Origin: Mayamaea pseudoterrestris
Lineage: Eukaryota > Bacillariophyta > Bacillariophyceae > Sellaphorales > Sellaphoraceae
Reading direction: 5' to 3'
Length of the DNA stretch: 64,000 bases
NCBI GenBank assembly: GCA_027923505.1
Contig: BROI01000001.1
Location: forward strand, 89,501 to 153,500
This document shows, piece after piece, positions 1-64,000 of the stretch; the first letter of the stretch is position 1, and every line of letters begins with the position of its first letter. The translations under genes were made by a program, and so were the position numbers. Below the pieces are notes generated by a model. That model ran no database searches. It was not told where the DNA came from and was given only the letters and a program-made list of their open reading frames with translations.

Positions 1-3000
1 TTGGACCACCACTGGGGGAAGAACTTGGTGTTGCACTTGGACTGGAGCTTGGGGAGATGCTGGGTGATGCGCTTGGTCCAGAGCTGGGGGAGTTACTGGG
101 ACTAGCACTAGGTGACGCACTGGGACCAGTGCTGGGCGATGCACTTGGACTAACACTTGGTGAGGCACTGGGACTGGCGCTTGGAGATGCACTGGGTGTT
201 TCACTTGGACTAGCACTTGGTGAAGAACTGGGTGTTTCACTGGGGGTGGTGCTTGGGCTAGTACTTGGTAAGCTGCTGGGGGAAGCACTTGGCGAGGAGC
301 TTGGTGATCCACTTGGTGGACTGCTTGGTGACGTACTAGGCGCACTGCTGGGTGAGGCGCTAGGTGATCCACTGGGTGAAGAGCTTGGTGATCCACTGGG
401 TGTAGCACTGGGTGATGCACTGGGTGACTCACTTGGTGTGGCACTAGGAGACTCACTAGGTGATGCACTGGGTGACTTGCTTGGGGAAGCACTGGGTGAT
501 TCACTTGGTGATGCACTGGGTGTTTCACTTGGAGATGCACTGGGAGATGCACTGGGTGACGCACTGGGTGATTCACTTGGTGATGCACTCGGCGACTCAC
601 TGGGGGATGCACTGGGAGAAATACTGGGCGAAGTACTTGGTCCAGAGCTTGGTTCCAGACTAGGTGGTGAACTTGGACCACCACTGGGGGAAGAACTTGG
701 TGTTGCACTTGGACTGGAGCTTGGGGAGATGCTGGGTGATGCGCTTGGTCCAGAGCTGGGGGAGTTACTGGGACTAGCACTAGGTGACGCACTGGGACCA
801 GTGCTGGGCGATGCACTTGGACTAACACTTGGTGAGGCACTGGGACTGGCGCTTGGAGATGCACTGGGTGTTTCACTTGGACTAGCACTTGGTGAAGAAC
901 TGGGTGTTGCACTGGGGGTGGTGCTTGGGCTAGTACTTGGTAAGCTGCTGGGGGAAGCACTTGGCGAGGAGCTTGGTGATCCACTTGGTGGACTGCTTGG
1001 TGACGTACTAGGCGCACTGCTGGGTGAGGCGCTAGGTGATCCACTTGGTGAAGAGCTTGGTGATCCACTGGGTGTAGCACTGGGTGATGCACTGGGTGAC
1101 TCACTTGGTGTGGCACTAGGAGACTCACTAGGTGATGCACTGGGTGACTTGCTTGGGGAAGCACTGGGTGATTCACTTGGTGATGCACTGGGTGTTTCAC
1201 TTGGAGATGCACTGGGTGATGCACTGGGTGACGCACTGGGTGATTCACTTGGTGATGCACTCGGCGACTCACTGGGGGATGCACTGGGAGAAATACTGGG
1301 CGAAGCACTTGGTCCAGAGCTTGGTTCCAGACTAGGTGGTGAACTTGGACCACCACTGGGGGAAGAACTTGGTGTTGCACTTGGACTGGAGCTTGGGGAG
1401 ATGCTGGGTGATGCGCTTGGTCCAGAGCTGGGGGAGTTACTGGGACTAGCACTAGGTGTTGCACTGGGACCAGTGCTTGGTGATGCACTTGGACTTACAC
1501 TTGGTGAGGCACTGGGACTGGCGCTTGGAGATGCACTGGGTGTTTCACTTGGACTAGCACTTGGTGAAGAACTGGGTGTTTCACTGGGGGTGGTGCTTGG
1601 GCTAGTACTTGGTAAGCTGCTGGGGGAAGCACTTGGCGAGGAGCTTGGTGATCCACTTGGTGGACTGCTTGGTGACGTACTAGGCGCACTGCTGGGTGAG
1701 GCGCTAGGTGATCCACTGGGTGAAGAGCTTGGTGATCCACTGGGTGTAGCACTGGGTGATGCACTGGGTGACTCACTTGGTGTGGCACTAGGAGACTCAC
1801 TAGGTGATGCACTGGGTGACTTGCTTGGGGAAGCACTGGGTGATTCACTTGGTGATGCACTGGGTGTTTCACTTGGAGATGCACTGGGTGATGCACTGGG
1901 TGACGCACTGGGTGATTCACTTGGTGATGCACTCGGCGACTCACTGGGGGATGCACTGGGAGAAATACTGGGCGAAGCACTTGGTCCAGAGCTTGGTTCC
2001 AGACTAGGTGGTGAACTTGGACCACCACTGGGGGAAGAACTTGGTGTTGCACTTGGACTGGAGCTTGGGGAGATGCTGGGTGATGCGCTTGGTCCAGAGC
2101 TGGGGGAGTTACTGGGACTAGCACTAGGTGTTGCACTGGGACCAGTGCTTGGTGATGCACTTGGACTTACACTTGGTGAGGCACTGGGACTGGCGCTTGG
2201 AGATGCACTGGGTGTTTCACTTGGAGTAGCACTTGGTGAAGAACTGGGTGTTTCACTGGGGGTGGTGCTTGGGCTAGTACTTGGTAAGCTGCTGGGGGAA
2301 GCACTTGGCGAGGAGCTTGGTGATCCACTTGGTGGACTGCTTGGTGACGTACTAGGCGCACTGCTGGGTGAGGCGCTAGGTGATCCACTGGGTGAAGAGC
2401 TTGGTGATCCACTGGGTGTACCACTGGGTGATGCACTGGGTGACTCACTTGGTGTGGCACTAGGAGACTCACTAGGTGATGCACTGGGTGACTTGCTTGG
2501 GGAAGCACTGGGTGATTCACTTGGTGATGCACTGGGTGTTTCACTTGGAGATGCACTGGGTGATGCACTGGGTGACGCACTGGGTGATTCACTTGGTGAT
2601 GCACTCGGCGACTCACTGGGGGATGCACTGGGAGAAATACTGGGCGAAGCACTTGGTCCAGAGCTTGGTTCCAGACTAGGTGGTGAACTTGGACCACCAC
2701 TGGGGGAAGAACTTGGTGTTGCACTTGGACTGGAGCTTGGGGAGATGCTGGGTGATGCGCTTGGTCCAGAGCTGGGGGAGTTACTGGGACTAGCACTAGG
2801 TGTTGCACTGGGACCAGTGCTCGGTGATGCACTTGGACTTACACTTGGTGAGGCACTGGGACTGGCGCTTGGAGATGCACTGGGTGTTTCACTTGGACTA
2901 GCACTTGGTGAAGAACTGGGTGTTGCACTGGGGGTGGTGCTTGGGCTAGTACTTGGTAAGCTGCTGGGGGAAGCACTTGGCGAGGAGCTTGGTGATCCAC

Positions 3001-3890
3001 TTGGTGGACTGCTTGGTGACGTACTAGGCGCCCTGCTGGGTGAGGCGCTAGGTGATTCACTGGGTGAAGAACTTGGTGATCCACTGGGTGTAGCACTGGG
3101 TGATGCACTGGGTGACTCACTTGGTGTGGCACTAGGAGACTCACTGGGTGATGCACTGGGTGACTTGCTTGGGGAAGCACTGGGTGATTCACTTGGTGAT
3201 GCACTGGGTGTTTCACTTGGAGATGCACTGGGTGATGCACTGGGTGACGCACTGGGCGATCCACTTGGTAATGCACTAGGCGACTCACTGGGGGTAGCAC
3301 TTGGTCCAGAGCTTGGTTCCAGACTAGGTGGTGAACTTGGACCACCACTAGGGGAAGAACTTGGTGTTGCACTTGGACTGGAGCTTGGGGAGATGCTGGG
3401 TGATGTGCTTGGCCCAGAGCTGGGGGAGTTACTGGGACTAGCACTAGGTGATGCACTGGGACCAGTGCTCGGTGATGCACTTGGACTAACACTTGGTGAG
3501 GCACTGGGACTGGCGCTTGGAGGTGCACTGGGTGTTTCACTGGGACTAGCACTTGGTGAAGAACTGGGTGTTGCACTTGGGGTGGTGCTTGGGCTAGTAC
3601 TTGGTAAGCTGCTGGGGGAAGCACTTGGTGAGGAGCTTGGTGATCCACTTGGTGAACTGCTTGGTGACATACTAGGCGCACTGCTGGGTGAGGCGCTAGG
3701 TGATCCACTGGGTGAAGAGCTTGGTGATCCACTGGGTGTAGCACTGGGTGATGCACTGGGTGACTCACTTGGTGTGGCACTAGGAGACTCACTGGGTGAT
3801 GCACTGGGTGACTTGCTTGGGGAAGCACTAGGAAGTGCACTTGGTTGACTGCTTGGTGCAGCACTGGGAGATTTACTTGGTGATGAACTT
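1..3890 (-). repeat. SPSx array with 672-bp higher-order unit, over five copies, continues off window
   Basis: SPSASPSx repeats are organised in a 672-bp (224-aa) unit with equivalent points at 460, 1132, 1804 and 2476. The copy around 3130-3300 has lost several steps. Copies differ at only a few positions. The array reaches position 1 still in frame, so neither its copy number nor the protein C-terminus can be read here. Confidence 0.95.
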
Positions 3891-6800
3891 GGTGATGCAC
3901 TGGGTTCTGCGCAAATGGCTGTGATGCTAAAATTGTCAACACCATAGGATTCAAAACCAATTGTTAATCGCCCATCACTTTGAAACCATCCATTTGGAAT
4001 GATAAGGCCCACCTTGTTTTGAGTCTCAGACAAGCTAATTACTGAGACCCAAATATCACCTAAATAACCTTCTTGGGTCGCCTCAGTAGAACTTATATTG
4101 AATGACCCCAAGTCAAGGTAAGCATGTTGTTGTAAGCGGACCAAAGCTGAACTTGTATCTTCTAGCTCATAAAGGTCAAATGTAATGCTCAATGCAGCAG
4201 CATCACTAGGAACTTCAAATGATTTGGAAGTAACAGAAGGCAATCCATCAGTTGAAGGTATAGGGGTCAAAAATTTGCCATTTATAGCATCTTCACTGGT
4301 GTCACCATAGGTCCAGCTAGTGGCCTCACCATCCTCAAAGTCATATGAAAAAAGGGCCATGTCATCTTCAGCATCTGCACATTCTAGCTTGCTGAATGGT
4401 GGAGCAAAACTCAATCCTGAAGGCGTTGGCATATGAGCACATCGTTCATCTTCAAGGACACATGGAACAGTAAAGTCGTATCTGATAGTGTAATCTCCCG
4501 ACACAAGTGGTGTACATCTTGAAGGGATGTTCTTAACAACATCTGAGCTGCTAAACCTGCCATCCTGGACATAGATAGTAAAGGTTGCCATCCCATTGAC
4601 ACATTTGGCAACATATTTTCCGTATTCGCCTGGTGCAACATTTGATTTTGTATCACAGGTTTGCACACCATTAGATGCAGATGTGTAATCTGTTGAGACA
4701 AGACAAATAGGGCCTTGGGACCAAGTCTGTGATATTCCAACAGTAACAGTGGTCTTGTCTTGATACAAAATTTTTGTTGGAAGAAAGTCAAATTCTTCAC
4801 TTGGGTTGCTAGATGTGAACACAATATCTGGAATGCAGTCAAAAGTAGGGGATGAACTTGGTTCCAGACTAGGTGGTGAGCTTGGACCACCACTGGGGGA
4901 AGAACTTGGCGGCGCACTTGGAGTGGAGCTTGGGGAGATGCTGGGTGATGCGCTTGGTCCAGAGCTGGGGGAGTTACTGGGACTAGCACTAGGTGATGCA
5001 CTGGGGCCAGTGCTTGGTGATACACTTGGACTTACACTTGGTGAGGCACTGGGACTGGCGCTTGGAGATGCACTGGGTGTTTCACTTGGACTAGCACTTG
5101 GTGAAGCACTGGGTGTTGCACTGGGGGTGGTGCTTGGGCTAGTACTTGGTAAGCTACTGGGGGAATCACTTGGCGAGGAGCTTGGTGATCCACTTGGTGG
5201 ACTGCTTGGTGATGTGCTAGGTGATCCACTGGGTGAAGAGCTTGGTGAAGCACTGGGTGATGCACTGGGTGACTCACTTGGTGTGGCACTAGGATACTCA
5301 CTAGGAGATGCACTGGGTGAGTTGCTTGGCAAAGCACTGGGTCTTTCACTTGGCAATGCACTGGGTGATGCACTTGGAGACGCACTGGGTGATTCACTTG
5401 GTGAAGCACTGGGCGATTCACTGGGGGATGCACTGGGAGAAATACTGGGCGTAGCACTTGGTCCAGAGCTTGGTTCCAGACTAGGTGGTGAGCTTGGACC
5501 TCCACTGGGTGCAGAGCTTGGTGGTGCACTTGGACTAGAGCTTGGGGAGATACTGGGTGATGCGCTTGGTCCAGAGCTGGGGGAGTTACTGGGACTAGCA
5601 CTAGGTGACCCACTGGGAACAGTGCTTGGTGATGCACTTGGACTAACACTTGGTGAGGCACTGGGACTGGCGCTTGGAGATGCACTGGGTGTTTCACTTG
5701 GACTAGCACTTGGTGAAGAACTGGGTGTTGCACTGGGGGTGGTGCTTGGGCTAGTACTTGGTAAGCTGCTGGGGGAAGCACTTGGCGAGGAGCTTGGTGA
5801 TCCACTTGGTGGACTGCTTGGTGACGTACTAGGCGCACTGCTGGGTGAGGCGCTAGGTGATCTACTGGGTGAAGAGCTTGGTGATCCACTGGGTGTAGCA
5901 CTGGGTGATGCACTGGGATTGCTGCTAGGTGAGCCACTTGGTAAAAAGCTGGGGCTGTTGCTTGGACTAGAACTGGGAGTCTGGCTTGGAGTTCCACTAG
6001 GAATAGTACTGGGGACTGCACTTGGTGTTCCGGTGGGCTGACCACTGGGTGTAGTACTCGGAGAGGAGCTTGGTGCTGCACTAGGTTCTGCACAAATGGC
6101 TGTGATGCTAAAATTGTCAATGCCTACATTGGAATCAAATCCGACTGTCAGCCTTCCGCGTGCTGAAAACCACTCATCGGGAATGATCAATGTCACCTTG
6201 TTAACAGTTTGACTTGTACTGACTATGGAGACCCACACATTTCCAAAATAGCCTTCAACAGAAGCCTCGGCAAGTGATGGGCTGAACACTCCTAGATCCA
6301 AGTAAGCATGCTGAATGCGAACCAACGTTGTGCTTGTATCTTGCAGCTCATAAAGATCGAAAGATACAGTCAATGCTGCAGCATCCATAGGAACAACAAA
6401 GGATTTGCTCATGGAATTGTCAGCTGGGGTCAGGAACTTGCCAAATTCAACATTTTCTGATATCAGCCCATATTGCCATGCAGATAAGGCTTCATTATTT
6501 TCAAAGTCGTCAGTTACAAGATGCATGTCAGCTTCTGATTCTTCACAAAGTGGGCTGACAGGAGGAGCACATCTATCATCTTCAACAAGACATGGGATGA
6601 CAAATTCATATGACACAATTTCACCACCCTTGACCAGAGGCGCGCATTGCAAAGGAATGTTCTCCACAACATCACTGCCTCCAAATATGCCATCTTGCAC
6701 AAACACTGTCATAGAAGCCTTTCCGTCCACACAAACAACATCATACTTCGCAAATTCTCCAGCTGGGACATTATCCCTTGTATCACAGGTCTCTTGGCCA

Positions 6801-9800
6801 TCCACTGTGGAAACATAGTTTGTGGCTAGTAGACAAATGGCATTACTAGACCAAGTCTGTGACAAAGTCACAGCAACTGATTCAGTGTCTTGTGAAATGA
6901 TTTCAATTGGGAGAAAGTCAAATTCCTTAGGGCTGCTGGAAGAGAATGTAATGTCAGGAATACAGTCATATGTAGGAGATGAGCTTGGTTCAAGACTAGG
7001 TGGGGAACTGGGACCTCCACTGGGTGCAAGGCTTGGTGAACCACTGGGAACTGCACTGGGTGCAATGCTTGGTGATGCACTTGGCCCACTGCTTGGGCTA
7101 GCACTTGGTGATGAGCTTGGTGTGGCACTGGGCAAGGCACTTGGTCCCCCACTGGGAGCACTACTGGGTGATGCACTAGGCAGTACACTGGGAGCTGAGC
7201 TGGGTTGAGCACTTGGTGCGGTGCTTGGTGATGCACTGGGCCCAGAGCTTGGCACTGCACTGGGAGACAGGCTTGGTGAACTACTAGGAGATCCACTTGG
7301 TGAGCTGCTTGGCTCCAAACTTGGTGTGGAGCTAGGTGGGCTGCTTGGAGTGGCACTGGGCAAGCTGCTAGGGGCTCCACTTGGACCAGCGCTTGGCTGT
7401 GAGCTTGGCTGGGCACTAGGAGCACTGCTGGGTGTGCTGCTTGGGAGGGAACTGGGTGTTGCACTTGGCAAAGAGCTTGGGATGCTGCTTGGCAGGGCAC
7501 TGGGACTACTGCTTGGGATTCCACTTGGAGATGCACTTGGACCACCACTTGGGGAAGCACTAGGTGAACTGCTGGGTTCTTCACTAGGGGAGATGCTTGG
7601 TGACACACTTGGGCCAGAGCTTGGCTCAAGACTAGGTGGGGAACTGGGACCTCCACTGGGTGCAAGGCTTGGTGAACCACTGGGAACTGCACTAGGCGCA
7701 ATGCTTGGTGATGCACTTGGTCCACTGCTTGGGCTAGCACTTGGTGATGAGCTCGGTGTGGCACTGGGCAAGGCACTTGGTCCCCCACTGGGAGCACTAC
7801 TGGGTGATGCACTAGGCAGTACACTGGGAGCTGAGCTGGGTTGAGCACTTGGTGCGGTGCTTGGTGATGCACTGGGTCCAGAGCTTGGCACTGCACTGGG
7901 AGACAGGCTCGGTGAACTACTAGGTGATCCACTTGGTGAGCTGCTTGGCTCTAAACTTGGTGCAGAGCTAGGTGGGCTGCTTGGAGTGGCACTGGGCAAG
8001 CTGCTAGGGGCTCCACTCGGACCAGCGCTTGGCTTTGAGCTTGGCTGGGTACTAGGAGCACTGCTGGGTGTGCTGCTTGGGAGGGAACTGGGTGTTGCAC
8101 TTGGCAAAGAGCTTGGGATGCTGCTTGGCAGGGCGCTGGGACTACTGCTTGGGATTCCACTTGGAGATGCACTTGGACCACCACTTGGGGAAGCACTAGG
8201 TGAACTGCTGGGTTCTGCACTAGGGGAGATGCTTGGTGACACACTTGGGCCAGAGCTTGGCTCAAGACTAGGTGGGGAACTGGGACCTCCACTGGGTGCA
8301 AGGCTTGGTGAACCACTGGGAACTGCACTGGGCGCAATGCTTGGTGATGCACTTGGTCCACTGCTTGGGCTAGCACTTGGTGATGAGCTTGGTGTGGCAC
8401 TGGGCAAGGCGCTTGGTCCCCCACTGGGAGCACTACTGGGTGATGCACTAGGCAGTACACTGGGAGCTGAGCTGGGTTGAGCACTTGGTGCGGTGCTTGG
8501 TGATGCACTGGGTCCAGAGCTTGGCACTGCACTGGGAGACAGGCTTGGTGAACTAGTGGGTGATCCACTTGGTGAGCTGCTAGGCTCCAAACTTGGTGCG
8601 GAGCTAGGTGGGCTGCTTGGAGTGGCACTGGGCAAGCTGCTAGGGGCTCCACTCGGACCAGCGCTTGGCTGTGAGCTTGGCTGGGTACTAGGAGCACTGC
8701 TGGGTGTGCTGCTTGGGAGGGAACTGGGTGTTGCACTTGGCAAAGAGCTTGGGATGCTGCTTGGCAGGGCACTGGGACTACTGCTTGGGATTCCACTTGG
8801 AGATGCACTTGGACCACCACTGGGGGAAGCACTAGGTGAACTGCTAGGTTCTGCACTAGGGGAGATGCTTGGTGACACACTTGGGCCAGAGCTTGGCTCA
8901 AGACTAGGTGGGGAACTAGGACCTCCACTGGGTGCAAGGCTTGGTGAACCGCTGGGAACTGCACTGGGTGCAATGCTTGGTGATGCACTTGGTCCACTGC
9001 TTGGGCCAGCACTTGGTGATGAGCTTGGTGTGGCACTGGGCAAGGCACTTGGTCCACCACTGGGAGCACTACTGGGTGATGCACTAGGTAGTACACTGGG
9101 AGCTGAGCTGGGTTGAGCACTTGGTGCTGTGCTTGGAGATGCACTGGGTCCAGAGCTTGGCACTGCACTGGGAGAGAGGCTTGGTGAACTACTAGGTGAT
9201 CCACTTGGTGAGCTGCTTGGCTCCAAACTTGGTGCAGAGCTAGGTGGGCTGCTTGGAGTGGCACTGGGCAAGCTGCTAGGGGCTCCACTCGGACCAGCGC
9301 TTGGCTGTGAGCTTGGCTGGGTACTAGGAGCACTGCTGGGTGTGCTGCTTGGGAGGGAACTGGGTGTTGCACTTGGCAAAGAGCTTGGGATGCTGCTTGG
9401 CAGGGCACTGGGACTACTGCTTGGGATTCCACTTGGAGATGCGCTTGGACCACCACTGGGGGAAGCACTAGGTGAACTGCTGGGTTCTGCACTAGGGGAG
9501 ATGCTTGGTGACACACTTGGGCCAGAGCTTGGCTCAAGACTAGGTGGGGAACTGGGACCTCCACTGGGTGCAAGGCTTGGTGAACCACTGGGAACTGCAC
9601 TAGGCGCAATGCTTGGTGATGCACTTGGTCCACTGCTTGGGCTAGCACTTGGTGATGAGCTCGGTGTGGCACTGGGCAAGGCACTTGGTCCCCCACTGGG
9701 AGCACTACTGGGTGATGCACTAGGCAGTACACTGGGAGCTGAGCTGGGTTGAGCACTTGGTGCGGTGCTTGGTGATGCACTGGGTCCAGAGCTTGGCACT

Positions 9801-12800
9801 GCACTGGGAGACAGGCTTGGTGAACTACTAGGAGATCCACTTGGTGAGCTGCTTGGCTCCAAACTTGGTGTGGAGCTAGGTGGGCTGCTTGGAGTGGCAC
9901 TGGGCAAGCTGCTAGGGGCTCCACTCGGACCAGCGCTTGGCTTTGAGCTTGGCTGGGTACTAGGAGCACTGCTGGGTGTGCTGCTTGGGACGGAACTGGG
10001 TGTTGCACTTGGCAAAGAGCTTGGGATGCTGCTTGGCAGGGCACTGGGACTACTGCTTGGGATTCCACTTGGAGATGCACTTGGACCACCACTGGGGGAA
10101 GCACTAGGTGAACTGCTGGGTTCTGCACTAGGGGAAATGCTTGGTGACAAACTTGGGCCAGAGCTTGGCTCAAGACTAGGTGGGGAACTGGGACCTCCAC
10201 TGGGTGCAAGGCTTGGTGAACCACTGGGAACTGCACTGGGCGCAATGCTTGGTGATGCACTTGGTCCACTGCTTGGGCTAGCACTTGGTGATGAGCTCGG
10301 TGTGGCACTGGGCAAGGCACTTGGTCCCCCACTTGGAGCACTACTGGGTGATGCACTAGGTAGTATACTGGGAGCTGAGGTGGGTTGAGCACTTGGTGCG
10401 GTGCTTGGTGATGCACTGGGCCCAGAGCTTGGCACTGCACTGGGAGACAGGCTTGGTGAACTACTAGGCGATCCACTTGGTGAGCTGCTTGGCTCCAAAC
10501 TTGGTGTGGAGCTAGGTGGGCTGCTTGGAGTGGCACTGGGCAAGCTGCTAGGGGCTCCACTTGGACCAGCGCTTGGCTGTGAGCTTGGCTGGGCACTAGG
10601 AGCACTGCTGGGTGTGCTGCTTGGGAGGGAACTGGGTGTTGCACTTGGCAAAGAGCTTGGGATGCTGCTTGGCAGGGCACTGGGACTACTGCTTGGGATT
10701 CCACTTGGAGATGCACTTGGACCACCACTTGGGGAAGCACTAGGTGAACTGCTGGGTTCTTCACTAGGGGAGATGCTTGGTGACACACTTGGGCCAGAGC
10801 TTGGCTCAAGACTAGGTGGGGAACTGGGACCTCCACTGGGTGCAAGGCTTGGTGAACCACTGGGAACTGCACTGGGCGCAATGCTTGGTGATGCACTTGG
10901 TCCACTGCTTGGGCTAGCACTTGGTGATGAGCTCGGTGTGGCACTGGGCAAGGCACTTGGTCCCCCACTGGGAGCACTACTGGGTGATGCACTAGGCAGT
11001 ACACTGGGAGCTGAGCTGGGTTGAGCACTTGGTGCGGTGCTTGGTGATGCACTGGGTCCAGAGCTTGGCACTGCACTGGGAGACAGGCTTGGTGAACTAC
11101 TAGGCGATCCACTTGGTGAGCTGCTTGGCTCCAAACTTGGTGCAGAGCTAGGTGGGCTGCTTGGAGTGGCACTGGGCAAGCTGCTTGGGGCTCCACTCGG
11201 ACCAGCGCTTGGCTTTGAGCTTGGCTGGGTACTAGGAGCACTGCTGGGTGTGCTGCTTGGGAGGGAACTGGGTGTTGCACTTGGCAAAGAGCTTGGGATG
11301 CTGCTTGGCAGGGCGCTGGGACTACTGCTTGGGATTCCACTTGGAGATGCACTTGGACCACCACTTGGGGAAGCACTAGGTGAACTGCTGGGTTCTGCAC
11401 TAGGGGAGATGCTTGGTGACACACTTGGGCCAGAGCTTGGCTCAAGACTAGGTGGGGAACTGGGACCTCCACTGGGTGCAAGGCTTGGTGAACCACTGGG
11501 AACTGCACTGGGCGCAATGCTTGGTGATGCACTTGGTCCACTGCTTGGGCTAGCACTTGGTGATGAGCTCGGTGTGGCACTGGGCAAGGCACTTGGTCCC
11601 CCACTGGGAGCACTACTGGGTGATGCACTAGGTAGTACACTGGGAGCTGAGCTGGGTTGAGCACTTGGTGCGGTGCTTGGTGATGCACTGGGTCCAGAGC
11701 TTGGCACTGCACTGGGAGACAGGCTTGGTGAACTAGTGGGTGATCCACTTGGTGAGCTGCTAGGCTCCAAACTTGGTGCGGAGCTAGGTGGGCTGCTTGG
11801 AGTGGCACTGGGCAAGCTGCTAGGGGCTCCACTCGGACCAGCGCTTGGTGGGCTACTTGGTAGTCTACTGGGCAAGCTACTGGGAGTTCCACTTGGGCTG
11901 GAGGTTGGTGGTGAAGTTGGATGAGTACTAGGAGCATGGCTTGGTGCAATGCTTGGCAAAGCACTGGGCAGATCAGTTGGATATGGAATACCAGGGGAAA
12001 AAGGAGATGGTGTCTCAGTAACATCAATGCACAGACCCAAATATGAAATGGCTGCACCTCCAATGAGGTTTACTTCCAGCTTCATAATATCAGGAGCATT
12101 CAGGTCAACTTTATATTCCATGCCAGCGCCAGATGATGGGGGAGTAAATTTGGACTCAAAGACATCACCATTAAAATCTGTAGCTGCAATAAGTGTGCCA
12201 AAGGATGATGGGTTCAGTATGCCAATCTGCACTACTTCATGGATTGGCTGTGAGAAAGTAAATACAATGACCCCATCTTCAGCTGCAACTGGAAATGATT
12301 CAGTGCCATTCTGTACAATTAGAACATTGCCAATGTTTGGATTGCCTAGTGGAGTCCCAAGAGATGCTGATGAATCCAAAATACGTGGTAGACCATAGGA
12401 TGTAAAGCCTCCAGTGGCAGTCATCCTGAACTTGAACTCATCCCACTGAGTTGAAACATATGCACCAGCAGGGACTGGGAAACCATCATCATCATTGGCA
12501 AATGTAACATTAAAGTACTCACACGGCTTAGTTGGTGACGCACTAGGTGATGCACTGGGAGACTCAGTAGGTGATGAACTTGGAAGTTGTACACTTGGTA
12601 AAGCACTAGGGCCTAAGGTAGGAGCTTCAGAAGGGCCTGATGTAGGTGTTGTGCTTGGCATACTGGATGGATTGACACTAGGAAGTCCACTGGGTAGAGA
12701 CGTTGGACTGTAAGTAGGAGACTCAGATGGCAAGGAACTGGGGGAACCAGTGGGTAAATTTGATGGAGATGTACTAGGTCCACCAGAAGGTAAATCAGTG

Positions 12801-15800
12801 GGAGCTATTGGGCTTACAGATGGTGAGGTTGTTGGACTTGTGGTTGGTCCACCAGTGGGTGCAACAGTTGGTGACACAGTGGGGCCTCCAGAAGGTGAGA
12901 CTGTTGGGCTGGTGGTTGGTAATCCAGTTGGCACACCCGTGGGAGAAACGGTTGGTGTGCTTGTTACTGGGCTAGCAGTTGGGTTGCCTGGTTCAACAGT
13001 AGGCTGACCAGTTGGGGAGACAGTTGGTCCACCAGTGGGTGCACTTGTTGGTGACACAGTTGGACCACCAGTTGGCCCAGCAGTGGGAGAAGCAGTAGGA
13101 CCACCAGAAGGTGTTGCTGTTGGGCCTCCAGATGGTGATGCAGTTGGCGAGGTAGTTGGTCCACTGGTAGGTGCACCAGTGGGTGCACCAGTGGGTGAAA
13201 TAGTTGGGCTACCAGATGGAGACATAGTTGGAGCACCAGTTGGTGACACAGTGGGGCCTCCAGAAGGTGAGGCTGTTGGGCTGGTGGTTGGTAATCCAGT
13301 TGGCACACCAGTGGGAGAAACGGTTGGTGTGCTTGTTACTGGGCTAGCAGTTGGGTTGCCTGGTTCAACAGTAGGCTGACCAGTTGGGGAGACAGTTGGT
13401 CCACCAGTGGGTGCACTTGTTGGTGACACAGATGGACCACCAGTTGGCCCAGCAGTGGGAGAAGCAGTAGGACCACCAGAAGGTGATGCTGTTGGGCTTC
13501 CAGATGGAGAAACAGTCGGACCAGCAGATGGCGAAACAGTCGGGCCACCAGATGAAGAAACAGTAGGAGATATTGATGGGCCAGATGAAGGAGACGCAGT
13601 TGGGCTACCAGTGGGGGCAACAGATGGTGACCCAGTGGGGCCTCCAGAAGGTGAGACTGTTGGGCTGGTGGTTGGTAATCCAGTTGGCACACCAGTGGGA
13701 GAAACGGTTGGTGTGCTTGTTACTGGGCTAGCAGTTGGGTTGCCTGGTTCAACAGTAGGCTGACTAGTTGGGGAGACAGTTGGTGCACCAGTGGGTGCCC
13801 TTGTTGGTGACACAGTTGGACCACCAGTTGGCCCAGCAGTGGGAGAAGCAGTAGGACCACCAGAAGGTGATGCTGTAGGGCCTCCAGATGGTGATGCAGT
13901 TGGAGAGGTAGTTGGTCCACTGGTAGGCGCACCAGTGGGTGCACCAGTGGGTGAAATAGTTGGGCCACCAGATGGAGAAACAGTTGGGCCACCAGATGGA
14001 GACACAGTGGGGCCTCCAGAAGGTGAGGCTGTTGGGCTGGTGGTTGGTAATCCAGTTGGCACACCAGTGGGAGAAACGGTTGGTGTGCTTGTTACTGGGC
14101 TAGCAGTTGGGTTGCCTGGTTCAACAGTAGGCTGACCAGTTGGGGAGACAGTTGGTCCACCAGTGGGTGCACTTGTTGGTGACACAGTTGGACCACCAGT
14201 TGGCCCAGCAGTGGGAGAAGCAGTAGGACCACCAGAAGGTGATGCTGTTGGGCCTCCAGATGGAGATGCAGTTGGACCAGCAGATGGTGAAACAGTTGGG
14301 CCACCAGATGGAGACACAGTAGGAGATACCGTTGGTCCTCCAGAAGGTGAGACTGTTGGGCTGGTGGTTGGTAATCCAGTTGGCACACCAGTGGGAGAAA
14401 CGGTTGGTGTGCTTGTTACTGGGCTAGCAGTTGGGTTGCCTGGTTCAACAGTAGGCTGACCAGTTGGGGAGACAGTTGGTCCACCAGTGGGTGCACTTGT
14501 TGGTGACACAGTTGGACCACCAGTTGGCCCAGCAGTGGGCGAAGCAGTAGGACCACCAGAAGGTGATGCTGTTGGGCTTCCAGATGGAGAAACTGTTGGA
14601 CCAGCAGATGGCGAAACAGTCGGGCCACCAGATGGAGATACAGTAGGAGATACTGTTGGGCTAGATGAAGGAGACACAGTTGGGCCACCAGTAGGTGCAA
14701 CAGTTGGTGACACAGTGGGGCTTCCAGAAGGTGAGACTGTTGGGCTGGTGGTTGGTAATCCAGTTGGCACACCAGTGGGAGAAACGGTTGGTGTGCTTGT
14801 TACTGGGCTAGCAGTTGGGTTGCCTGGTTCAACAGTAGGCTGACCAGTTGGGGAGACAGTTGGTCCACCAGTGGGTGCACTTGTTGGTGACACAGTTGGA
14901 CCACCAGTTGGCCCAGCAGTGGGCGAAGCAGTAGGACCACCAGAAGGTGATGCTGTTGGGCTTCCAGATGGAGAAACTGTTGGACCAGCAGATGGCGAAA
15001 CAGTCGGGCCACCAGATGGAGATACAGTAGGAGATACTGTTGGGCTAGATGAAGGAGACACAGTTGGGCCACCAGTAGGTGCAACAGTTGGTGACACAGT
15101 GGGGCTTCCAGAAGGTGAGACTGTTGGTCTGGTGGTTGGTAATCCAGTTGGCACACCAGTGGGAGAAACGGTTGGTGTGCTTGTTACTGGGCTAGCAGTT
15201 GGGTTGCCTGGTTCAACAGTAGGCTGACCAGTTGGGGAGACAGTTGGTCCACCAGTGGGTGCACTTGTTGGTGACACAGTTGGACCACCAGTTGGCCCAG
15301 CAGTGGGAGAAGCAGTAGGACCACCAGAAGGTGTTGCTGTTGGGCTTCCAGATGGAGAAACAGTTGGACCAGCAGATGGTGAAACAGTTGGGCCACCAGA
15401 TGGAGATACAGTAGGAGATATTGTTGGGCCAGATGAAGGAGACGCAGTTGGGCCACCAGTGGGGGCAACAGATGGTGAACCAGTGGGGCCTCCAGAAGGT
15501 GTGACTGTTGGGCTGGTGGTTGGTAATCCAGTTGGCACACCAGTGGGAGAAACGGTTGGTGTGCTTGTTACTGGGCTAGCAGTTGGGTTGCCTGGTTCAA
15601 CAGTAGGCTGACTAGTTGGGGAGACAGTTGGTCCACCAGTGGGTGCACTCGTTGGTGACACAGTTGGACCACCAGTTGGCCCAGCAGTGGGAGACGCAGT
15701 AGGACCACCAGAAGGTGATGCTGTTGGGCCTCCAGATGGAGATGCAGTTGGGACAGCAGATGGTGAAACAGTTGGGCCACCAGATGGAGATACAGTAGGA

Positions 15801-18800
15801 GATACTGTTGGGCTAGATGAAGGAGACACAGTTGGGCCACCAGTGGGTGCAACAGTTGGTGACACAGTGGGGCTTCCAGAAGGTGAGACTGTTGGGCTGG
15901 TGGTTGGTAATCCAGTTGGCACACCAGTGGGAGAAACGGTTGGTGTGCTTGTTACTGGGCTAGCAGTTGGGTTGCCTGGTTCAACAGTAGGCTGACCAGT
16001 TGGGGAGACAGTTGGTCCACCAGTGGGTGCACTTGTTGGTGACACAGTTGGACCACCAGTTGGCCCAGCAGTGGGAGAAGCAGTAGGACCACCAGAAGGT
16101 GATGCTGTTGGGCTTCCAGATGGAGAAACAGTTGGACCAGCAGATGGTGAAACAGTTGGGCCACCAGATGGAGATACAGTAGGAGATATTGTTGGGCCAG
16201 ATGAAGGAGACGCAGTTGGGCCACCAGTGGGGGCAACAGATGGTGAACCAGTGGGGCCTCCAGAAGGTGTGACTGTTGGGCTGGTGGTTGGTAATCCAGT
16301 TGGCACACCAGTGGGAGAAACGGTTGGTGTGCTTGTTACTGGGCTAGCAGTTGGGTTGCCTGGTTCAACAGTAGGCTGACTAGTTGGGGAGACAGTTGGT
16401 CCACCAGTGGGTGCACTCGTTGGTGACACAGTTGGACCACCAGTTGGCCCAGCAGTGGGAGACGCAGTAGGACCACCAGAAGGTGATGCTGTTGGGCCTC
16501 CAGATGGAGATGCAGTTGGGACAGCAGATGGTGAAACAGTTGGGCCACCAGATGGAGACACAGTTGGAGATACCGTTGGTCCTCCAGAAGGTGAGACTGT
16601 TGGGCTAGTGGTTGGTAATCCAGTTGGCACGCCAGTGGGAGAAACGGTTGGTGTGCTTGTTACTGGGCTAGCAGTTGGGTTGCCTGTTTCAACAGTAGGC
16701 TGACCAGTTGGGGAGACAGTTGGTCCACCAGTGGGTGCACTTGTTGGTGACACAGTTGGACCACCAGTTGGCCCAGCAGTGGGAGAAGCAGTAGGACCAC
16801 CAGAAGGTGTTGCTGTTGGGCTTCCAGATGGAGAAACAGTTGGACCAGCAGATGGCGAAACAGTTGGGCCACCAGATGGAGATACAGTAGGAGATATTGT
16901 TGGACCAGCAGATGGTGAAACAGTTGGGCCACCAGATGGAGACACAGTAGGAGATACCGTTGGTCCTCCAGAAGGTGAGACTGTTGGGCTGGTGGTTGGT
17001 AATCCAGTTGGCACACCAGTGGGAGAAACGGTTGGTGTGCTTGTTACTGGGCTAGCAGTTGGGTTGCCTGGTTCAACAGTAGGCTGACCAGTTGGGGTGA
17101 CAGTTGGTCCACCAGTGGGTGCACTTGTTGGTGACACAGTTGGGCCACCAGTTGGCCCAGCAGTGGGAGAAGCAGTAGGAACACCAGAAGGTGATGCTGT
17201 TGGGCCTCCAGATGGTGATGCAGTTGGACCAGCAGATGGTGAAACAGTTGGGCCACCAGATGGAGACACAGTGGGAGATACCGTTGGTCCTCCAGAAGGT
17301 GAGACTGTTGGGCTGGTGGTTGGCCCTCCAGTTGGCACACCAGTGGGAGAAACTGTTGGTGTGCTTGTTACTGGGCTAGCAGTTGGGTTGCCTGGTTCAA
17401 CAGTAGGCTGACTAGTTGGGGAGACAGTTGGTCCATCAGTGGGTGCACTTGTTGGTGACACAGTTGGACCACCCGTTGGCCCAGCAGTGGGAGAAGCAGT
17501 AGGACCACCAGAAGGTGATGCTGTTGGGCCTCCAGATGGAGATGCAGTTGGAGAGGTAGTTGGTCCACTGGTGGGTGCACCAGTGGGTGCACCAGTGGGT
17601 GAAACAGTTGGGCCACCAGATGGAGACGTAGTTGGAGCACCAGTTGGTGACACAGTGGGGCCTCCAGATGGTGAGGCTGTTGGGCTGGAGGTTGGTAATC
17701 CAGTTGGCACACCAGTGGGAGAAATGGTTGGTGTGCTTGTTACTGGGCTAGCAGTTGGGTTGCCTGGTTCAACAGTAGGCTGACTAGTTGGGGAGACAGT
17801 TGGTCCACCAGTGGGTGCACTTGTTGGTGACACAGTTGGGCCACCAGTTGGCCCAGCAGTGGGAGAAGCAGTAGGAACACCAGAAGGTGATGCTGTTGGG
17901 CCTCCAGATGGTGATGCAGTTGGACCAGCAGATGGTGAAACAGTTGGGCCACCAGATGGAGACACAGTGGGAGATACCGTTGGTCCTCCAGAAGGTGAGA
18001 CTGTTGGGCTGGTGGTTGGCCCTCCAGTTGGCACACCAGTGGGAGAAACGGTTGGTGTGCTTGTTACTGGGCTAGCAGTTGGGTTGCCTGGTTCAACAGT
18101 AGGCTGACTAGTTGGGGAGACAGTTGGTCCATCAGTGGGTGCACTTGTTGGTGACACAGTTGGACCACCCGTTGGCCCAGCAGTGGGAGAAGCAGTAGGA
18201 CCACCAGAAGGTGATGCTGTTGGGCCTCCAGATGGAGATGCAGTTGGAGAGGTAGTTGGTCCACTGGTGGGTGCACCAGTGGGTGCACCAGTGGGTGAAA
18301 CAGTTGGGCCACCAGATGGAGACGTAGTTGGAGCACCAGTTGGTGACACAGTGGGGCCTCCAGAAGGTGAGACTGTTGGGCTGGTGGTTGGCCCTCCAGT
18401 TGGCACACCAGTGGGAGAAACGGTTGGTGTGCTTGCTACTGGGCTAGCAGTTGGGTTGCCTGGTTCGACAGTAGGCTGACTAGTTGGGGAGACAGTTGGT
18501 CCACCAGTGGGTGCACTTGTTGGTGACACAGTTGGACCACCAGTTGGCCCAGCAGTGGGAGACGCAGTAGGACCACCAGAAGGTGATGCTGTTGGGCCTC
18601 TAGATGGAGATGCAGTTGGACCAGCAGATGGTGAAACAGTTGGGCCACCAGATGGAGACACAGTAGGAGATACCGTTGGTCCTCCAGAAGGTGAGACTGT
18701 TGGGCTGGTAATTGGCACTCCAGTTGGCACACCAGTGGGAGAAACTGTTGGCAAGCGTGTTACTGGGCTAGCAGTTGGGTTGCCTGGTTCAACAGTAGGC

Positions 18801-21800
18801 TGACCAGTAGGGGAATCAGTTGTTTCACCAGTTGGAAATTGTTCTGTTCGTCCCACTGTTTTTATTGTTGGCTCCAAGGTTTGTTCTCTAGTGGGTTGTG
18901 CAGTGGGACTCGTAATGAGTGGTCCACCAGATGGAGATGCAGTTGGAGAGGTAGTTGGTCCACTGGTGGGTGCACCAGTGGGTGAAACAGTTGGGCCACC
19001 AGATGGAGACGTAGTTGGAGCACCAGTTGGTAACACAGTGGGGCCTCCAGAAGGTGAGGCTGTTGGGCTGGAGGTTGGTAATCCAGTTGGCACACCAGTG
19101 GGAGAAACCGTTGGTGTGCTTGTTACTGGGCTAGCAGTTGGGTTGCCAGGTTCAACAGTGGGCTGACCAGTTGGGGAGATGGTTGGTCCACCAATGGGTG
19201 CTCCTGTTGGTGGCAAAGTAGGCAAACTAGTTGGTGATACTGTAGGAAGAATAGTTGGACCACCTGAAGGAAAGAATGTTGGCAAGGTAGATGGAGTTGG
19301 TGTAGGACCCGATGATGGAGTTGCTGTAGGTCCAGATGTTTTGGGTAATGAAGGTGCAGCAGTAGGTCCTACACTGGAAGGGACTGATTGAAAAGCAACA
19401 GGCACCGCACTGGTTGGAGCTGGTGTGCCAGAATAAGCCTCCGTGCCTCCACTGGTTGGAGCTGGTGTGCCAGAGTAAGCCTCCGTGCCTCCACTGGTTG
19501 GAGCTGGTGTGCCAGAGTAAGCCTCAGTGCCTCCACTGGTTGGAGCTGGTGTGCCAGAGTAAGCCTCAGTGCCTCCACTGGTTGGAGCTGGTGTGCCAGA
19601 GTAAGCCTCCGTGCCTCCACTGGTTGGAGCTGGTGTGCCAGAGTAAGCCTCCGTGCCTCCACTGGTTGGAGCTGGTGTGCCAGAGTAAGCCTCCGTGCCT
19701 CCGCTGGTTGGAGCTGGTGTGCCAGAGTAAGCCTCAGTGCCTCCGCTGGTTGGAGCCGGTGTGCCAGAGTAAGCCTCAGTGCCTCCACTGGTTGGAGCTG
19801 GTGTGCCAGAGTAAGCCTCCGTGCCTCCACTGGTTGGAGCCGGTGTGCCAGAGTAAGCCTCCGTGCCTCCACTGGTTGGAGCTGGTGTGCCAGAGTAAGC
19901 CTCCGTGCCTCCGCTGGTTGGAGCTGGTGTGCCAGAGTAAGCCTCAGTGCCTCCGCTGGTTGGAGCCGGTGTGCCAGAGTAAGCCTCAGTGCCTCCACTG
20001 GTTGGAGCCGGTGTGCCAGAGTAAGCTTCCGTGCCTCCACTGGTTGGAGCCGGTGTGCCAGAGTCAGCCTCAGTGCCTCCGCTGGTTGGAGCCAGTGTGC
20101 CAGAGTAAGCCTCAGTGCCTCCGCTGGTTGGAGCTGGTGTGCCAGAGTAAGCCTCAGTGCCTCCAATGGTTGGAGCCGGTGTGCCAGAAAAAGCCTCCGT
20201 GTCTCCAATGGTTGGAGCTGGTGTGTCAGAGTAAGCCTCCGTGCCTCCACTGGTTGGAGCTGGTGTGCCAGAGTAAGCCTCAGTGCCTCCACTGGTTGGA
20301 GCCAGTGTGCCAGAGTAAGCTTCCGTGCCTCCACTGGTTGGAGCCGGTGTGCCAGAGTCAGCCTCAGTGCCTCCACTGGTTGGAGCCAGTGTGCCAGGGT
20401 AAGCCTCAGTGCCTCCGCTGGTTGGAGCCGGTGTGCCAGAGTAAGCCTCAGTGCCTCCGCTGGTTGGAGCCGGTGTGCCACGGTAAGCCTCAGTGCCTCC
20501 GCTGGTTGGAGCCGGTGTGCCAGAGTAAGCCTCAGTGCCTCCACTGGTTGGAGCCGGTGTGCCAGAGTAAGCCTCAGTGCCTCCACTGGTTGGAGCCGGT
20601 GTGCCAGAGTAAGCCTCAGTGCCTCCACTGGTTGGAGCTGGTGTGCCAGAGTAAGCCTCCGTGCCTCCACTGGTTGGAGCTGGTGTGCCAGGGTAAGCCT
20701 CAGTGCCTCCGCTGGTTGGAGCCGGTGTGCCAGAGTTAGCCTCTGTGCTTCCACTGGTTGGAGCTGGTGTGCCAGAGTCAGCCTCAGTGCCTCCGCTGGT
20801 TGGAGCCGGTGTGCCAGAGTAAGCCTCCGTGCCTCCACTGGTTGGAGCTGGTGTGCCAGAGTAAGCCTCCGTGCCTGCACTGGTTGGAGCTGGTGTGCCA
20901 GAGTAAGCCTCAGTGCCTCCACTGGTTGGAGCCAGTGTGCCAGAGTAAGCTTCCGTGCCTCCACTGGTTGGAGCCGGTGTGGCAGAGTCAGCCTCAGTGC
21001 CTCCGCTGGTTGGAGCCGGTGTGCCAGGGTTAGCCTCGGTGCCTCCGCTGGTTGGAGCCGGTGTGCCACGGTAAGCTTCCGTGCCTCCACTGGTTGGAGC
21101 TGTTGTGCCAGAGTAGGCCTCCGTGCCTCCACTGGTTGGAGCTGGTGTGCCAGAGTAAGTCTCCGTGCCTCCACTGGTTGGAGCCAGTGTGCCAGAGTAA
21201 GCCTCAGTGCCTCCACTGGTTGGAGCTGGTGTTCCAAAGTATGCCTCAGTGCCTCCGCTGGTTGGAGCCGGTGTGCCACGACTTAATTGTTGGACGTCAT
21301 CTGATGGTGCTGGAGTGCCAGTGAATTCTTTAGATCCTTCACTTGATGGAGCTGGCGTTCCATTTAGAGACTGGTCCCCTTGACTTGTTGGTGCAGAAGT
21401 TTCTGCTGTAAGGCTATCACTAGAAGGAGCCGGCGTTCCATTTGAAGACTGGTCCCCTTGACTTGTTGGCGCAGAAGAAGGAGCCGGCGTTCCATTTGGA
21501 GACTGTTCTGCTCCACTTGTTGGCAACGGAGTACCTGTGATTCGAAGAGCTCCAGCAGATGGAGCTGGCGTTCCAATTGATGACTGGTCCCCTTCACTCG
21601 TTGGCGCTGGAGTGCCAGTAATTTTAAGACCCTCAGTAGATGGAGCTGGTGTTCCGATTGATGACTGGTCCCCTCCACTTGTTGGCGCTGGAGTTCCAGT
21701 TGTTTGAAGACCTCCAGTAGATGGAGCTGGCGTTTCAAGTAATAACTGATCCCCTTCACTTGTTGGCGCTGGAGTGCCAGTAGTTTGAAGACCCTCAGTT

Positions 21801-24360
21801 GATGGAGCTGGTGTTCCGATTGGCGACTGGTCCCCTCCACTTGTTGGAGCTGGCGTTCCAGTAGTTTGAAGACCTCCAGTTGATGGAGTGGGCGTTCCGA
21901 TTGACGACTGGTCCCCTTCACTTGTCGGTGCTAGAGTGCCAGTCTTTTGTAGACCTCCAGTTGATGGAGCTGGGGTAGCCGTGTTTTGATCATTCCTGCT
22001 TGAAGGACCTGGAGTGCTGCGCATTACCTGATCACCGTTTCCAGATGGAGATGGTGTTGGCATAACAAACACACTTTCGCATGCACAAGCTGCCTTGGTG
22101 GTAAATTTACAAGCCTTCTTTCTCTCTTGGAAATGCTGGTCGCGGCACAACGCATTCGACGCTGAATCTGACGCCGAAAAAGTCTCATCGTAAACGTAAA
22201 TCTCGAGTGCAGCGTATCCACTTTCATCACAGTCAGCTGTAAAGGTCATTTCAGTACTTGGAAGAATGTTTTGCTGGACAACACAACCTGTACTTCCCGC
22301 ATCAGTGAAGACGGCACCAAGTCGCGACAAACTTTTGTCATCAGAAGTCCAAGACTGATTGACGACAAACGAAACTGCAACCTCAGATCGTGAAAGAATT
22401 TTGACGGCTGTTCCATACACTTGACATGAGGAACCAATCTCCATGAAAAGGGGAACATCCTTTCTATCCTTACACTCGAGAGCGCTTGGAGAGCGGACTC
22501 GGGATGGAGCAGCAGTTCTATTCGGCGTCTGCGATCCTTCAGAGGTCGGAGGCGGCGTTCCACCCGGCTGCGATCCTTCAGAGGTCGGAGGCGGTGTTCC
22601 ACCCGGCTGCGATCCTTCAGAGGTCGGAGGCGGCGTTCCACCCGGCTGCGATCCTTCAGAGGTCGGAGGCGGCGTTCCACCCGGCTGCGATCCTTCAGAG
22701 GTCGGAGGCGGCGTTCCACCCGGCTGCGATCCTTCAGAAATTGGAGGCGGCGTTCCACCCGGCTGCGATCCTTCAGAAGTCGGAGGCGGTGTTTTAGTCA
22801 ACTGCGATCCTTCCAAGGTCGGAGGCGGCGTTCCAACCGGCTGCGAGTTTCGAGCAAGAGTCGTGACAGTAGACGCGCAGGCACAAGCTAACGACATACT
22901 GTAGCCACAAGTCGATTTTTGGCTTCCACCAAATCTATGCTTCGAGCAAGCGTCAGGAACCACAGCAGAGTCCTCTTGAAGAGTCCACCCAGTGTACGAA
23001 ACATAAAGTTCAATGTCGGCGTAACCGTCGACACATTCTGCTTCGTAGGTAATGGCCTTGTTCTTCTCGACGTGCATGCTGGCCTTGCAGTCATCCTCCC
23101 CGTCTGCAACAGTCACGACTGTCCACCAACTGAGATGGTCTTCAATCTGCCATGTGTTACTGACTGTAAAAGAGACCTTCTTGTCATCGCGCGCCGTGAC
23201 TTCGATGGGAGCGTCGCCGTAAGCACACGAGCTACCGGCAACTAGATCCAGCGTACCGTCCTTTCGATCCGCGCAGGCAGCGGAAAGAGGCAGCTTCAAG
23301 GTCGGCTTCTCGTCGCCAGCTGGAGCTTGCGTTGGGTCAAGGGTTTGAGACGGCATGGACGAGGCACAGAAACGTGGATCAATCATGTGCCCTAAGCAAG
23401 AAGGAGGAGGAGAAGTCAAAAAATGAAAATAAAGCGGAATATGTGAGACAACGGATTCGCGAAATGCATGCAATGTTTCATCGTTACGAATTACGTACCG
23501 TAGCAGTCGTCTCGGGTGGGCATGTCCGTCCTGCAAACGAGATCAAGGTTTCAACAATTCACAATGAGACTGACATTTGACGAGGCGACTCGCTATGCAC
23601 GACTCTCATGAAAATACGTACGCGATGAATCCTTCAGGGTACTCGTTCAAAAACGAAGAAGGAGCCGGCGTAGGGACTTGCGTCATGACTGGACTTGGCG
23701 TCGGCTTGTTCGTGGCCTCGTTGGAGGCAGAACTCGGCGACGGCGCATCGGCCATGATAATAGTATTTTCACTTTCATTTGTATTGTTATTTTCCTGCAG
23801 ACCGCGATCGGCGGCAGCATTATCTAGCTGGCGGCAATCGGGGGCGTCAGGATCTGTAGTAAAGGTGAAGGAAAGATCAAATGCAAGGTGTGAGAGAGGC
23901 GATGAGATAGGGTGATTCATTACTGCTCCGACTTGATGTCAGACGATCGCCTCACGAAAGGTACAGTCGCTCCTTCACCGAAACATTTCAGGACACGTCA
24001 AATGCGACTCTCATTCCAAATAGCGATACAATAATAGCACTTACGTTCCAAGCATAATTTGACGAGTTCCTTCCAATCCAAACCTTGGGCGGATCGAGAT
24101 CCGGCGGTCGGTGGAAACGGATTGGAAGCAACTGGTGGGCACATGCTTCGTTTGGCAGGGTCATTGTAGTCGCAATCGAGACGACCTTCCTTACGGTTTC
24201 GGTTCAAGTTAAGTCCAAAGTGACTAAAGAACGAAAGCGATTTGCGTTCGAAAACGCCAGGAATCGTCTGGAAAAGCGATGACACGGTCTCACTCAGACC
24301 GGCCTCGGAAGCTTGCGCGCAGAGCGCCAAGAGAACTAGAGAGCGTAGGGGGTGCAACAT
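1..24360 (-). CDS. Giant secreted mucin/adhesin-like repeat protein, 3' end beyond window
   Basis: Four exons are read on the minus strand: 24045-24360, 23622-23853, 23499-23530 and 1-23391 (continuing off the edge). Donors are GTAAGT, GTACGT and GTACGT, each acceptor ends in AG, and the phases fit (1, 2, 1). The ATG at 24360 opens a classic signal peptide (MLHPLR, hydrophobic SLVLLALCA, then QASEA). Exon 4 keeps one frame for about 7,797 codons: I checked that codon first bases stay at the same position modulo 3 in five separated non-repeat domains and at the left edge, and I find no in-frame stop. Order from the N-terminus: Cys-containing head, Cys modules 1 and 2 with short Pro repeats, a 14-aa repeat array, a PTxSPT array, a beta-type domain, an SPSx array, Cys module 3 plus jelly-roll 1, SPSx, Cys module 4 plus jelly-roll 2, SPSx. 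Every array unit length is a multiple of three. Ser/Thr/Pro density suggests heavy O-glycosylation and an extended rod at the cell surface or in secreted mucilage (inference). No membrane anchor is seen within the window. Confidence 0.85.
3905..4395 (-). other. Jelly-roll-like module 2 of the giant protein
   Basis: Paralogue of jelly-roll module 1. It includes SYDFEDG, KSFEVPSDAAALSITFDLYE, HAYLDLGSF and GVDNFSITAICAEPSA. Both copies change directly into SPSx repeats after ICAEPSA, which marks the duplication boundary. Confidence 0.6.
4455..4842 (-). other. Cys module 4 of the giant protein
   Basis: A close paralogue of module 3: it begins FDCIPDIVF and contains VTVGISQTWS, CLVSTDY, QTCDTKSNV, AKCVNGMATFTIYVQDG and DFTVPC. 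The pair module 3/jelly-roll 1 and module 4/jelly-roll 2 share order and spacing, so a block of about 1 kb or more was duplicated within the gene. Confidence 0.7.
4860..6080 (-). repeat. SPSx array between the two module pairs
   Basis: About 1.2 kb of SPSASPSx repeats are related to the 672-bp units further left but more divergent. They contain roughly two higher-order copies, one with several deleted steps near 5210-5250. The end near 5930-6070 has irregular PSxx steps. The frame matches modules on both sides. Confidence 0.92.
6085..6540 (-). other. Jelly-roll-like module 1 of the giant protein
   Basis: About 150 aa run from DDFEN through the end of NFSITAICAE. The core motifs KSFVVPMDAAALTVSFDLYE, AYLDLGVF and GIDNFSITAIC resemble a MAM/LamG-like beta-sandwich found in bacterial and stramenopile surface proteins. 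No catalytic residues are evident; a carbohydrate- or protein-binding role is inference. Confidence 0.6.
6585..6966 (-). other. Cys module 3 of the giant protein
   Basis: About 127 aa start YDCIPDIT and include VAVTLSQTWS, CLLATNYVSTVDGQETCDT, VVCVDGKASMTVFVQDG and a closing FVIPC. It is most similar to module 4 (same CIPDI start, LSQTWS/ISQTWS, CDTxxNVxxGE). It is followed directly by jelly-roll module 1. Confidence 0.7.
6990..12000 (-). repeat. SPSx array with 636-bp higher-order unit, eight copies
   Basis: Ser/Pro dipeptide-based repeats (SPSSxPSx) are arranged in a 636-bp unit (212 aa). Equivalent points lie at 7221, 7857, 8493, 9129, 9765, 10401, 11037 and 11673. Copies are almost identical; some share private variants (7221 and 10401 share several), pointing to unequal exchange or block duplication. 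The last copy near 11850 runs into older, irregular SPS sequence beside the beta-type domain. Confidence 0.95.
12000..12535 (-). other. Beta-type extracellular domain in the giant protein
   Basis: This non-repetitive segment of about 175 aa opens KPCEYFNVTFAND and ends SYLGLCIDVTETP. It contains GLPRILDSSASLG, then NPNIGNVLIVQNG, then GVIVFTFSQPIHEVVQIGIL. The LPRIxDS...NxGNVLIVQ pattern resembles a beta-sandwich domain seen in bacterial exported and surface proteins (from memory, not searched). It separates the PT array from the SPSx arrays. Confidence 0.6.
12540..19390 (-). repeat. PTxSPT array with 324/372/384-bp higher-order units
   Basis: Pro/Thr/Ser repeats of PTVSPTGAPTSGPT type are organised into about sixteen higher-order units between 13000 and 18800. 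Units are marked by the recurring phrase QPTVEPGNPTASPVTSTP. Spacing between equivalent points is 324, 372 or 384 bp, all multiples of 12, so length variants arise by gain or loss of whole 4-aa steps. A non-PT island at about 18800-18900 (LEPTIKTVGRTEQFPTGETT) interrupts the array in frame. Edges at 12540-12750 and 19170-19390 are older, irregular PT sequence. Confidence 0.92.
19390..21290 (-). repeat. 42-bp tandem array, unit APTSGGTEAYSGTP, about 45 copies
   Basis: About 45 head-to-tail copies of a 42-bp unit encode APTSGGTEAYSGTP. Copies differ mostly by single substitutions (GCC/GCT, TCC/TCA, occasional missense such as AYRG or AYFG). There are no length changes, so the frame is kept throughout. 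Each unit carries five or six Ser/Thr residues, one Tyr and one acidic residue. Confidence 0.95.
21290..22050 (-). repeat. Alternating 14-aa/13-aa Pro-rich repeats
   Basis: Tandem units alternate between GTPAPTSEGDQSSI (42 bp) and GTPAPSTGGLQTT (39 bp), with variation in both. The array becomes more regular towards 21290, where it passes into the strict 42-bp array. This suggests the 14-aa unit was later amplified alone (inference). Confidence 0.85.
22065..22480 (-). other. Cys module 2 of the giant protein
   Basis: About 138 aa run from CKDRKDVPLF to ACACES. The opening CxDRKD and the closing ACAC match module 1 closely, and the core reads SFVVNQSWT, later ADCDESGYAALEIYVYDETF. It is therefore the nearest relative of module 1, consistent with duplication of a module-plus-linker unit at the N-terminal end. 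Function unknown. Confidence 0.7.
22520..22850 (-). repeat. 39-bp tandem repeat, 13-aa unit GTPPPTSEGSQPG
   Basis: About eight tandem copies of a 39-bp unit encode GTPPPTSEGSQPG or close variants. The unit nearest Cys module 1 is the most diverged (TLEGSQLTK type) and the central copies are nearly identical. The array lies between Cys modules 1 and 2 and is in frame with both. Confidence 0.9.
22862..23290 (-). other. Cys module 1 of the giant protein
   Basis: A non-repetitive segment of about 140 aa begins CADRKDG and ends CACAS. It contains the signature FTVSNTW followed by AECVDGYADIELYVSYTGW. The same order (xVSxTW, then CVDGxAxxxxYVxD, then C...C.Y....C) recurs in modules 2-4, so these are paralogous domains inside one protein. 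The paired cysteines suggest a disulphide-stabilised extracellular fold. I do not recognise a named family. Confidence 0.7.
23392..24044 (-). other. Three introns and two small exons at the 5' end of the giant gene
   Basis: The introns are 23854-24044 (191 nt), 23531-23621 (91 nt) and 23392-23498 (107 nt). They flank exon 2 (232 nt) and a 32-nt micro-exon 3. Acceptors read CTACAG, TTGCAG and GCTTAG on the minus strand. Joining them gives ...KLCLE|HPDAPDCRQLDN... and ...GFIA|TDMPTRDDCYG|HMIDPRF..., and exon 2 already carries short PSPSS/PTPSP stretches. Splice positions are read by eye from consensus and phase, not from transcripts. Confidence 0.7.
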
Positions 24361-26208
24361 AATAGGACAAAGGACACTTCGATTCGATGTTGAGCATTAG
24401 CCGAGGCTAAAACGAACCAGTTGCGGAAGAGTGATGGTCATGGCCGTCCAGCGCCTCGCCGCGCCCCTTCGCGCGCCTCGGGTTGGAGTCATTTTCGAAA
24501 GGCGTGACTGTTGGGTGATCGTACTTGCACGCCGGCCGCGTCAATTACTTAGACGCTGGTTACAGAGGGCAATGGTTTTATTGGAGATTTTCAGCCAATC
24601 AAGATATTGCAAGTTCGTTGGGCCTGGCTTCTCCGAGCGTTCACTATAGAGCTGACTGTACATGACGATCCCGCGCATGGAGAAACGAGTCTTGAAGGCA
24701 TGCCCGTCGTAAATGACCGTGATCAACAGCTCACACGCGTTGATGGCGAGGTTGAACTTGCACTGCAATAGCCCATGTAGTCGCAGCGGTGATCGACCGA
24801 AGCTGCTGCTGCCATGGCGAAGCACGATGTTTGAAACCATGGAAAAGCGTTTGTATGATACGCCAGCCAGTCTACAGATTTAAAAAAAAAATGGACATGC
24901 TGGAGCATACATAACAGCTGGCGACAAGAGTGAAGCAATCGCTGTAATACTAATTCGTACTGTACAGTGCGAGCGTGGGCAAGAAAGACGACGGAGAGCT
25001 GCATGCGCAATGTGCAGTATGCCTTGATCGACAAGCAAGTCTTTCAGTTGCGAAACCTAGACACGGACATTCTGGGCGAATGGAGATGATTCTCTGTTGA
25101 GTCATCAATGTCATGGAATACTTGTATACGGAAAACATAGTAAAGGACGAACGGCGGACGATTTGACGAGGCAGCAGCTAGGAACGATGGATATTTTTTG
25201 AACGTTTCGTGCCAGTGTTGTACCAGGTACCAGGAGCCGAACGAAGAGCAACAAAATTGTCAAAACTGCGTTACAGTACAGTACGTCAGGTTTGGAAACG
25301 CTGACGCATATGTTGCATACAGCAAGCGCCTTTGGTGTTGTTGAGCAGATACTGGCTTGTAAGGCGATCGAGTCGAATAGTTATCAAATGTTGGCGTTCC
25401 AATGTCTGCAATCACTAAACAATCGGCGCAACGTATCTTTGCGCAAAGGTAAGGACGGCCGAGTTTTGCAAAGTGCTTCAAACGCTACCATTCCTTCGAC
25501 CGCCTTGGTTTCAAATTTTGACGAATCGTTTTGCAAAACGACGTTTTCTGCTGTTCCTATCTGGAAATGCGACTGCACTTTTTGACGAGGCGCTAATAAT
25601 TTCTTTGGCCGTACTGTATGCGACAGTATGGAGCCATGGCATGAAAGCGTAAACTTGAAGATGGGGCAAGCGGTCACCGTTGGTGCGCGGTCAGAAATCT
25701 TTGGCAGATTACGCGCAGTGCAGTCAGTTTGGAGCAATGATTAAGAAACTGTCGTGCGAGTGCACCTTGAGCGCATGTTGTCATTAAAATCATGTGCAAT
25801 GGTTCAAATTATGCTATTCAGATGGCGAGAAATTGAGCGCAGGATGCAAGCCGCACTCGGTCATTCGACGCGAAAGCAACACGTGGCTGCAAACTCTGAA
25901 GACGAAAAACGATGGCGTTAAACTAAAAGCGAAGTTATGCAGCTACCGGCGTATGATCTTTGGACGTTGATGAATTTGCTTGTGGAACCTCCACATTGTG
26001 GTGCTGGAGTGTGTGACGAGTTTGACGAACCACTCGACGTTTTTTAATGCAGTTTGACAATCGCAGGTACCACAGATTTTAGCTTCTGCAAGTTGATTCA
26101 GTTCACTCGTCAATATGATGGTCGAGCTACTCAGCGCTAGAGTAATATGTATAACTAAGAGTCTGTGTTATTGTCGCAATTGACTACTTTACAACTGTAG
26201 CAGACCAT

Positions 26209-26545
26209 TGTTGTTGTTGTTTAACTGGCCTCCAGAAGGGCGAGGCTTGAAGATCGTGAGGTATCGACCTCGCTTCAGCGGCCTTCCCCCTTCCTAGGCT
26301 CTGACGCTTATAGTACTTGTTTTATGTCTATCCTAAACTAACTGATCCCACCATCGTTGCAGGCGGGATGAGCCAGGCGCTCGCCTGGTGTTGGTGCAGA
26401 GATCAAATATAGGCCTGGTAGCGATGTAATCAACGGCGTGGTTGCGGCGACTTTGGATTAACTCCTCCATCGGCAACACGCCAGCGATTTCCAATGCGGG
26501 AATCCTTCCAATGTCCGGAGCATGGAGGAACTGAGGTTCCACGAT
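26209..26545 (-). mobile_element. Probable LINE fragment (reverse transcriptase C-terminus and 3' tail)
   Basis: On the minus strand a 69-residue stretch reads ...VDYIATRPIFDLC... followed by R-x-PGSSRLQRWWDQ and a stop at 26333. Phrases of this kind (YIATRPIxDLC ... RxPG ... RWW-Q) are familiar from the C-termini of LINE-type reverse transcriptases in diatoms (recalled, not searched). Downstream of the stop come about 110 nt of untranslated sequence ending in an (AAC)n tail at about 26209-26222. No RT catalytic core is present, so this is a 5'-truncated dead copy. A 13-bp direct repeat at 26196-26208 and 26675-26687 may be the target-site duplication. Confidence 0.45.
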
Positions 26546-27528
26546 TCACTACCGTTACTGAACTATAAATGGTCTCTTTACAACACTGTTGTAGGTATAA
26601 ACATTAAACAAGCGATATACTATAGCGTAAATGGCAGGAATTATGGTTGCTCCTGTTGCCACGAGGAGGACCAGTGTAGCAGACCATATAGTACGAGCTG
26701 TCAGACCGAACGAATTGCTAGCCATGCAAATTAGCTGCCCATGGTACTCGTACTGTAGTTCCCCGTCAATGATCTTGATTAGCCAAGGAAAAAAGGCATC
26801 AAAACTGATAGACAAACTCATACCTCAATGGTCGCCTTCAAGCAACTGTACCCGTCTTTCGTCCCAGGATGGTATCTGACTATACATATACTGTATTACG
26901 TTAGAGACGACTTGGCGCATGCACGTATCGCCCATGATTGTGTCTTCTTTTATTGGTACCGGCGATTCGCGATCGACTGGATCATGACTGGCACTTGACA
27001 GTGTAGACAAGAAAGTTTGACGGAAGCACCCTCCGCACAACCGCTTCGTAGCCAACGAGCAGCATCGCGGCCGACCATCGTTTACTCAAAGTCACGATAA
27101 GGTGTCGTACACAACTTCGCAACCTCGTATGTGCCCCGAAAACCTTTGATTCGGTCGGATGGTACCTGTTCCCGAGCGTCGACATGAGATTGCCGACCGG
27201 AAAGGCTGGACGAAAAACTCGTATTTCTTAGGTAACCTTTTCGAATACCGCGTCTTGCGCGTCGTGAAACGAATACATTGATAGTGAAGAATATCGCCGC
27301 CCGGCAGCGACCGATAGCGCAGAGATTTTGCGCGAAGTGTACCTTGTCCGACATTTTCCGTTAGTTTAACGCCTCGGGCTGCAAAAAGTAGATTGAGATG
27401 GTCAAGGTTCTGTATGCCGATATGCCGCGTCCTCCAGGCAGCTGGATCATCGCCGACTCAAAACATTGAGCGCCATGCCCGATGCGTGTTGCAAGGCAAG
27501 TTAAGCGACAAAGATCTCAAAGAATTTC

Positions 27529-27672
27529 ATGCTGAATATGCTGTCGCGTCATCCAGGTGCAATAATTTCGCCGATTAGAACGTTGAGCGCCATCCCAGAT
27601 ATGCTGAATATGCTGTCGCGTCATCCAGGTGCAATAATTTCGCCAATTTGAACGTTGTGCGCCATCCCAGAC
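27529..27672. repeat. 72-bp tandem duplication with a third diverged copy upstream
   Basis: Two adjacent 72-bp units (27529-27600 and 27601-27672) differ at only a few positions. A third, more divergent relative lies at about 27415-27485 (shared ...GAGCGCCAT-CCCGAT... end). The unit is 24 codons long and open in one frame in the first copy (LSRHPGAIISPIRTLSAIPD) but not in the second, so it may be a degenerate coding repeat or plain satellite. Confidence 0.7.
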
Positions 27673-28782
27673 AGTGTCGCAAACTATTTTCAATACCATT
27701 GCAAGCGAGCACATGTCGGCGTCGATGTTCCCGAGCATATCGGCCATGGGTCTTCCTATGCCACCACATCCTGTCGCTGTTCTGCACGTTTCATTGAGCG
27801 AAAATGAAACAAAATCATTACCAAAAATAAAGCCGTATCAGGTATCATCGTGTCTCTGCTGCTGTAGCAGACCAATCGGTTCGTTCAAAAATGGTTCACA
27901 GCGTCTTGGCAAGTCGCTTGTCCCAATCCCATTTGCATGACTGTACGCCGACTGGCATTACCATGCAATTTCCCTGTCCTATTGTTGATTGCGATGAAGG
28001 GTCGAAGTTTCACAAGATGAAAACTGAACAGAATCGCCCAAGCAGCTTCTATCCTTTTCTCATCGTTAGTCGAGCAAAAGAAAGGTTGACCTGCAGCTCG
28101 TTCACTCTGCTTCCTGCAAACATAGTGAAACGTGTGTTCGAATCGTTGCCGCCGCACCTGCCTCGGCTAGCTTGCCGCAAAAATTACGATGTCTCCGCCA
28201 TGCCTCGAGCTGGTGACAGTCGATGTAGCGCTTGCTTACATTCCGCAAACGTTTCAACATTCGTCGTTTGCAAAGCGCCTTTTGGTGGACAAAAAGTGAG
28301 CGACTCAATGATCAGTTTCCCCAGCGATAAATTATGCCATGATAAAAGCACTTTTCGCAGCTGCTAAGCATCGTGGCAAAACGAACGCTGCCAGACCTGT
28401 GACAATCAGCATTGTAGCATTCCCGGCAGTTGCGAGGCAATGGCGGCACTTAACGAGCTGGCAAAACGCTTCGCGAAGTGGGGTGTAAGGCGAAGACTAA
28501 TTTTTGGAGCACATGACAGCGTGCGACGCTTGCAAGACGGTAAATATACAGTGCGGGCTCTGCGTGCAACGGTGACTGCGCAGCCTCATATCCAAGTTTC
28601 ATTAAGCAGCGAGGCGTCGGCAAGCAAGTGCCAGGGGGCGTAGGGCAGAGTCGATTAGAAGACGCACATGCTGGCGATGGCAAGGCGCGACACGAAACGC
28701 TCCCCCAAAGCAGAATGCTTGTCGACACCGGGCCAACAAAATTAATTTCGGCGATGCCCTGTAGGAGGAACTTGTTGCCAAG

Positions 28783-29427
28783 ATGTTGCTAACTCGATCT
28801 GTTGCGCCAAAGACAGGGCGATATTATGACGTCGAAATGTTGGATGGAACACCGCAAAAGATTCATTATTTATTCGTGGACCATGTTAGCAGAGTTGATG
28901 CAAGTGAGCTCGGCTCATGGGGAAGATATCGCAAAGTTTGGTGCGAGGGATGGAGGTCTCATGCACTTGCGTCAAGTTGTGCTTTTGAAAGGCTTCGTCG
29001 AACATATATATACAGGCGCCGGGCCTCCCACCACTGGCTAATGAATGGGCGCGAGGAACACATCCGAAAATCTGCCAGTCGACTTGTCGCCTCATCAAAC
29101 CTTTTTTCAGAGCATGCCGACGATAATTGGCATGATGATGGCTCCTTGAGCACAGCCGCTATCCGATACCGAGGCATTCGTAACAGTGCTGATACAATAC
29201 TTGACGCCATGGCCGATCGTTTCGTTCCCGAATGTAGGATGCAGTGCGCAAGATCTCGTGAGTGTCCCTGGATTGTGCTAGCTAGACGCGTGAAGCGGCG
29301 AGACTTGGTGTTAAGGAATCGTAAAAAAACCTTTGTCGACAACCGTAAAGCACATGACACACTTTTTAATTCACGCGACAAGCCGATAACTTCCAAAATA
29401 TGTCAGAGCATCAAATTACAGTTGTAG
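28783..29427 (+). CDS. Doubtful hypothetical ORF, 214 aa
   Basis: An ATG-started ORF of 214 codons in the gene-poor interval; by stop-codon statistics it is borderline for chance. The start (TGRYYDVEMLDGTPQKIHY) looks protein-like, but the rest is Arg/Ser-rich with no motif I recognise, and an antisense frame is also open for 145 codons. It could be a decayed gene, an exon or noise. Confidence 0.2.
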   Translation: MLLTRSVAPKTGRYYDVEMLDGTPQKIHYLFVDHVSRVDASELGSWGRYRKVWCEGWRSHALASSCAFERLRRTYIYRRRASHHWLMNGREEHIRKSASRLVASSNLFSEHADDNWHDDGSLSTAAIRYRGIRNSADTILDAMADRFVPECRMQCARSRECPWIVLARRVKRRDLVLRNRKKTFVDNRKAHDTLFNSRDKPITSKICQSIKLQL

Positions 29428-32400
29428 AAAAGAACCACACCTCTTAGAACGATCCGAATCGTCTGACACTTCCAGCACCTTCGCGCGCCTCAAACCAATG
29501 CATAGTATATTGTAGCCATATTGTCTCATAGGACAGGTATCGGATCCAAGTCTTTAAACCCGGTAGTCGGCATCCTTTGTTTGACCATAAGCGCTCGACT
29601 TGAATCGCCGGAGTTATTCTAACATTGATACTGCCAAAGCCGAAACAAGGAAACCTTGCCTTGACGCATTTGTCAAGATCCAACCGGAAGGCACGAGGCG
29701 CCCCTACGATCCGCATTTTATGCGGCTAGTGGCCGTTCGGAACATAAAAATGGCAGACAAGTACTCAAGCTGCGTCCACAAGACACGTTTTCGTATCAGA
29801 GAAAATATCCTTGCGATTTCAGATACTCTCCTACAAGCGTCATCTATCGGCACAAATCACCTCGAGTCATACGTTCAAGTCTTCATTTCAAGCCGTCGTG
29901 GTCCTTGCATTCACAGGCAACGTGGAAAATGCTTTGCATACCTCGTTACGCGTCCGTTCATTATTGCCTAGCGGGCAAGCGTCTTGCAATTCGCATTCAT
30001 CGTTGCCATATTCCGTGTGGGAACTCGACTCCACGCATGCCTTGCTGAATGACTCAATCACTTGCGCAGCAAAGACTTCACACTTTGGTAAATGCGTATT
30101 GAACATATACGCATCGGCCGTCGATATTTTTTTGCTAAATGGGAAACGCGCCTCCTATACTTCGCTGCCTCCGCCCTCGTCCGCCACAACCAATCTTCAG
30201 TGAATTGCTGTCGCAAAGCATCGTTTCTTAAAAGCAATAAGTCAAAAACAATAGCGATTGGGTCATTGATGGGATAGACACCAACTAGCAAAATCGCTTT
30301 TGCAAACTAGCGAAACATCGATATACTTGTCAACCCGACACATGCAGCAGACGCTCTGATTGCGGAATTTAGTTATAACAGTATGATTCAGACTGAGGAG
30401 GCGCGGCGAATTTTACCGGACTCGAAGCAACAGGACGATTCGAAATACGCCGCCTCGATGCCCGTTTGGTTAGCTTCGCCGCTTTGCAAATCACCGTACT
30501 CGGGCCTTCCTTCATCGTACATTTGAATCGATGGCTGACTCGTCCACACCTTGACGCTTGAGAATTTTGCAATGCCATTTCTCTCGCTTTCTGCGCATTC
30601 GCTTGACCCTTGACTCTAAAAAAAAAATTAATTAGTAAAGTACAGTTCGAACGCTGTGATTACCAATATCCATTGTTTTCCTCGCGCAAGACAACCAAAA
30701 GCTCATTGTCCCCAACCAATCGCAGCAACGTAGATTGCCGCATCCCGAAAAAAAAGCTAGTTGTTGCGTACTTCTTCATTTCCCGTTCCGATTCGAAGCA
30801 ATTATGAGGGCCAGGAGCGAGTAAAGTTGCAATCGACCACGCCCTCGCCCAACCGATAACGATGTTTGCTCAATGAATTTAAAGGTGATCGGGCGTCTTC
30901 GCTTCTTCATTATAGAAGACTAACACAAGTCGCCGCCGCAGCACAAGCCGCCGCTTCCAATCGCAAGTATCTAGCCGTGACAAAAGTTAGGCGTACGCGC
31001 GCGCAAATCAGATGCTGTAGCTCCATTGACTTCAACTCAAACGAGTGTAACGAACATCCGCGTGCTGCTTGCTAGCACCTTGCAGCCGAAAGATTGCGCG
31101 CGCGAGCGTATGCAATGCAAAGAATGCCCATCGCAATTACGTAGACAACCGACCGAAAGGACAGTATGATCTTTGCAGCCGCAAACGTAATCATCGCATG
31201 TCAATTTTCCGAGATATAAACGTTCAAGCATCAAATCAATGAAGCGATTCCAAATGACGCAATGCTGGATCGTTTCACACGCATGGTGACGCGAGCGAGT
31301 ATCAGCTTGCAGCAGTCACAAGGAGGCAGATCGATATGAAATGTTGACGCCAACCCATGGCAGTGAAGATAGGAGAAAGAAAGCTCCCTGGATTCGTCGC
31401 AGCGAAGCACTTTTTGGAAGGAAGACCAAAATAACCTCGTTGAACTAAGTTTCATAATAGCATGAATCGCTTGTATTACGTTCATCCAACGAGTCGGTAT
31501 CAATCCAATCAATGGCAACAAGGGCAATGTCTGATGTTGCAAGGACACGCAACCCTCATTGTCATGCAAAATTTTCGTGCTTGCTCCAAAGCAGAATTCA
31601 TCGTGCGACAGCGTGATGGCGTGGAAGCCAAATTGTGCACCGTTGCTGCTAACTGTAAAGAGCAGTGCGTCACTGCAACAAACATTGCTCATGCCAGCAG
31701 ATTGTCGAGTCGAAATGCATCAAAACTGCGCTCGCAAACCAACTAGTGCTCCCTTTCGACCCAGCAGCACCAGCAGTCTTCTTTTCGCGTTCATTGACTG
31801 GATTCGTTGTTTCGAATTGCGACTGGAATCGTCCTTTTTGACGGAGCAGCAGCAGCAGCAACGATTTCCGTGCGCACTACCGTAGTATAGTCGAAAAGGC
31901 GCAAATCACAAGCAAACGCCGCAAGCGTCGCCGTTGCTGCTGCTGTTGCTTCCAAGACCGTTCTGCATGTTCCGTTTGGATTTTACCATGATGCATGCAT
32001 GCACATTAGCGCGTTGTTGTTGTCTCATTCTCCAAATCGCGCCACCAGTTCATTGTTTCATGGAGCGACTACGTTGCCTGCTACTGCGTTTATTGTTGTC
32101 ATTTACTTGCAAGCCAAACAGGCCAGGCGCCTTGACTGACCAAGTCGCAACATCAAATCGTCAAGATACGGTGGAAAATGTTAAGTGGAATGGGCCAAGG
32201 CCAATCTGCAAAAGGCGCTCTCGGATTGGAAATTTTTTCATATACTCGCTTCAAAGGCTTCCAGTCGTCATTGCTCGGTAAAGACATGACGCTCATGCTA
32301 TATTGATGGTCGGATTTGATCAATTGCTGCCGCAGCGTCGATCATGGTCGTCGTCGAAGGATCGGCAAGCTCGTCTTACCGGTAATGACTTAGACATTGA

Positions 32401-32895
32401 TACGCTACTCATCAACGAATCAAAATGCATGTGGCGCGCGCCAGCGCGGTTGCCGTTTCCAAGCACCACTGGAACGGCAACGCGACACGCACGAACCGGA
32501 GCGACGACGACGACGATCACCTTGAAGAGCGCGGCGCGGCCAAGCATTCCCAGCAAGTCAACTTGCCAGATCGTTTGTTTGCTAGTTTGTACCTTCTTCA
32601 CTCACTCATTACTGAAGTTTCTCATTAAGCGAAATTGTCGGGACGACTATCATTTTTGCTGCCTACCCTCCCGCCTGTCCATACATTGCTGCTTCATTGT
32701 CAATCCGGAACTACTACAAGCTCCTTTGGCTCTCATTCATCAAGAAGGATTCGTTCTTTGGCTTATACTACATTGAATAATACGAGCAGAGTGTACTGCA
32801 TGCATTTTGAGCGCTCACGAAACGTTTCGCGCACCTCTGTTACTCGAGCGTCGGCATCCGCCTTTGGAGATTGCATAGCCGACCAACCAATTCCA

Positions 32896-34743
32896 ATGAT
32901 GATACATTCCACCCGGCGCCGACGAACATCAACGACGGAAATGGGCATGAAAAATGAGCCATCAAGTAGTGAAAGCAATGAACCGGTAGCAGCAGCTGCA
33001 GCAGCAGCGTTACCTGCTGGACGAAAGAATTCCATCACGAAACAGTCTCTAAAATTCTCCTTTTTCTCCATGGCATGGCTCGCCGCAATCTCACTGCTGC
33101 TTCCAACACTATCAAACGCCCAATCATCATGTCCATTGGAAATGCATGTCTTTGCCGATTCCGCCAATTGTAACGTTCAAACGACGGCCGACGCAGTTGG
33201 GACGCTCTATCCGGATGATACGTGTCGCTCCACGGAACTCGTTTCCGGAGACTCGCCCGAGCTACTACCCGGCAACTATCGGGCCTCCTGCAGCTCCGAC
33301 GGGCGGGTGCAAATTTACGAGTCGGGTTGTACGTCCAGTACTTGCGCCGCAACAAACGGCGGAAGCGTCTGCGAGCGACAGTTGGACTATGCGTCACTCT
33401 ACTCGCGACTGAGTCCGCCACTGTACAAGCTGCAGTCGCAAAACGCATCCTTTGTCTCATGTTTCGCACTGTCGTCATCGGATGAAACGTACCAGGTGGT
33501 GTTTTTCATTTACGGCGACTGCACGCCGTGTATTTCGGCAACGCCGTCGCCAGCGACGGCCGATACCAATCAACCCACGGCGGTCTTTGTCACGCCGTCG
33601 TTTCCGTCAACGTCGACTGGACCGACCGTGCGGCCGACGCTGCGGCCCACCGAAAAACCGACACCTGCTCCAACGACTTTTGAACCGACGGTGCCAGGCA
33701 TTGACCAAGGAAATCCTCCGTTTTCCAAGCCAACGACCAAGAGTCCGTCGCCTGCTGCGTCTGGTGGATCGGACCCTACCTTTGAACCGACTTTTTCGTC
33801 CACGGGTGGAACAACTGGGCCGACGGCTGGTGGCGACAAAGACAACGTTCCAACGAATAACGGAAACAATGGAGGTGCAAGTGCTCCGGCGAGAGCACCC
33901 AATGCGAAACCGTCCTCGCCGTCCAGTCCAACGCAACCTTCATCCAACGAAACAATCTCGGCAAGTTCCGCCGACCAAGGCAACATGGGTGTCGTCATTG
34001 GAAGCGTCGTTGGCGTCATTGCAGCGTTGGCCTGCTTTTTGACGACTGGATTTTTATTGGGGCGTCGACTTCAGGCAAGTGATAGTCGCAAGAGCTTGTC
34101 GGAAGCGGGAAGTCAAGCCAATCGTGAGCAGAGTCCCAACTACTTGCACTCATCTACGCCATTGACCATGTCGGGGAGCATGTTCCATTCCTCGTCACCT
34201 GGAACGCCTGGTGTCGAGGCGCCAGTGGCGGCAGATCACAACATTATGATTAGCATTGACGACCAGGATGACATTTCCACGTTGGAGGATCCTACCGTTT
34301 ACACGCGCGACACGCAAACGACGCGTGACTCTGTTTTGGGAACCACCTTTTTGGATCACGACGCCGATGACGAAGTGCCGACGGTGGCGTCGCACCGCAC
34401 GAAAGAGACGAACGATTCAACGTCCTTACTCATGGGCGCTCAATATTTGCGCGACACTTCCGCCGCCGCCAGTGTTTCCGAATCCGTCGCCAATGACTCG
34501 AGGGCCAATCACACGGCGGCGAGTTCCGCGGCGGGTGGCGGTTTGGGAAACCAAACGACGAGTAGTCGCATGACGAACGAAACGTCGTCGGTGATTGGAC
34601 TAAACTTCTTGTCGGATTTGGAGGAGCCGTCGCAGCCGCAACGAAAATTGTTTGGAGGAGCTCCACAACCGCAGGCGGAAGACGATGAAGATGACGCGAG
34701 TGCGGCATGGCGACCGGGGGCCAAGTGGTTTGGTGTAAAGTAG
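32896..34743 (+). CDS. PT-rich single-pass membrane glycoprotein
   Basis: Start chosen at the first of two ATGs (MMIHSTRRRR); the frame extends further upstream without an earlier convincing start. A signal-anchor or late signal peptide (FFSMAWLAAISLLLPTLSNA, nt about 33060-33120) precedes an ectodomain of about 150 aa with at least eight Cys. A PT-rich stalk follows (RPTLRPTEKPTPAPTTFEPT), then a transmembrane helix (VVIGSVVGVIAALACFLTTG, nt about 33987-34055) and a cytoplasmic tail of about 225 aa rich in Ser/Thr/Asp. The tail carries two related motifs (SVLGTTFLDH and SVIGLNFLSD, with SLLMGAQYL between) that look like short repeated docking motifs. The architecture is common in diatom cell-surface proteins. 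Ligand unknown. Confidence 0.7.
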   Translation: MMIHSTRRRRTSTTEMGMKNEPSSSESNEPVAAAAAAALPAGRKNSITKQSLKFSFFSMAWLAAISLLLPTLSNAQSSCPLEMHVFADSANCNVQTTADAVGTLYPDDTCRSTELVSGDSPELLPGNYRASCSSDGRVQIYESGCTSSTCAATNGGSVCERQLDYASLYSRLSPPLYKLQSQNASFVSCFALSSSDETYQVVFFIYGDCTPCISATPSPATADTNQPTAVFVTPSFPSTSTGPTVRPTLRPTEKPTPAPTTFEPTVPGIDQGNPPFSKPTTKSPSPAASGGSDPTFEPTFSSTGGTTGPTAGGDKDNVPTNNGNNGGASAPARAPNAKPSSPSSPTQPSSNETISASSADQGNMGVVIGSVVGVIAALACFLTTGFLLGRRLQASDSRKSLSEAGSQANREQSPNYLHSSTPLTMSGSMFHSSSPGTPGVEAPVAADHNIMISIDDQDDISTLEDPTVYTRDTQTTRDSVLGTTFLDHDADDEVPTVASHRTKETNDSTSLLMGAQYLRDTSAAASVSESVANDSRANHTAASSAAGGGLGNQTTSSRMTNETSSVIGLNFLSDLEEPSQPQRKLFGGAPQPQAEDDEDDASAAWRPGAKWFGVK

Positions 34744-34874
34744 TTTCAATGTAGCTTGAGCCGTAGAGGATTGTCGGTGGAAGATGCGACTCGCTAAGGA
34801 GTGAGACATGCAGGAGAATTCTGACGTTTGCTTGCTCGGTCCGCCTGTAGGCATGTAAAGTATCATACACATTT

Positions 34875-34880
34875 AATAAA
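34875..34880 (+). terminator. AATAAA polyadenylation signal
   Basis: A canonical AATAAA lies 132 nt after the stop of the PT-rich membrane protein gene and only about 24 nt before the stop codon of the convergent F-box gene. The two transcripts therefore probably overlap at their 3' ends. Confidence 0.5.
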
Positions 34881-34903
34881 GACTTTTTCCACGAGTAAAT
34901 TAT

Positions 34904-36127
34904 CTATCCATCGATGCTGCTGCTGTCGTCACTATTATCGTCGCTGTCGTCACCTTTCTCGCTGCCAGCGTTAATTTCATCACTGCCGCTGCCATCACTC
35001 TCGTCGCTGCTAGCGTCCGATTCGCTAGGAGGATACTCATTCCCGGCGGCAACAATTTCGTCGTCGTCATTGTAAATACAGTACCCATCGTCTGCATCCG
35101 ACAACCACGAACCATAGACTGTGCAGGGAAATCCTGGAAGGAGAGCCTGGGCGGCTTCCTCAATTTGATTCGGGACCGGCGTGTGGACGAAGAAAGTTTC
35201 CGCATTCACGTCGTCACTCGTCACAAGGCGCGATGGAGGAGCATGCATTCGCAACAGATGTTTGGTCAAGGGCATGCCATGGCCCCGAAAGTTTCGCGGA
35301 GCATCATCGAGATCCTCCAATGGCGCCATAGCACAATACATCAATCTGCGACACGCTGGGGTAAGGATCAAACCAATGAGTTTGACAGTACCCGTCCAAA
35401 CACGCTCAAAAATGTCGTGGTCAAGCTTTGAGATCCCAGCAGATAATGATAGTTCCAGAATGATCTTGTCTCGTACCTCCGAATCAATCAATGAGTTTGC
35501 AATGGCAGCATCCACGTCAGTAGGAGTCTGGAACAAGAGCGGATGCCCAAAATCTTCGCACGCCTTTTCGTCTTGCCACTGCAAGTCCGCTAAGCAAACG
35601 ACTGGATAAAACATGTCGCCGCGCGCGCGTTCCTGTAACGCGCGGGTGTCGAAGGCTCGTTTGAGATATTTCGTAACAGAAATACTTACAATCTCCAAGA
35701 TTGTGTACAGGGTGTCGCCGCGAATCTCGAACCGATGCTCTCGCCGCTCCACTCCCGAGAGAGGGTCGTGATAGTTACGGGCGATGATTGCTTGGATTAT
35801 TTCGCTCCATTTTTGGCAAGGAAAGTTGCCTTGAAAAACTTCCAAGAAAGGAATTTCGCTAATACTATCCAAAGACCGCTTAAAGAGAATTTTGCGAAGA
35901 TTGTGACAAATCATTCGGTGCATGCGAATGCTGTCAAAACGAGGGTCCATGGGAAAGTCATGTCCAAGAGGCAAAAAGCTCCAATGTGCATCATGCGCCA
36001 AAAATTCTCGAAAATGTCGATTTGTAAGTTCCAGCGCAAGTGGCCCCGTAACATCAAGAAATCCTAAGATGCGACGAAGAACATTGGCGTCAAAGTCAAG
36101 AACGCTCGGCCGAGTTTGCGGGTCCAT
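34904..36127 (-). CDS. F-box protein with acidic tail
   Basis: 407 aa, single exon. Residues about 8-48 (VLRRILGFLDVTGPLALELTNRHF) fit an F-box-like helix pattern, the adaptor that binds SKP1 in SCF ubiquitin ligases (family knowledge). The middle region of about 280 aa is mixed helical with no repeats (no LRR, Kelch or WD signature), so the substrate-binding part is unassigned. The last about 50 residues are an Asp/Ser-rich tail (SDASSDESDGSGSDE), typical of nuclear proteins and CK2 sites. It is convergent with the upstream membrane-protein gene. The F-box call is moderate because the motif is degenerate. Confidence 0.6.
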   Translation of the reverse strand: MDPQTRPSVLDFDANVLRRILGFLDVTGPLALELTNRHFREFLAHDAHWSFLPLGHDFPMDPRFDSIRMHRMICHNLRKILFKRSLDSISEIPFLEVFQGNFPCQKWSEIIQAIIARNYHDPLSGVERREHRFEIRGDTLYTILEIVSISVTKYLKRAFDTRALQERARGDMFYPVVCLADLQWQDEKACEDFGHPLLFQTPTDVDAAIANSLIDSEVRDKIILELSLSAGISKLDHDIFERVWTGTVKLIGLILTPACRRLMYCAMAPLEDLDDAPRNFRGHGMPLTKHLLRMHAPPSRLVTSDDVNAETFFVHTPVPNQIEEAAQALLPGFPCTVYGSWLSDADDGYCIYNDDDEIVAAGNEYPPSESDASSDESDGSGSDEINAGSEKGDDSDDNSDDSSSIDG

Positions 36128-36828
36128 TATGCTGCGCGTGAAATTTTCTACCGGATCGTCTCGGTCTCTTAAACGCTAATAATCTGCAGATAGAAAAAGG
36201 CCATTCCTGTAAGAATAGGGTGATTGTCTGGTTCGCTGCCCCGCTATTTGCATTTTTGAAATTGCGTAGTCTCGCCCACTCAGTCGTCTTGTCATTCTTC
36301 CGTTTCTTCCTCCATTCTGTTAAAATTGTCGACTGCAGGCAGCAGCGTGCACTACATAAATTACCTTTCTAAGTGACAAGTAGGCAAGAGTCGTCTTTGC
36401 GTGTCAACATGCAGCAATGAGGATTCTTCCGCGCGGTGAAGACGAATGCGATAAGCGACGCATCCAGAGCCACTGCGATGCGATCTTACCAGCCCAACTC
36501 GTAAAGTGGCGTCTGTGCTAAGAGGCTAGCTACTGGATCGAGGCCAACAGATCCAGGTTAGCAAATATGAGCTAACTTTCAGCATGCTACTTGATAAAAT
36601 AGTAGAACCTCAATGTAAATACCTCATATAAGTTGAAAAGGGGTTACTGTTGCTGGGATAACAGCAAGGCAAAGGATATGATCCGCATTTTCTCGTCATA
36701 AGTAGCAAGAGCGATCCTTTCGTGTCGTCAACTTCGCGCACATACTCTTAACAATGATGTAATACAGACTACTCACTACTCCACATGGATCATCCATGTC
36801 GCCGCCACCACGGTCCATTATGCTTTTT
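36128..36828. other. Intergenic, 0.7 kb
   Basis: Lies between the 5' end of the F-box gene and the 3' end of the second CIA30 copy. No ORF with coding character and no RNA gene recognised. The F-box promoter is presumably within 36128-36400. Confidence 0.5.
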
Positions 36829-37566
36829 TTATTCGCCGCCAAACATCCACACCAAAATGCCTCCAAACAAACGCAAAGGTGCCGCCGACTGCGTTGACCA
36901 TCCTCGTAGCAAGTTTGCTTGGCCTTCTGATGATAAGAGAGCTGATGTCGCCTTATTCCCACGCCGCTTGGTAGTAGCATCATCACTCTTACGCGCCACA
37001 CCCGTCGCCGATGTACAATTGACAGCCTTGATGGACTTCAATTCAAGCCATACCTTTCCAGCAACTCCTTCCGCCCAGATTGCCATAGTTCCCATGTTTT
37101 CGAGTGCATCATTGTCGGGGCAGTAGCGCGAGTCTTCCTGGCATGTATGAATCGGATCGCCAGTGGCGTCATCCCAAAAGTCGGTGAACGAGTCAAAGGG
37201 CAAGATCAAATCACCAAAATCACCCACTGGAACGTTGCATAGAGTCGTCTTGTAGCCATAGGCAAAGTGCTTTCCACCCGGCGCATGCGCATTGCCAAAA
37301 CTGAACCGAAATCCATTATATGCAGCCGTTTCATTGTTGGTTCGAAGCGTCAACTGAATCGCTTGACATGATGAAACGTCTGGAAATGGCTTGCTGAAAT
37401 CCTCAACGACGCGCGCTTGAATGAATCCAGGTGCTCGCAGGAACCATACGTGTTCCACGCTTCCCTCAAACACTGCCGTTCCCGACCACCTCCCACGGCC
37501 AAAGGATTTGCCGCCCATGACTGGGTCGTTCACTCTCGCGCAACTCGGGATGCGGATGCGATAAAT
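36829..37566 (-). pseudogene. Second CIA30-domain copy, separated from the first by one in-frame TGA
   Basis: From 37566 the frame continues unbroken from the first copy after its TGA. It reads IYRIRIPSCARVNDPVMGG and then a full CIA30-type domain very like copy 1 (AVFEGSV, WFLRAPGFIQARVVED, PFPDVSSCQAIQLTLRTNN, FAYGYKTTLCNVPV, FWDDATGDPIHTCQEDSRYC). There is no ATG before the domain: it starts at a GTG-coded Val where copy 1 has Met-Asn-Asp-Pro-Val. The C-terminus has a private tail ending FGGILVWMFGGE. The domain itself is well preserved, so this is either a very recent inactive duplicate, part of a read-through or spliced two-domain protein, or a copy with an unseen 5' exon. Confidence 0.6.
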
Positions 37567-38364
37567 TCAAAATGATGCATCGTCATTGTCATTGCTACCA
37601 TCCGAGTGTGAGTGTTCGTTGGAAGTCTTGCTCTTTTTCGATGTACAATTGACAGCCTTGATGGACTTCAACTCTAGCCATACCTTTCCACCAACTCCTT
37701 CCGCCCAGATTGCCATGGTTCCCATGTTTTCAAGTGTATCGTTGTCGGGACAGTAGCGCGAGTCTTCCTGACATGTATGAATCGGATCGCCTGTCGCGTC
37801 ATCCCAAAAATCAGTAAACGCATCAAACGGCAAGATCAAATCACCAAAGTCGTCCACTGGAACGTTGCATAGAGTCGTCTTGTAGCCATAGGCAAAGTGC
37901 TTGCCACCTGGCGCATGCGCATTGCCAAAACTGAACCGATAGCCATTGTATGGAGCCGTGGCATTGTTGGTTCGAAGCGTCAACTGAATCGCTTGACATG
38001 ATGAAACGTCTGGAAACGGCTCGCTGGAATCCTCCACGACGCGCGCCTGAATGAATCCAGGTGCTCGCAGAAACCATACGTTTTCCACGCTTCCCTCAAA
38101 CACTGCCGTTCCCGACAACTCTTTCACTTGAAAGGTGCCAGTGGATTTGCCGCCCATGACGGGGTCGTTCATTTCGCGCCACTCGTGATGCGGATGCGAA
38201 AAATCCTCCAGCGTAATGCTATCGTCATTGTCATTGCTACCCTCCGAGTGTGAGTGTTCGTTGGAAGTCTTGCTCTTGTCATGTTTATGGGCGACAACTT
38301 GATCCTGGTGGATTGAGCAGAAGCACGTGACAATGCTGATGAAAACTGATGCGAAAACCTTCAT
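37567..38364 (-). CDS. Secreted CIA30-domain protein
   Basis: 265 aa. The ATG at 38364 gives a signal peptide (MKVFASVFISIVTCFCSIHQ) and is preferred to upstream non-ATG codons. A His/Ser/Asp linker (KSKTSNEHSHSEGSNDNDD) leads into a CIA30 domain, with the hallmark MNDPVMGGKSTGTF followed by about 170 aa of beta-rich sequence containing several Cys. CIA30 was named for the mitochondrial complex I assembly factor NDUFAF1, but secreted relatives of unknown function occur in algae (family knowledge). The linker is repeated at the C-terminus (KSKTSNEHSHSDGSNDNDD) just before the TGA, which marks the duplication junction with copy 2. Confidence 0.8.
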   Translation of the reverse strand: MKVFASVFISIVTCFCSIHQDQVVAHKHDKSKTSNEHSHSEGSNDNDDSITLEDFSHPHHEWREMNDPVMGGKSTGTFQVKELSGTAVFEGSVENVWFLRAPGFIQARVVEDSSEPFPDVSSCQAIQLTLRTNNATAPYNGYRFSFGNAHAPGGKHFAYGYKTTLCNVPVDDFGDLILPFDAFTDFWDDATGDPIHTCQEDSRYCPDNDTLENMGTMAIWAEGVGGKVWLELKSIKAVNCTSKKSKTSNEHSHSDGSNDNDDASF

Positions 38365-38969
38365 TGTAAATAAGTATATACAATTGTAACTGTGGACGCA
38401 CAAATGTAACTTCAAGCCTTGTTCGATTCTCTGCCGTTTGACTTTGGCTTGGGATCCCTTGAACACTTTGGATCTCGTCAAAATAATATGGATGGGCGAA
38501 GAAAATGATAGTTGTCGGAGCGGTTCTAAATGAGTCGTGCGTACGATTGCTAGGCTCTCACTCGTTCGTCACACTCTTTCTTCCACCATGGCGCGTTTTT
38601 CCGCCTTGCTTTTGCTGCTTGCAGCTAAGAACTGACTCTGAATCCTTTAATTTGAGCTAAATGCACGTCGTCAATGTCGCAGAAAAGCATGCAACGAGAT
38701 CAATGATATCGTGAACTTGATCCGATTAACAAGCCCGCTGCAACAACGATGACTTATATTTGTAAGCTTCTTAGATGCGTAATGCAGTCAACAATCAACG
38801 AGGCGGTCGACGTCGTGAATTGCCTCAGCACAGCTCGGCCACGATTGGAGAGATATTGGAACGAAACCAACTAGTTTCGCGCCATTTCCGGCACAGTCAA
38901 AGTATGCTTTAAATGCTGTTCGACTATCCATAGCCATCCAGAATTGTTACAGTGACAATCATTACAACG
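38365..38969. other. Intergenic between CIA30 gene and 6PGL fragment
   Basis: About 0.6 kb. It contains a tiny ATG frame at 38588 encoding a signal-like MARFSALLLLLAAKN then a stop, which might be a lost first exon, but nothing downstream supports it. I searched by eye for the missing N-terminal half of 6-phosphogluconolactonase (SGG and DER motifs) and did not find it. Confidence 0.4.
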
Positions 38970-39578
38970 ATGACTGCAGCAAACGTTTTCGTGGCAACGA
39001 TCAATCCGACAGTCGGTCACTTCAACGCGAGGTGTGTATCACTTTAACCACACGATATACATATACAAGCGACGTACCCGAACTATGATGACGTTTTGCT
39101 GACGTCAAAAGTTTGACGCCTATGCAGTTTCGTCTTGGACGGAACAAGTGACGCCGAAGAGGAGGCGGTTTCCTATCAAGATAAACTGCAAAATTTAGTT
39201 TCCAGCAAAGTCTTGCCAGTCAATCAACAAAATGGACTACCAGTTTTCGATTTGGCGCTCATTGGCGTTGGTGACGATGGTCACATTGGATCGCTCTATC
39301 CAAACCAGCCGCAAGTGTTGGCGGATGAAACTGCATGGGTACTGCCAGTATCAATCAAGCAACCACCCAGCATTACGTTGAGTCTACCCGTCATGGCCGC
39401 CGCCAAGCAAGTCGTTGTGGCAGCCTGCGGCGTTTCGGAAAAGTATCCGCGCGGCAAGGCGGACGGTATGCGCCGCGCCATTTTGGAAAAGAGTGAAACC
39501 CCATGGAGCTTTCCGGCCGTGAGTTTGCGCCAAGTGGCAACGTGGATTTTGGATGAGGCGGCAGCGTCCAAGTTGTAA
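38970..39578 (+). CDS. 6-phosphogluconolactonase, C-terminal half only
   Basis: The main exon (39128-39578, 150 codons) is unmistakably 6PGL: LPVFDLALIGVGDDGHIGSL is the conserved catalytic-region motif, followed by PPSITLSLPVMAAAKQVV and RQVATWILDEAAA at the end. 6PGL hydrolyses 6-phosphogluconolactone in the oxidative pentose phosphate pathway. A normal enzyme is about 230-270 aa; the N-terminal half with the SGG and DER motifs is missing here. A phase-compatible upstream exon (38970-39031, MTAANVFVATINPTVGHFNA, donor GTGTGT) can be joined but does not supply those motifs. The gene is therefore a 5'-truncated copy or has exons I cannot recognise. The sense frame itself is intact. Confidence 0.65.
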
Positions 39579-39774
39579 AAGAAAACAGTCATGATAGCTA
39601 CTTACGTTGCCGTAGTAACATTGTACGTACAGTTAGCTGGAAGGAGTAGCTAAGACGGGAAATCGACGCGACGAACGGTGATTGCGACATGCAAAACGTC
39701 ACACCACCACTCATCTTGGCGCGCCCGCGCCCGAAACCATCGTCGTCACAACTCCAACCTTCACACTTTAGACG

Positions 39775-41187
39775 ATGGACCACGACGAGGACGACTTTGC
39801 CGTGCAGCTGCTAATCGCCCAGCAGGAGAGTCTGCAAGCGATTGCTCGACAAACAAGGCGACAGCAAGAAGATGAAGAAAGCTTGGCAATGCAGCGAGCC
39901 ATTGAAGCGTCGCGACTCGAGCACGATACCCACGTCGCTCGTCAGCTGCATGATCAAGAATTGTCAGCAGCCGATCATGAGCTAGCCATGGCGTGTGAAG
40001 AAAGTAGCCAGGCTGCTCAACATTACGAGCATCAAGTCAGTCTTGCCATGGCAGCTGATCACTCTCGAAGTTTGGCGACGCAGGAGCAAAATCATGGTTC
40101 TTGGGATTGTCCCAATTGCACGCTTGTCAATGAGCCTTACCAACCATCCTGCCGGGCCTGCAATCAACGAGCACCAAGTCATGTACTAGTGTTTAAAGAG
40201 TTACCAAGCAATATAGCGTTTGGAGTTGAACTGGAAATGATGGTGACGAATGGTCTTCGCGACGGATTCACTCTGCAATCGCTCGCGCAAGACTTGACGA
40301 GACTTGGACCGGAACGCATTCTATACGAAGGCTACTCTCATGCAACCATTGCGGATTGGAAGATTGTCACGGATGGAAGCATTAGAGGAGTTAATGGTCA
40401 AAATCAAGACTTGTGCTTTGAGCTAGTTTCGCCTGTTTTGAAAGGTCACGCAGGCATTTCGCAGCTCCGACGGGTCATGGAGATTGTGAGAAAGTTGGGC
40501 ATTGCAACGAACGCCAGCTGCGGGTTTCACGTTCACGTGGATGCCGAACCAGCCTCGAGTCCGCTTGGAAACGTGGCAGCGTTGAAGCGGATCAGTAACT
40601 GCTTTGTGGCATTGGAGAATGCTTTCGACTTGTTGGTGGCACTCACGTGGGACAATCATGGCGACAATGCCGAAAGACGCGCCAATAAAAATAGTTACTG
40701 CCAGTCTAACCGCCTCGCATTTGGTGAGCAGTCGAATCAGCAACGATGGAGCAAGATTAACTCGTGCAGATCAAGGCAGGAAGTCGTTGACATGATAAAT
40801 CCTCGCTCCGATCGCTACCGCAAGCTCAACTTGACTAACATTGTGAACCGACAGCGACCTTCGACGTGCGAGTTTCGTAACCATGGTGGCGTAGTTTCCA
40901 TTCCCGAAGCGGAAGCATGGGTACGGTTGATACTGCTCTTTTGTCGAAACGCTGGCTCTGTCAGTGACGCAACATGCTTGTTGCCGGAAGGAGCTACGCC
41001 AAAGATGGAACTACAAGCTCTGTTTCGGCTAGTCGACTGTCATGGTTTGGAAGAATTTTTCGTGGTGGAGCGGCGATTGTTTGCTGATCATCGATTGTCT
41101 AACGACTGGGAGTGTCGCATTTGTCGCAAGCGCTTTGTCACGAGCCGATCTCTTGCTCAACATGCGGCAGCTTGTAGACACTACTAG
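39775..41187 (+). CDS. Putative amidoligase fused to UIM-like motifs, NZF and C2H2 zinc fingers
   Basis: 470 aa, single exon. Residues 1-100 are a helical Gln/Glu/Ala region with four UIM-like cores fitting phi-x-x-A-x-x-x-S: LLIAQQES, MQRAIEAS (preceded by EDEESLA), LAMACEES and LAMAADHS. Residues 109-130 are a RanBP2/NZF-type zinc finger (WDCPNC, ten residues, CRAC). Residues about 147-420 match the putative amidoligase superfamily (glutamine-synthetase-like COOH-NH2 ligases): FGVELEMM, DWKIVTDGSI, ELVSPVL, a GFHVHVD metal-site motif and TCEFRNHGG. Residues 445-470 are a C2H2 finger (CRICRKRF...H...C/H). UIM and many NZF domains bind ubiquitin (family knowledge), so a ligase acting on or near ubiquitinated proteins is proposed (inference). 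All key catalytic positions look intact. Confidence 0.8.
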   Translation: MDHDEDDFAVQLLIAQQESLQAIARQTRRQQEDEESLAMQRAIEASRLEHDTHVARQLHDQELSAADHELAMACEESSQAAQHYEHQVSLAMAADHSRSLATQEQNHGSWDCPNCTLVNEPYQPSCRACNQRAPSHVLVFKELPSNIAFGVELEMMVTNGLRDGFTLQSLAQDLTRLGPERILYEGYSHATIADWKIVTDGSIRGVNGQNQDLCFELVSPVLKGHAGISQLRRVMEIVRKLGIATNASCGFHVHVDAEPASSPLGNVAALKRISNCFVALENAFDLLVALTWDNHGDNAERRANKNSYCQSNRLAFGEQSNQQRWSKINSCRSRQEVVDMINPRSDRYRKLNLTNIVNRQRPSTCEFRNHGGVVSIPEAEAWVRLILLFCRNAGSVSDATCLLPEGATPKMELQALFRLVDCHGLEEFFVVERRLFADHRLSNDWECRICRKRFVTSRSLAQHAAACRHY

Positions 41188-41571
41188 ATCTACCGGTAGA
41201 CCCGAAAGAAATGAAAGATGGCGATGCAAGTGAAATCTTTCGCTACCGGCAAGGCCGCCATTTTGAATTGCTATGCATGCTAATGTGAACGAGGTGCAAT
41301 GTCTCGCGTCTTTTCATTGACGATTCCCAGGTACTGCCCCCTAATTGGGCAAGGCGTAATCAACGCTGGGCTATGATTGCAACGCTTCGCTGAATGAACG
41401 AAGGTCTCGACTTTGTTCGTGGACAAAAAATGATAAAGCACGTCAACTTACGTTCGCCTTGGGATTTTCGTGACTAACCAGTCGAGGTCCATCGTCGTCG
41501 CGAATCCACGCGCTGACAGAACACGGTCCGTGGAGCAATTTTGATGCACACTTTGCTCCCAGAAAGCGCAC
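41188..41571. other. Intergenic, 0.4 kb
   Basis: Lies between the amidoligase gene and the MBD-like gene on the same strand. It must hold the 3' UTR of the first and the promoter of the second. No ORF or RNA gene seen. Confidence 0.5.
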
Positions 41572-41622
41572 ATGCACAACAACGCACAGTTTGCAATCAT
41601 TGTTGCGTCGCTACGTTGCATC

Positions 41623-42588
41623 ATGGACTCCTTTTCTTTCTTGTTGCCGGCGCCGGCGTTTCATGAGCCTGTGGAAGTATCCGATGCTTTGACGACTGCG
41701 CCAAGCGACGAAGACTTTGGGCACGAGAAGAACGAGAACCGAGACGAGGTGGAAACTGAATTTGACACTGCCACGGAGAAGGAGGCGGAAATGGCCACGA
41801 ACGATGACGCTATCGACGACAAGATTGAAGAGTCTCTGGACGACGAACCTGAACTCGAGAATCTGGACGAGCACCCGGCAGATGAACTCGAGAATCTGGA
41901 GGAGGACCCGACAGACAAGCCCGTGTCAGAGGATGCGGGAGATTTGGGCGAAGACTTTGTCGCGGTTCAAAAGAAGTCGAAGAAGTCGAAGAAGTCAAAA
42001 AAGTCTGGCAAGGACAAGTCGAAGAAGACGCAGACTCCTGTGGAAGAAATTGAATATGACGACGAGATTATGGAAAAGCCTCAAAAGAAGTCGTCTGGCA
42101 AGAGCAAGGGGAAGGAAAAGAAGGCCAAGAAGAGTAGCAAGCGCAAGTTTGACAAGATTTCGTCCGACGTAACTGACAAGGACGAGGAAGTTTCTGGCAG
42201 CAAAGTCTCGGGTCGCAAAGCTGCTAAAAATGCCAAGGCCAAGATCAAGAAGCAAACGATCGAAAAGCGCGAGCGCCCCGCCAAGAAGATGCGCATCAAA
42301 ACGTTAACGACCGCTCAAGCCAAGCGTGAGGTTACTGTCGACACTCCCGACGAAGCCATCAAAGACAAGGTCAAGGACGGCAATGTCATTGAGCGCTCGT
42401 GGGCTGGATGGAAACGCCGTAAGGTTCCGCGGCTTTCGTCGCCGGGCACGGTGGATAAGTATTGGTACACGCCCGAAATGGGCTTGGAGCTGCGCTCGCT
42501 TCAGCAGGTCAAGCTCTTTATGGACACGCTGGCCGGTAATGGAGGTGACGAGGAGGAAACTATGAAGGCAATGGGCGGTACCGTTTAG
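41623..42588 (+). CDS. Lys/Asp/Glu-rich nuclear protein with C-terminal MBD-like motif
   Basis: 321 aa from the ATG MDSFSF (an earlier in-frame ATG exists at 41572). The first 130 residues are strongly acidic with a short duplicated step (DELENLEEDP). Residues about 125-250 are strongly basic, with repeated KKSKKSKKS and KKAKKSSKRK runs that look like nuclear localisation signals. Residues about 265-310 (WAGWKRRKVPRLSSPGTVDK, then YWYTPEMGLELRSLQQVKLF) fit the methyl-CpG-binding/TAM pattern: GWKR, basic strand, Y-Y-x-P-x-G-x-x-LRS, then a helix. MBD proteins read methylated DNA (family knowledge); binding here is inference because the motif is short. Confidence 0.6.
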   Translation: MDSFSFLLPAPAFHEPVEVSDALTTAPSDEDFGHEKNENRDEVETEFDTATEKEAEMATNDDAIDDKIEESLDDEPELENLDEHPADELENLEEDPTDKPVSEDAGDLGEDFVAVQKKSKKSKKSKKSGKDKSKKTQTPVEEIEYDDEIMEKPQKKSSGKSKGKEKKAKKSSKRKFDKISSDVTDKDEEVSGSKVSGRKAAKNAKAKIKKQTIEKRERPAKKMRIKTLTTAQAKREVTVDTPDEAIKDKVKDGNVIERSWAGWKRRKVPRLSSPGTVDKYWYTPEMGLELRSLQQVKLFMDTLAGNGGDEEETMKAMGGTV

Positions 42589-42951
42589 TGTCGTGCCAAC
42601 AGTTGCTGTTTTCGAATGGCGAGACCCTTTTTAGTAAAGCCGTTGGAATCGCGTTGATTAGTCTCCAATGTTCGGCTTGTTAGTAAAGTAACTGGGCGTC
42701 TAATACAAATTGTTCAATTATTAGTTAATAGCTTTGAAGGTTTAAGATATGGGATGAAGTGCAGTGCGAGTGGATCCGGTAGCTAACAGTGAAGGCACTT
42801 GCGTAAAAATGTCGCATCGTTTTCTAAACAAAACGGGCAAGACTGAAATGACTCAGTATTCATCATGATGAATGTCATAAATGACTTGGCCCCTTCGCGC
42901 GACACGACCGCCACATTTTCTTTTTGGCGTGACCATGAGATTCGAACGACC

Positions 42952-44376
42952 ATGACCGTCTCTGGGCAACGATGTAGATGCAGATCTTTGTTTCTACTGC
43001 ATGCAATATCACTGGTACTCATAGACAAGTCATTGCTGCGAATATCAGCCAATGAAGCCTTTTGTCACGCCGATGGAACTTGCGAAACAAATGGAGATTC
43101 GGATCCGTTATCCAGTCGTCTTGATCAAGCCATGGCAGCAAAGTCTACAGCCTACGGCCTCGAGCAATATATTACACACGACTTTCGAAGAGAGCAGCAG
43201 CTTCGACTCATGGAGCAAGTCGATCAGTACATGCGCAATATTGTTTTCACAGAACTCAAGTACATTCCAATCAAAGCTGACTGCTTGAATCGCCACGATT
43301 TATGTAGCTTTTGGAGCGCCATTGGCGAATGCAAAAGCAATGAAGCTTACATGCTGCTGCAATGCGCACCGGCCTGTCAAGCATGTCACTCGTTAATCTT
43401 TGAGGAACGATGTCCGTTTGATGAGAATGACTTGTTGAACGTTTGGCAGCCTGGTGACTTGGGATCGTTCTTTCGGCGCATCACGACGGACGAATCCATT
43501 CAGCAATCCTACAATCCGCAAATACTCAGTCAGCCGGAGCGAGGTGGTGTACATGGTGATAATCCATGGATTATCATACTCGATGACTTCCTCACCCAGG
43601 AAGAATGCGAAACACTCATTGAGCAAGGCGCCATTCAAGGCTACGAGCGATCGGAAGACGTTGGCCGCAAGAGGTTTGACGGAACGTACGACTCGATTCA
43701 AAGCGAGGGACGTACAAGTACGAACGCGTGGTGCTTGAACGACTGCTACGAGCACAATGTGACTCGAGCCGTGACGCAACGAATGGAGGAGCTTACGGGT
43801 GTGCCGGAATCACACAGCGAATATCTGCAGCTGCTCAAGTACGAGCCAGGTCAATTTTATGAAATGCATCATGACTATATTCCCCATCATGTTCAACGAG
43901 CGCAAGGACCGCGGATACTGGTGAGTAACGTGTATGCCGCGAAAATGGGTTGTTTGTGACACGCTTATTCAGTGTGACTTTGCACTGCAGCGATATCTGT
44001 TTCATTGTCCCACGATCATTGCTCGTACCTTAAACAATCTTTTTTCACAGACAATATTTTTGTATTTGAATGACGTGGAGGAAGGCGGAGGCACCCGCTT
44101 CACAGACTTGGACTTGACCATCATGCCCAAGCGTGGACGAGCCGTGATTTGGCCGAGCGTATTGGACCAAGCACCGACGCTCAAGGAACCAAGGACGCAT
44201 CATGAGGCATTACCAGTCACTAAGGGCGTCAAGTATGGCGCCAATGCATGGGTACGTGACGATATAACTCTCTGTAGCTACGACTCTTGTAGTGGCTCAG
44301 CTCATCCGTTGCTTTTTTGGCTTCCCAGATCCACTTGCGCGACTTTAAAAAGCCCTACATAGACAGTTGCGTATAA
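42952..44376 (+). CDS. Prolyl 4-hydroxylase with ShKT domain, ER-targeted
   Basis: Three exons: 42952-43920, 44051-44251 and 44329-44376 (405 aa). Donors GTGAGT and GTACGT, acceptors CACAG and CCCAG, both junctions phase 0. The ATG at 42952 gives a signal peptide or anchor (CRSLFLLHAISLVLIDKSLL); an ATG at 42865 is the alternative. A six-Cys ShKT-like domain (DCLNRHDLC...CAPACQAC) precedes the 2-oxoglutarate/Fe(II) dioxygenase domain. Visible catalytic residues are H-x-D in YEMHHDY, the distal His in RTHHEALPV and the 2-OG-binding Lys in KGVKYGANAW. The enzyme hydroxylates proline in the ER; algal members act on cell-wall glycoproteins (family knowledge). The Pro-rich secreted proteins in this window are plausible but unproven substrates. 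Confidence 0.88.
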
Positions 44377-44627
44377 TTATGCAAATTGTTTTCGTTAGTT
44401 TAAACCTGTAAAAGTTCGTTGTGAATCAGGGTCGTCTATTTTGTACGGTACTGTCAGCCTTAAGCAAGCGAAATCGCTCCCATCGCCTCTGTTCAGCTTA
44501 CGCAGCTTTGAAAGTAAATCGCCACTCATCTTCCCTTTCCATTGCGTCAAGGACCATCAATCTGGTTCCTCCCCAGTGTTCAGCGATGTCGCGATTCGGC
44601 ACAGCTGCGAAAACTATCCACTATCCT

Positions 44628-45215
44628 TCACCTTCGCTTCCGCCTTGAACCAACTCCACGCGCACTAGAACCCGCACCAATGACTCCAACGCTGGCGTTC
44701 AACCGTGGCGCTAATCCTCCATGCTGCATGAAAAAGTCTCTCCACGTGTGCGCCGCGTCCGTGTTGCCAGTCAGCCACTCGCGAAAGGCCTCGCAGGTTT
44801 TGCACTCCTCCACGAGCTCGGCAGACAGTCCCAGCTGCTGCTCGCAGGCGATCCGAAAGGATTCTTCCTCCGACTGACTAATAATAATGTCATTATTGCT
44901 ACTACCGCTTCTACCAGTCAGTTCCTGCTGCAGTACTTCGTATGCGAGTGTGACTTTGATAAAGTCGGAATGCGCCGCTGCAACATCATTATCGTCATTA
45001 TCATTACTTGAAGATCCTCGGACAATGTCAGGATGGCATTCCTTGGCGCGTTTAAAGTAAGCGAATCGAATGTCCATCATGGTTAATTCTTGTGATGCAT
45101 GAGGAGGAAGTCCAAGGAGTGATCGCGCTGCTCGAGACGAGATGCATCGATGAATGATGCTCCTGACTCGACGATCCATTGGCAGCAGAAGCGAAACGGA
45201 ATGGATGAAGCGCAT
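44628..45215 (-). CDS. Small J-domain (DnaJ-like) protein
   Basis: 195 aa, single exon. An N-terminal stretch with Arg and hydrophobic residues (MRFIHSVSLLLPMDRRVRSI) could be a mitochondrial presequence. The J-domain spans about residues 33-100: SLLGLPPHAS, DIRFAYFKRAKECHPD with the essential HPD, then an acidic Ser/Asn/Asp insertion, and FIKVTLAYEVLQ. J-domains stimulate Hsp70 ATPase (family knowledge). The rest has a Cys pair and a Gly/Arg tail (GVGSRRKRR). It is convergent with the P4H gene and divergent from TyrRS. Confidence 0.75.
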   Translation of the reverse strand: MRFIHSVSLLLPMDRRVRSIIHRCISSRAARSLLGLPPHASQELTMMDIRFAYFKRAKECHPDIVRGSSSNDNDDNDVAAAHSDFIKVTLAYEVLQQELTGRSGSSNNDIIISQSEEESFRIACEQQLGLSAELVEECKTCEAFREWLTGNTDAAHTWRDFFMQHGGLAPRLNASVGVIGAGSSARGVGSRRKRR

Positions 45216-45538
45216 GACTTGATCAATCTATATTATATTTTGGTCCCTTCTTACTCGAGTCGTCGGCTTGTCTTACTCATGAGATGACTACGGTAGCCTC
45301 CCAAGGTAGATGAAAAATGATCGCGTCATGGTGGAGTGTGGTCACGCATCGTCACACCAGCTGAGCGTCGCACCGCGAGCTGATCGATCGTTTTCAAAGC
45401 CGTGTAATAATCGGCGCGCCTTCGCGGCCGCTCGTTTGCGTCGCTCATTCATCATTCGTCTCCTCCAGATCGGCAGTTTCAGTTGTTCGCCTTGCGTGCG
45501 CCCGCTTCACTATCCTCCAACATTCTCCTTTAACTATA
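45216..45538. promoter_or_regulatory. Shared divergent promoter region (J-domain gene / TyrRS)
   Basis: 323 bp separate the two divergent start codons, so both promoters must lie here. No TATA box or named motif recognised. Confidence 0.45.
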
Positions 45539-47938
45539 ATGTCAAAGGAACCATCTGCTGCTGCTAGCGCAGTAGTCGCTTGGACGAACGACTTGCAGGC
45601 TGACTTTGAGCAAATCGTCCGCGTCGGAGAGGAATGCATTTCCGAGCATGAAGTCAAAGCATTGCTAACAAAGAAACAAGCAAACGCAACGCAGGTGGAA
45701 GCAGCAGCAGCAGCTACTACTCCATCATCATCATGTCCCATTATATTATACGATGGCTTTGAACCATCCGGTCGCATGCACATTGCGCAGGGCGTCTTCA
45801 AAGCCATGAACGTGAATCGCTTGACGAGTCTTCATACGTGCGATGCGAGATTCGTCTTTTGGGTGGCCGACTGGTTCGCCCTCATGAACGACAAGATGGG
45901 TGGCTCGCTCGAAAAGATTCAAACGGTGGGACACTACTTGATCCAGGTGTGGAAGGCGGCTGGCATGAATCTTGCAAAAGTTGATTTCAAGTGGGCAAGC
46001 ATTGAAATCACGCAGCATGCCAATATTTACTGGCCCATGATGCTTGACATTGCGCGACGATTCAACGTGACGCGCATTAAAAAGTGCTGCCAAATCATGG
46101 GTCGTTTGGAAGGAACATTGTCAGCTGCTCAAGTCTTGTATCCACTCATGCAGTGCACCGATGTATTTTTCCTCAAGGCGGACGTTTGCCAACTTGGCGT
46201 CGACCAGCGCAAGGTCAACATGCTTGCGCGCGAGTACTGCGAGGCGGCGGGACGCAAAGTCAAGCCAATCATATTGAGTCATCACATGTTGTATGGTTTA
46301 AAGGCTGGACAGGAAAAAATGAGCAAGTCTGATCCAAATAGTGCAGTCTTTATGGAGGACTCTGCTGATGACGTGGAACGCAAGATTCTTTCGGCGTATT
46401 GTCCGAGTCGATTGGAAACTCTAGAAGGAGTGGAACGTGATACTACAGTGACAGACACGACGGATCACAATGATGTGGAGGACGCTGGCAAGGCGTCAAT
46501 GCATTTGACGGTTGACAATTTGAAGAACCCTTGCCTCGATTACATTCATCACATTATATTTTCAGCACCAAATGCAACGTTTACGGCTGATGAGATTGTT
46601 TACAAGGACTATGCAAGTGTTGAAGCAGCGTTTTTGAGTGGAGACATGTCGGAAGACTCGTTGAAACGAGGACTCATTGATGCACTGAATCATTTGCTTG
46701 AACCTGTTCGTAGTCATTTCATTAACGATCCTGAAGCCAAGCGATTACTTGAATGTGTGCAGCAGTACAAGAAGGACTCGGTGACGACGGTGACGGAGCA
46801 GCAAACGGTGAGGCGACTTGACTTGGTCAAGCTTGGCAAGGTTGCGCCTGATTCGCACTTGGTATTTGCACCACTCCCGACGGCATCGCCTTCTCTACAA
46901 GATTCAGTCCACTTGATTGCGCTACTGAAACATGGCACGGAAAGTGAAAATGGCAATGATACAGCTAATACACCTGATTCACAAACACCAATCATTTTGT
47001 TTCTCAGCGACTGGTCTGCTCGCGTCTGCAACGCTTGCCAGGCCGACGTCAAGGCAATTACAGCCTACTATACCATTTTGCTGGCAAGTCTCAAGGCGCT
47101 TGATGCTGGGTTAATGAGTCGCGTTCAAGTCGTTTGGCAGTCCGAAGCTATTCTTGCTGATCCGTCCAACTACTGGATCAGTGTCATCAATGTCGGTCGG
47201 CACTTTTCGTTGAACAAGGTCATGGGAGCTCAAATGCAGGATAGCGAGTGCGTTGGCCTTGTGATTGCGCGCTTGATGCGCGTGGCTGACGTGGTTGGCA
47301 TTGCTCCAAAGATTTTGGTGATGCTTGATCATGATGCTGATTCAATTGTTGTCACGGAGCTGGTCGAGGACTTTTATAATGACAAACTTGCAAAGGAATT
47401 GACTTTGCCAGTAGTCGCCTTGACCATGGGAGCTATTATAAGGTTGCAGGCGGAACGTGAGTCGGAGGCGCTAGTGTTGGAGAATGACGAGTATTACATA
47501 CTGGACGATCCTAAGGTAAGCGACGACAAGGAATTCTGACCGACGTTTGAAGTTGCATCAAAAATGCTCATTTTCCTTGTGCATTTGCAGGTCCACGGTA
47601 AATCCAAGCTGAAGAAGGCATTCTGTGAACCAGGAAATATAAGCTTTTGTCCACCGATTCAGCTTTCATCTGTCTTTGCAATCAATGGTGCAGCAAAGCA
47701 ACTCGTCGTGAGTCGATCGCCCGATAATGGTGGCGACGTTGTATACCAAAATGTGCAGGCACTCGAAAGCGACTTTTGCAGCGGCGCGCTCCATCCGGGC
47801 GATTTGAAAGCATCTGTGGCGACCGTTATGGTCGCCGTGTTGGAGCAATTATCAACCGAGCTCAAACAAGCGGATGCTGCAAAGGCGGCCAAAGATCTGA
47901 AGGCGTACCAGAAGAAGGCGGCGAAGAGTAAAAAGTAA
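45539..47938 (+). CDS. Double-length tyrosyl-tRNA synthetase
   Basis: Two exons: 45539-47515 and 47591-47938 (774 aa); donor GTAAGC, acceptor TTGCAG, phase 0. Residues about 65-390 are a complete eukaryotic/archaeal-type TyrRS: DGFEPSGRMHIAQG carries the HIGH-class signature (HIAQ), LGVDQRKVNMLAREY is the tRNA/Tyr-site helix, and GQEKMSKSDP is the KMSKS loop at about residue 260. Residues about 400-774 repeat the TyrRS fold (FLSDWSARVCN, YWISVINVGRHFSLNKV, a degenerate KVHGKSKLKKAF in place of KMSKS, and a matching NISFCPPI), but the HIGH motif is absent. The protein is therefore a tandem pseudo-dimer, an arrangement known from trypanosomatids. It ends in a basic Lys tail. It charges tRNA-Tyr in the cytosol. 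Confidence 0.9.
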
Positions 47939-48183
47939 TGCCGTAATAATGTATACTCGTTATGTATACGATTGGCAAGGCATCTAAAGTATGCTTAACA
48001 ATAATACATGAGGTCATGCCTTTGCAATCGACAATGACTATGATCTAGACAACTATAGATCAAGCACCAGCCAACAACGCCACATATTTCGCACTCGCAA
48101 GGTTTCAGCCAAGTGAATGTAGCGAACCACTGGTCATGTCATGCCATTATTATTTTTGTTGTATCACCATTTTTTCATTACTA

Positions 48184-49267
48184 CTAGAACGAAAATTGCC
48201 GTCGCACGCGAATGTCCGCCGCCAAGGCCTTTAACGTCGTTGCTTCCAGTGGTAGTTTCAAATCAGTTACCCAGCTTCCGCCAGAAGCACTCGCGTCGGT
48301 CCAAGTCACGTAAATGGCACTGGAGAAATAAAAAGAAGGATAGGTTAGTGCATGAGAGATTAAAATTATAACTAGGAGGGAGAAAGGCGTATTGAGACAT
48401 CTTCACCACCTCCGACTTCACCATAAATTCATATAACACTCACCTCGTCGGGTCCACCTTGGTCACGAGACTCGATCCAGCGCGCAGCGACAAGTTCCAC
48501 TGGTACATCATTTTGGCAGTATTCAAATAAATGGTTGGCGCGATCGAGTTGCGCGCGTCAATTTGATGGAGAATCGACAAGGTTGGATGCGGATACATGT
48601 AGTTGAGCACCGCCTTGGTGCGACCCTGCACGCCGGTGATGGCTTCAATGCGACAGCCACTTCCAAGGGAAGTCACGGTAGTTGAATCGAACGCAGCAGT
48701 CTGCTGTCCATTACCAAGAGCCAGTGTAGGTTGAATGCGAATGCTGGAAAGAGAAGCATATGGAAGGTTCAACAAAAAGCTTCCCTGCAGCACATTCAAA
48801 AACCAGCTTGCCTTTGGCCGACTAGCAAATCGAGCCGAGAGCCAATGAGGTCCTCTCGACGCTTCCAACGTCAAACCATTGGCTCCGGTGTCAAGCTGGT
48901 GGGATGGCTGCACCAAAACGTCGCAAGCTGGTGTACTAAACTTTGCGGTTCCTTCAATAAACTGCGGTAGTCGACGGACCGCATGATACTGGTAACCAGA
49001 CTTGAGTGCAATCTGCTTCAGATTTGGAATCCAATTTGGAAGAGGCGGTCGAGTGCTTGTCAATTGCCAAACGGCATTTGGAGAAAGGGCTCCCAAGTCG
49101 AGCCATGGAAGTTTTGGGGACGACGATGTAGTGGACGATGGAGGTTCGCTAGCTGCTGGGTCTTTCAGCGTGACTGTCACGACGGGACCATTCATCAGGA
49201 AGCGAGCTGCTTCCCCCAGTGGTATACAAGAGCATAGTAGATATAATTTTGTCAAATGGTTTCGCAT
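48184..49267 (-). CDS. Secreted or organelle-targeted protein of unknown function
   Basis: Two exons: 48444-49267 and 48184-48319 (319 aa). Donor GTGAGT; the acceptor TTTCTCCAG is preceded by a pyrimidine tract; phase 2. The ATG at 49267 gives MRNHLTKLYLLCSCIPLGEA, a signal peptide; the frame extends upstream only from a GTG. The mature part is rich in Ser, Leu and alternating hydrophobic residues, e.g. SGYQYHAVRRLPQFIEG, KAVLNYMYPHPTLSIL, and ends with IYVTWTDASASGGSWV and RVRRQFSF. Alternating strands ending in an aromatic F would fit an outer-envelope beta-barrel, but this is speculative. Not recognised as a named family. Confidence 0.65.
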
Positions 49268-49477
49268 GATGCTGATATTGCCGGAGAATGATGGAGGGGA
49301 TGCGGCAGTTGATGCTTGGACGACGCGAAAAGATCGCGAAAGCGTGACGAAAAGTCGCACCGGTGATTAGAAACCGGTAAGACACAGTTTGAAGATGAAC
49401 GCATCCACTCATTCATTTTTTTCATACCAATTCAGGATCAAACAAAGTTTCTCTTTTTGCTGCCATTGTCTTTTTCC
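49268..49477. promoter_or_regulatory. Divergent promoter region (secreted unknown / NSUN2-like)
   Basis: 210 bp separate the two ATGs of divergent genes. No clear TATA or initiator motif; a bidirectional promoter is inferred from spacing alone. Confidence 0.4.
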
Positions 49478-51289
49478 ATGACTCTTGCTAGCAGTAGTAG
49501 TAGCAGCAAAAGCAGCAAGAAACAAAAGAGGTCCCAAACAACTTTGAATCCCTTGGCAGCCGCTCGCCCCAAGAGCAAGTCGCTGGAAAGCATATGGCAT
49601 GTTAAATCGGGCTACGGATACCAACTGTTCGTCGATTATTACTACCATCAAGCGCCCGGAATAGTTTCCGAAGCCAAATGTCAATGCTGCGTCACTTTTA
49701 GCAGAAGTGATGACGGCCGAGCAGAAGCTGACAAGGCAATTAAGACAACGAAACCTTCAGCTGTTTCGACATTTGCATCATCTACTGCACCTGGTAAGGG
49801 ACTCTCGAGAGCTTCCATGCGTAGAAAGAAGCGAAAAGGAGAGGCTATTGATCAAGTAGAGGTAGAAAACAAAGCTACAGCAGCAGACGTTGAAAATGAC
49901 GAGCAGACGAATGTTGCTAGTGAGGCATCTACCAGTCGAACCATTAATGCACGACTCTTGCAGTATTACCAAACAGCCGCAACGTCAAATTGCACGTGCG
50001 GATTTGCAGCTTTCATTCGGACGCTGACACGTCCGCTTCCAGTGACCTTTCGTGTGCGGACGCACCAGTTGCCTACCGTTCGCAATCAACTACTGAAACA
50101 GTTACAGCAATCAGCCAATACGAATGCAAACGTGTCATTGACCTTGCCAACGACAATGTCAACCAGCAAGTTGATTCTGTTTTCCGTACCCGACGCATCG
50201 TTGCTCAAAAAGCCGCAATATGCTCCCCTCGCCGAGCTGTTGCAGCAGGGAACTACCAATGGAACACTGGCGCGACAAGAAACTGGAAGTCTCTTGCCCG
50301 TGTTGGCCGTGCGCAACTACTTGGAGCAACAACAGTCACGACAAAACATTCGAAGAGTCTTGGACTTGTGCAGTGCGCCTGGTAGTAAAACATTGCAGCT
50401 TGTCGAGTGGATGACGGAAATTCATGAACAGCAGCAGCAGCAGCAGAACCATGAGCCGCAACCAACAATAAAGCCAATCGTTATTCGAGCCAATGATGTG
50501 AATCCCCGCCGACTCGAGGAGCTACAAGATGCCATTCTGCGTTCAGGTGTCTTGTCGGCCAGAGGCGTAAACGCTGCCGTCAAGCTAAAATACACAAACC
50601 AAGACGCGAGTCGGTATATTGACGCCAAGAAGAAGGTATTCTATGACATTATACTGGTTGACGTTCCTTGTAGTGGTGACGGAACGGTGCGCAAGGATGC
50701 TCGCGTCTTGCCGTATTGGACGCCTCGAACGGCACTTGGTTTGCATGCGCTACAAGTTAAAATCTTGACGCGGTCGTTGCACTTGCTGGCAGTGGGTGGC
50801 GTTGCTGTCTACAGTACATGCAGCTTGAATCCAGTGGAAAATGAAGCAGTTGTTGCCGCAGCCATGGGAATTATAAACCGCCGCGCAAATGAAAGCGAAA
50901 TCAAAAGTAAGGGAGGCGGAGCAGGATTGGCTGGAGATGCCAAGTATCGGCTGGTGAACGTTTGTGTTCCGGAAGTTATCTTGTCAGAGAAGTGCCGAAG
51001 AGGAATTTTGTCTTGGAAAGTGGCCGACTACGTTGCCAGCGCAAATGTATCTTCTAGCGATTTTGATGGCGACAGTGACGATCAAGACACGGAGAAAGCT
51101 TCCTTGACATGGTATGAGACACATGACCAAGCCAGGGCTGCCGAAATGGGTGGGGCGCTACCGTCAATGTGGCCGCCAGCTCGTAGCGATGGAGACGAGC
51201 CAATTCCGCTTGATGCTTGTTTACGCCTTTGGCCGCAAGACTGTGACACTGGAGGTTTTTTCGTGGCAATGATTGAACGAGTAAAGTGA
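49478..51289 (+). CDS. NSUN2/Trm4-like tRNA (cytosine-5) methyltransferase
   Basis: 603 aa from the first real ATG (MTLASS). The N-terminus is Ser/Lys-rich with a low-complexity linker. The Rossmann methyltransferase core begins at about residue 290: RRVLDLCSAPGSKT (SAM motif I), RANDVNPRRLEEL (motif II), DVPCSGDGTVRK with the PCSG cysteine of motif IV, and YSTCSLNPVENEAVV with the catalytic TCS cysteine of motif VI. The DGTVRK and NPVENEAVV spellings match the NSUN2 subfamily, which makes 5-methylcytosine in tRNA using S-adenosylmethionine (family knowledge). Both catalytic cysteines are present. A CAG-encoded Gln run lies between motifs I and II. Confidence 0.9.
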   Translation: MTLASSSSSSKSSKKQKRSQTTLNPLAAARPKSKSLESIWHVKSGYGYQLFVDYYYHQAPGIVSEAKCQCCVTFSRSDDGRAEADKAIKTTKPSAVSTFASSTAPGKGLSRASMRRKKRKGEAIDQVEVENKATAADVENDEQTNVASEASTSRTINARLLQYYQTAATSNCTCGFAAFIRTLTRPLPVTFRVRTHQLPTVRNQLLKQLQQSANTNANVSLTLPTTMSTSKLILFSVPDASLLKKPQYAPLAELLQQGTTNGTLARQETGSLLPVLAVRNYLEQQQSRQNIRRVLDLCSAPGSKTLQLVEWMTEIHEQQQQQQNHEPQPTIKPIVIRANDVNPRRLEELQDAILRSGVLSARGVNAAVKLKYTNQDASRYIDAKKKVFYDIILVDVPCSGDGTVRKDARVLPYWTPRTALGLHALQVKILTRSLHLLAVGGVAVYSTCSLNPVENEAVVAAAMGIINRRANESEIKSKGGGAGLAGDAKYRLVNVCVPEVILSEKCRRGILSWKVADYVASANVSSSDFDGDSDDQDTEKASLTWYETHDQARAAEMGGALPSMWPPARSDGDEPIPLDACLRLWPQDCDTGGFFVAMIERVK

Positions 51290-51525
51290 TAAAATGCAAA
51301 CGCCATACCTTTGATGGTTTTTTAAATTGTACCGGTAGCAGTATTGAAGCTGTCTGAACTCTGCCTAAATGTTTGCCGAATTGCTATCAAGGATCAACCG
51401 AAGTAGACCGATTATGCGCATCAACTTTCATTGCAGCGGCAAACAGCCACGAGGCAAGATTCCTCACATCATGAAGAGCGCCCAATGTTATCTGTCACGT
51501 GCTTTTTCAACCTCACTAAGCTTTT

Positions 51526-53271
51526 TCACTTGACATCTCCAACCATTGTCCTTACGTTAGCCATGGCTAGTCTTCGACTCTCGATCGCACGGTCCATCAG
51601 GTATTTGGCCAGTAGACTTGGGAAATTTTGCACTTCTTTGTATGAAGGAAAGTAGTTGACGTCGACGACGAGCATCGTTTGTTGAGAATATTCTTTGGTA
51701 GCGGATACAATCAGGACGTCAAACCCAAACAGATCGAGCCCAAACGCTTGCTTGAGTGCGTCGACCACCGGCATTACTTCGTCCACCGACACTAACGTGG
51801 CAGCCTGTGGATTGTGAGGCTTCTGAGACGAAAGTGCCTCGTCATTAAATGTCTGCGACTGATCGCGTTGCCTCTTCTTCAAGTTGCCATCTTGCGCATC
51901 TACTTCGTCGTCTTCGTACCCAAAATCACTCAGCCGCGGATATGGTCTGTGCGAATCAAACTCAACGTAGTTGTATCGACTCTTTGCATCGCGCGGCAAG
52001 TTGGGAAGACTTCGTCGTTGATGAACGCTCACGTAGTCACCTAGCACGTAGACTTTGTAGAGCAACGTATCGTGGTTGGAAAATTCCTGGCAAAGACACG
52101 GCGATTTGGACGCAACCTTATGCAGCCCCGACGAATCCATCAAGACTGCCATTGCATGCGACGCCTTTGTACCAGCCGCAATGAGCGGCTTGACAATGAT
52201 AGGATACGACAAGCCTTGCAGTTGTCTCTCAATGTGTTGGCTGGTTGTTTGACTAGTTTCGCCATGGCCATTCGGTAGTCGACTCACTACTGAATATTTG
52301 GGCGACGAAACGTGCATGCCCGACTTCGTCGCAACGTTTCGCAGACAGGTTTGTAGCTTGGACGCAATCTCACTCCGCGACATGACAATTTGCACCCGAT
52401 CCGGATCGTCCACCAGGCAGCAGTGTGGCTGTTCGCGGCGAAAGTCGGCCAGTCGCTGGACGCGGCGAATGGCGGCTTGATCGGATGCAGACAGCTCATC
52501 TTGACATCGTCCGTCCTTTTGACTCGAATGCAGCTGACTCATGCAAAGAATATCCTCGGTGAGCTTGTGCAAAATAATGTCAATCTTTCCGCCATGCTGA
52601 TCCTGAAAGGGATAATCTGGATCCAGTGGAACAAAGGAGACTCGTACTATGGGTCGTTGCTGCTGCAAGCCATTTCCAAAGGAATGCATCAATCCTAACG
52701 TATCGCTGCTAGTTGTCGTTGCCGTTCGGTGACTGTCCGTATTGGTATTTGTTGACACTGCCGTTCCATATTCAGTGGACCCAGAGTCGGAGCAGGTGGA
52801 TTGAAATTTTCGCACAATGTGAGCAAGACTGCAGGCGGATCCTCGACTGCTGCTCCTGTAGCCATTGTCCGTCATGGAAAATATGACATTGCTACAAGTT
52901 TGGCTCTTGTTCGTCTTATTGCCGCATTCGCCTTCTCGTTCCCTATCCTCCGATTCATCTAGCGATAGGTGCATGACTCGTTCTTCCTCGCAATCCTTGT
53001 CGTCCAGCTCGGGCGAGACGATCCTTTGTACATTGTCATCGCTTCCTTCAGTTGCTGCTGCTGGATTGTACGTATCTGCAAACGCACTTGAAGCATAGTA
53101 GGAAAGATTTGCCTCCGCTGTGAATTTAGTCTTGCTTGCTTCCGCCATGACCACTCCCATGGTACTCATTTTCTTTGGACCAAAGGCATAGCCGACGACG
53201 ATCGGTCGATCGAGTAGCATGCTGTAGTCTGGATTCACTTTGGTTGCAACAGAGGTATCGGGTTCGCTCAT
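51526..53271 (-). CDS. Inositol-tetrakisphosphate 1-kinase-like (ITPK) protein with long insert
   Basis: 581 aa from the ATG MSEPDTSV (upstream frame has only non-ATG or less likely starts). ITPK/ATP-grasp landmarks in order: VVGYAFGPKKM near the N-terminus, KIDIILHKLTEDI, CLVDDPDRVQIVMSR, YPIIVKPLIAAGTKASHAMA, CQEFSNHDTLLYKVYVLGD, DLFGFDVLIVS and VVDVNYFPSYKEV with the metal-binding Asp and Asn. ITPK phosphorylates inositol tri- and tetrakisphosphates (family knowledge). Typical members are about 320-400 aa; the excess is an acidic Ser-rich insertion of about 140 aa between the N-terminal strand and KIDIILHK, plus a second insert of about 40 aa (DDEVDAQDGNLKKRQRDQSQ) near the C-terminal third. 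Catalytic residues look intact. Confidence 0.87.
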   Translation of the reverse strand: MSEPDTSVATKVNPDYSMLLDRPIVVGYAFGPKKMSTMGVVMAEASKTKFTAEANLSYYASSAFADTYNPAAATEGSDDNVQRIVSPELDDKDCEEERVMHLSLDESEDREREGECGNKTNKSQTCSNVIFSMTDNGYRSSSRGSACSLAHIVRKFQSTCSDSGSTEYGTAVSTNTNTDSHRTATTTSSDTLGLMHSFGNGLQQQRPIVRVSFVPLDPDYPFQDQHGGKIDIILHKLTEDILCMSQLHSSQKDGRCQDELSASDQAAIRRVQRLADFRREQPHCCLVDDPDRVQIVMSRSEIASKLQTCLRNVATKSGMHVSSPKYSVVSRLPNGHGETSQTTSQHIERQLQGLSYPIIVKPLIAAGTKASHAMAVLMDSSGLHKVASKSPCLCQEFSNHDTLLYKVYVLGDYVSVHQRRSLPNLPRDAKSRYNYVEFDSHRPYPRLSDFGYEDDEVDAQDGNLKKRQRDQSQTFNDEALSSQKPHNPQAATLVSVDEVMPVVDALKQAFGLDLFGFDVLIVSATKEYSQQTMLVVDVNYFPSYKEVQNFPSLLAKYLMDRAIESRRLAMANVRTMVGDVK

Positions 53272-53953
53272 GGTTGTATGATGCATGCATGTATAGCCTT
53301 GATATATTCGCGGTCGATGGAGGTCGGAATGTAGCGAGTTCGCGAAGCGTGCGTAAAAACGGGTTGAATTGGGATGGAAAGAATCGCTTCGTCGCTTCAG
53401 TGTCAATCAATATCTCATCCTACTTGCTTCGCTACTCTATTCTTCGCTTGTCTTTTCTCGTAGCCTTTTAGATCCCGCCGCAAAATCTGCCAAGATCCTA
53501 CGCAGCGACGTCGATGATTGTTTGTGGGTCTCGTCGCGGCGTCTGTCGTGGTGCGTCATAGTCAGAGCGAGAACCGGTACGATCAGTTAGTCTCGGTAAG
53601 ACATGCAGGACTCTCGGGCACGTCCCGGTAGGTAAAAAAGGAATGATCCGTCTACCAATAGGTGGCACAATTAGGCCAATGCTTTGGAATGAACACGATC
53701 AATCATCTGCCTGCTCTCTAAACGTGCCAGAGTTTGATTCCAGAGTCCAGGTGTGTGGAAGGAGTCTTTACCTGGACGGGACACAGAACCTTTATGCCCG
53801 CGGAAGGAGTCTACCATGCCGCATCAAAAATCAGTAAGTCGCAAAGAATTTGCACGAGTGATGAAATATTATACGAGTACTCATTATATATTTACACATA
53901 GAGAAGATATTCTAATCGCCCTACCGTCAAAACCGGGCCATTTTGCTTTGACG
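53272..53953. other. Intergenic, 0.7 kb
   Basis: Lies between the start of the ITPK gene and the stop of the Nup133 gene (both minus strand). A TATA-like stretch (TATATCAAGG on the minus strand, near 53300-53310) is close to the ITPK start. An 11-bp direct repeat GGAAGGAGTCT occurs near 53758 and 53804. No gene recognised. Confidence 0.45.
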
Positions 53954-56900
53954 TTATTGCTTTACAACAGAAGCGCTATGCAACAGTCGAGGAAGCTCCA
54001 GCTTGATTTGAGCATCCTGAATATCAAGCTTGCTCAACACTTCAGACTCGACTACTGGTCCGAACTGAACATTCGCCCATGCCGCACCCGTGTTGACGCA
54101 GGCCTGAACGAGGCCCCCAAAGACAGTTTCCTCCTGCACGAGCGTTCGGACATGTGGCGCCGACAAGTCGTTCTCCTTGACAATAATCTCCTTCCAGAGC
54201 AAGTGATCATCGGCAATGGCGCGTGTCCAGACAGTAATGGCATTCTTGGAGCATTCGACTGGTGTCTCCATGGAGGCGCAAACAGCCAGCGCCGTGAAGC
54301 AAACGTGAACTTTGTCGTCCAAGCTAGTTGCTGTTCCGAGTCGACGCATTGCCAAGTCAAGAAGATGGTGCGGCGGTAGAAGGTAAGACGGGGTGTTTTC
54401 TTCGCCGCCTTCCAATAAAAGTTCCTGCGCATTTACCAACTCGCGCTTCTTGTCAATCAGATCCCGACGCTTCACGGCAGACTCCTTGTGAAAAGCGGAT
54501 TCTTTCTCGACAATGGCATTGATCAGCTTGGCGTGCCCAAGATTAATCTTGGTTATCTTCAGAGTAGACGCAGAGTGGTCATTGACAGTTTGTACAAGTG
54601 CTTCGGCCGCTCCATTATAGTCGCCGATTCGTGTCGAGTGTATCCAGCGGTACGGACGCAGCTTCTCGTCGTCCATAATTAGCTGACTCAGTGCGTCTGG
54701 GCATTGCTTGCCATAGTTGAAAACATGTCCGACTAGGTTGCGGTCAGAGTGCCACTTCAATACAAATAACGCAAACGGCAAACCTGTCATCAAATCAGTC
54801 TTGCTAGCAAGCGACTCGAAATATTTGTCGAGCGTGAATTCAGCAAAGTCAGACTTGCACTCGTGATCGTGAGCGATCTCGCAAAGTCCTTCAAAGATGC
54901 GGTAGTCAAAGCAGACGTTTCGCACTGTCCCTTCATCTATCTTGACCAGTCGCATGAGCTTGACTCCCATACGTTGAACGTCAACATACTGTTCCTTGAC
55001 ATTCGTCGAGTTGAACCAGTTGAAAAGGTCCTGAGAAGCTTCCAGCGTCAACGGAACAATAATTTGAACGGTGCCAGCGTGCGCAGCAGACGAATTCGCC
55101 TTCCAAAATTCTAAAAGCTGCTTCAGTAGCGCCGGTAGCTGCGTCGTCCACGCTGGCAACTCATCCATCGAGTCAATCGCATATGATTCACCCAGCGTCA
55201 GCAAATCGTATCGATAGGTTCGACTCTCAAGCCGATAGCTCGCAGCTTCCTGCAACGCCAAACATAGCCACTCCAAATAAGCGTCGCGACGATCACTGCC
55301 TTCCTCCGCGCTCAACACTTGATGCTGCATCGCATTCAACCACTTTAAAAGTCCCATTGGCGAAGATAAACCAGTCAATTGATCATTCTCCCATTTAGTC
55401 GACGCTTTGCAGTTTTTGATCACTCGGAATGCGACAATTTGCTGACCCATGGTCAAGAGGCTTTGTCGGCAGGGAGCGGAAAGTCGATGATACAAGCCCG
55501 ATTCCTGCAGAAACGCAAGCAAGGCATGATGAGCGTCCAAATGGTTGGCTGCCGAAGTACTCTCGGCCTGCGAGGTCGCCACTTGCATCACTGCGGCCTG
55601 CAAGTCCGGTAGATTCGCTCGCTTGAGCGAGATGGGAGCGACAGCGGTGGCAGTCGCTTGGTGGTGGTAGTATTGAAGAAATTGCGACTTTAAATGGGAC
55701 GCCAACTGGATAGCAGACACGGAACTTGGACCTGGCGTCAATGCTGCCGATGTCACGTGTTTAGTCGCTTTTGCCTTGGCTGGCGATGCTGGCGCCGGCA
55801 AAACGCGCCGAACAACAAGTCCCAAGCCGCGATTGGTCAGCATGTACACTCCTCCGCCGCCGCAAACTGCCACTCCCTCATCCCGACTTGATACACACCA
55901 AACCTGACCAATGAGATTGTCGGTGCTTCCAGCTCCCGCGTAATTGCTCGCTACAGTGACATCAAGCTCCGTCACTTGATTCTGATAGTAGCACATGAAG
56001 ATTGGCGGCAACAGTAAGGGCGTAGTATTCTGGCTGTGAATTGTCTTTCCTCCAGCTTGCATGACGGCGTAGCAACCTCCATGTGCCGTCGGCACCAGAG
56101 CGCATGAGACGCTGGATGGGTCGACGAATCGATCCAGCGAGTAATGCTCCAGCAATCTCAATCCCCCACAAGCAACAGCATCTCCCGTCGTTGCGTCGCT
56201 ATTGCCAAGCACCAACCAGTAAAGGCGCGTCGTTGTTGCGTCGAACGCGTGCCGATGATGCGTCAAGACAATCATGTGCGTCGTTGCAGCAACGTCATCC
56301 TCTTCGTCGCCGCCGTCGGGATGTTCCTTCCTTACCAAACACGCCGACTGCAGCTCCACCTTGACAATCTCATCATTGTCCACCACCATGGCCATGCTTC
56401 CATTTTGGTGCGCGAATACCTTGTTCCAGTCAATACTTTCGCTCACTGCCTGGGAATTCTGAAACGTCGTCAAGTGATTGGCATTGGAGCGCGTGACGGT
56501 CCAATCTCCAGTGCAAATGGCGTTTTCATTGTATACACTAAAGCGCGTCGGCGAACGAACGAGAATGGATCGAATGGCTGCAACGTCGTTAGTAGTATGC
56601 TGATTATAAACTGCCGCTTTTGGCTTTGACTTGGCGGGCGTCATGACGGCCGCGGAAACCATGCTGAAAATGGACGACAGTGTGCTGCCGGCATTGCCAG
56701 CGTTTGCGTCAGTGACGGCAATTGCGTCGAGCGAACAGGGCGCCAGGCGCTGCGCAATCCAATAAACATTGCCTCGACTGGTTCCAACCAATATCATGGG
56801 CGAGACGGCAGACTTTGATTGTTGCTGCGGCGGCCATGCCACGACAAACTCGGTCAAGAACTCGTCATTGTCGTCGTTTGCATTCATGCTGCTTTCATCG

Positions 56901-57481
56901 TCATCACTAAATTTCGCTCCCTGCTGCAGCGGCACTTTGCACGTTGCTAAACACGAGGGAGCAAAGGGCTTGGCAAAATCCGAGGGCGCCGATAGCTTGT
57001 ACAGGAATATCGTGCCGGTGCTTGGCTGCGCCACGTACAAGTAAACGGCATCCGTAGCGGCATGACTTGCTGTCGAGCTCGTACTAGTATTCGTCGAAAC
57101 CATGCGAATAAATATTGGAGGATATTCATTCGGCTCCTCCGACGATTTTGGAGTCACTGGATGGTGCAACTTGTCGTGGTGCAGCTGCAGCACGGCTTGC
57201 GTGTGCTTTTGATCCGACAGCGAGTCTTGGGGGTTGCTGTACCAGACGGACAGTATGATTGGGACCTTGATTTTATTTGCGAATGATGAAGGAGATGCAA
57301 TATTACTCGCGTCTTCTTGCTGCAGACTCGCCACGCAGGACCAGCGGCCGTGCGAGCAGCTCGCCAGTGGCGGCTCTTGATGATTGCAGCTCGCCATGAC
57401 AATCTCCGGCACGACCGCCACAACGTCCACCGCCCATGGCTCCTCCAATGAAGGACGGAGCAATGACATGTGATGATTCAT
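53954..57481 (-). CDS. Nucleoporin Nup133-like
   Basis: 1,175 aa from ATG 57481 (MNHHMSLLRPS); the frame opens upstream only from a TTG. The N-terminal about 560 aa alternate strands and loops as expected for a beta-propeller (IFIRMVST, VYLYVAQPSTGTIFLYKL, GTSRGNVYWIAQRL). The rest is alpha-solenoid, and the C-terminal part has the Nup133 signature ALFVLKWHSDRNLVGHVFNY followed by WIHSTRIGDYNGAAEALVQ and INLGHAKLINAI. Nup133 is the far end of the Y-complex of the nuclear pore scaffold (family knowledge). Length agrees with the usual about 1,150 aa. The call rests mainly on the C-terminal motif; Nup155 was considered and fits less well. Confidence 0.8.
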   Translation of the reverse strand: MNHHMSLLRPSLEEPWAVDVVAVVPEIVMASCNHQEPPLASCSHGRWSCVASLQQEDASNIASPSSFANKIKVPIILSVWYSNPQDSLSDQKHTQAVLQLHHDKLHHPVTPKSSEEPNEYPPIFIRMVSTNTSTSSTASHAATDAVYLYVAQPSTGTIFLYKLSAPSDFAKPFAPSCLATCKVPLQQGAKFSDDDESSMNANDDNDEFLTEFVVAWPPQQQSKSAVSPMILVGTSRGNVYWIAQRLAPCSLDAIAVTDANAGNAGSTLSSIFSMVSAAVMTPAKSKPKAAVYNQHTTNDVAAIRSILVRSPTRFSVYNENAICTGDWTVTRSNANHLTTFQNSQAVSESIDWNKVFAHQNGSMAMVVDNDEIVKVELQSACLVRKEHPDGGDEEDDVAATTHMIVLTHHRHAFDATTTRLYWLVLGNSDATTGDAVACGGLRLLEHYSLDRFVDPSSVSCALVPTAHGGCYAVMQAGGKTIHSQNTTPLLLPPIFMCYYQNQVTELDVTVASNYAGAGSTDNLIGQVWCVSSRDEGVAVCGGGGVYMLTNRGLGLVVRRVLPAPASPAKAKATKHVTSAALTPGPSSVSAIQLASHLKSQFLQYYHHQATATAVAPISLKRANLPDLQAAVMQVATSQAESTSAANHLDAHHALLAFLQESGLYHRLSAPCRQSLLTMGQQIVAFRVIKNCKASTKWENDQLTGLSSPMGLLKWLNAMQHQVLSAEEGSDRRDAYLEWLCLALQEAASYRLESRTYRYDLLTLGESYAIDSMDELPAWTTQLPALLKQLLEFWKANSSAAHAGTVQIIVPLTLEASQDLFNWFNSTNVKEQYVDVQRMGVKLMRLVKIDEGTVRNVCFDYRIFEGLCEIAHDHECKSDFAEFTLDKYFESLASKTDLMTGLPFALFVLKWHSDRNLVGHVFNYGKQCPDALSQLIMDDEKLRPYRWIHSTRIGDYNGAAEALVQTVNDHSASTLKITKINLGHAKLINAIVEKESAFHKESAVKRRDLIDKKRELVNAQELLLEGGEENTPSYLLPPHHLLDLAMRRLGTATSLDDKVHVCFTALAVCASMETPVECSKNAITVWTRAIADDHLLWKEIIVKENDLSAPHVRTLVQEETVFGGLVQACVNTGAAWANVQFGPVVESEVLSKLDIQDAQIKLELPRLLHSASVVKQ

Positions 57482-57683
57482 AATGATTATATTGTTACTG
57501 TAATCTAAATAGTTGCCGCTGCAAAGTATTTGCCGCTGCACCGCCGCCAATTTTATTTTGTGCGGCCATGGTCGAGCACCGCAACGAGAGTTTTCAGTGC
57601 CGCAAGTTGTCGTATCGTACGTCGGAACAACGGTGCGACATTAGCCGGCAACCCCAACACGACGCGCGACGCACAAAACCACC
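57482..57683. promoter_or_regulatory. Divergent promoter region (Nup133 / membrane protein)
   Basis: 202 bp lie between two divergent ATGs. A short alternative ATG frame on the minus strand at 57569 is in another phase and stops quickly. Promoter function inferred from gene arrangement. Confidence 0.4.
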
Positions 57684-60206
57684 ATGGCGTTCGTTCTTCC
57701 GTCGCTGCGCTTTTCCAATGAAGTTGGTCATGCTTGGAACGACAATGAGACGAGCAACGAAGTTAAAGATGCATGTCAGCCAATTGATAGCGATCATATT
57801 AGGAGCAGCGCGATAATGCCGTCGTCGCCACTGCTCCCATCGTTTTCAGCGAGTGACACGTTTGCTGCTGCTGCAGATTCTTCGCCAGAGCTAAAAGACG
57901 CTAACTGCAGCGGAACGGACGAAGACCATACAAATAATGATGAACGAAAAGAATGCGACAATTTGCAAGGCGAATTGCCAGTGATGGGTGGTAACTCCGC
58001 TACTGCTTGTCAATTGACCTCCACCGCCGACCAAAACGCAGCACCCTCGTCTAGTCCTGCCAGTAGTAGCATTGGCAGCAAGAAGCGGCCACGACGAGAG
58101 CAATCGCCATTATCAAATGATACTCCAGTGTCGTCTCCAACGTCGTCGGATGGGTCGCTGCAGGAGCAAGAAGTGCCGTCGGAACATGTGAGTGACGATG
58201 ATGATTCCATGAATGCATTTGACGACGACGACGTGATTACTGCCTTTGACGCGCATCCGTTGTGGCTCACCATGGCAATTATTTGTATGATGCATGCGTT
58301 TGGACTACTCGTCAGTCGCATGCTGCCTGCCTTGCACCTTTCGCAAGAGTTGGTGACGAGTCTTTCGTGGATGCTGGTCGCCAGTGGGCCTATAAGGCAA
58401 CAACTGCAACACGATCATTCATCATACGTCAAGGCACCACGGAGGGAGCGGCAACGGCGGGAGCGTTCGCTAGCTTCGGCGATCTTCTTGGGCGCCATGG
58501 CGATTGTGTATACAGCTGCCGAACGACTTTTTCGACGATTTGCTCACGTTGACACAGATCCAACTACACTCGTACCGTTTCTAGTAGCTTGGATGCTTCA
58601 AACAATGCTGGCATGTGCCGTGGCATTGCCGCATGCTGTGGGAATGTCAACGAGTGGACGCAGGGAGAGTGTCCATCGATGGAGTCTTCACCTTGGCATG
58701 GCCGTTGCAACCGCTGGGCTGGCATTGTACATGGTGTCGTTGTACCAACAATGGCAATGTCAGAAATATTCACACGCTCTACATGGCTTGGAATCAGATG
58801 CAGCAATACACTCATTTGGAGGCGGCGGTGACTACTGCTACCGAGACTTGTTTGCGTATGCACAACGACCTGATTATTCGGCACTCGTCTTGACTGTTTT
58901 GGGAATGGCCGTGATCCATGGTGCACCGAGCAAAGGCAGCAAACAAGTAGGCAGGAATGAAGCAAGCAATGAGGACCTTACCGGCGAGAGGTGTCATGCA
59001 TTTTGGCGATGGCCTTTATTTGCGGCACTCGGTGTAATTGGACCGCCACTCTTAATGGCATGGCTCTTGCAAATGACGCACTCGATACAAACGACGATGG
59101 GTTCCGAAGCAGTTTACGGCTTGGATCTGGTGGCGACGGCTTATATGGATATTGTTCCACTGTTTCTGTATCCTACTTGCAGAAATTGGATGGAGCATTC
59201 TCACGACAATGCACTGTTTCAGCCGTCACTACCATTTGCGCCAGAACCGTATCAGCGCATGGCGGCCATTGGACTAGACGCAGTCTCTCGCCAAGAGCTG
59301 CAGCAATATGCGACTCGCGGCATTTGGGCGATATTAGAAACGACAGCGTCGAGCGATCGTTCGTATGGTGGCTATACGCCACATGATCATGAATCTGCAA
59401 AAGTCAAACACCATGATCTGCCAAGGCGAAAGCAGCGACCAAGACGTCATGCGCGACAAATACACTCGTCCTATCGGATGGACCCGGAGAGTGAGACGAG
59501 ACGCAATTCTGAAGCTTATGTCAATGACGACGCTGAAGCGGTTGAAAAGGAGGCGAAGCAATCTAGAGGAGCTTCCTCGGCAACTGTTGAAGCAACGTCT
59601 ACTGGTCGTTATGATCTCAAGAGCTGCATTGACTCGCCAGATGCAGGGTCAAATGAATTGACCACCAGAATACCTTCGTTCGCAGTAAATGAGGACAGTG
59701 CAAGTGTTGGCCGCGCAACATTCAATTCCTCAGCAACGATTAAAGCGCCTCTTACCAAATCCGCTTTGCGCCAGCTAGCATGCATTGAAAGAGCGGCAGC
59801 GGCTCTCGATGACGAGACTGAAGACAGCAACGCTATTTTATCTTCAGCCGTACGTGGCCTTGTGCGACGTCTTTCAATGATTCCAACGAAAAAGTCCAGT
59901 TCTGACGTGCGAGCTCATTTGGATACTGGTGCGATGAGGTTGAGCCAAAGGCATGCTCCAACTGAAGGTTACAGCCTTCAAAATGTCACACGTCCTGCGT
60001 CAATAGCGGAGTTGCTCCGAGTTGAACGCCTGGTAGATTTGACCATTACTGACGTCGACCGCTTATTTGCGCACGATGTGAATGGTCACCGAAATTTCCA
60101 CAATGTGTTTAAGGGGTGGATTCATAAAACAATGGATCATGTCGAACCCCCTCGCTTCCAGCGTCACAACGAATTGTGGATGCTTGATTTTGACGTTAGC
60201 CAATGA
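57684..60206 (+). CDS. Multi-pass membrane protein, unknown family
   Basis: 840 aa; ATG in a good context (ACCATGG). Residues 1-190 are a soluble acidic/Ser-rich region with a basic patch (KKRPRREQ). From about residue 192 there are seven or eight hydrophobic segments, among them LWLTMAIICMMHAFGLLV, IFLGAMAIVYTAAERLF, PFLVAWMLQTMLACAVALP, LGMAVATAGLALYMVSL, LFAALGVIGPPLLMAWLL and YGLDLVATAYMDIVPLFLY. A long cytoplasmic tail (about residue 520 on) has basic and Ser-rich stretches. A 7TM receptor-like layout is possible, but no GPCR or transporter motif is seen. Family not recognised. Confidence 0.7.
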   Translation: MAFVLPSLRFSNEVGHAWNDNETSNEVKDACQPIDSDHIRSSAIMPSSPLLPSFSASDTFAAAADSSPELKDANCSGTDEDHTNNDERKECDNLQGELPVMGGNSATACQLTSTADQNAAPSSSPASSSIGSKKRPRREQSPLSNDTPVSSPTSSDGSLQEQEVPSEHVSDDDDSMNAFDDDDVITAFDAHPLWLTMAIICMMHAFGLLVSRMLPALHLSQELVTSLSWMLVASGPIRQQLQHDHSSYVKAPRRERQRRERSLASAIFLGAMAIVYTAAERLFRRFAHVDTDPTTLVPFLVAWMLQTMLACAVALPHAVGMSTSGRRESVHRWSLHLGMAVATAGLALYMVSLYQQWQCQKYSHALHGLESDAAIHSFGGGGDYCYRDLFAYAQRPDYSALVLTVLGMAVIHGAPSKGSKQVGRNEASNEDLTGERCHAFWRWPLFAALGVIGPPLLMAWLLQMTHSIQTTMGSEAVYGLDLVATAYMDIVPLFLYPTCRNWMEHSHDNALFQPSLPFAPEPYQRMAAIGLDAVSRQELQQYATRGIWAILETTASSDRSYGGYTPHDHESAKVKHHDLPRRKQRPRRHARQIHSSYRMDPESETRRNSEAYVNDDAEAVEKEAKQSRGASSATVEATSTGRYDLKSCIDSPDAGSNELTTRIPSFAVNEDSASVGRATFNSSATIKAPLTKSALRQLACIERAAAALDDETEDSNAILSSAVRGLVRRLSMIPTKKSSSDVRAHLDTGAMRLSQRHAPTEGYSLQNVTRPASIAELLRVERLVDLTITDVDRLFAHDVNGHRNFHNVFKGWIHKTMDHVEPPRFQRHNELWMLDFDVSQ

Positions 60207-60301
60207 CTGGTTGAAAGAGACGCAAAGCGCAGCCTAAAGAAGCGACGAGAGTATATTGTTGAGTGTCGTCTTGCGAAGATTGGCGTACAAGAACCATTAC
60301 C

Positions 60302-60667
60302 ATGAACGGATACAGGCAGCGCGAGATTATGGGACTGCAGTACAAACTCCAGCTCTTCCTCCGCCGTGATCAACATACGCGCTTTACAAAAAAGCGTCTC
60401 GAAAGCACCTTTCAAGCTTGCGTCCGCCGAGTGAAGCAAGTTGCCAATGACGATGCATACCGGTACCCAGTCGTTCGTCTGTTTACTTTGGAAGCGCACA
60501 TCGAGGAAATTTATCATCTTAATGACCATCCTGGGTGTTCCATGTTGGTTTCTGATGATCAGATTGGATTTGCCGATACTCCTATCCGTGCGGCCGACCG
60601 CGACGCGATCATTATAAAGAAAGCTCTGCTTGCCGGCTTTCCAGTCCTTGTCAATGACATTTTTTGA
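60302..60667 (+). CDS. Hypothetical protein, possibly first exon of a longer gene
   Basis: 121 codons from the ATG MNGYRQREIMG. The sequence looks protein-like (KLQLFLRRDQHTRFTKKRL, YPVVRLFTLEAHIEEIYHLN) but matches nothing I know. A second frame downstream (about 60819-61077) ends in a strongly acidic tail EEEEEEDDDDEDMDDDD, which suggests a further exon of the same gene; I could not find a convincing donor/acceptor pair to join them. Confidence 0.35.
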   Translation: MNGYRQREIMGLQYKLQLFLRRDQHTRFTKKRLESTFQACVRRVKQVANDDAYRYPVVRLFTLEAHIEEIYHLNDHPGCSMLVSDDQIGFADTPIRAADRDAIIIKKALLAGFPVLVNDIF

Positions 60668-60818
60668 ATCGGCACTGGCGAGCATTGTAAATATTATTAC
60701 CTGTCTCCACGAAGTCTTTCGGACGTTTATTGCTAAGCACGAGCTTTTGGAAGATTGTCTACTCTGTGCGCACCACAGCTGTCACTACCCGATGCCGGAC
60801 TTTTGGCGGCGAAGCAAT

Positions 60819-61077
60819 GCTCCACCGTCATTGTTTCATTCATCCCGAAGGCCAGCGAGGAGTCTATCGCCACAGTCCGATGCTGCGGCAAGTCAAAGTC
60901 TCCGCGTCGCAAACCGTTTCAGTCTTTCCGAATATCCTTTCACAGTTAACGGACGACGGCTACCAGTACGAGGAGAGTGACAAGGAGGAGGAAGAGGAGG
61001 AGGACGACGACGATGAGGATATGGATGACGATGACAACGATGCAGATGCTTTGATTGATTACGATGCATGGAAATAG
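60819..61077 (+). CDS. Hypothetical coding segment with acidic C-terminal tail
   Basis: The frame starting MLHRHCFIHPEGQRG runs to a tail of about 30 acidic residues and a stop (DALIDYDAWK). Acidic tails of this type are typical of nuclear proteins. It may be the last exon of the gene starting at 60302; the reading frame extends upstream without stop to about 60730. Confidence 0.35.
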
Positions 61078-62370
61078 GACATTTGGTGGAGGAGAATAGC
61101 GCGTCGATTAGGCGTATTGATCGAATTTGAAGCAGTCGACTTCTACGGATTGAGCTTTTGGTTTGTCATATGATACTCGGGGCCGCAGTACGTTTGACGC
61201 TGCCTCTGTGGACCGTCTACTACCAGCGCATACGGTATACATTGTAACATAATACACTCTCATATGGCTGTTTGGAATTTGATATAAGTATGTGTAGAGT
61301 ATGATTAGAGTCGTGAAAGCCTGTCTCTTTCATCGCCATCATCGCAAATGTTGATCTCGGCTCGATAATCGACAAAAAAACTTGCGGTGGCGCACCCACA
61401 CTTATGATCAAGCGACAGAAAACATTGACAACTAACCATGGCGCTTGTCGTCGACCAATGTCCCGCAGGCGGTTGCTTTCCTTGTCGTTCATGAGCGAAA
61501 CGCTAACTTCAGCGCCCCATCGCCGGCCCCGACAAGCCACCACGCGAGTGTCGAACTATCCGGCTCGCTCCATTTCTTTCATTTTGCCGACAAAGCTTAA
61601 ATGCGACGAAGTCCTTTGAGCATGTATTATGAGGTGAAGCCACTCTGGACCTGCTTCTCACGACAACGCATCTTTTGACGACTATTTCGTGTCCTTTGAC
61701 ATGGGTGTCCAGCTTCCATCTGGTGTATAGTTCTAAAGAGTATTTTATTATATTAATGGCTACCGCAAAACAATGCTTCGAGCTATGATCACGATACTGT
61801 ATGCTGCGCACTGCTTTAAAGTATCATGGATCATTGCTCCCACAATCGCAACCACCCGGTAGAGCCAATTTTCAGCAAAGTATGCTACATTTAGGATCGA
61901 GTTGCTCTTGATTGGCATTACATAATTGCGTCGTCGACATTAGCTCGTAGTCGAATTGTGTGCTTTGCTCGGGCTTGGACAGACGGGACATTGTTGTTCA
62001 CGAGGGAAGACAAGTCTTTACGTAACCATCTGCTTTCATCTTACTTAAAAGGCAATGACATGGGTCGTCGGAACCGAGAAATGCCAAGGACGAATGCAGT
62101 AGAATGGTCGATCAATCACAAATCTCCATGATACAAGTAGAGAATGTTTGACGGAAGGATCTCGCGACAGTAATTAGTACCGCTACGATGACTTGCACCA
62201 ATGAAATGACTCTGGCGAGCAAGCCGGCCTTGAATTTTCGATCGCCAATTGATGCTTCGTCTCGCACTCGCACAAATTTGACGGCCAACGATCAAGACAG
62301 TTGCTCCTTCCACTTTAGCCTTTAATCAGATACCAACTGCATTACAGCAACACTTACACAGAGTCAACTC
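61078..62370. other. Intergenic, 1.3 kb
   Basis: No coding frame with recognisable sequence; longest frames are about 100 codons and overlap on both strands. No tRNA or repeat seen. Confidence 0.5.
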
Positions 62371-63733
62371 ATGGATATCACGTCCAAATCGAAATCTCGG
62401 GCGAAGAAAGAATCGCATTCGGCGACGACGGCCGCGCAGCAGCGCGATAATTTGGCGATGAACGGCAGTGGAATGCTCGGCGTCAGCTTGCGCAAGCGTC
62501 ACACCAAGACGACGGCGGATGAAGAAAAGGAGAATGGAGCTTTGAGTCTCACTGGAGTGACAAAGACCAAAGGTAAGTTTACGTGATGCGCATGTTCGGC
62601 CATGCATTCCAAGCTTGTGCCGTGTTGCCTCACGTTTCAAATACCACTCATCCACATTCCACAATATCAAACCTACAGACTCTAAAGATGCTTCCAAGAA
62701 GCGAGTGTACAAGAAACGCAGTCAAGCTGCCATTTTGGAGCCCCAAACGTTGCAGAAGGGCAAGTCGACTCGATCCAAGCAGGAGCCGACCATTGGAGCT
62801 GAAGTGTCACCTACCGAGCAACATGACGACACTGATTCGGAGGCGTTGGATCCGATGTACACTGCCAAGTACCCTGCGTATTGCTGGACGGCCCAAATCA
62901 AGTCGGCGATGAAGACCAAGGCCAGCATCAAAACCATGCATCGAGTTCAAGTTGACGAAACTCGCAACCAAGTTCACCGACCAATCATTTCACCTTTGGA
63001 AAAGAAGGACAACTACGAGCACTGGGTGGGCAATGGCAAGAAAGGAAAAGCCAGGATTGTCGGTGCTGCCAACATCAAGCCCGCCAACGAACGAGATTGG
63101 CGCGTCAAGGAGTTGATTCCGTATCGACAGGAATTGGCCGCGGCGTTTTGCAACACCAACGGACTCGACTTGGCGAAACTCACTAATGATTTGCGACGTG
63201 GCGAAACTCTCACACATTCCATGCAATTGGCATCCACCAAGGAAGGGTACGCGAAGCTTGCCAAAGGCTTGAAGGCCAAGAAGAAGCCGGCGCACGTCAT
63301 TGTCCGCGACATGAAGTTGAAGCTGAGTGGATTCAAGCTTTCCAAACGAGCGTCCTACCAGCAAATTGGCCTGGGCATTGGCATTTTGCACGAGGGCCGA
63401 ACGTTGATCCCTTGGGAAGAAGGAGCTGTCAAGCTAGTTTGCGACGCTGTGTGCTACCTCTTTTTCGAGTATGTCAAGCTCGATGCGCATCAGCAGCTGG
63501 CCATCGATTTGGTTTCGTTTCTTGAACAAGGCTTGAATAAAGCATATGCAATTGACGCACAAGCCTATCTTCAGCTCATTATGGAGTCCAACATTCCAGC
63601 AAACTTTGCCAAGATCTGGGCCCAAGAGAATGACTCGGACGCATCTCTTGCTGAACAGCTTTGGACTAGTCGCAGCACCACGACTGTCAGTAAAAATGAT
63701 CTCGACGTACGTTTAGGTGTTTCTTCGGTATAA
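62371..63733 (+). CDS. Basic hypothetical protein, two or more exons
   Basis: Exons 62371-62572 and 62679-63733 (418 aa); donor GTAAGT, acceptor CTACAG, phase 1. The first 110 residues are Lys/Arg/Ser-rich (KKRVYKKRSQ). The remaining about 300 form a globular domain with LDPMYTAKYPAYCWTAQIKS, a duplicated-looking basic helix (LAKGLKAKKKPAHVIVRDMK, LKLSGFKLSKRASY) and an aromatic C-terminal helix region (CDAVCYLFFEYVKLDAHQQL). Not recognised. A perfect GTACGT donor overlaps the last codons before the stop (LDVRLGVSSV), so the true gene may splice there and continue past 63733. Confidence 0.6.
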
Positions 63734-64000
63734 GTTGTTCCACGGTTGAGCTCGTAGAGTCAAAGTTTTGCGTGCCAAGCCAGGACTCGTGCTGCCCTCG
63801 CAACTCAAATCCATGTCTACTTCATAATTAAATGCAGCGACAAGAAGCGCTCTTTAAATGCATAAAACGTTATAACAGTGTCAATTACTGTATAAAGGAT
63901 TAGTTTCAACTATTCGTAATAGTGATACACTGGGAATGGGTCGCTCACTGTGCTCTATATGTTGATCCGGATCTGTTGGATGTTGGTGATGATGTACACG
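63734..64000. other. Right-edge sequence, possible further exon
   Basis: 267 bp with no independent gene. If the GTACGT donor near 63705 is used, an acceptor TGCAG at about 63837 would open a short basic exon (RQEALFKC...). This cannot be decided from sequence alone. Confidence 0.3.

Follow-up and report, generated by a model that had tools for sequence, protein, structure and literature searches.

A predicted megadalton, mucin-like modular protein of the diatom Mayamaea pseudoterrestris, a candidate mucilage tether

It is an open question how force reaches a surface through the raphe of a gliding diatom, and which molecules give diatom mucilage its stretch and stickiness. AFM has pointed to modular proteins in the mucilage, to which the sawtooth patterns recorded on Toxarium pads are attributed in the relevant portion of PMC3821603, and one species has so far yielded two named giants. 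In the sections of PMC11420354 that treat adhesive trails, those of Craspedostauros australis are reported to contain CaTrailin4, of about 900 kDa, and Ca5609, of more than 1 MDa. Both are described there as large modular proteins about 2 um long, enough to cross a raphe slit measuring 300-500 nm, and large modular proteins are given as the source of the strength and elasticity of mucilage strands. CaTrailin4 has a predicted ice-binding-like beta-helix, a relation that sequence tools cannot see, according to the portion of PMC10713564 that describes it. For the GDPH-domain proteins of Amphora and Seminavis, a secreted and adhesive role is proposed in the corresponding parts of PMC7335047 and PMC8027222. 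A giant adhesive-type diatom protein is a known kind, not a new kind, and a candidate of that kind is described here.

The window analysed is a stretch of 64,000 nucleotides (C1:89501-153500) from Mayamaea pseudoterrestris, a diatom of the class Bacillariophyceae and the order Sellaphorales, which we take to be raphid and gliding; the genome searched comprises 30.6 Mb in 41 contigs. On the minus strand, the frame 2..23536 runs without a stop through 7,845 codons of the window, and exon 4 of the giant gene lying in it has no internal stop. To follow the frame, 50 kb of contig C1 were read in the left flank of the window, and the stop was found at C1:81303-81305, 8.2 kb left of the window edge. 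The resulting four-exon model yields a protein of 10,722 residues and 1,019,608 Da (1.02 MDa), with a pI of 4.19. The original prediction, made from the letters of the window, had proposed an exon of at least 23.39 kb open in one frame, a giant of about 8,000 codons or more whose end was not reached, about 95 Da per residue and a diatom-like alga as the source, and all four proposals agree with the gene model and the organism.

Exon 1 (24045..24360, minus strand) begins with the ATG at 24360 and encodes the N-terminus MLHPLRSLVLLALCAQASEA, which by eye resembles a signal peptide; its splice is placed by GT-AG boundaries, and the sole match found to it in the whole genome is itself. Exon 2 (23622..23853) and exon 3 (23499..23530, 32 nt), both on the minus strand, are placed by GT-AG boundaries and the open frame. 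The three introns measure 191, 91 and 107 bases and are all GT-AG, with the last acceptor before 23391, so that the spliced 5' end of the original prediction appears plausible. Exon 4 is the last exon; its window part is 1..23391 on the minus strand, and it runs on to C1:81303-81305 for a total of 31,589 nt (31.6 kb). Past residue 30, no stretch of 19 residues exceeds 1.55 on the Kyte-Doolittle scale, which leaves no sign of a membrane span or of a hydrophobic end of the GPI type. The signal-like start and the lack of a membrane-span-like stretch suggest that the giant protein may be secreted.

The coding frame of exon 4 contains one stop, the terminal one, and the other five frames contain 124, 674, 610, 170 and 514; a first-order Markov control gave a mean of 299 stops and a minimum of 274 in 20 simulations. 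Any frame is more easily kept open where repeat units are a multiple of three nucleotides long, and therefore the differences among array copies were examined as a second test. In the window, a plus-strand frame of 1,281 codons (3-3848) lies opposite the PS array and is most likely a repeat shadow, not a gene.

The largest part of the protein consists of six long arrays, which together hold 7,697 residues, among them 3,439 Ser/Thr, 1,882 Pro, 226 acidic and 34 basic ones. This is a mucin-like make-up, with long Pro/Ser/Thr domains and few charges. All arrays are on the minus strand. Array 1 (22523..22840) has a 39-nt unit, PPPTSEGSQPGGT; array 2 (21472..21973) an 81-nt unit of 27 residues; and array 3 (19408..21278) a 42-nt unit, GGTEAYSGTPAPTS, in 44.5 copies, the copy numbers of the gene resting on one assembly. 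Array 4 (12521..18799) is built of PTxxPT/PS tetrads in a 384-nt higher-order unit, array 5 (6974..11977) of PSxx tetrads in a 636-nt unit with 96.4% identity at lag 636, and array 6 (1..3913, continuing past the window edge) of PSxSPSx tetrads in a 672-nt unit. A short PS array (4847..6091), with a peak lag of 612 nt, lies between the module pairs M1 and M2. With an extended chain of about 0.31 nm per residue, the arrays would reach about 2.4 um if fully extended.

Changes between array copies were tallied as raw counts without a neutral control, between copies that are not independent, and single codon changes were synonymous versus non-synonymous in 83 versus 31 cases in the 636-nt array, 361 versus 106 in the 672-nt array, 72 versus 42 in the 42-nt array and 293 versus 217 in the 384-nt array (ungapped at lag 384). 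Third positions account for 98 of the 157 differences in the 636-nt array, and among the module pairs M1 to M4 the third codon position is the most divergent in all six comparisons. This codon-position pattern points to protein-level selection in the frame of the giant gene, repeats included, and the selection looks looser in the 384-nt and 42-nt arrays.

Between and beyond the arrays, about 3,000 residues hold the other parts: Cys modules, of which there are six, five jelly rolls, one module without a second copy, a C-terminal region that is conserved, and a Cys tail. Cys modules stand near the N-terminus, Cys and jelly-roll pairs stand in the middle and towards the C-terminus, and the six array kinds lie between. 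On the minus strand of the window, Cys module 1 (residues 228-368; 22868..23290) matches Cys module 2 and the Cys halves of M1 to M4 at E 3e-16 to 2e-4, and Cys module 2 (residues 495-634; 22070..22489), recognised also by its Cys spacing, matches Cys module 1, M2, M3 and M4. The single module (residues 3815-3985; 12017..12529) is beta-rich by eye and belongs to no Pfam family; no second copy of it was found in the genome, the one match being itself. Module pair M1 (residues 5668-5962; 6086..6970) has a predicted structure with a mean pLDDT of 82.8, and M2 (residues 6377-6689; 3905..4843) is 55% identical to M1 over 315 columns. M3 (residues 9080-9370) and M4 (residues 9395-9684) lie beyond the window, in the flanking contig. 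The conserved C-terminal region, interrupted by an inserted, Cys-rich domain of about 160 residues (residues 10078-10235), follows M4 and precedes the fifth and last jelly roll (near residues 10472-10640), after which comes the Cys tail (residues 10655-10722). The Cys spacing is mostly preserved among the module copies and, by sequence match, modules near both ends of the giant protein resemble each other. The Cys and jelly-roll modules of the original prediction have thus held up as real repeated units by sequence match, with the jelly roll backed by a predicted structure, while its five kinds of array have to be replaced by six when unit length is counted (39, 81, 42, 384, 636 and 672 nt).

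The predicted structure of M1 includes a jelly-roll beta sandwich, a fold like that of carbohydrate-binding modules and MAM domains. The whole-model Foldseek matches are weak (TM at most 0.32 among the 50 matches listed), and the fold search on M1 barely probes the Cys half of the pair. Jelly-roll folds are common, and the fold by itself is no evidence of sugar binding. Part of the Cys module is matched by Pfam DUF7633 (PF24636), whose cut-off is 27, at 27.0 bits when the genome was searched and at 16.2 to 24.5 bits, below the cut-off, where matched in the protein scans, in which Cys module 1 gave no match; at E 0.1, seven of the 15 module copies match. The libraries searched hold no functional name for the module set and the tail. 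NCBIfam gave matches only far below cut-off. The C-terminal region, the tail, the module pair and the inserted domain were each compared with PDB sequences, and no match convinced; the six that the tail brought up are weak (E 0.4 to 0.96) and are thioredoxin-like chains. Matches to SSI, PITM1-3 and MucBP_2 lay below cut-off and were taken as chance, and PF24695 had no match in the whole genome. A beta-propeller guess for residues of about 9725-10470 was dropped; the model of the relative P0004 has a mean pLDDT of 41.1.

Set beside the known adhesive proteins, the giant protein resembles CaTrailin4 in being megadalton-class, modular and from a gliding-type diatom, as far as the descriptions in PMC11420354 and PMC10713564 extend. 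It is likened to Ca5609, and in its mucin-like make-up to the frustule protein CaFAP1, by description only; Ca5609 is of the same size class, exceptionally large and modular in the pertinent section of PMC11420354. With 1.02 MDa and repeated modules, it reaches the modular class of at least 0.9 MDa that CaTrailin4 and Ca5609 represent. Domain scans covered six segments (residues 195-377, 484-668, 3818-3998, 5667-5960, 6376-6686 and 9075-10722), with residues 1-194 and the arrays outside the scan. As to the beta-helix of CaTrailin4, the giant protein showed no Ice_binding match by Pfam in these segments, and none was found genome-wide, a weak test in which the genome-scan controls also gave no match. 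The Gly-Asp-Pro-His motif that names the GDPH proteins is absent from its 10,722 residues, and the von Willebrand factor D domain found in some of them had no match at E 1 in the six segments; Nitzschia inconspicua is likewise described as being without GDPH proteins in the portion of PMC8329260 that bears on them. We infer, by analogy, that the giant protein may work like CaTrailin4 and Ca5609, a likeness of working and not a claim of family membership.

Relatives were sought with the 1,648-residue C-terminal part, which found at least six among 8,000 scored candidates sharing the most words, and with residues 1040-1648 of that part, which found at least eight among 7,990 such candidates. Combined, there are at least nine (P0001 to P0009), of which six come from sequence collections and two, P0008 and P0009, are 'expressed unknown' proteins of Seminavis robusta. 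P0001 is the deposited end of the giant gene itself. This deposited protein, MPSEU_000001600, comprises the last 1,631 residues, about the last sixth of the giant protein, and is identical to residues 9094-10722 with Met-Pro in front, the Met being residue 9088. The ATGCCA ends 12 nt before the point where the match begins, and the deposited model can only be had by placing a 12-nt 'intron' within a Cys module; its start is taken, on this sequence comparison, as a gene-finder artefact. Among 795 database proteins of roughly 4,290 to 13,640 residues, none matched the M1 module at E 0.001, so that no further giant came to light; this argues that giants are uncommon in the family or that gene models have lost them, and the giant size may be peculiar to Mayamaea pseudoterrestris. 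The full-length protein can accordingly be called previously undescribed, as originally predicted, within those 795 candidates; its kind is known from CaTrailin4 and Ca5609, and its last 1,631 residues had been deposited.

The Cys tail is present in eight of the nine relatives (P0006 ends ahead of it), and paired Arg stands 16 to 46 residues before it in six of these eight, the two Seminavis proteins being the ones that lack it. P0008 (1,319 residues) and P0009 (1,124 residues) have the tail in common with the giant protein but, unlike it, are without the giant arrays; P0008 also has a jelly roll and what may be relatives of the inserted domain, at 21% identity, and P0009 has, by eye, a hydrophobic, membrane-span-like stretch after the tail. 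Within the Mayamaea pseudoterrestris genome, the single match found for the tail is the giant gene. The module pair has relatives at least at C1:915 kb, C35:173-176 kb, C16:122-140 kb and C4:1085-1090 kb. Two that were read (L020:3238-6132 and L021:4856-7000) encode secreted-looking proteins, one of 964 residues with three Cys and jelly-roll pairs and one of 714 residues with two, both without long arrays; judged by their sequences, these are simpler relatives of the giant protein.

The inserted domain is present in P0004 and, by eye, seemingly missing at that place in P0002, P0003, P0005 and P0007, a pattern that implies gain or loss of the domain within the family. Nine further copies occur at C1:48,070-78,026, directly downstream of the giant gene, whose strand they share, and their frames also encode KPPTNAPV and PT stalks. 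The giant gene is thus the last member of a cluster whose proteins carry stalks and are probably secreted, and it has one domain in common with them. A second cluster at C25:100996-116108 holds at least five matches, one with three internal stops, and one weak match lies on C27. Tblastn found no relative of the inserted domain in the prokaryote genome collection (10 pattern-matching stretches) or in viral contigs (two such stretches), each with one strict peptide pattern that could miss distant relatives, and a bacterial or viral source, for which this pattern brought up no relatives, was set aside. The tail likewise had no relative among 12 stretches of viral contigs.

Elsewhere in the window, the plus strand carries a frame with an Amidoligase_2 domain (39775-41184, E 5e-30), a family more familiar in bacteria and fungi, a frame with a ShK-like domain (42865-43956, E 2e-5) and an ordinary class I W/Y tRNA synthetase gene (45539-47536); an ordinary inositol 1,3,4-trisphosphate 5/6-kinase gene lies on the minus strand (51529-53406). 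The first 5 kb of contig C1 contain no CCCTAA or TTAGGG, which leaves a subtelomeric place of the giant gene without support; diatom telomeres can differ, as noted in a passage of PMC8329260.

Taken as a whole, the anatomy somewhat favours the reading that one gene encodes a tether for the extracellular mucilage of a raphid diatom, secreted, mucin-like and carrying several modules, and an adhesion or mucilage role is plausible by analogy. In such a tether, the signal peptide would export the protein, and the arrays would be heavily O-glycosylated. The Cys-rich ends would cross-link or anchor the molecule, and the jelly rolls could bind polysaccharide or substrate. The arrays would serve as micrometre-long spacers, so that the molecule could reach across the raphe slit or the mucilage and provide adhesion that stretches, and the paired-basic site before the tail may let the tail be removed during maturation.

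Nearly as good a fit to the anatomy is a role in coating the frustule or in mating. The protein could be a cell-wall coat mucin that forms a lubricating or protective layer on the frustule and raphe, like CaFAP1, and not adhesive threads; the Ser/Thr and Pro counts and few charges of the arrays are what such a mucin would have, and CaFAP1 may reduce frictional resistance, in the lines that PMC11420354 devotes to it. We regard this as possible but unlikely: folded Cys and jelly-roll modules at several sites suggest several binding points, which is beyond the need of a pure lubricant. A bolder version of the tether reading holds that the Cys tail, for which this genome gave a single match and which is common to Seminavis robusta and six relatives, marks a diatom extracellular-tether family; that one giant per genome acts as an extensible thread whose unfolding modules would yield the sawtooth curves seen on diatom mucilage since 2005; that cutting the tail at the paired-basic site would switch assembly on; and that the gene, at the end of the stalked-protein cluster (C1:48-114 kb), exchanged a domain with it. 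This version is doubtful, against which stand the failure to find a second giant among the 795 candidates and the small size of the Seminavis tail proteins. It is improbable that the giant protein serves instead as a surface protein for cell-cell or mating recognition, induced in sexual cells or on contact with bacteria, a role for which one can cite the related modules in the secreted-looking proteins of 964 and 714 residues of the same genome, the carbohydrate-binding-like look of the modelled jelly roll and the proposal, in part of PMC8027222, of a possible additional role of GDPH proteins in cell-cell adhesion during mating. That several genes, or an assembly or repeat artefact, have been read as one, with the C-terminal part a gene of its own as deposited, is very improbable: the deposited protein does start with a Met, and 636-nt units so alike at that lag are hard to assemble, but that start lies inside a Cys module and calls for a 12-nt 'intron', the frame is unbroken through six unlike arrays, modules near both ends match each other, and at each of the four lags tested synonymous changes of single codons outnumber non-synonymous ones between array copies.

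For the mucilage tether that we favour, the giant gene supplies a complete candidate of 10,722 residues, whose folded units can be expressed singly. Its Cys tail can be used for finding relatives. The locus also illustrates how much of such a gene may go missing in annotation, since the deposited model found here keeps the last 1,631 residues.
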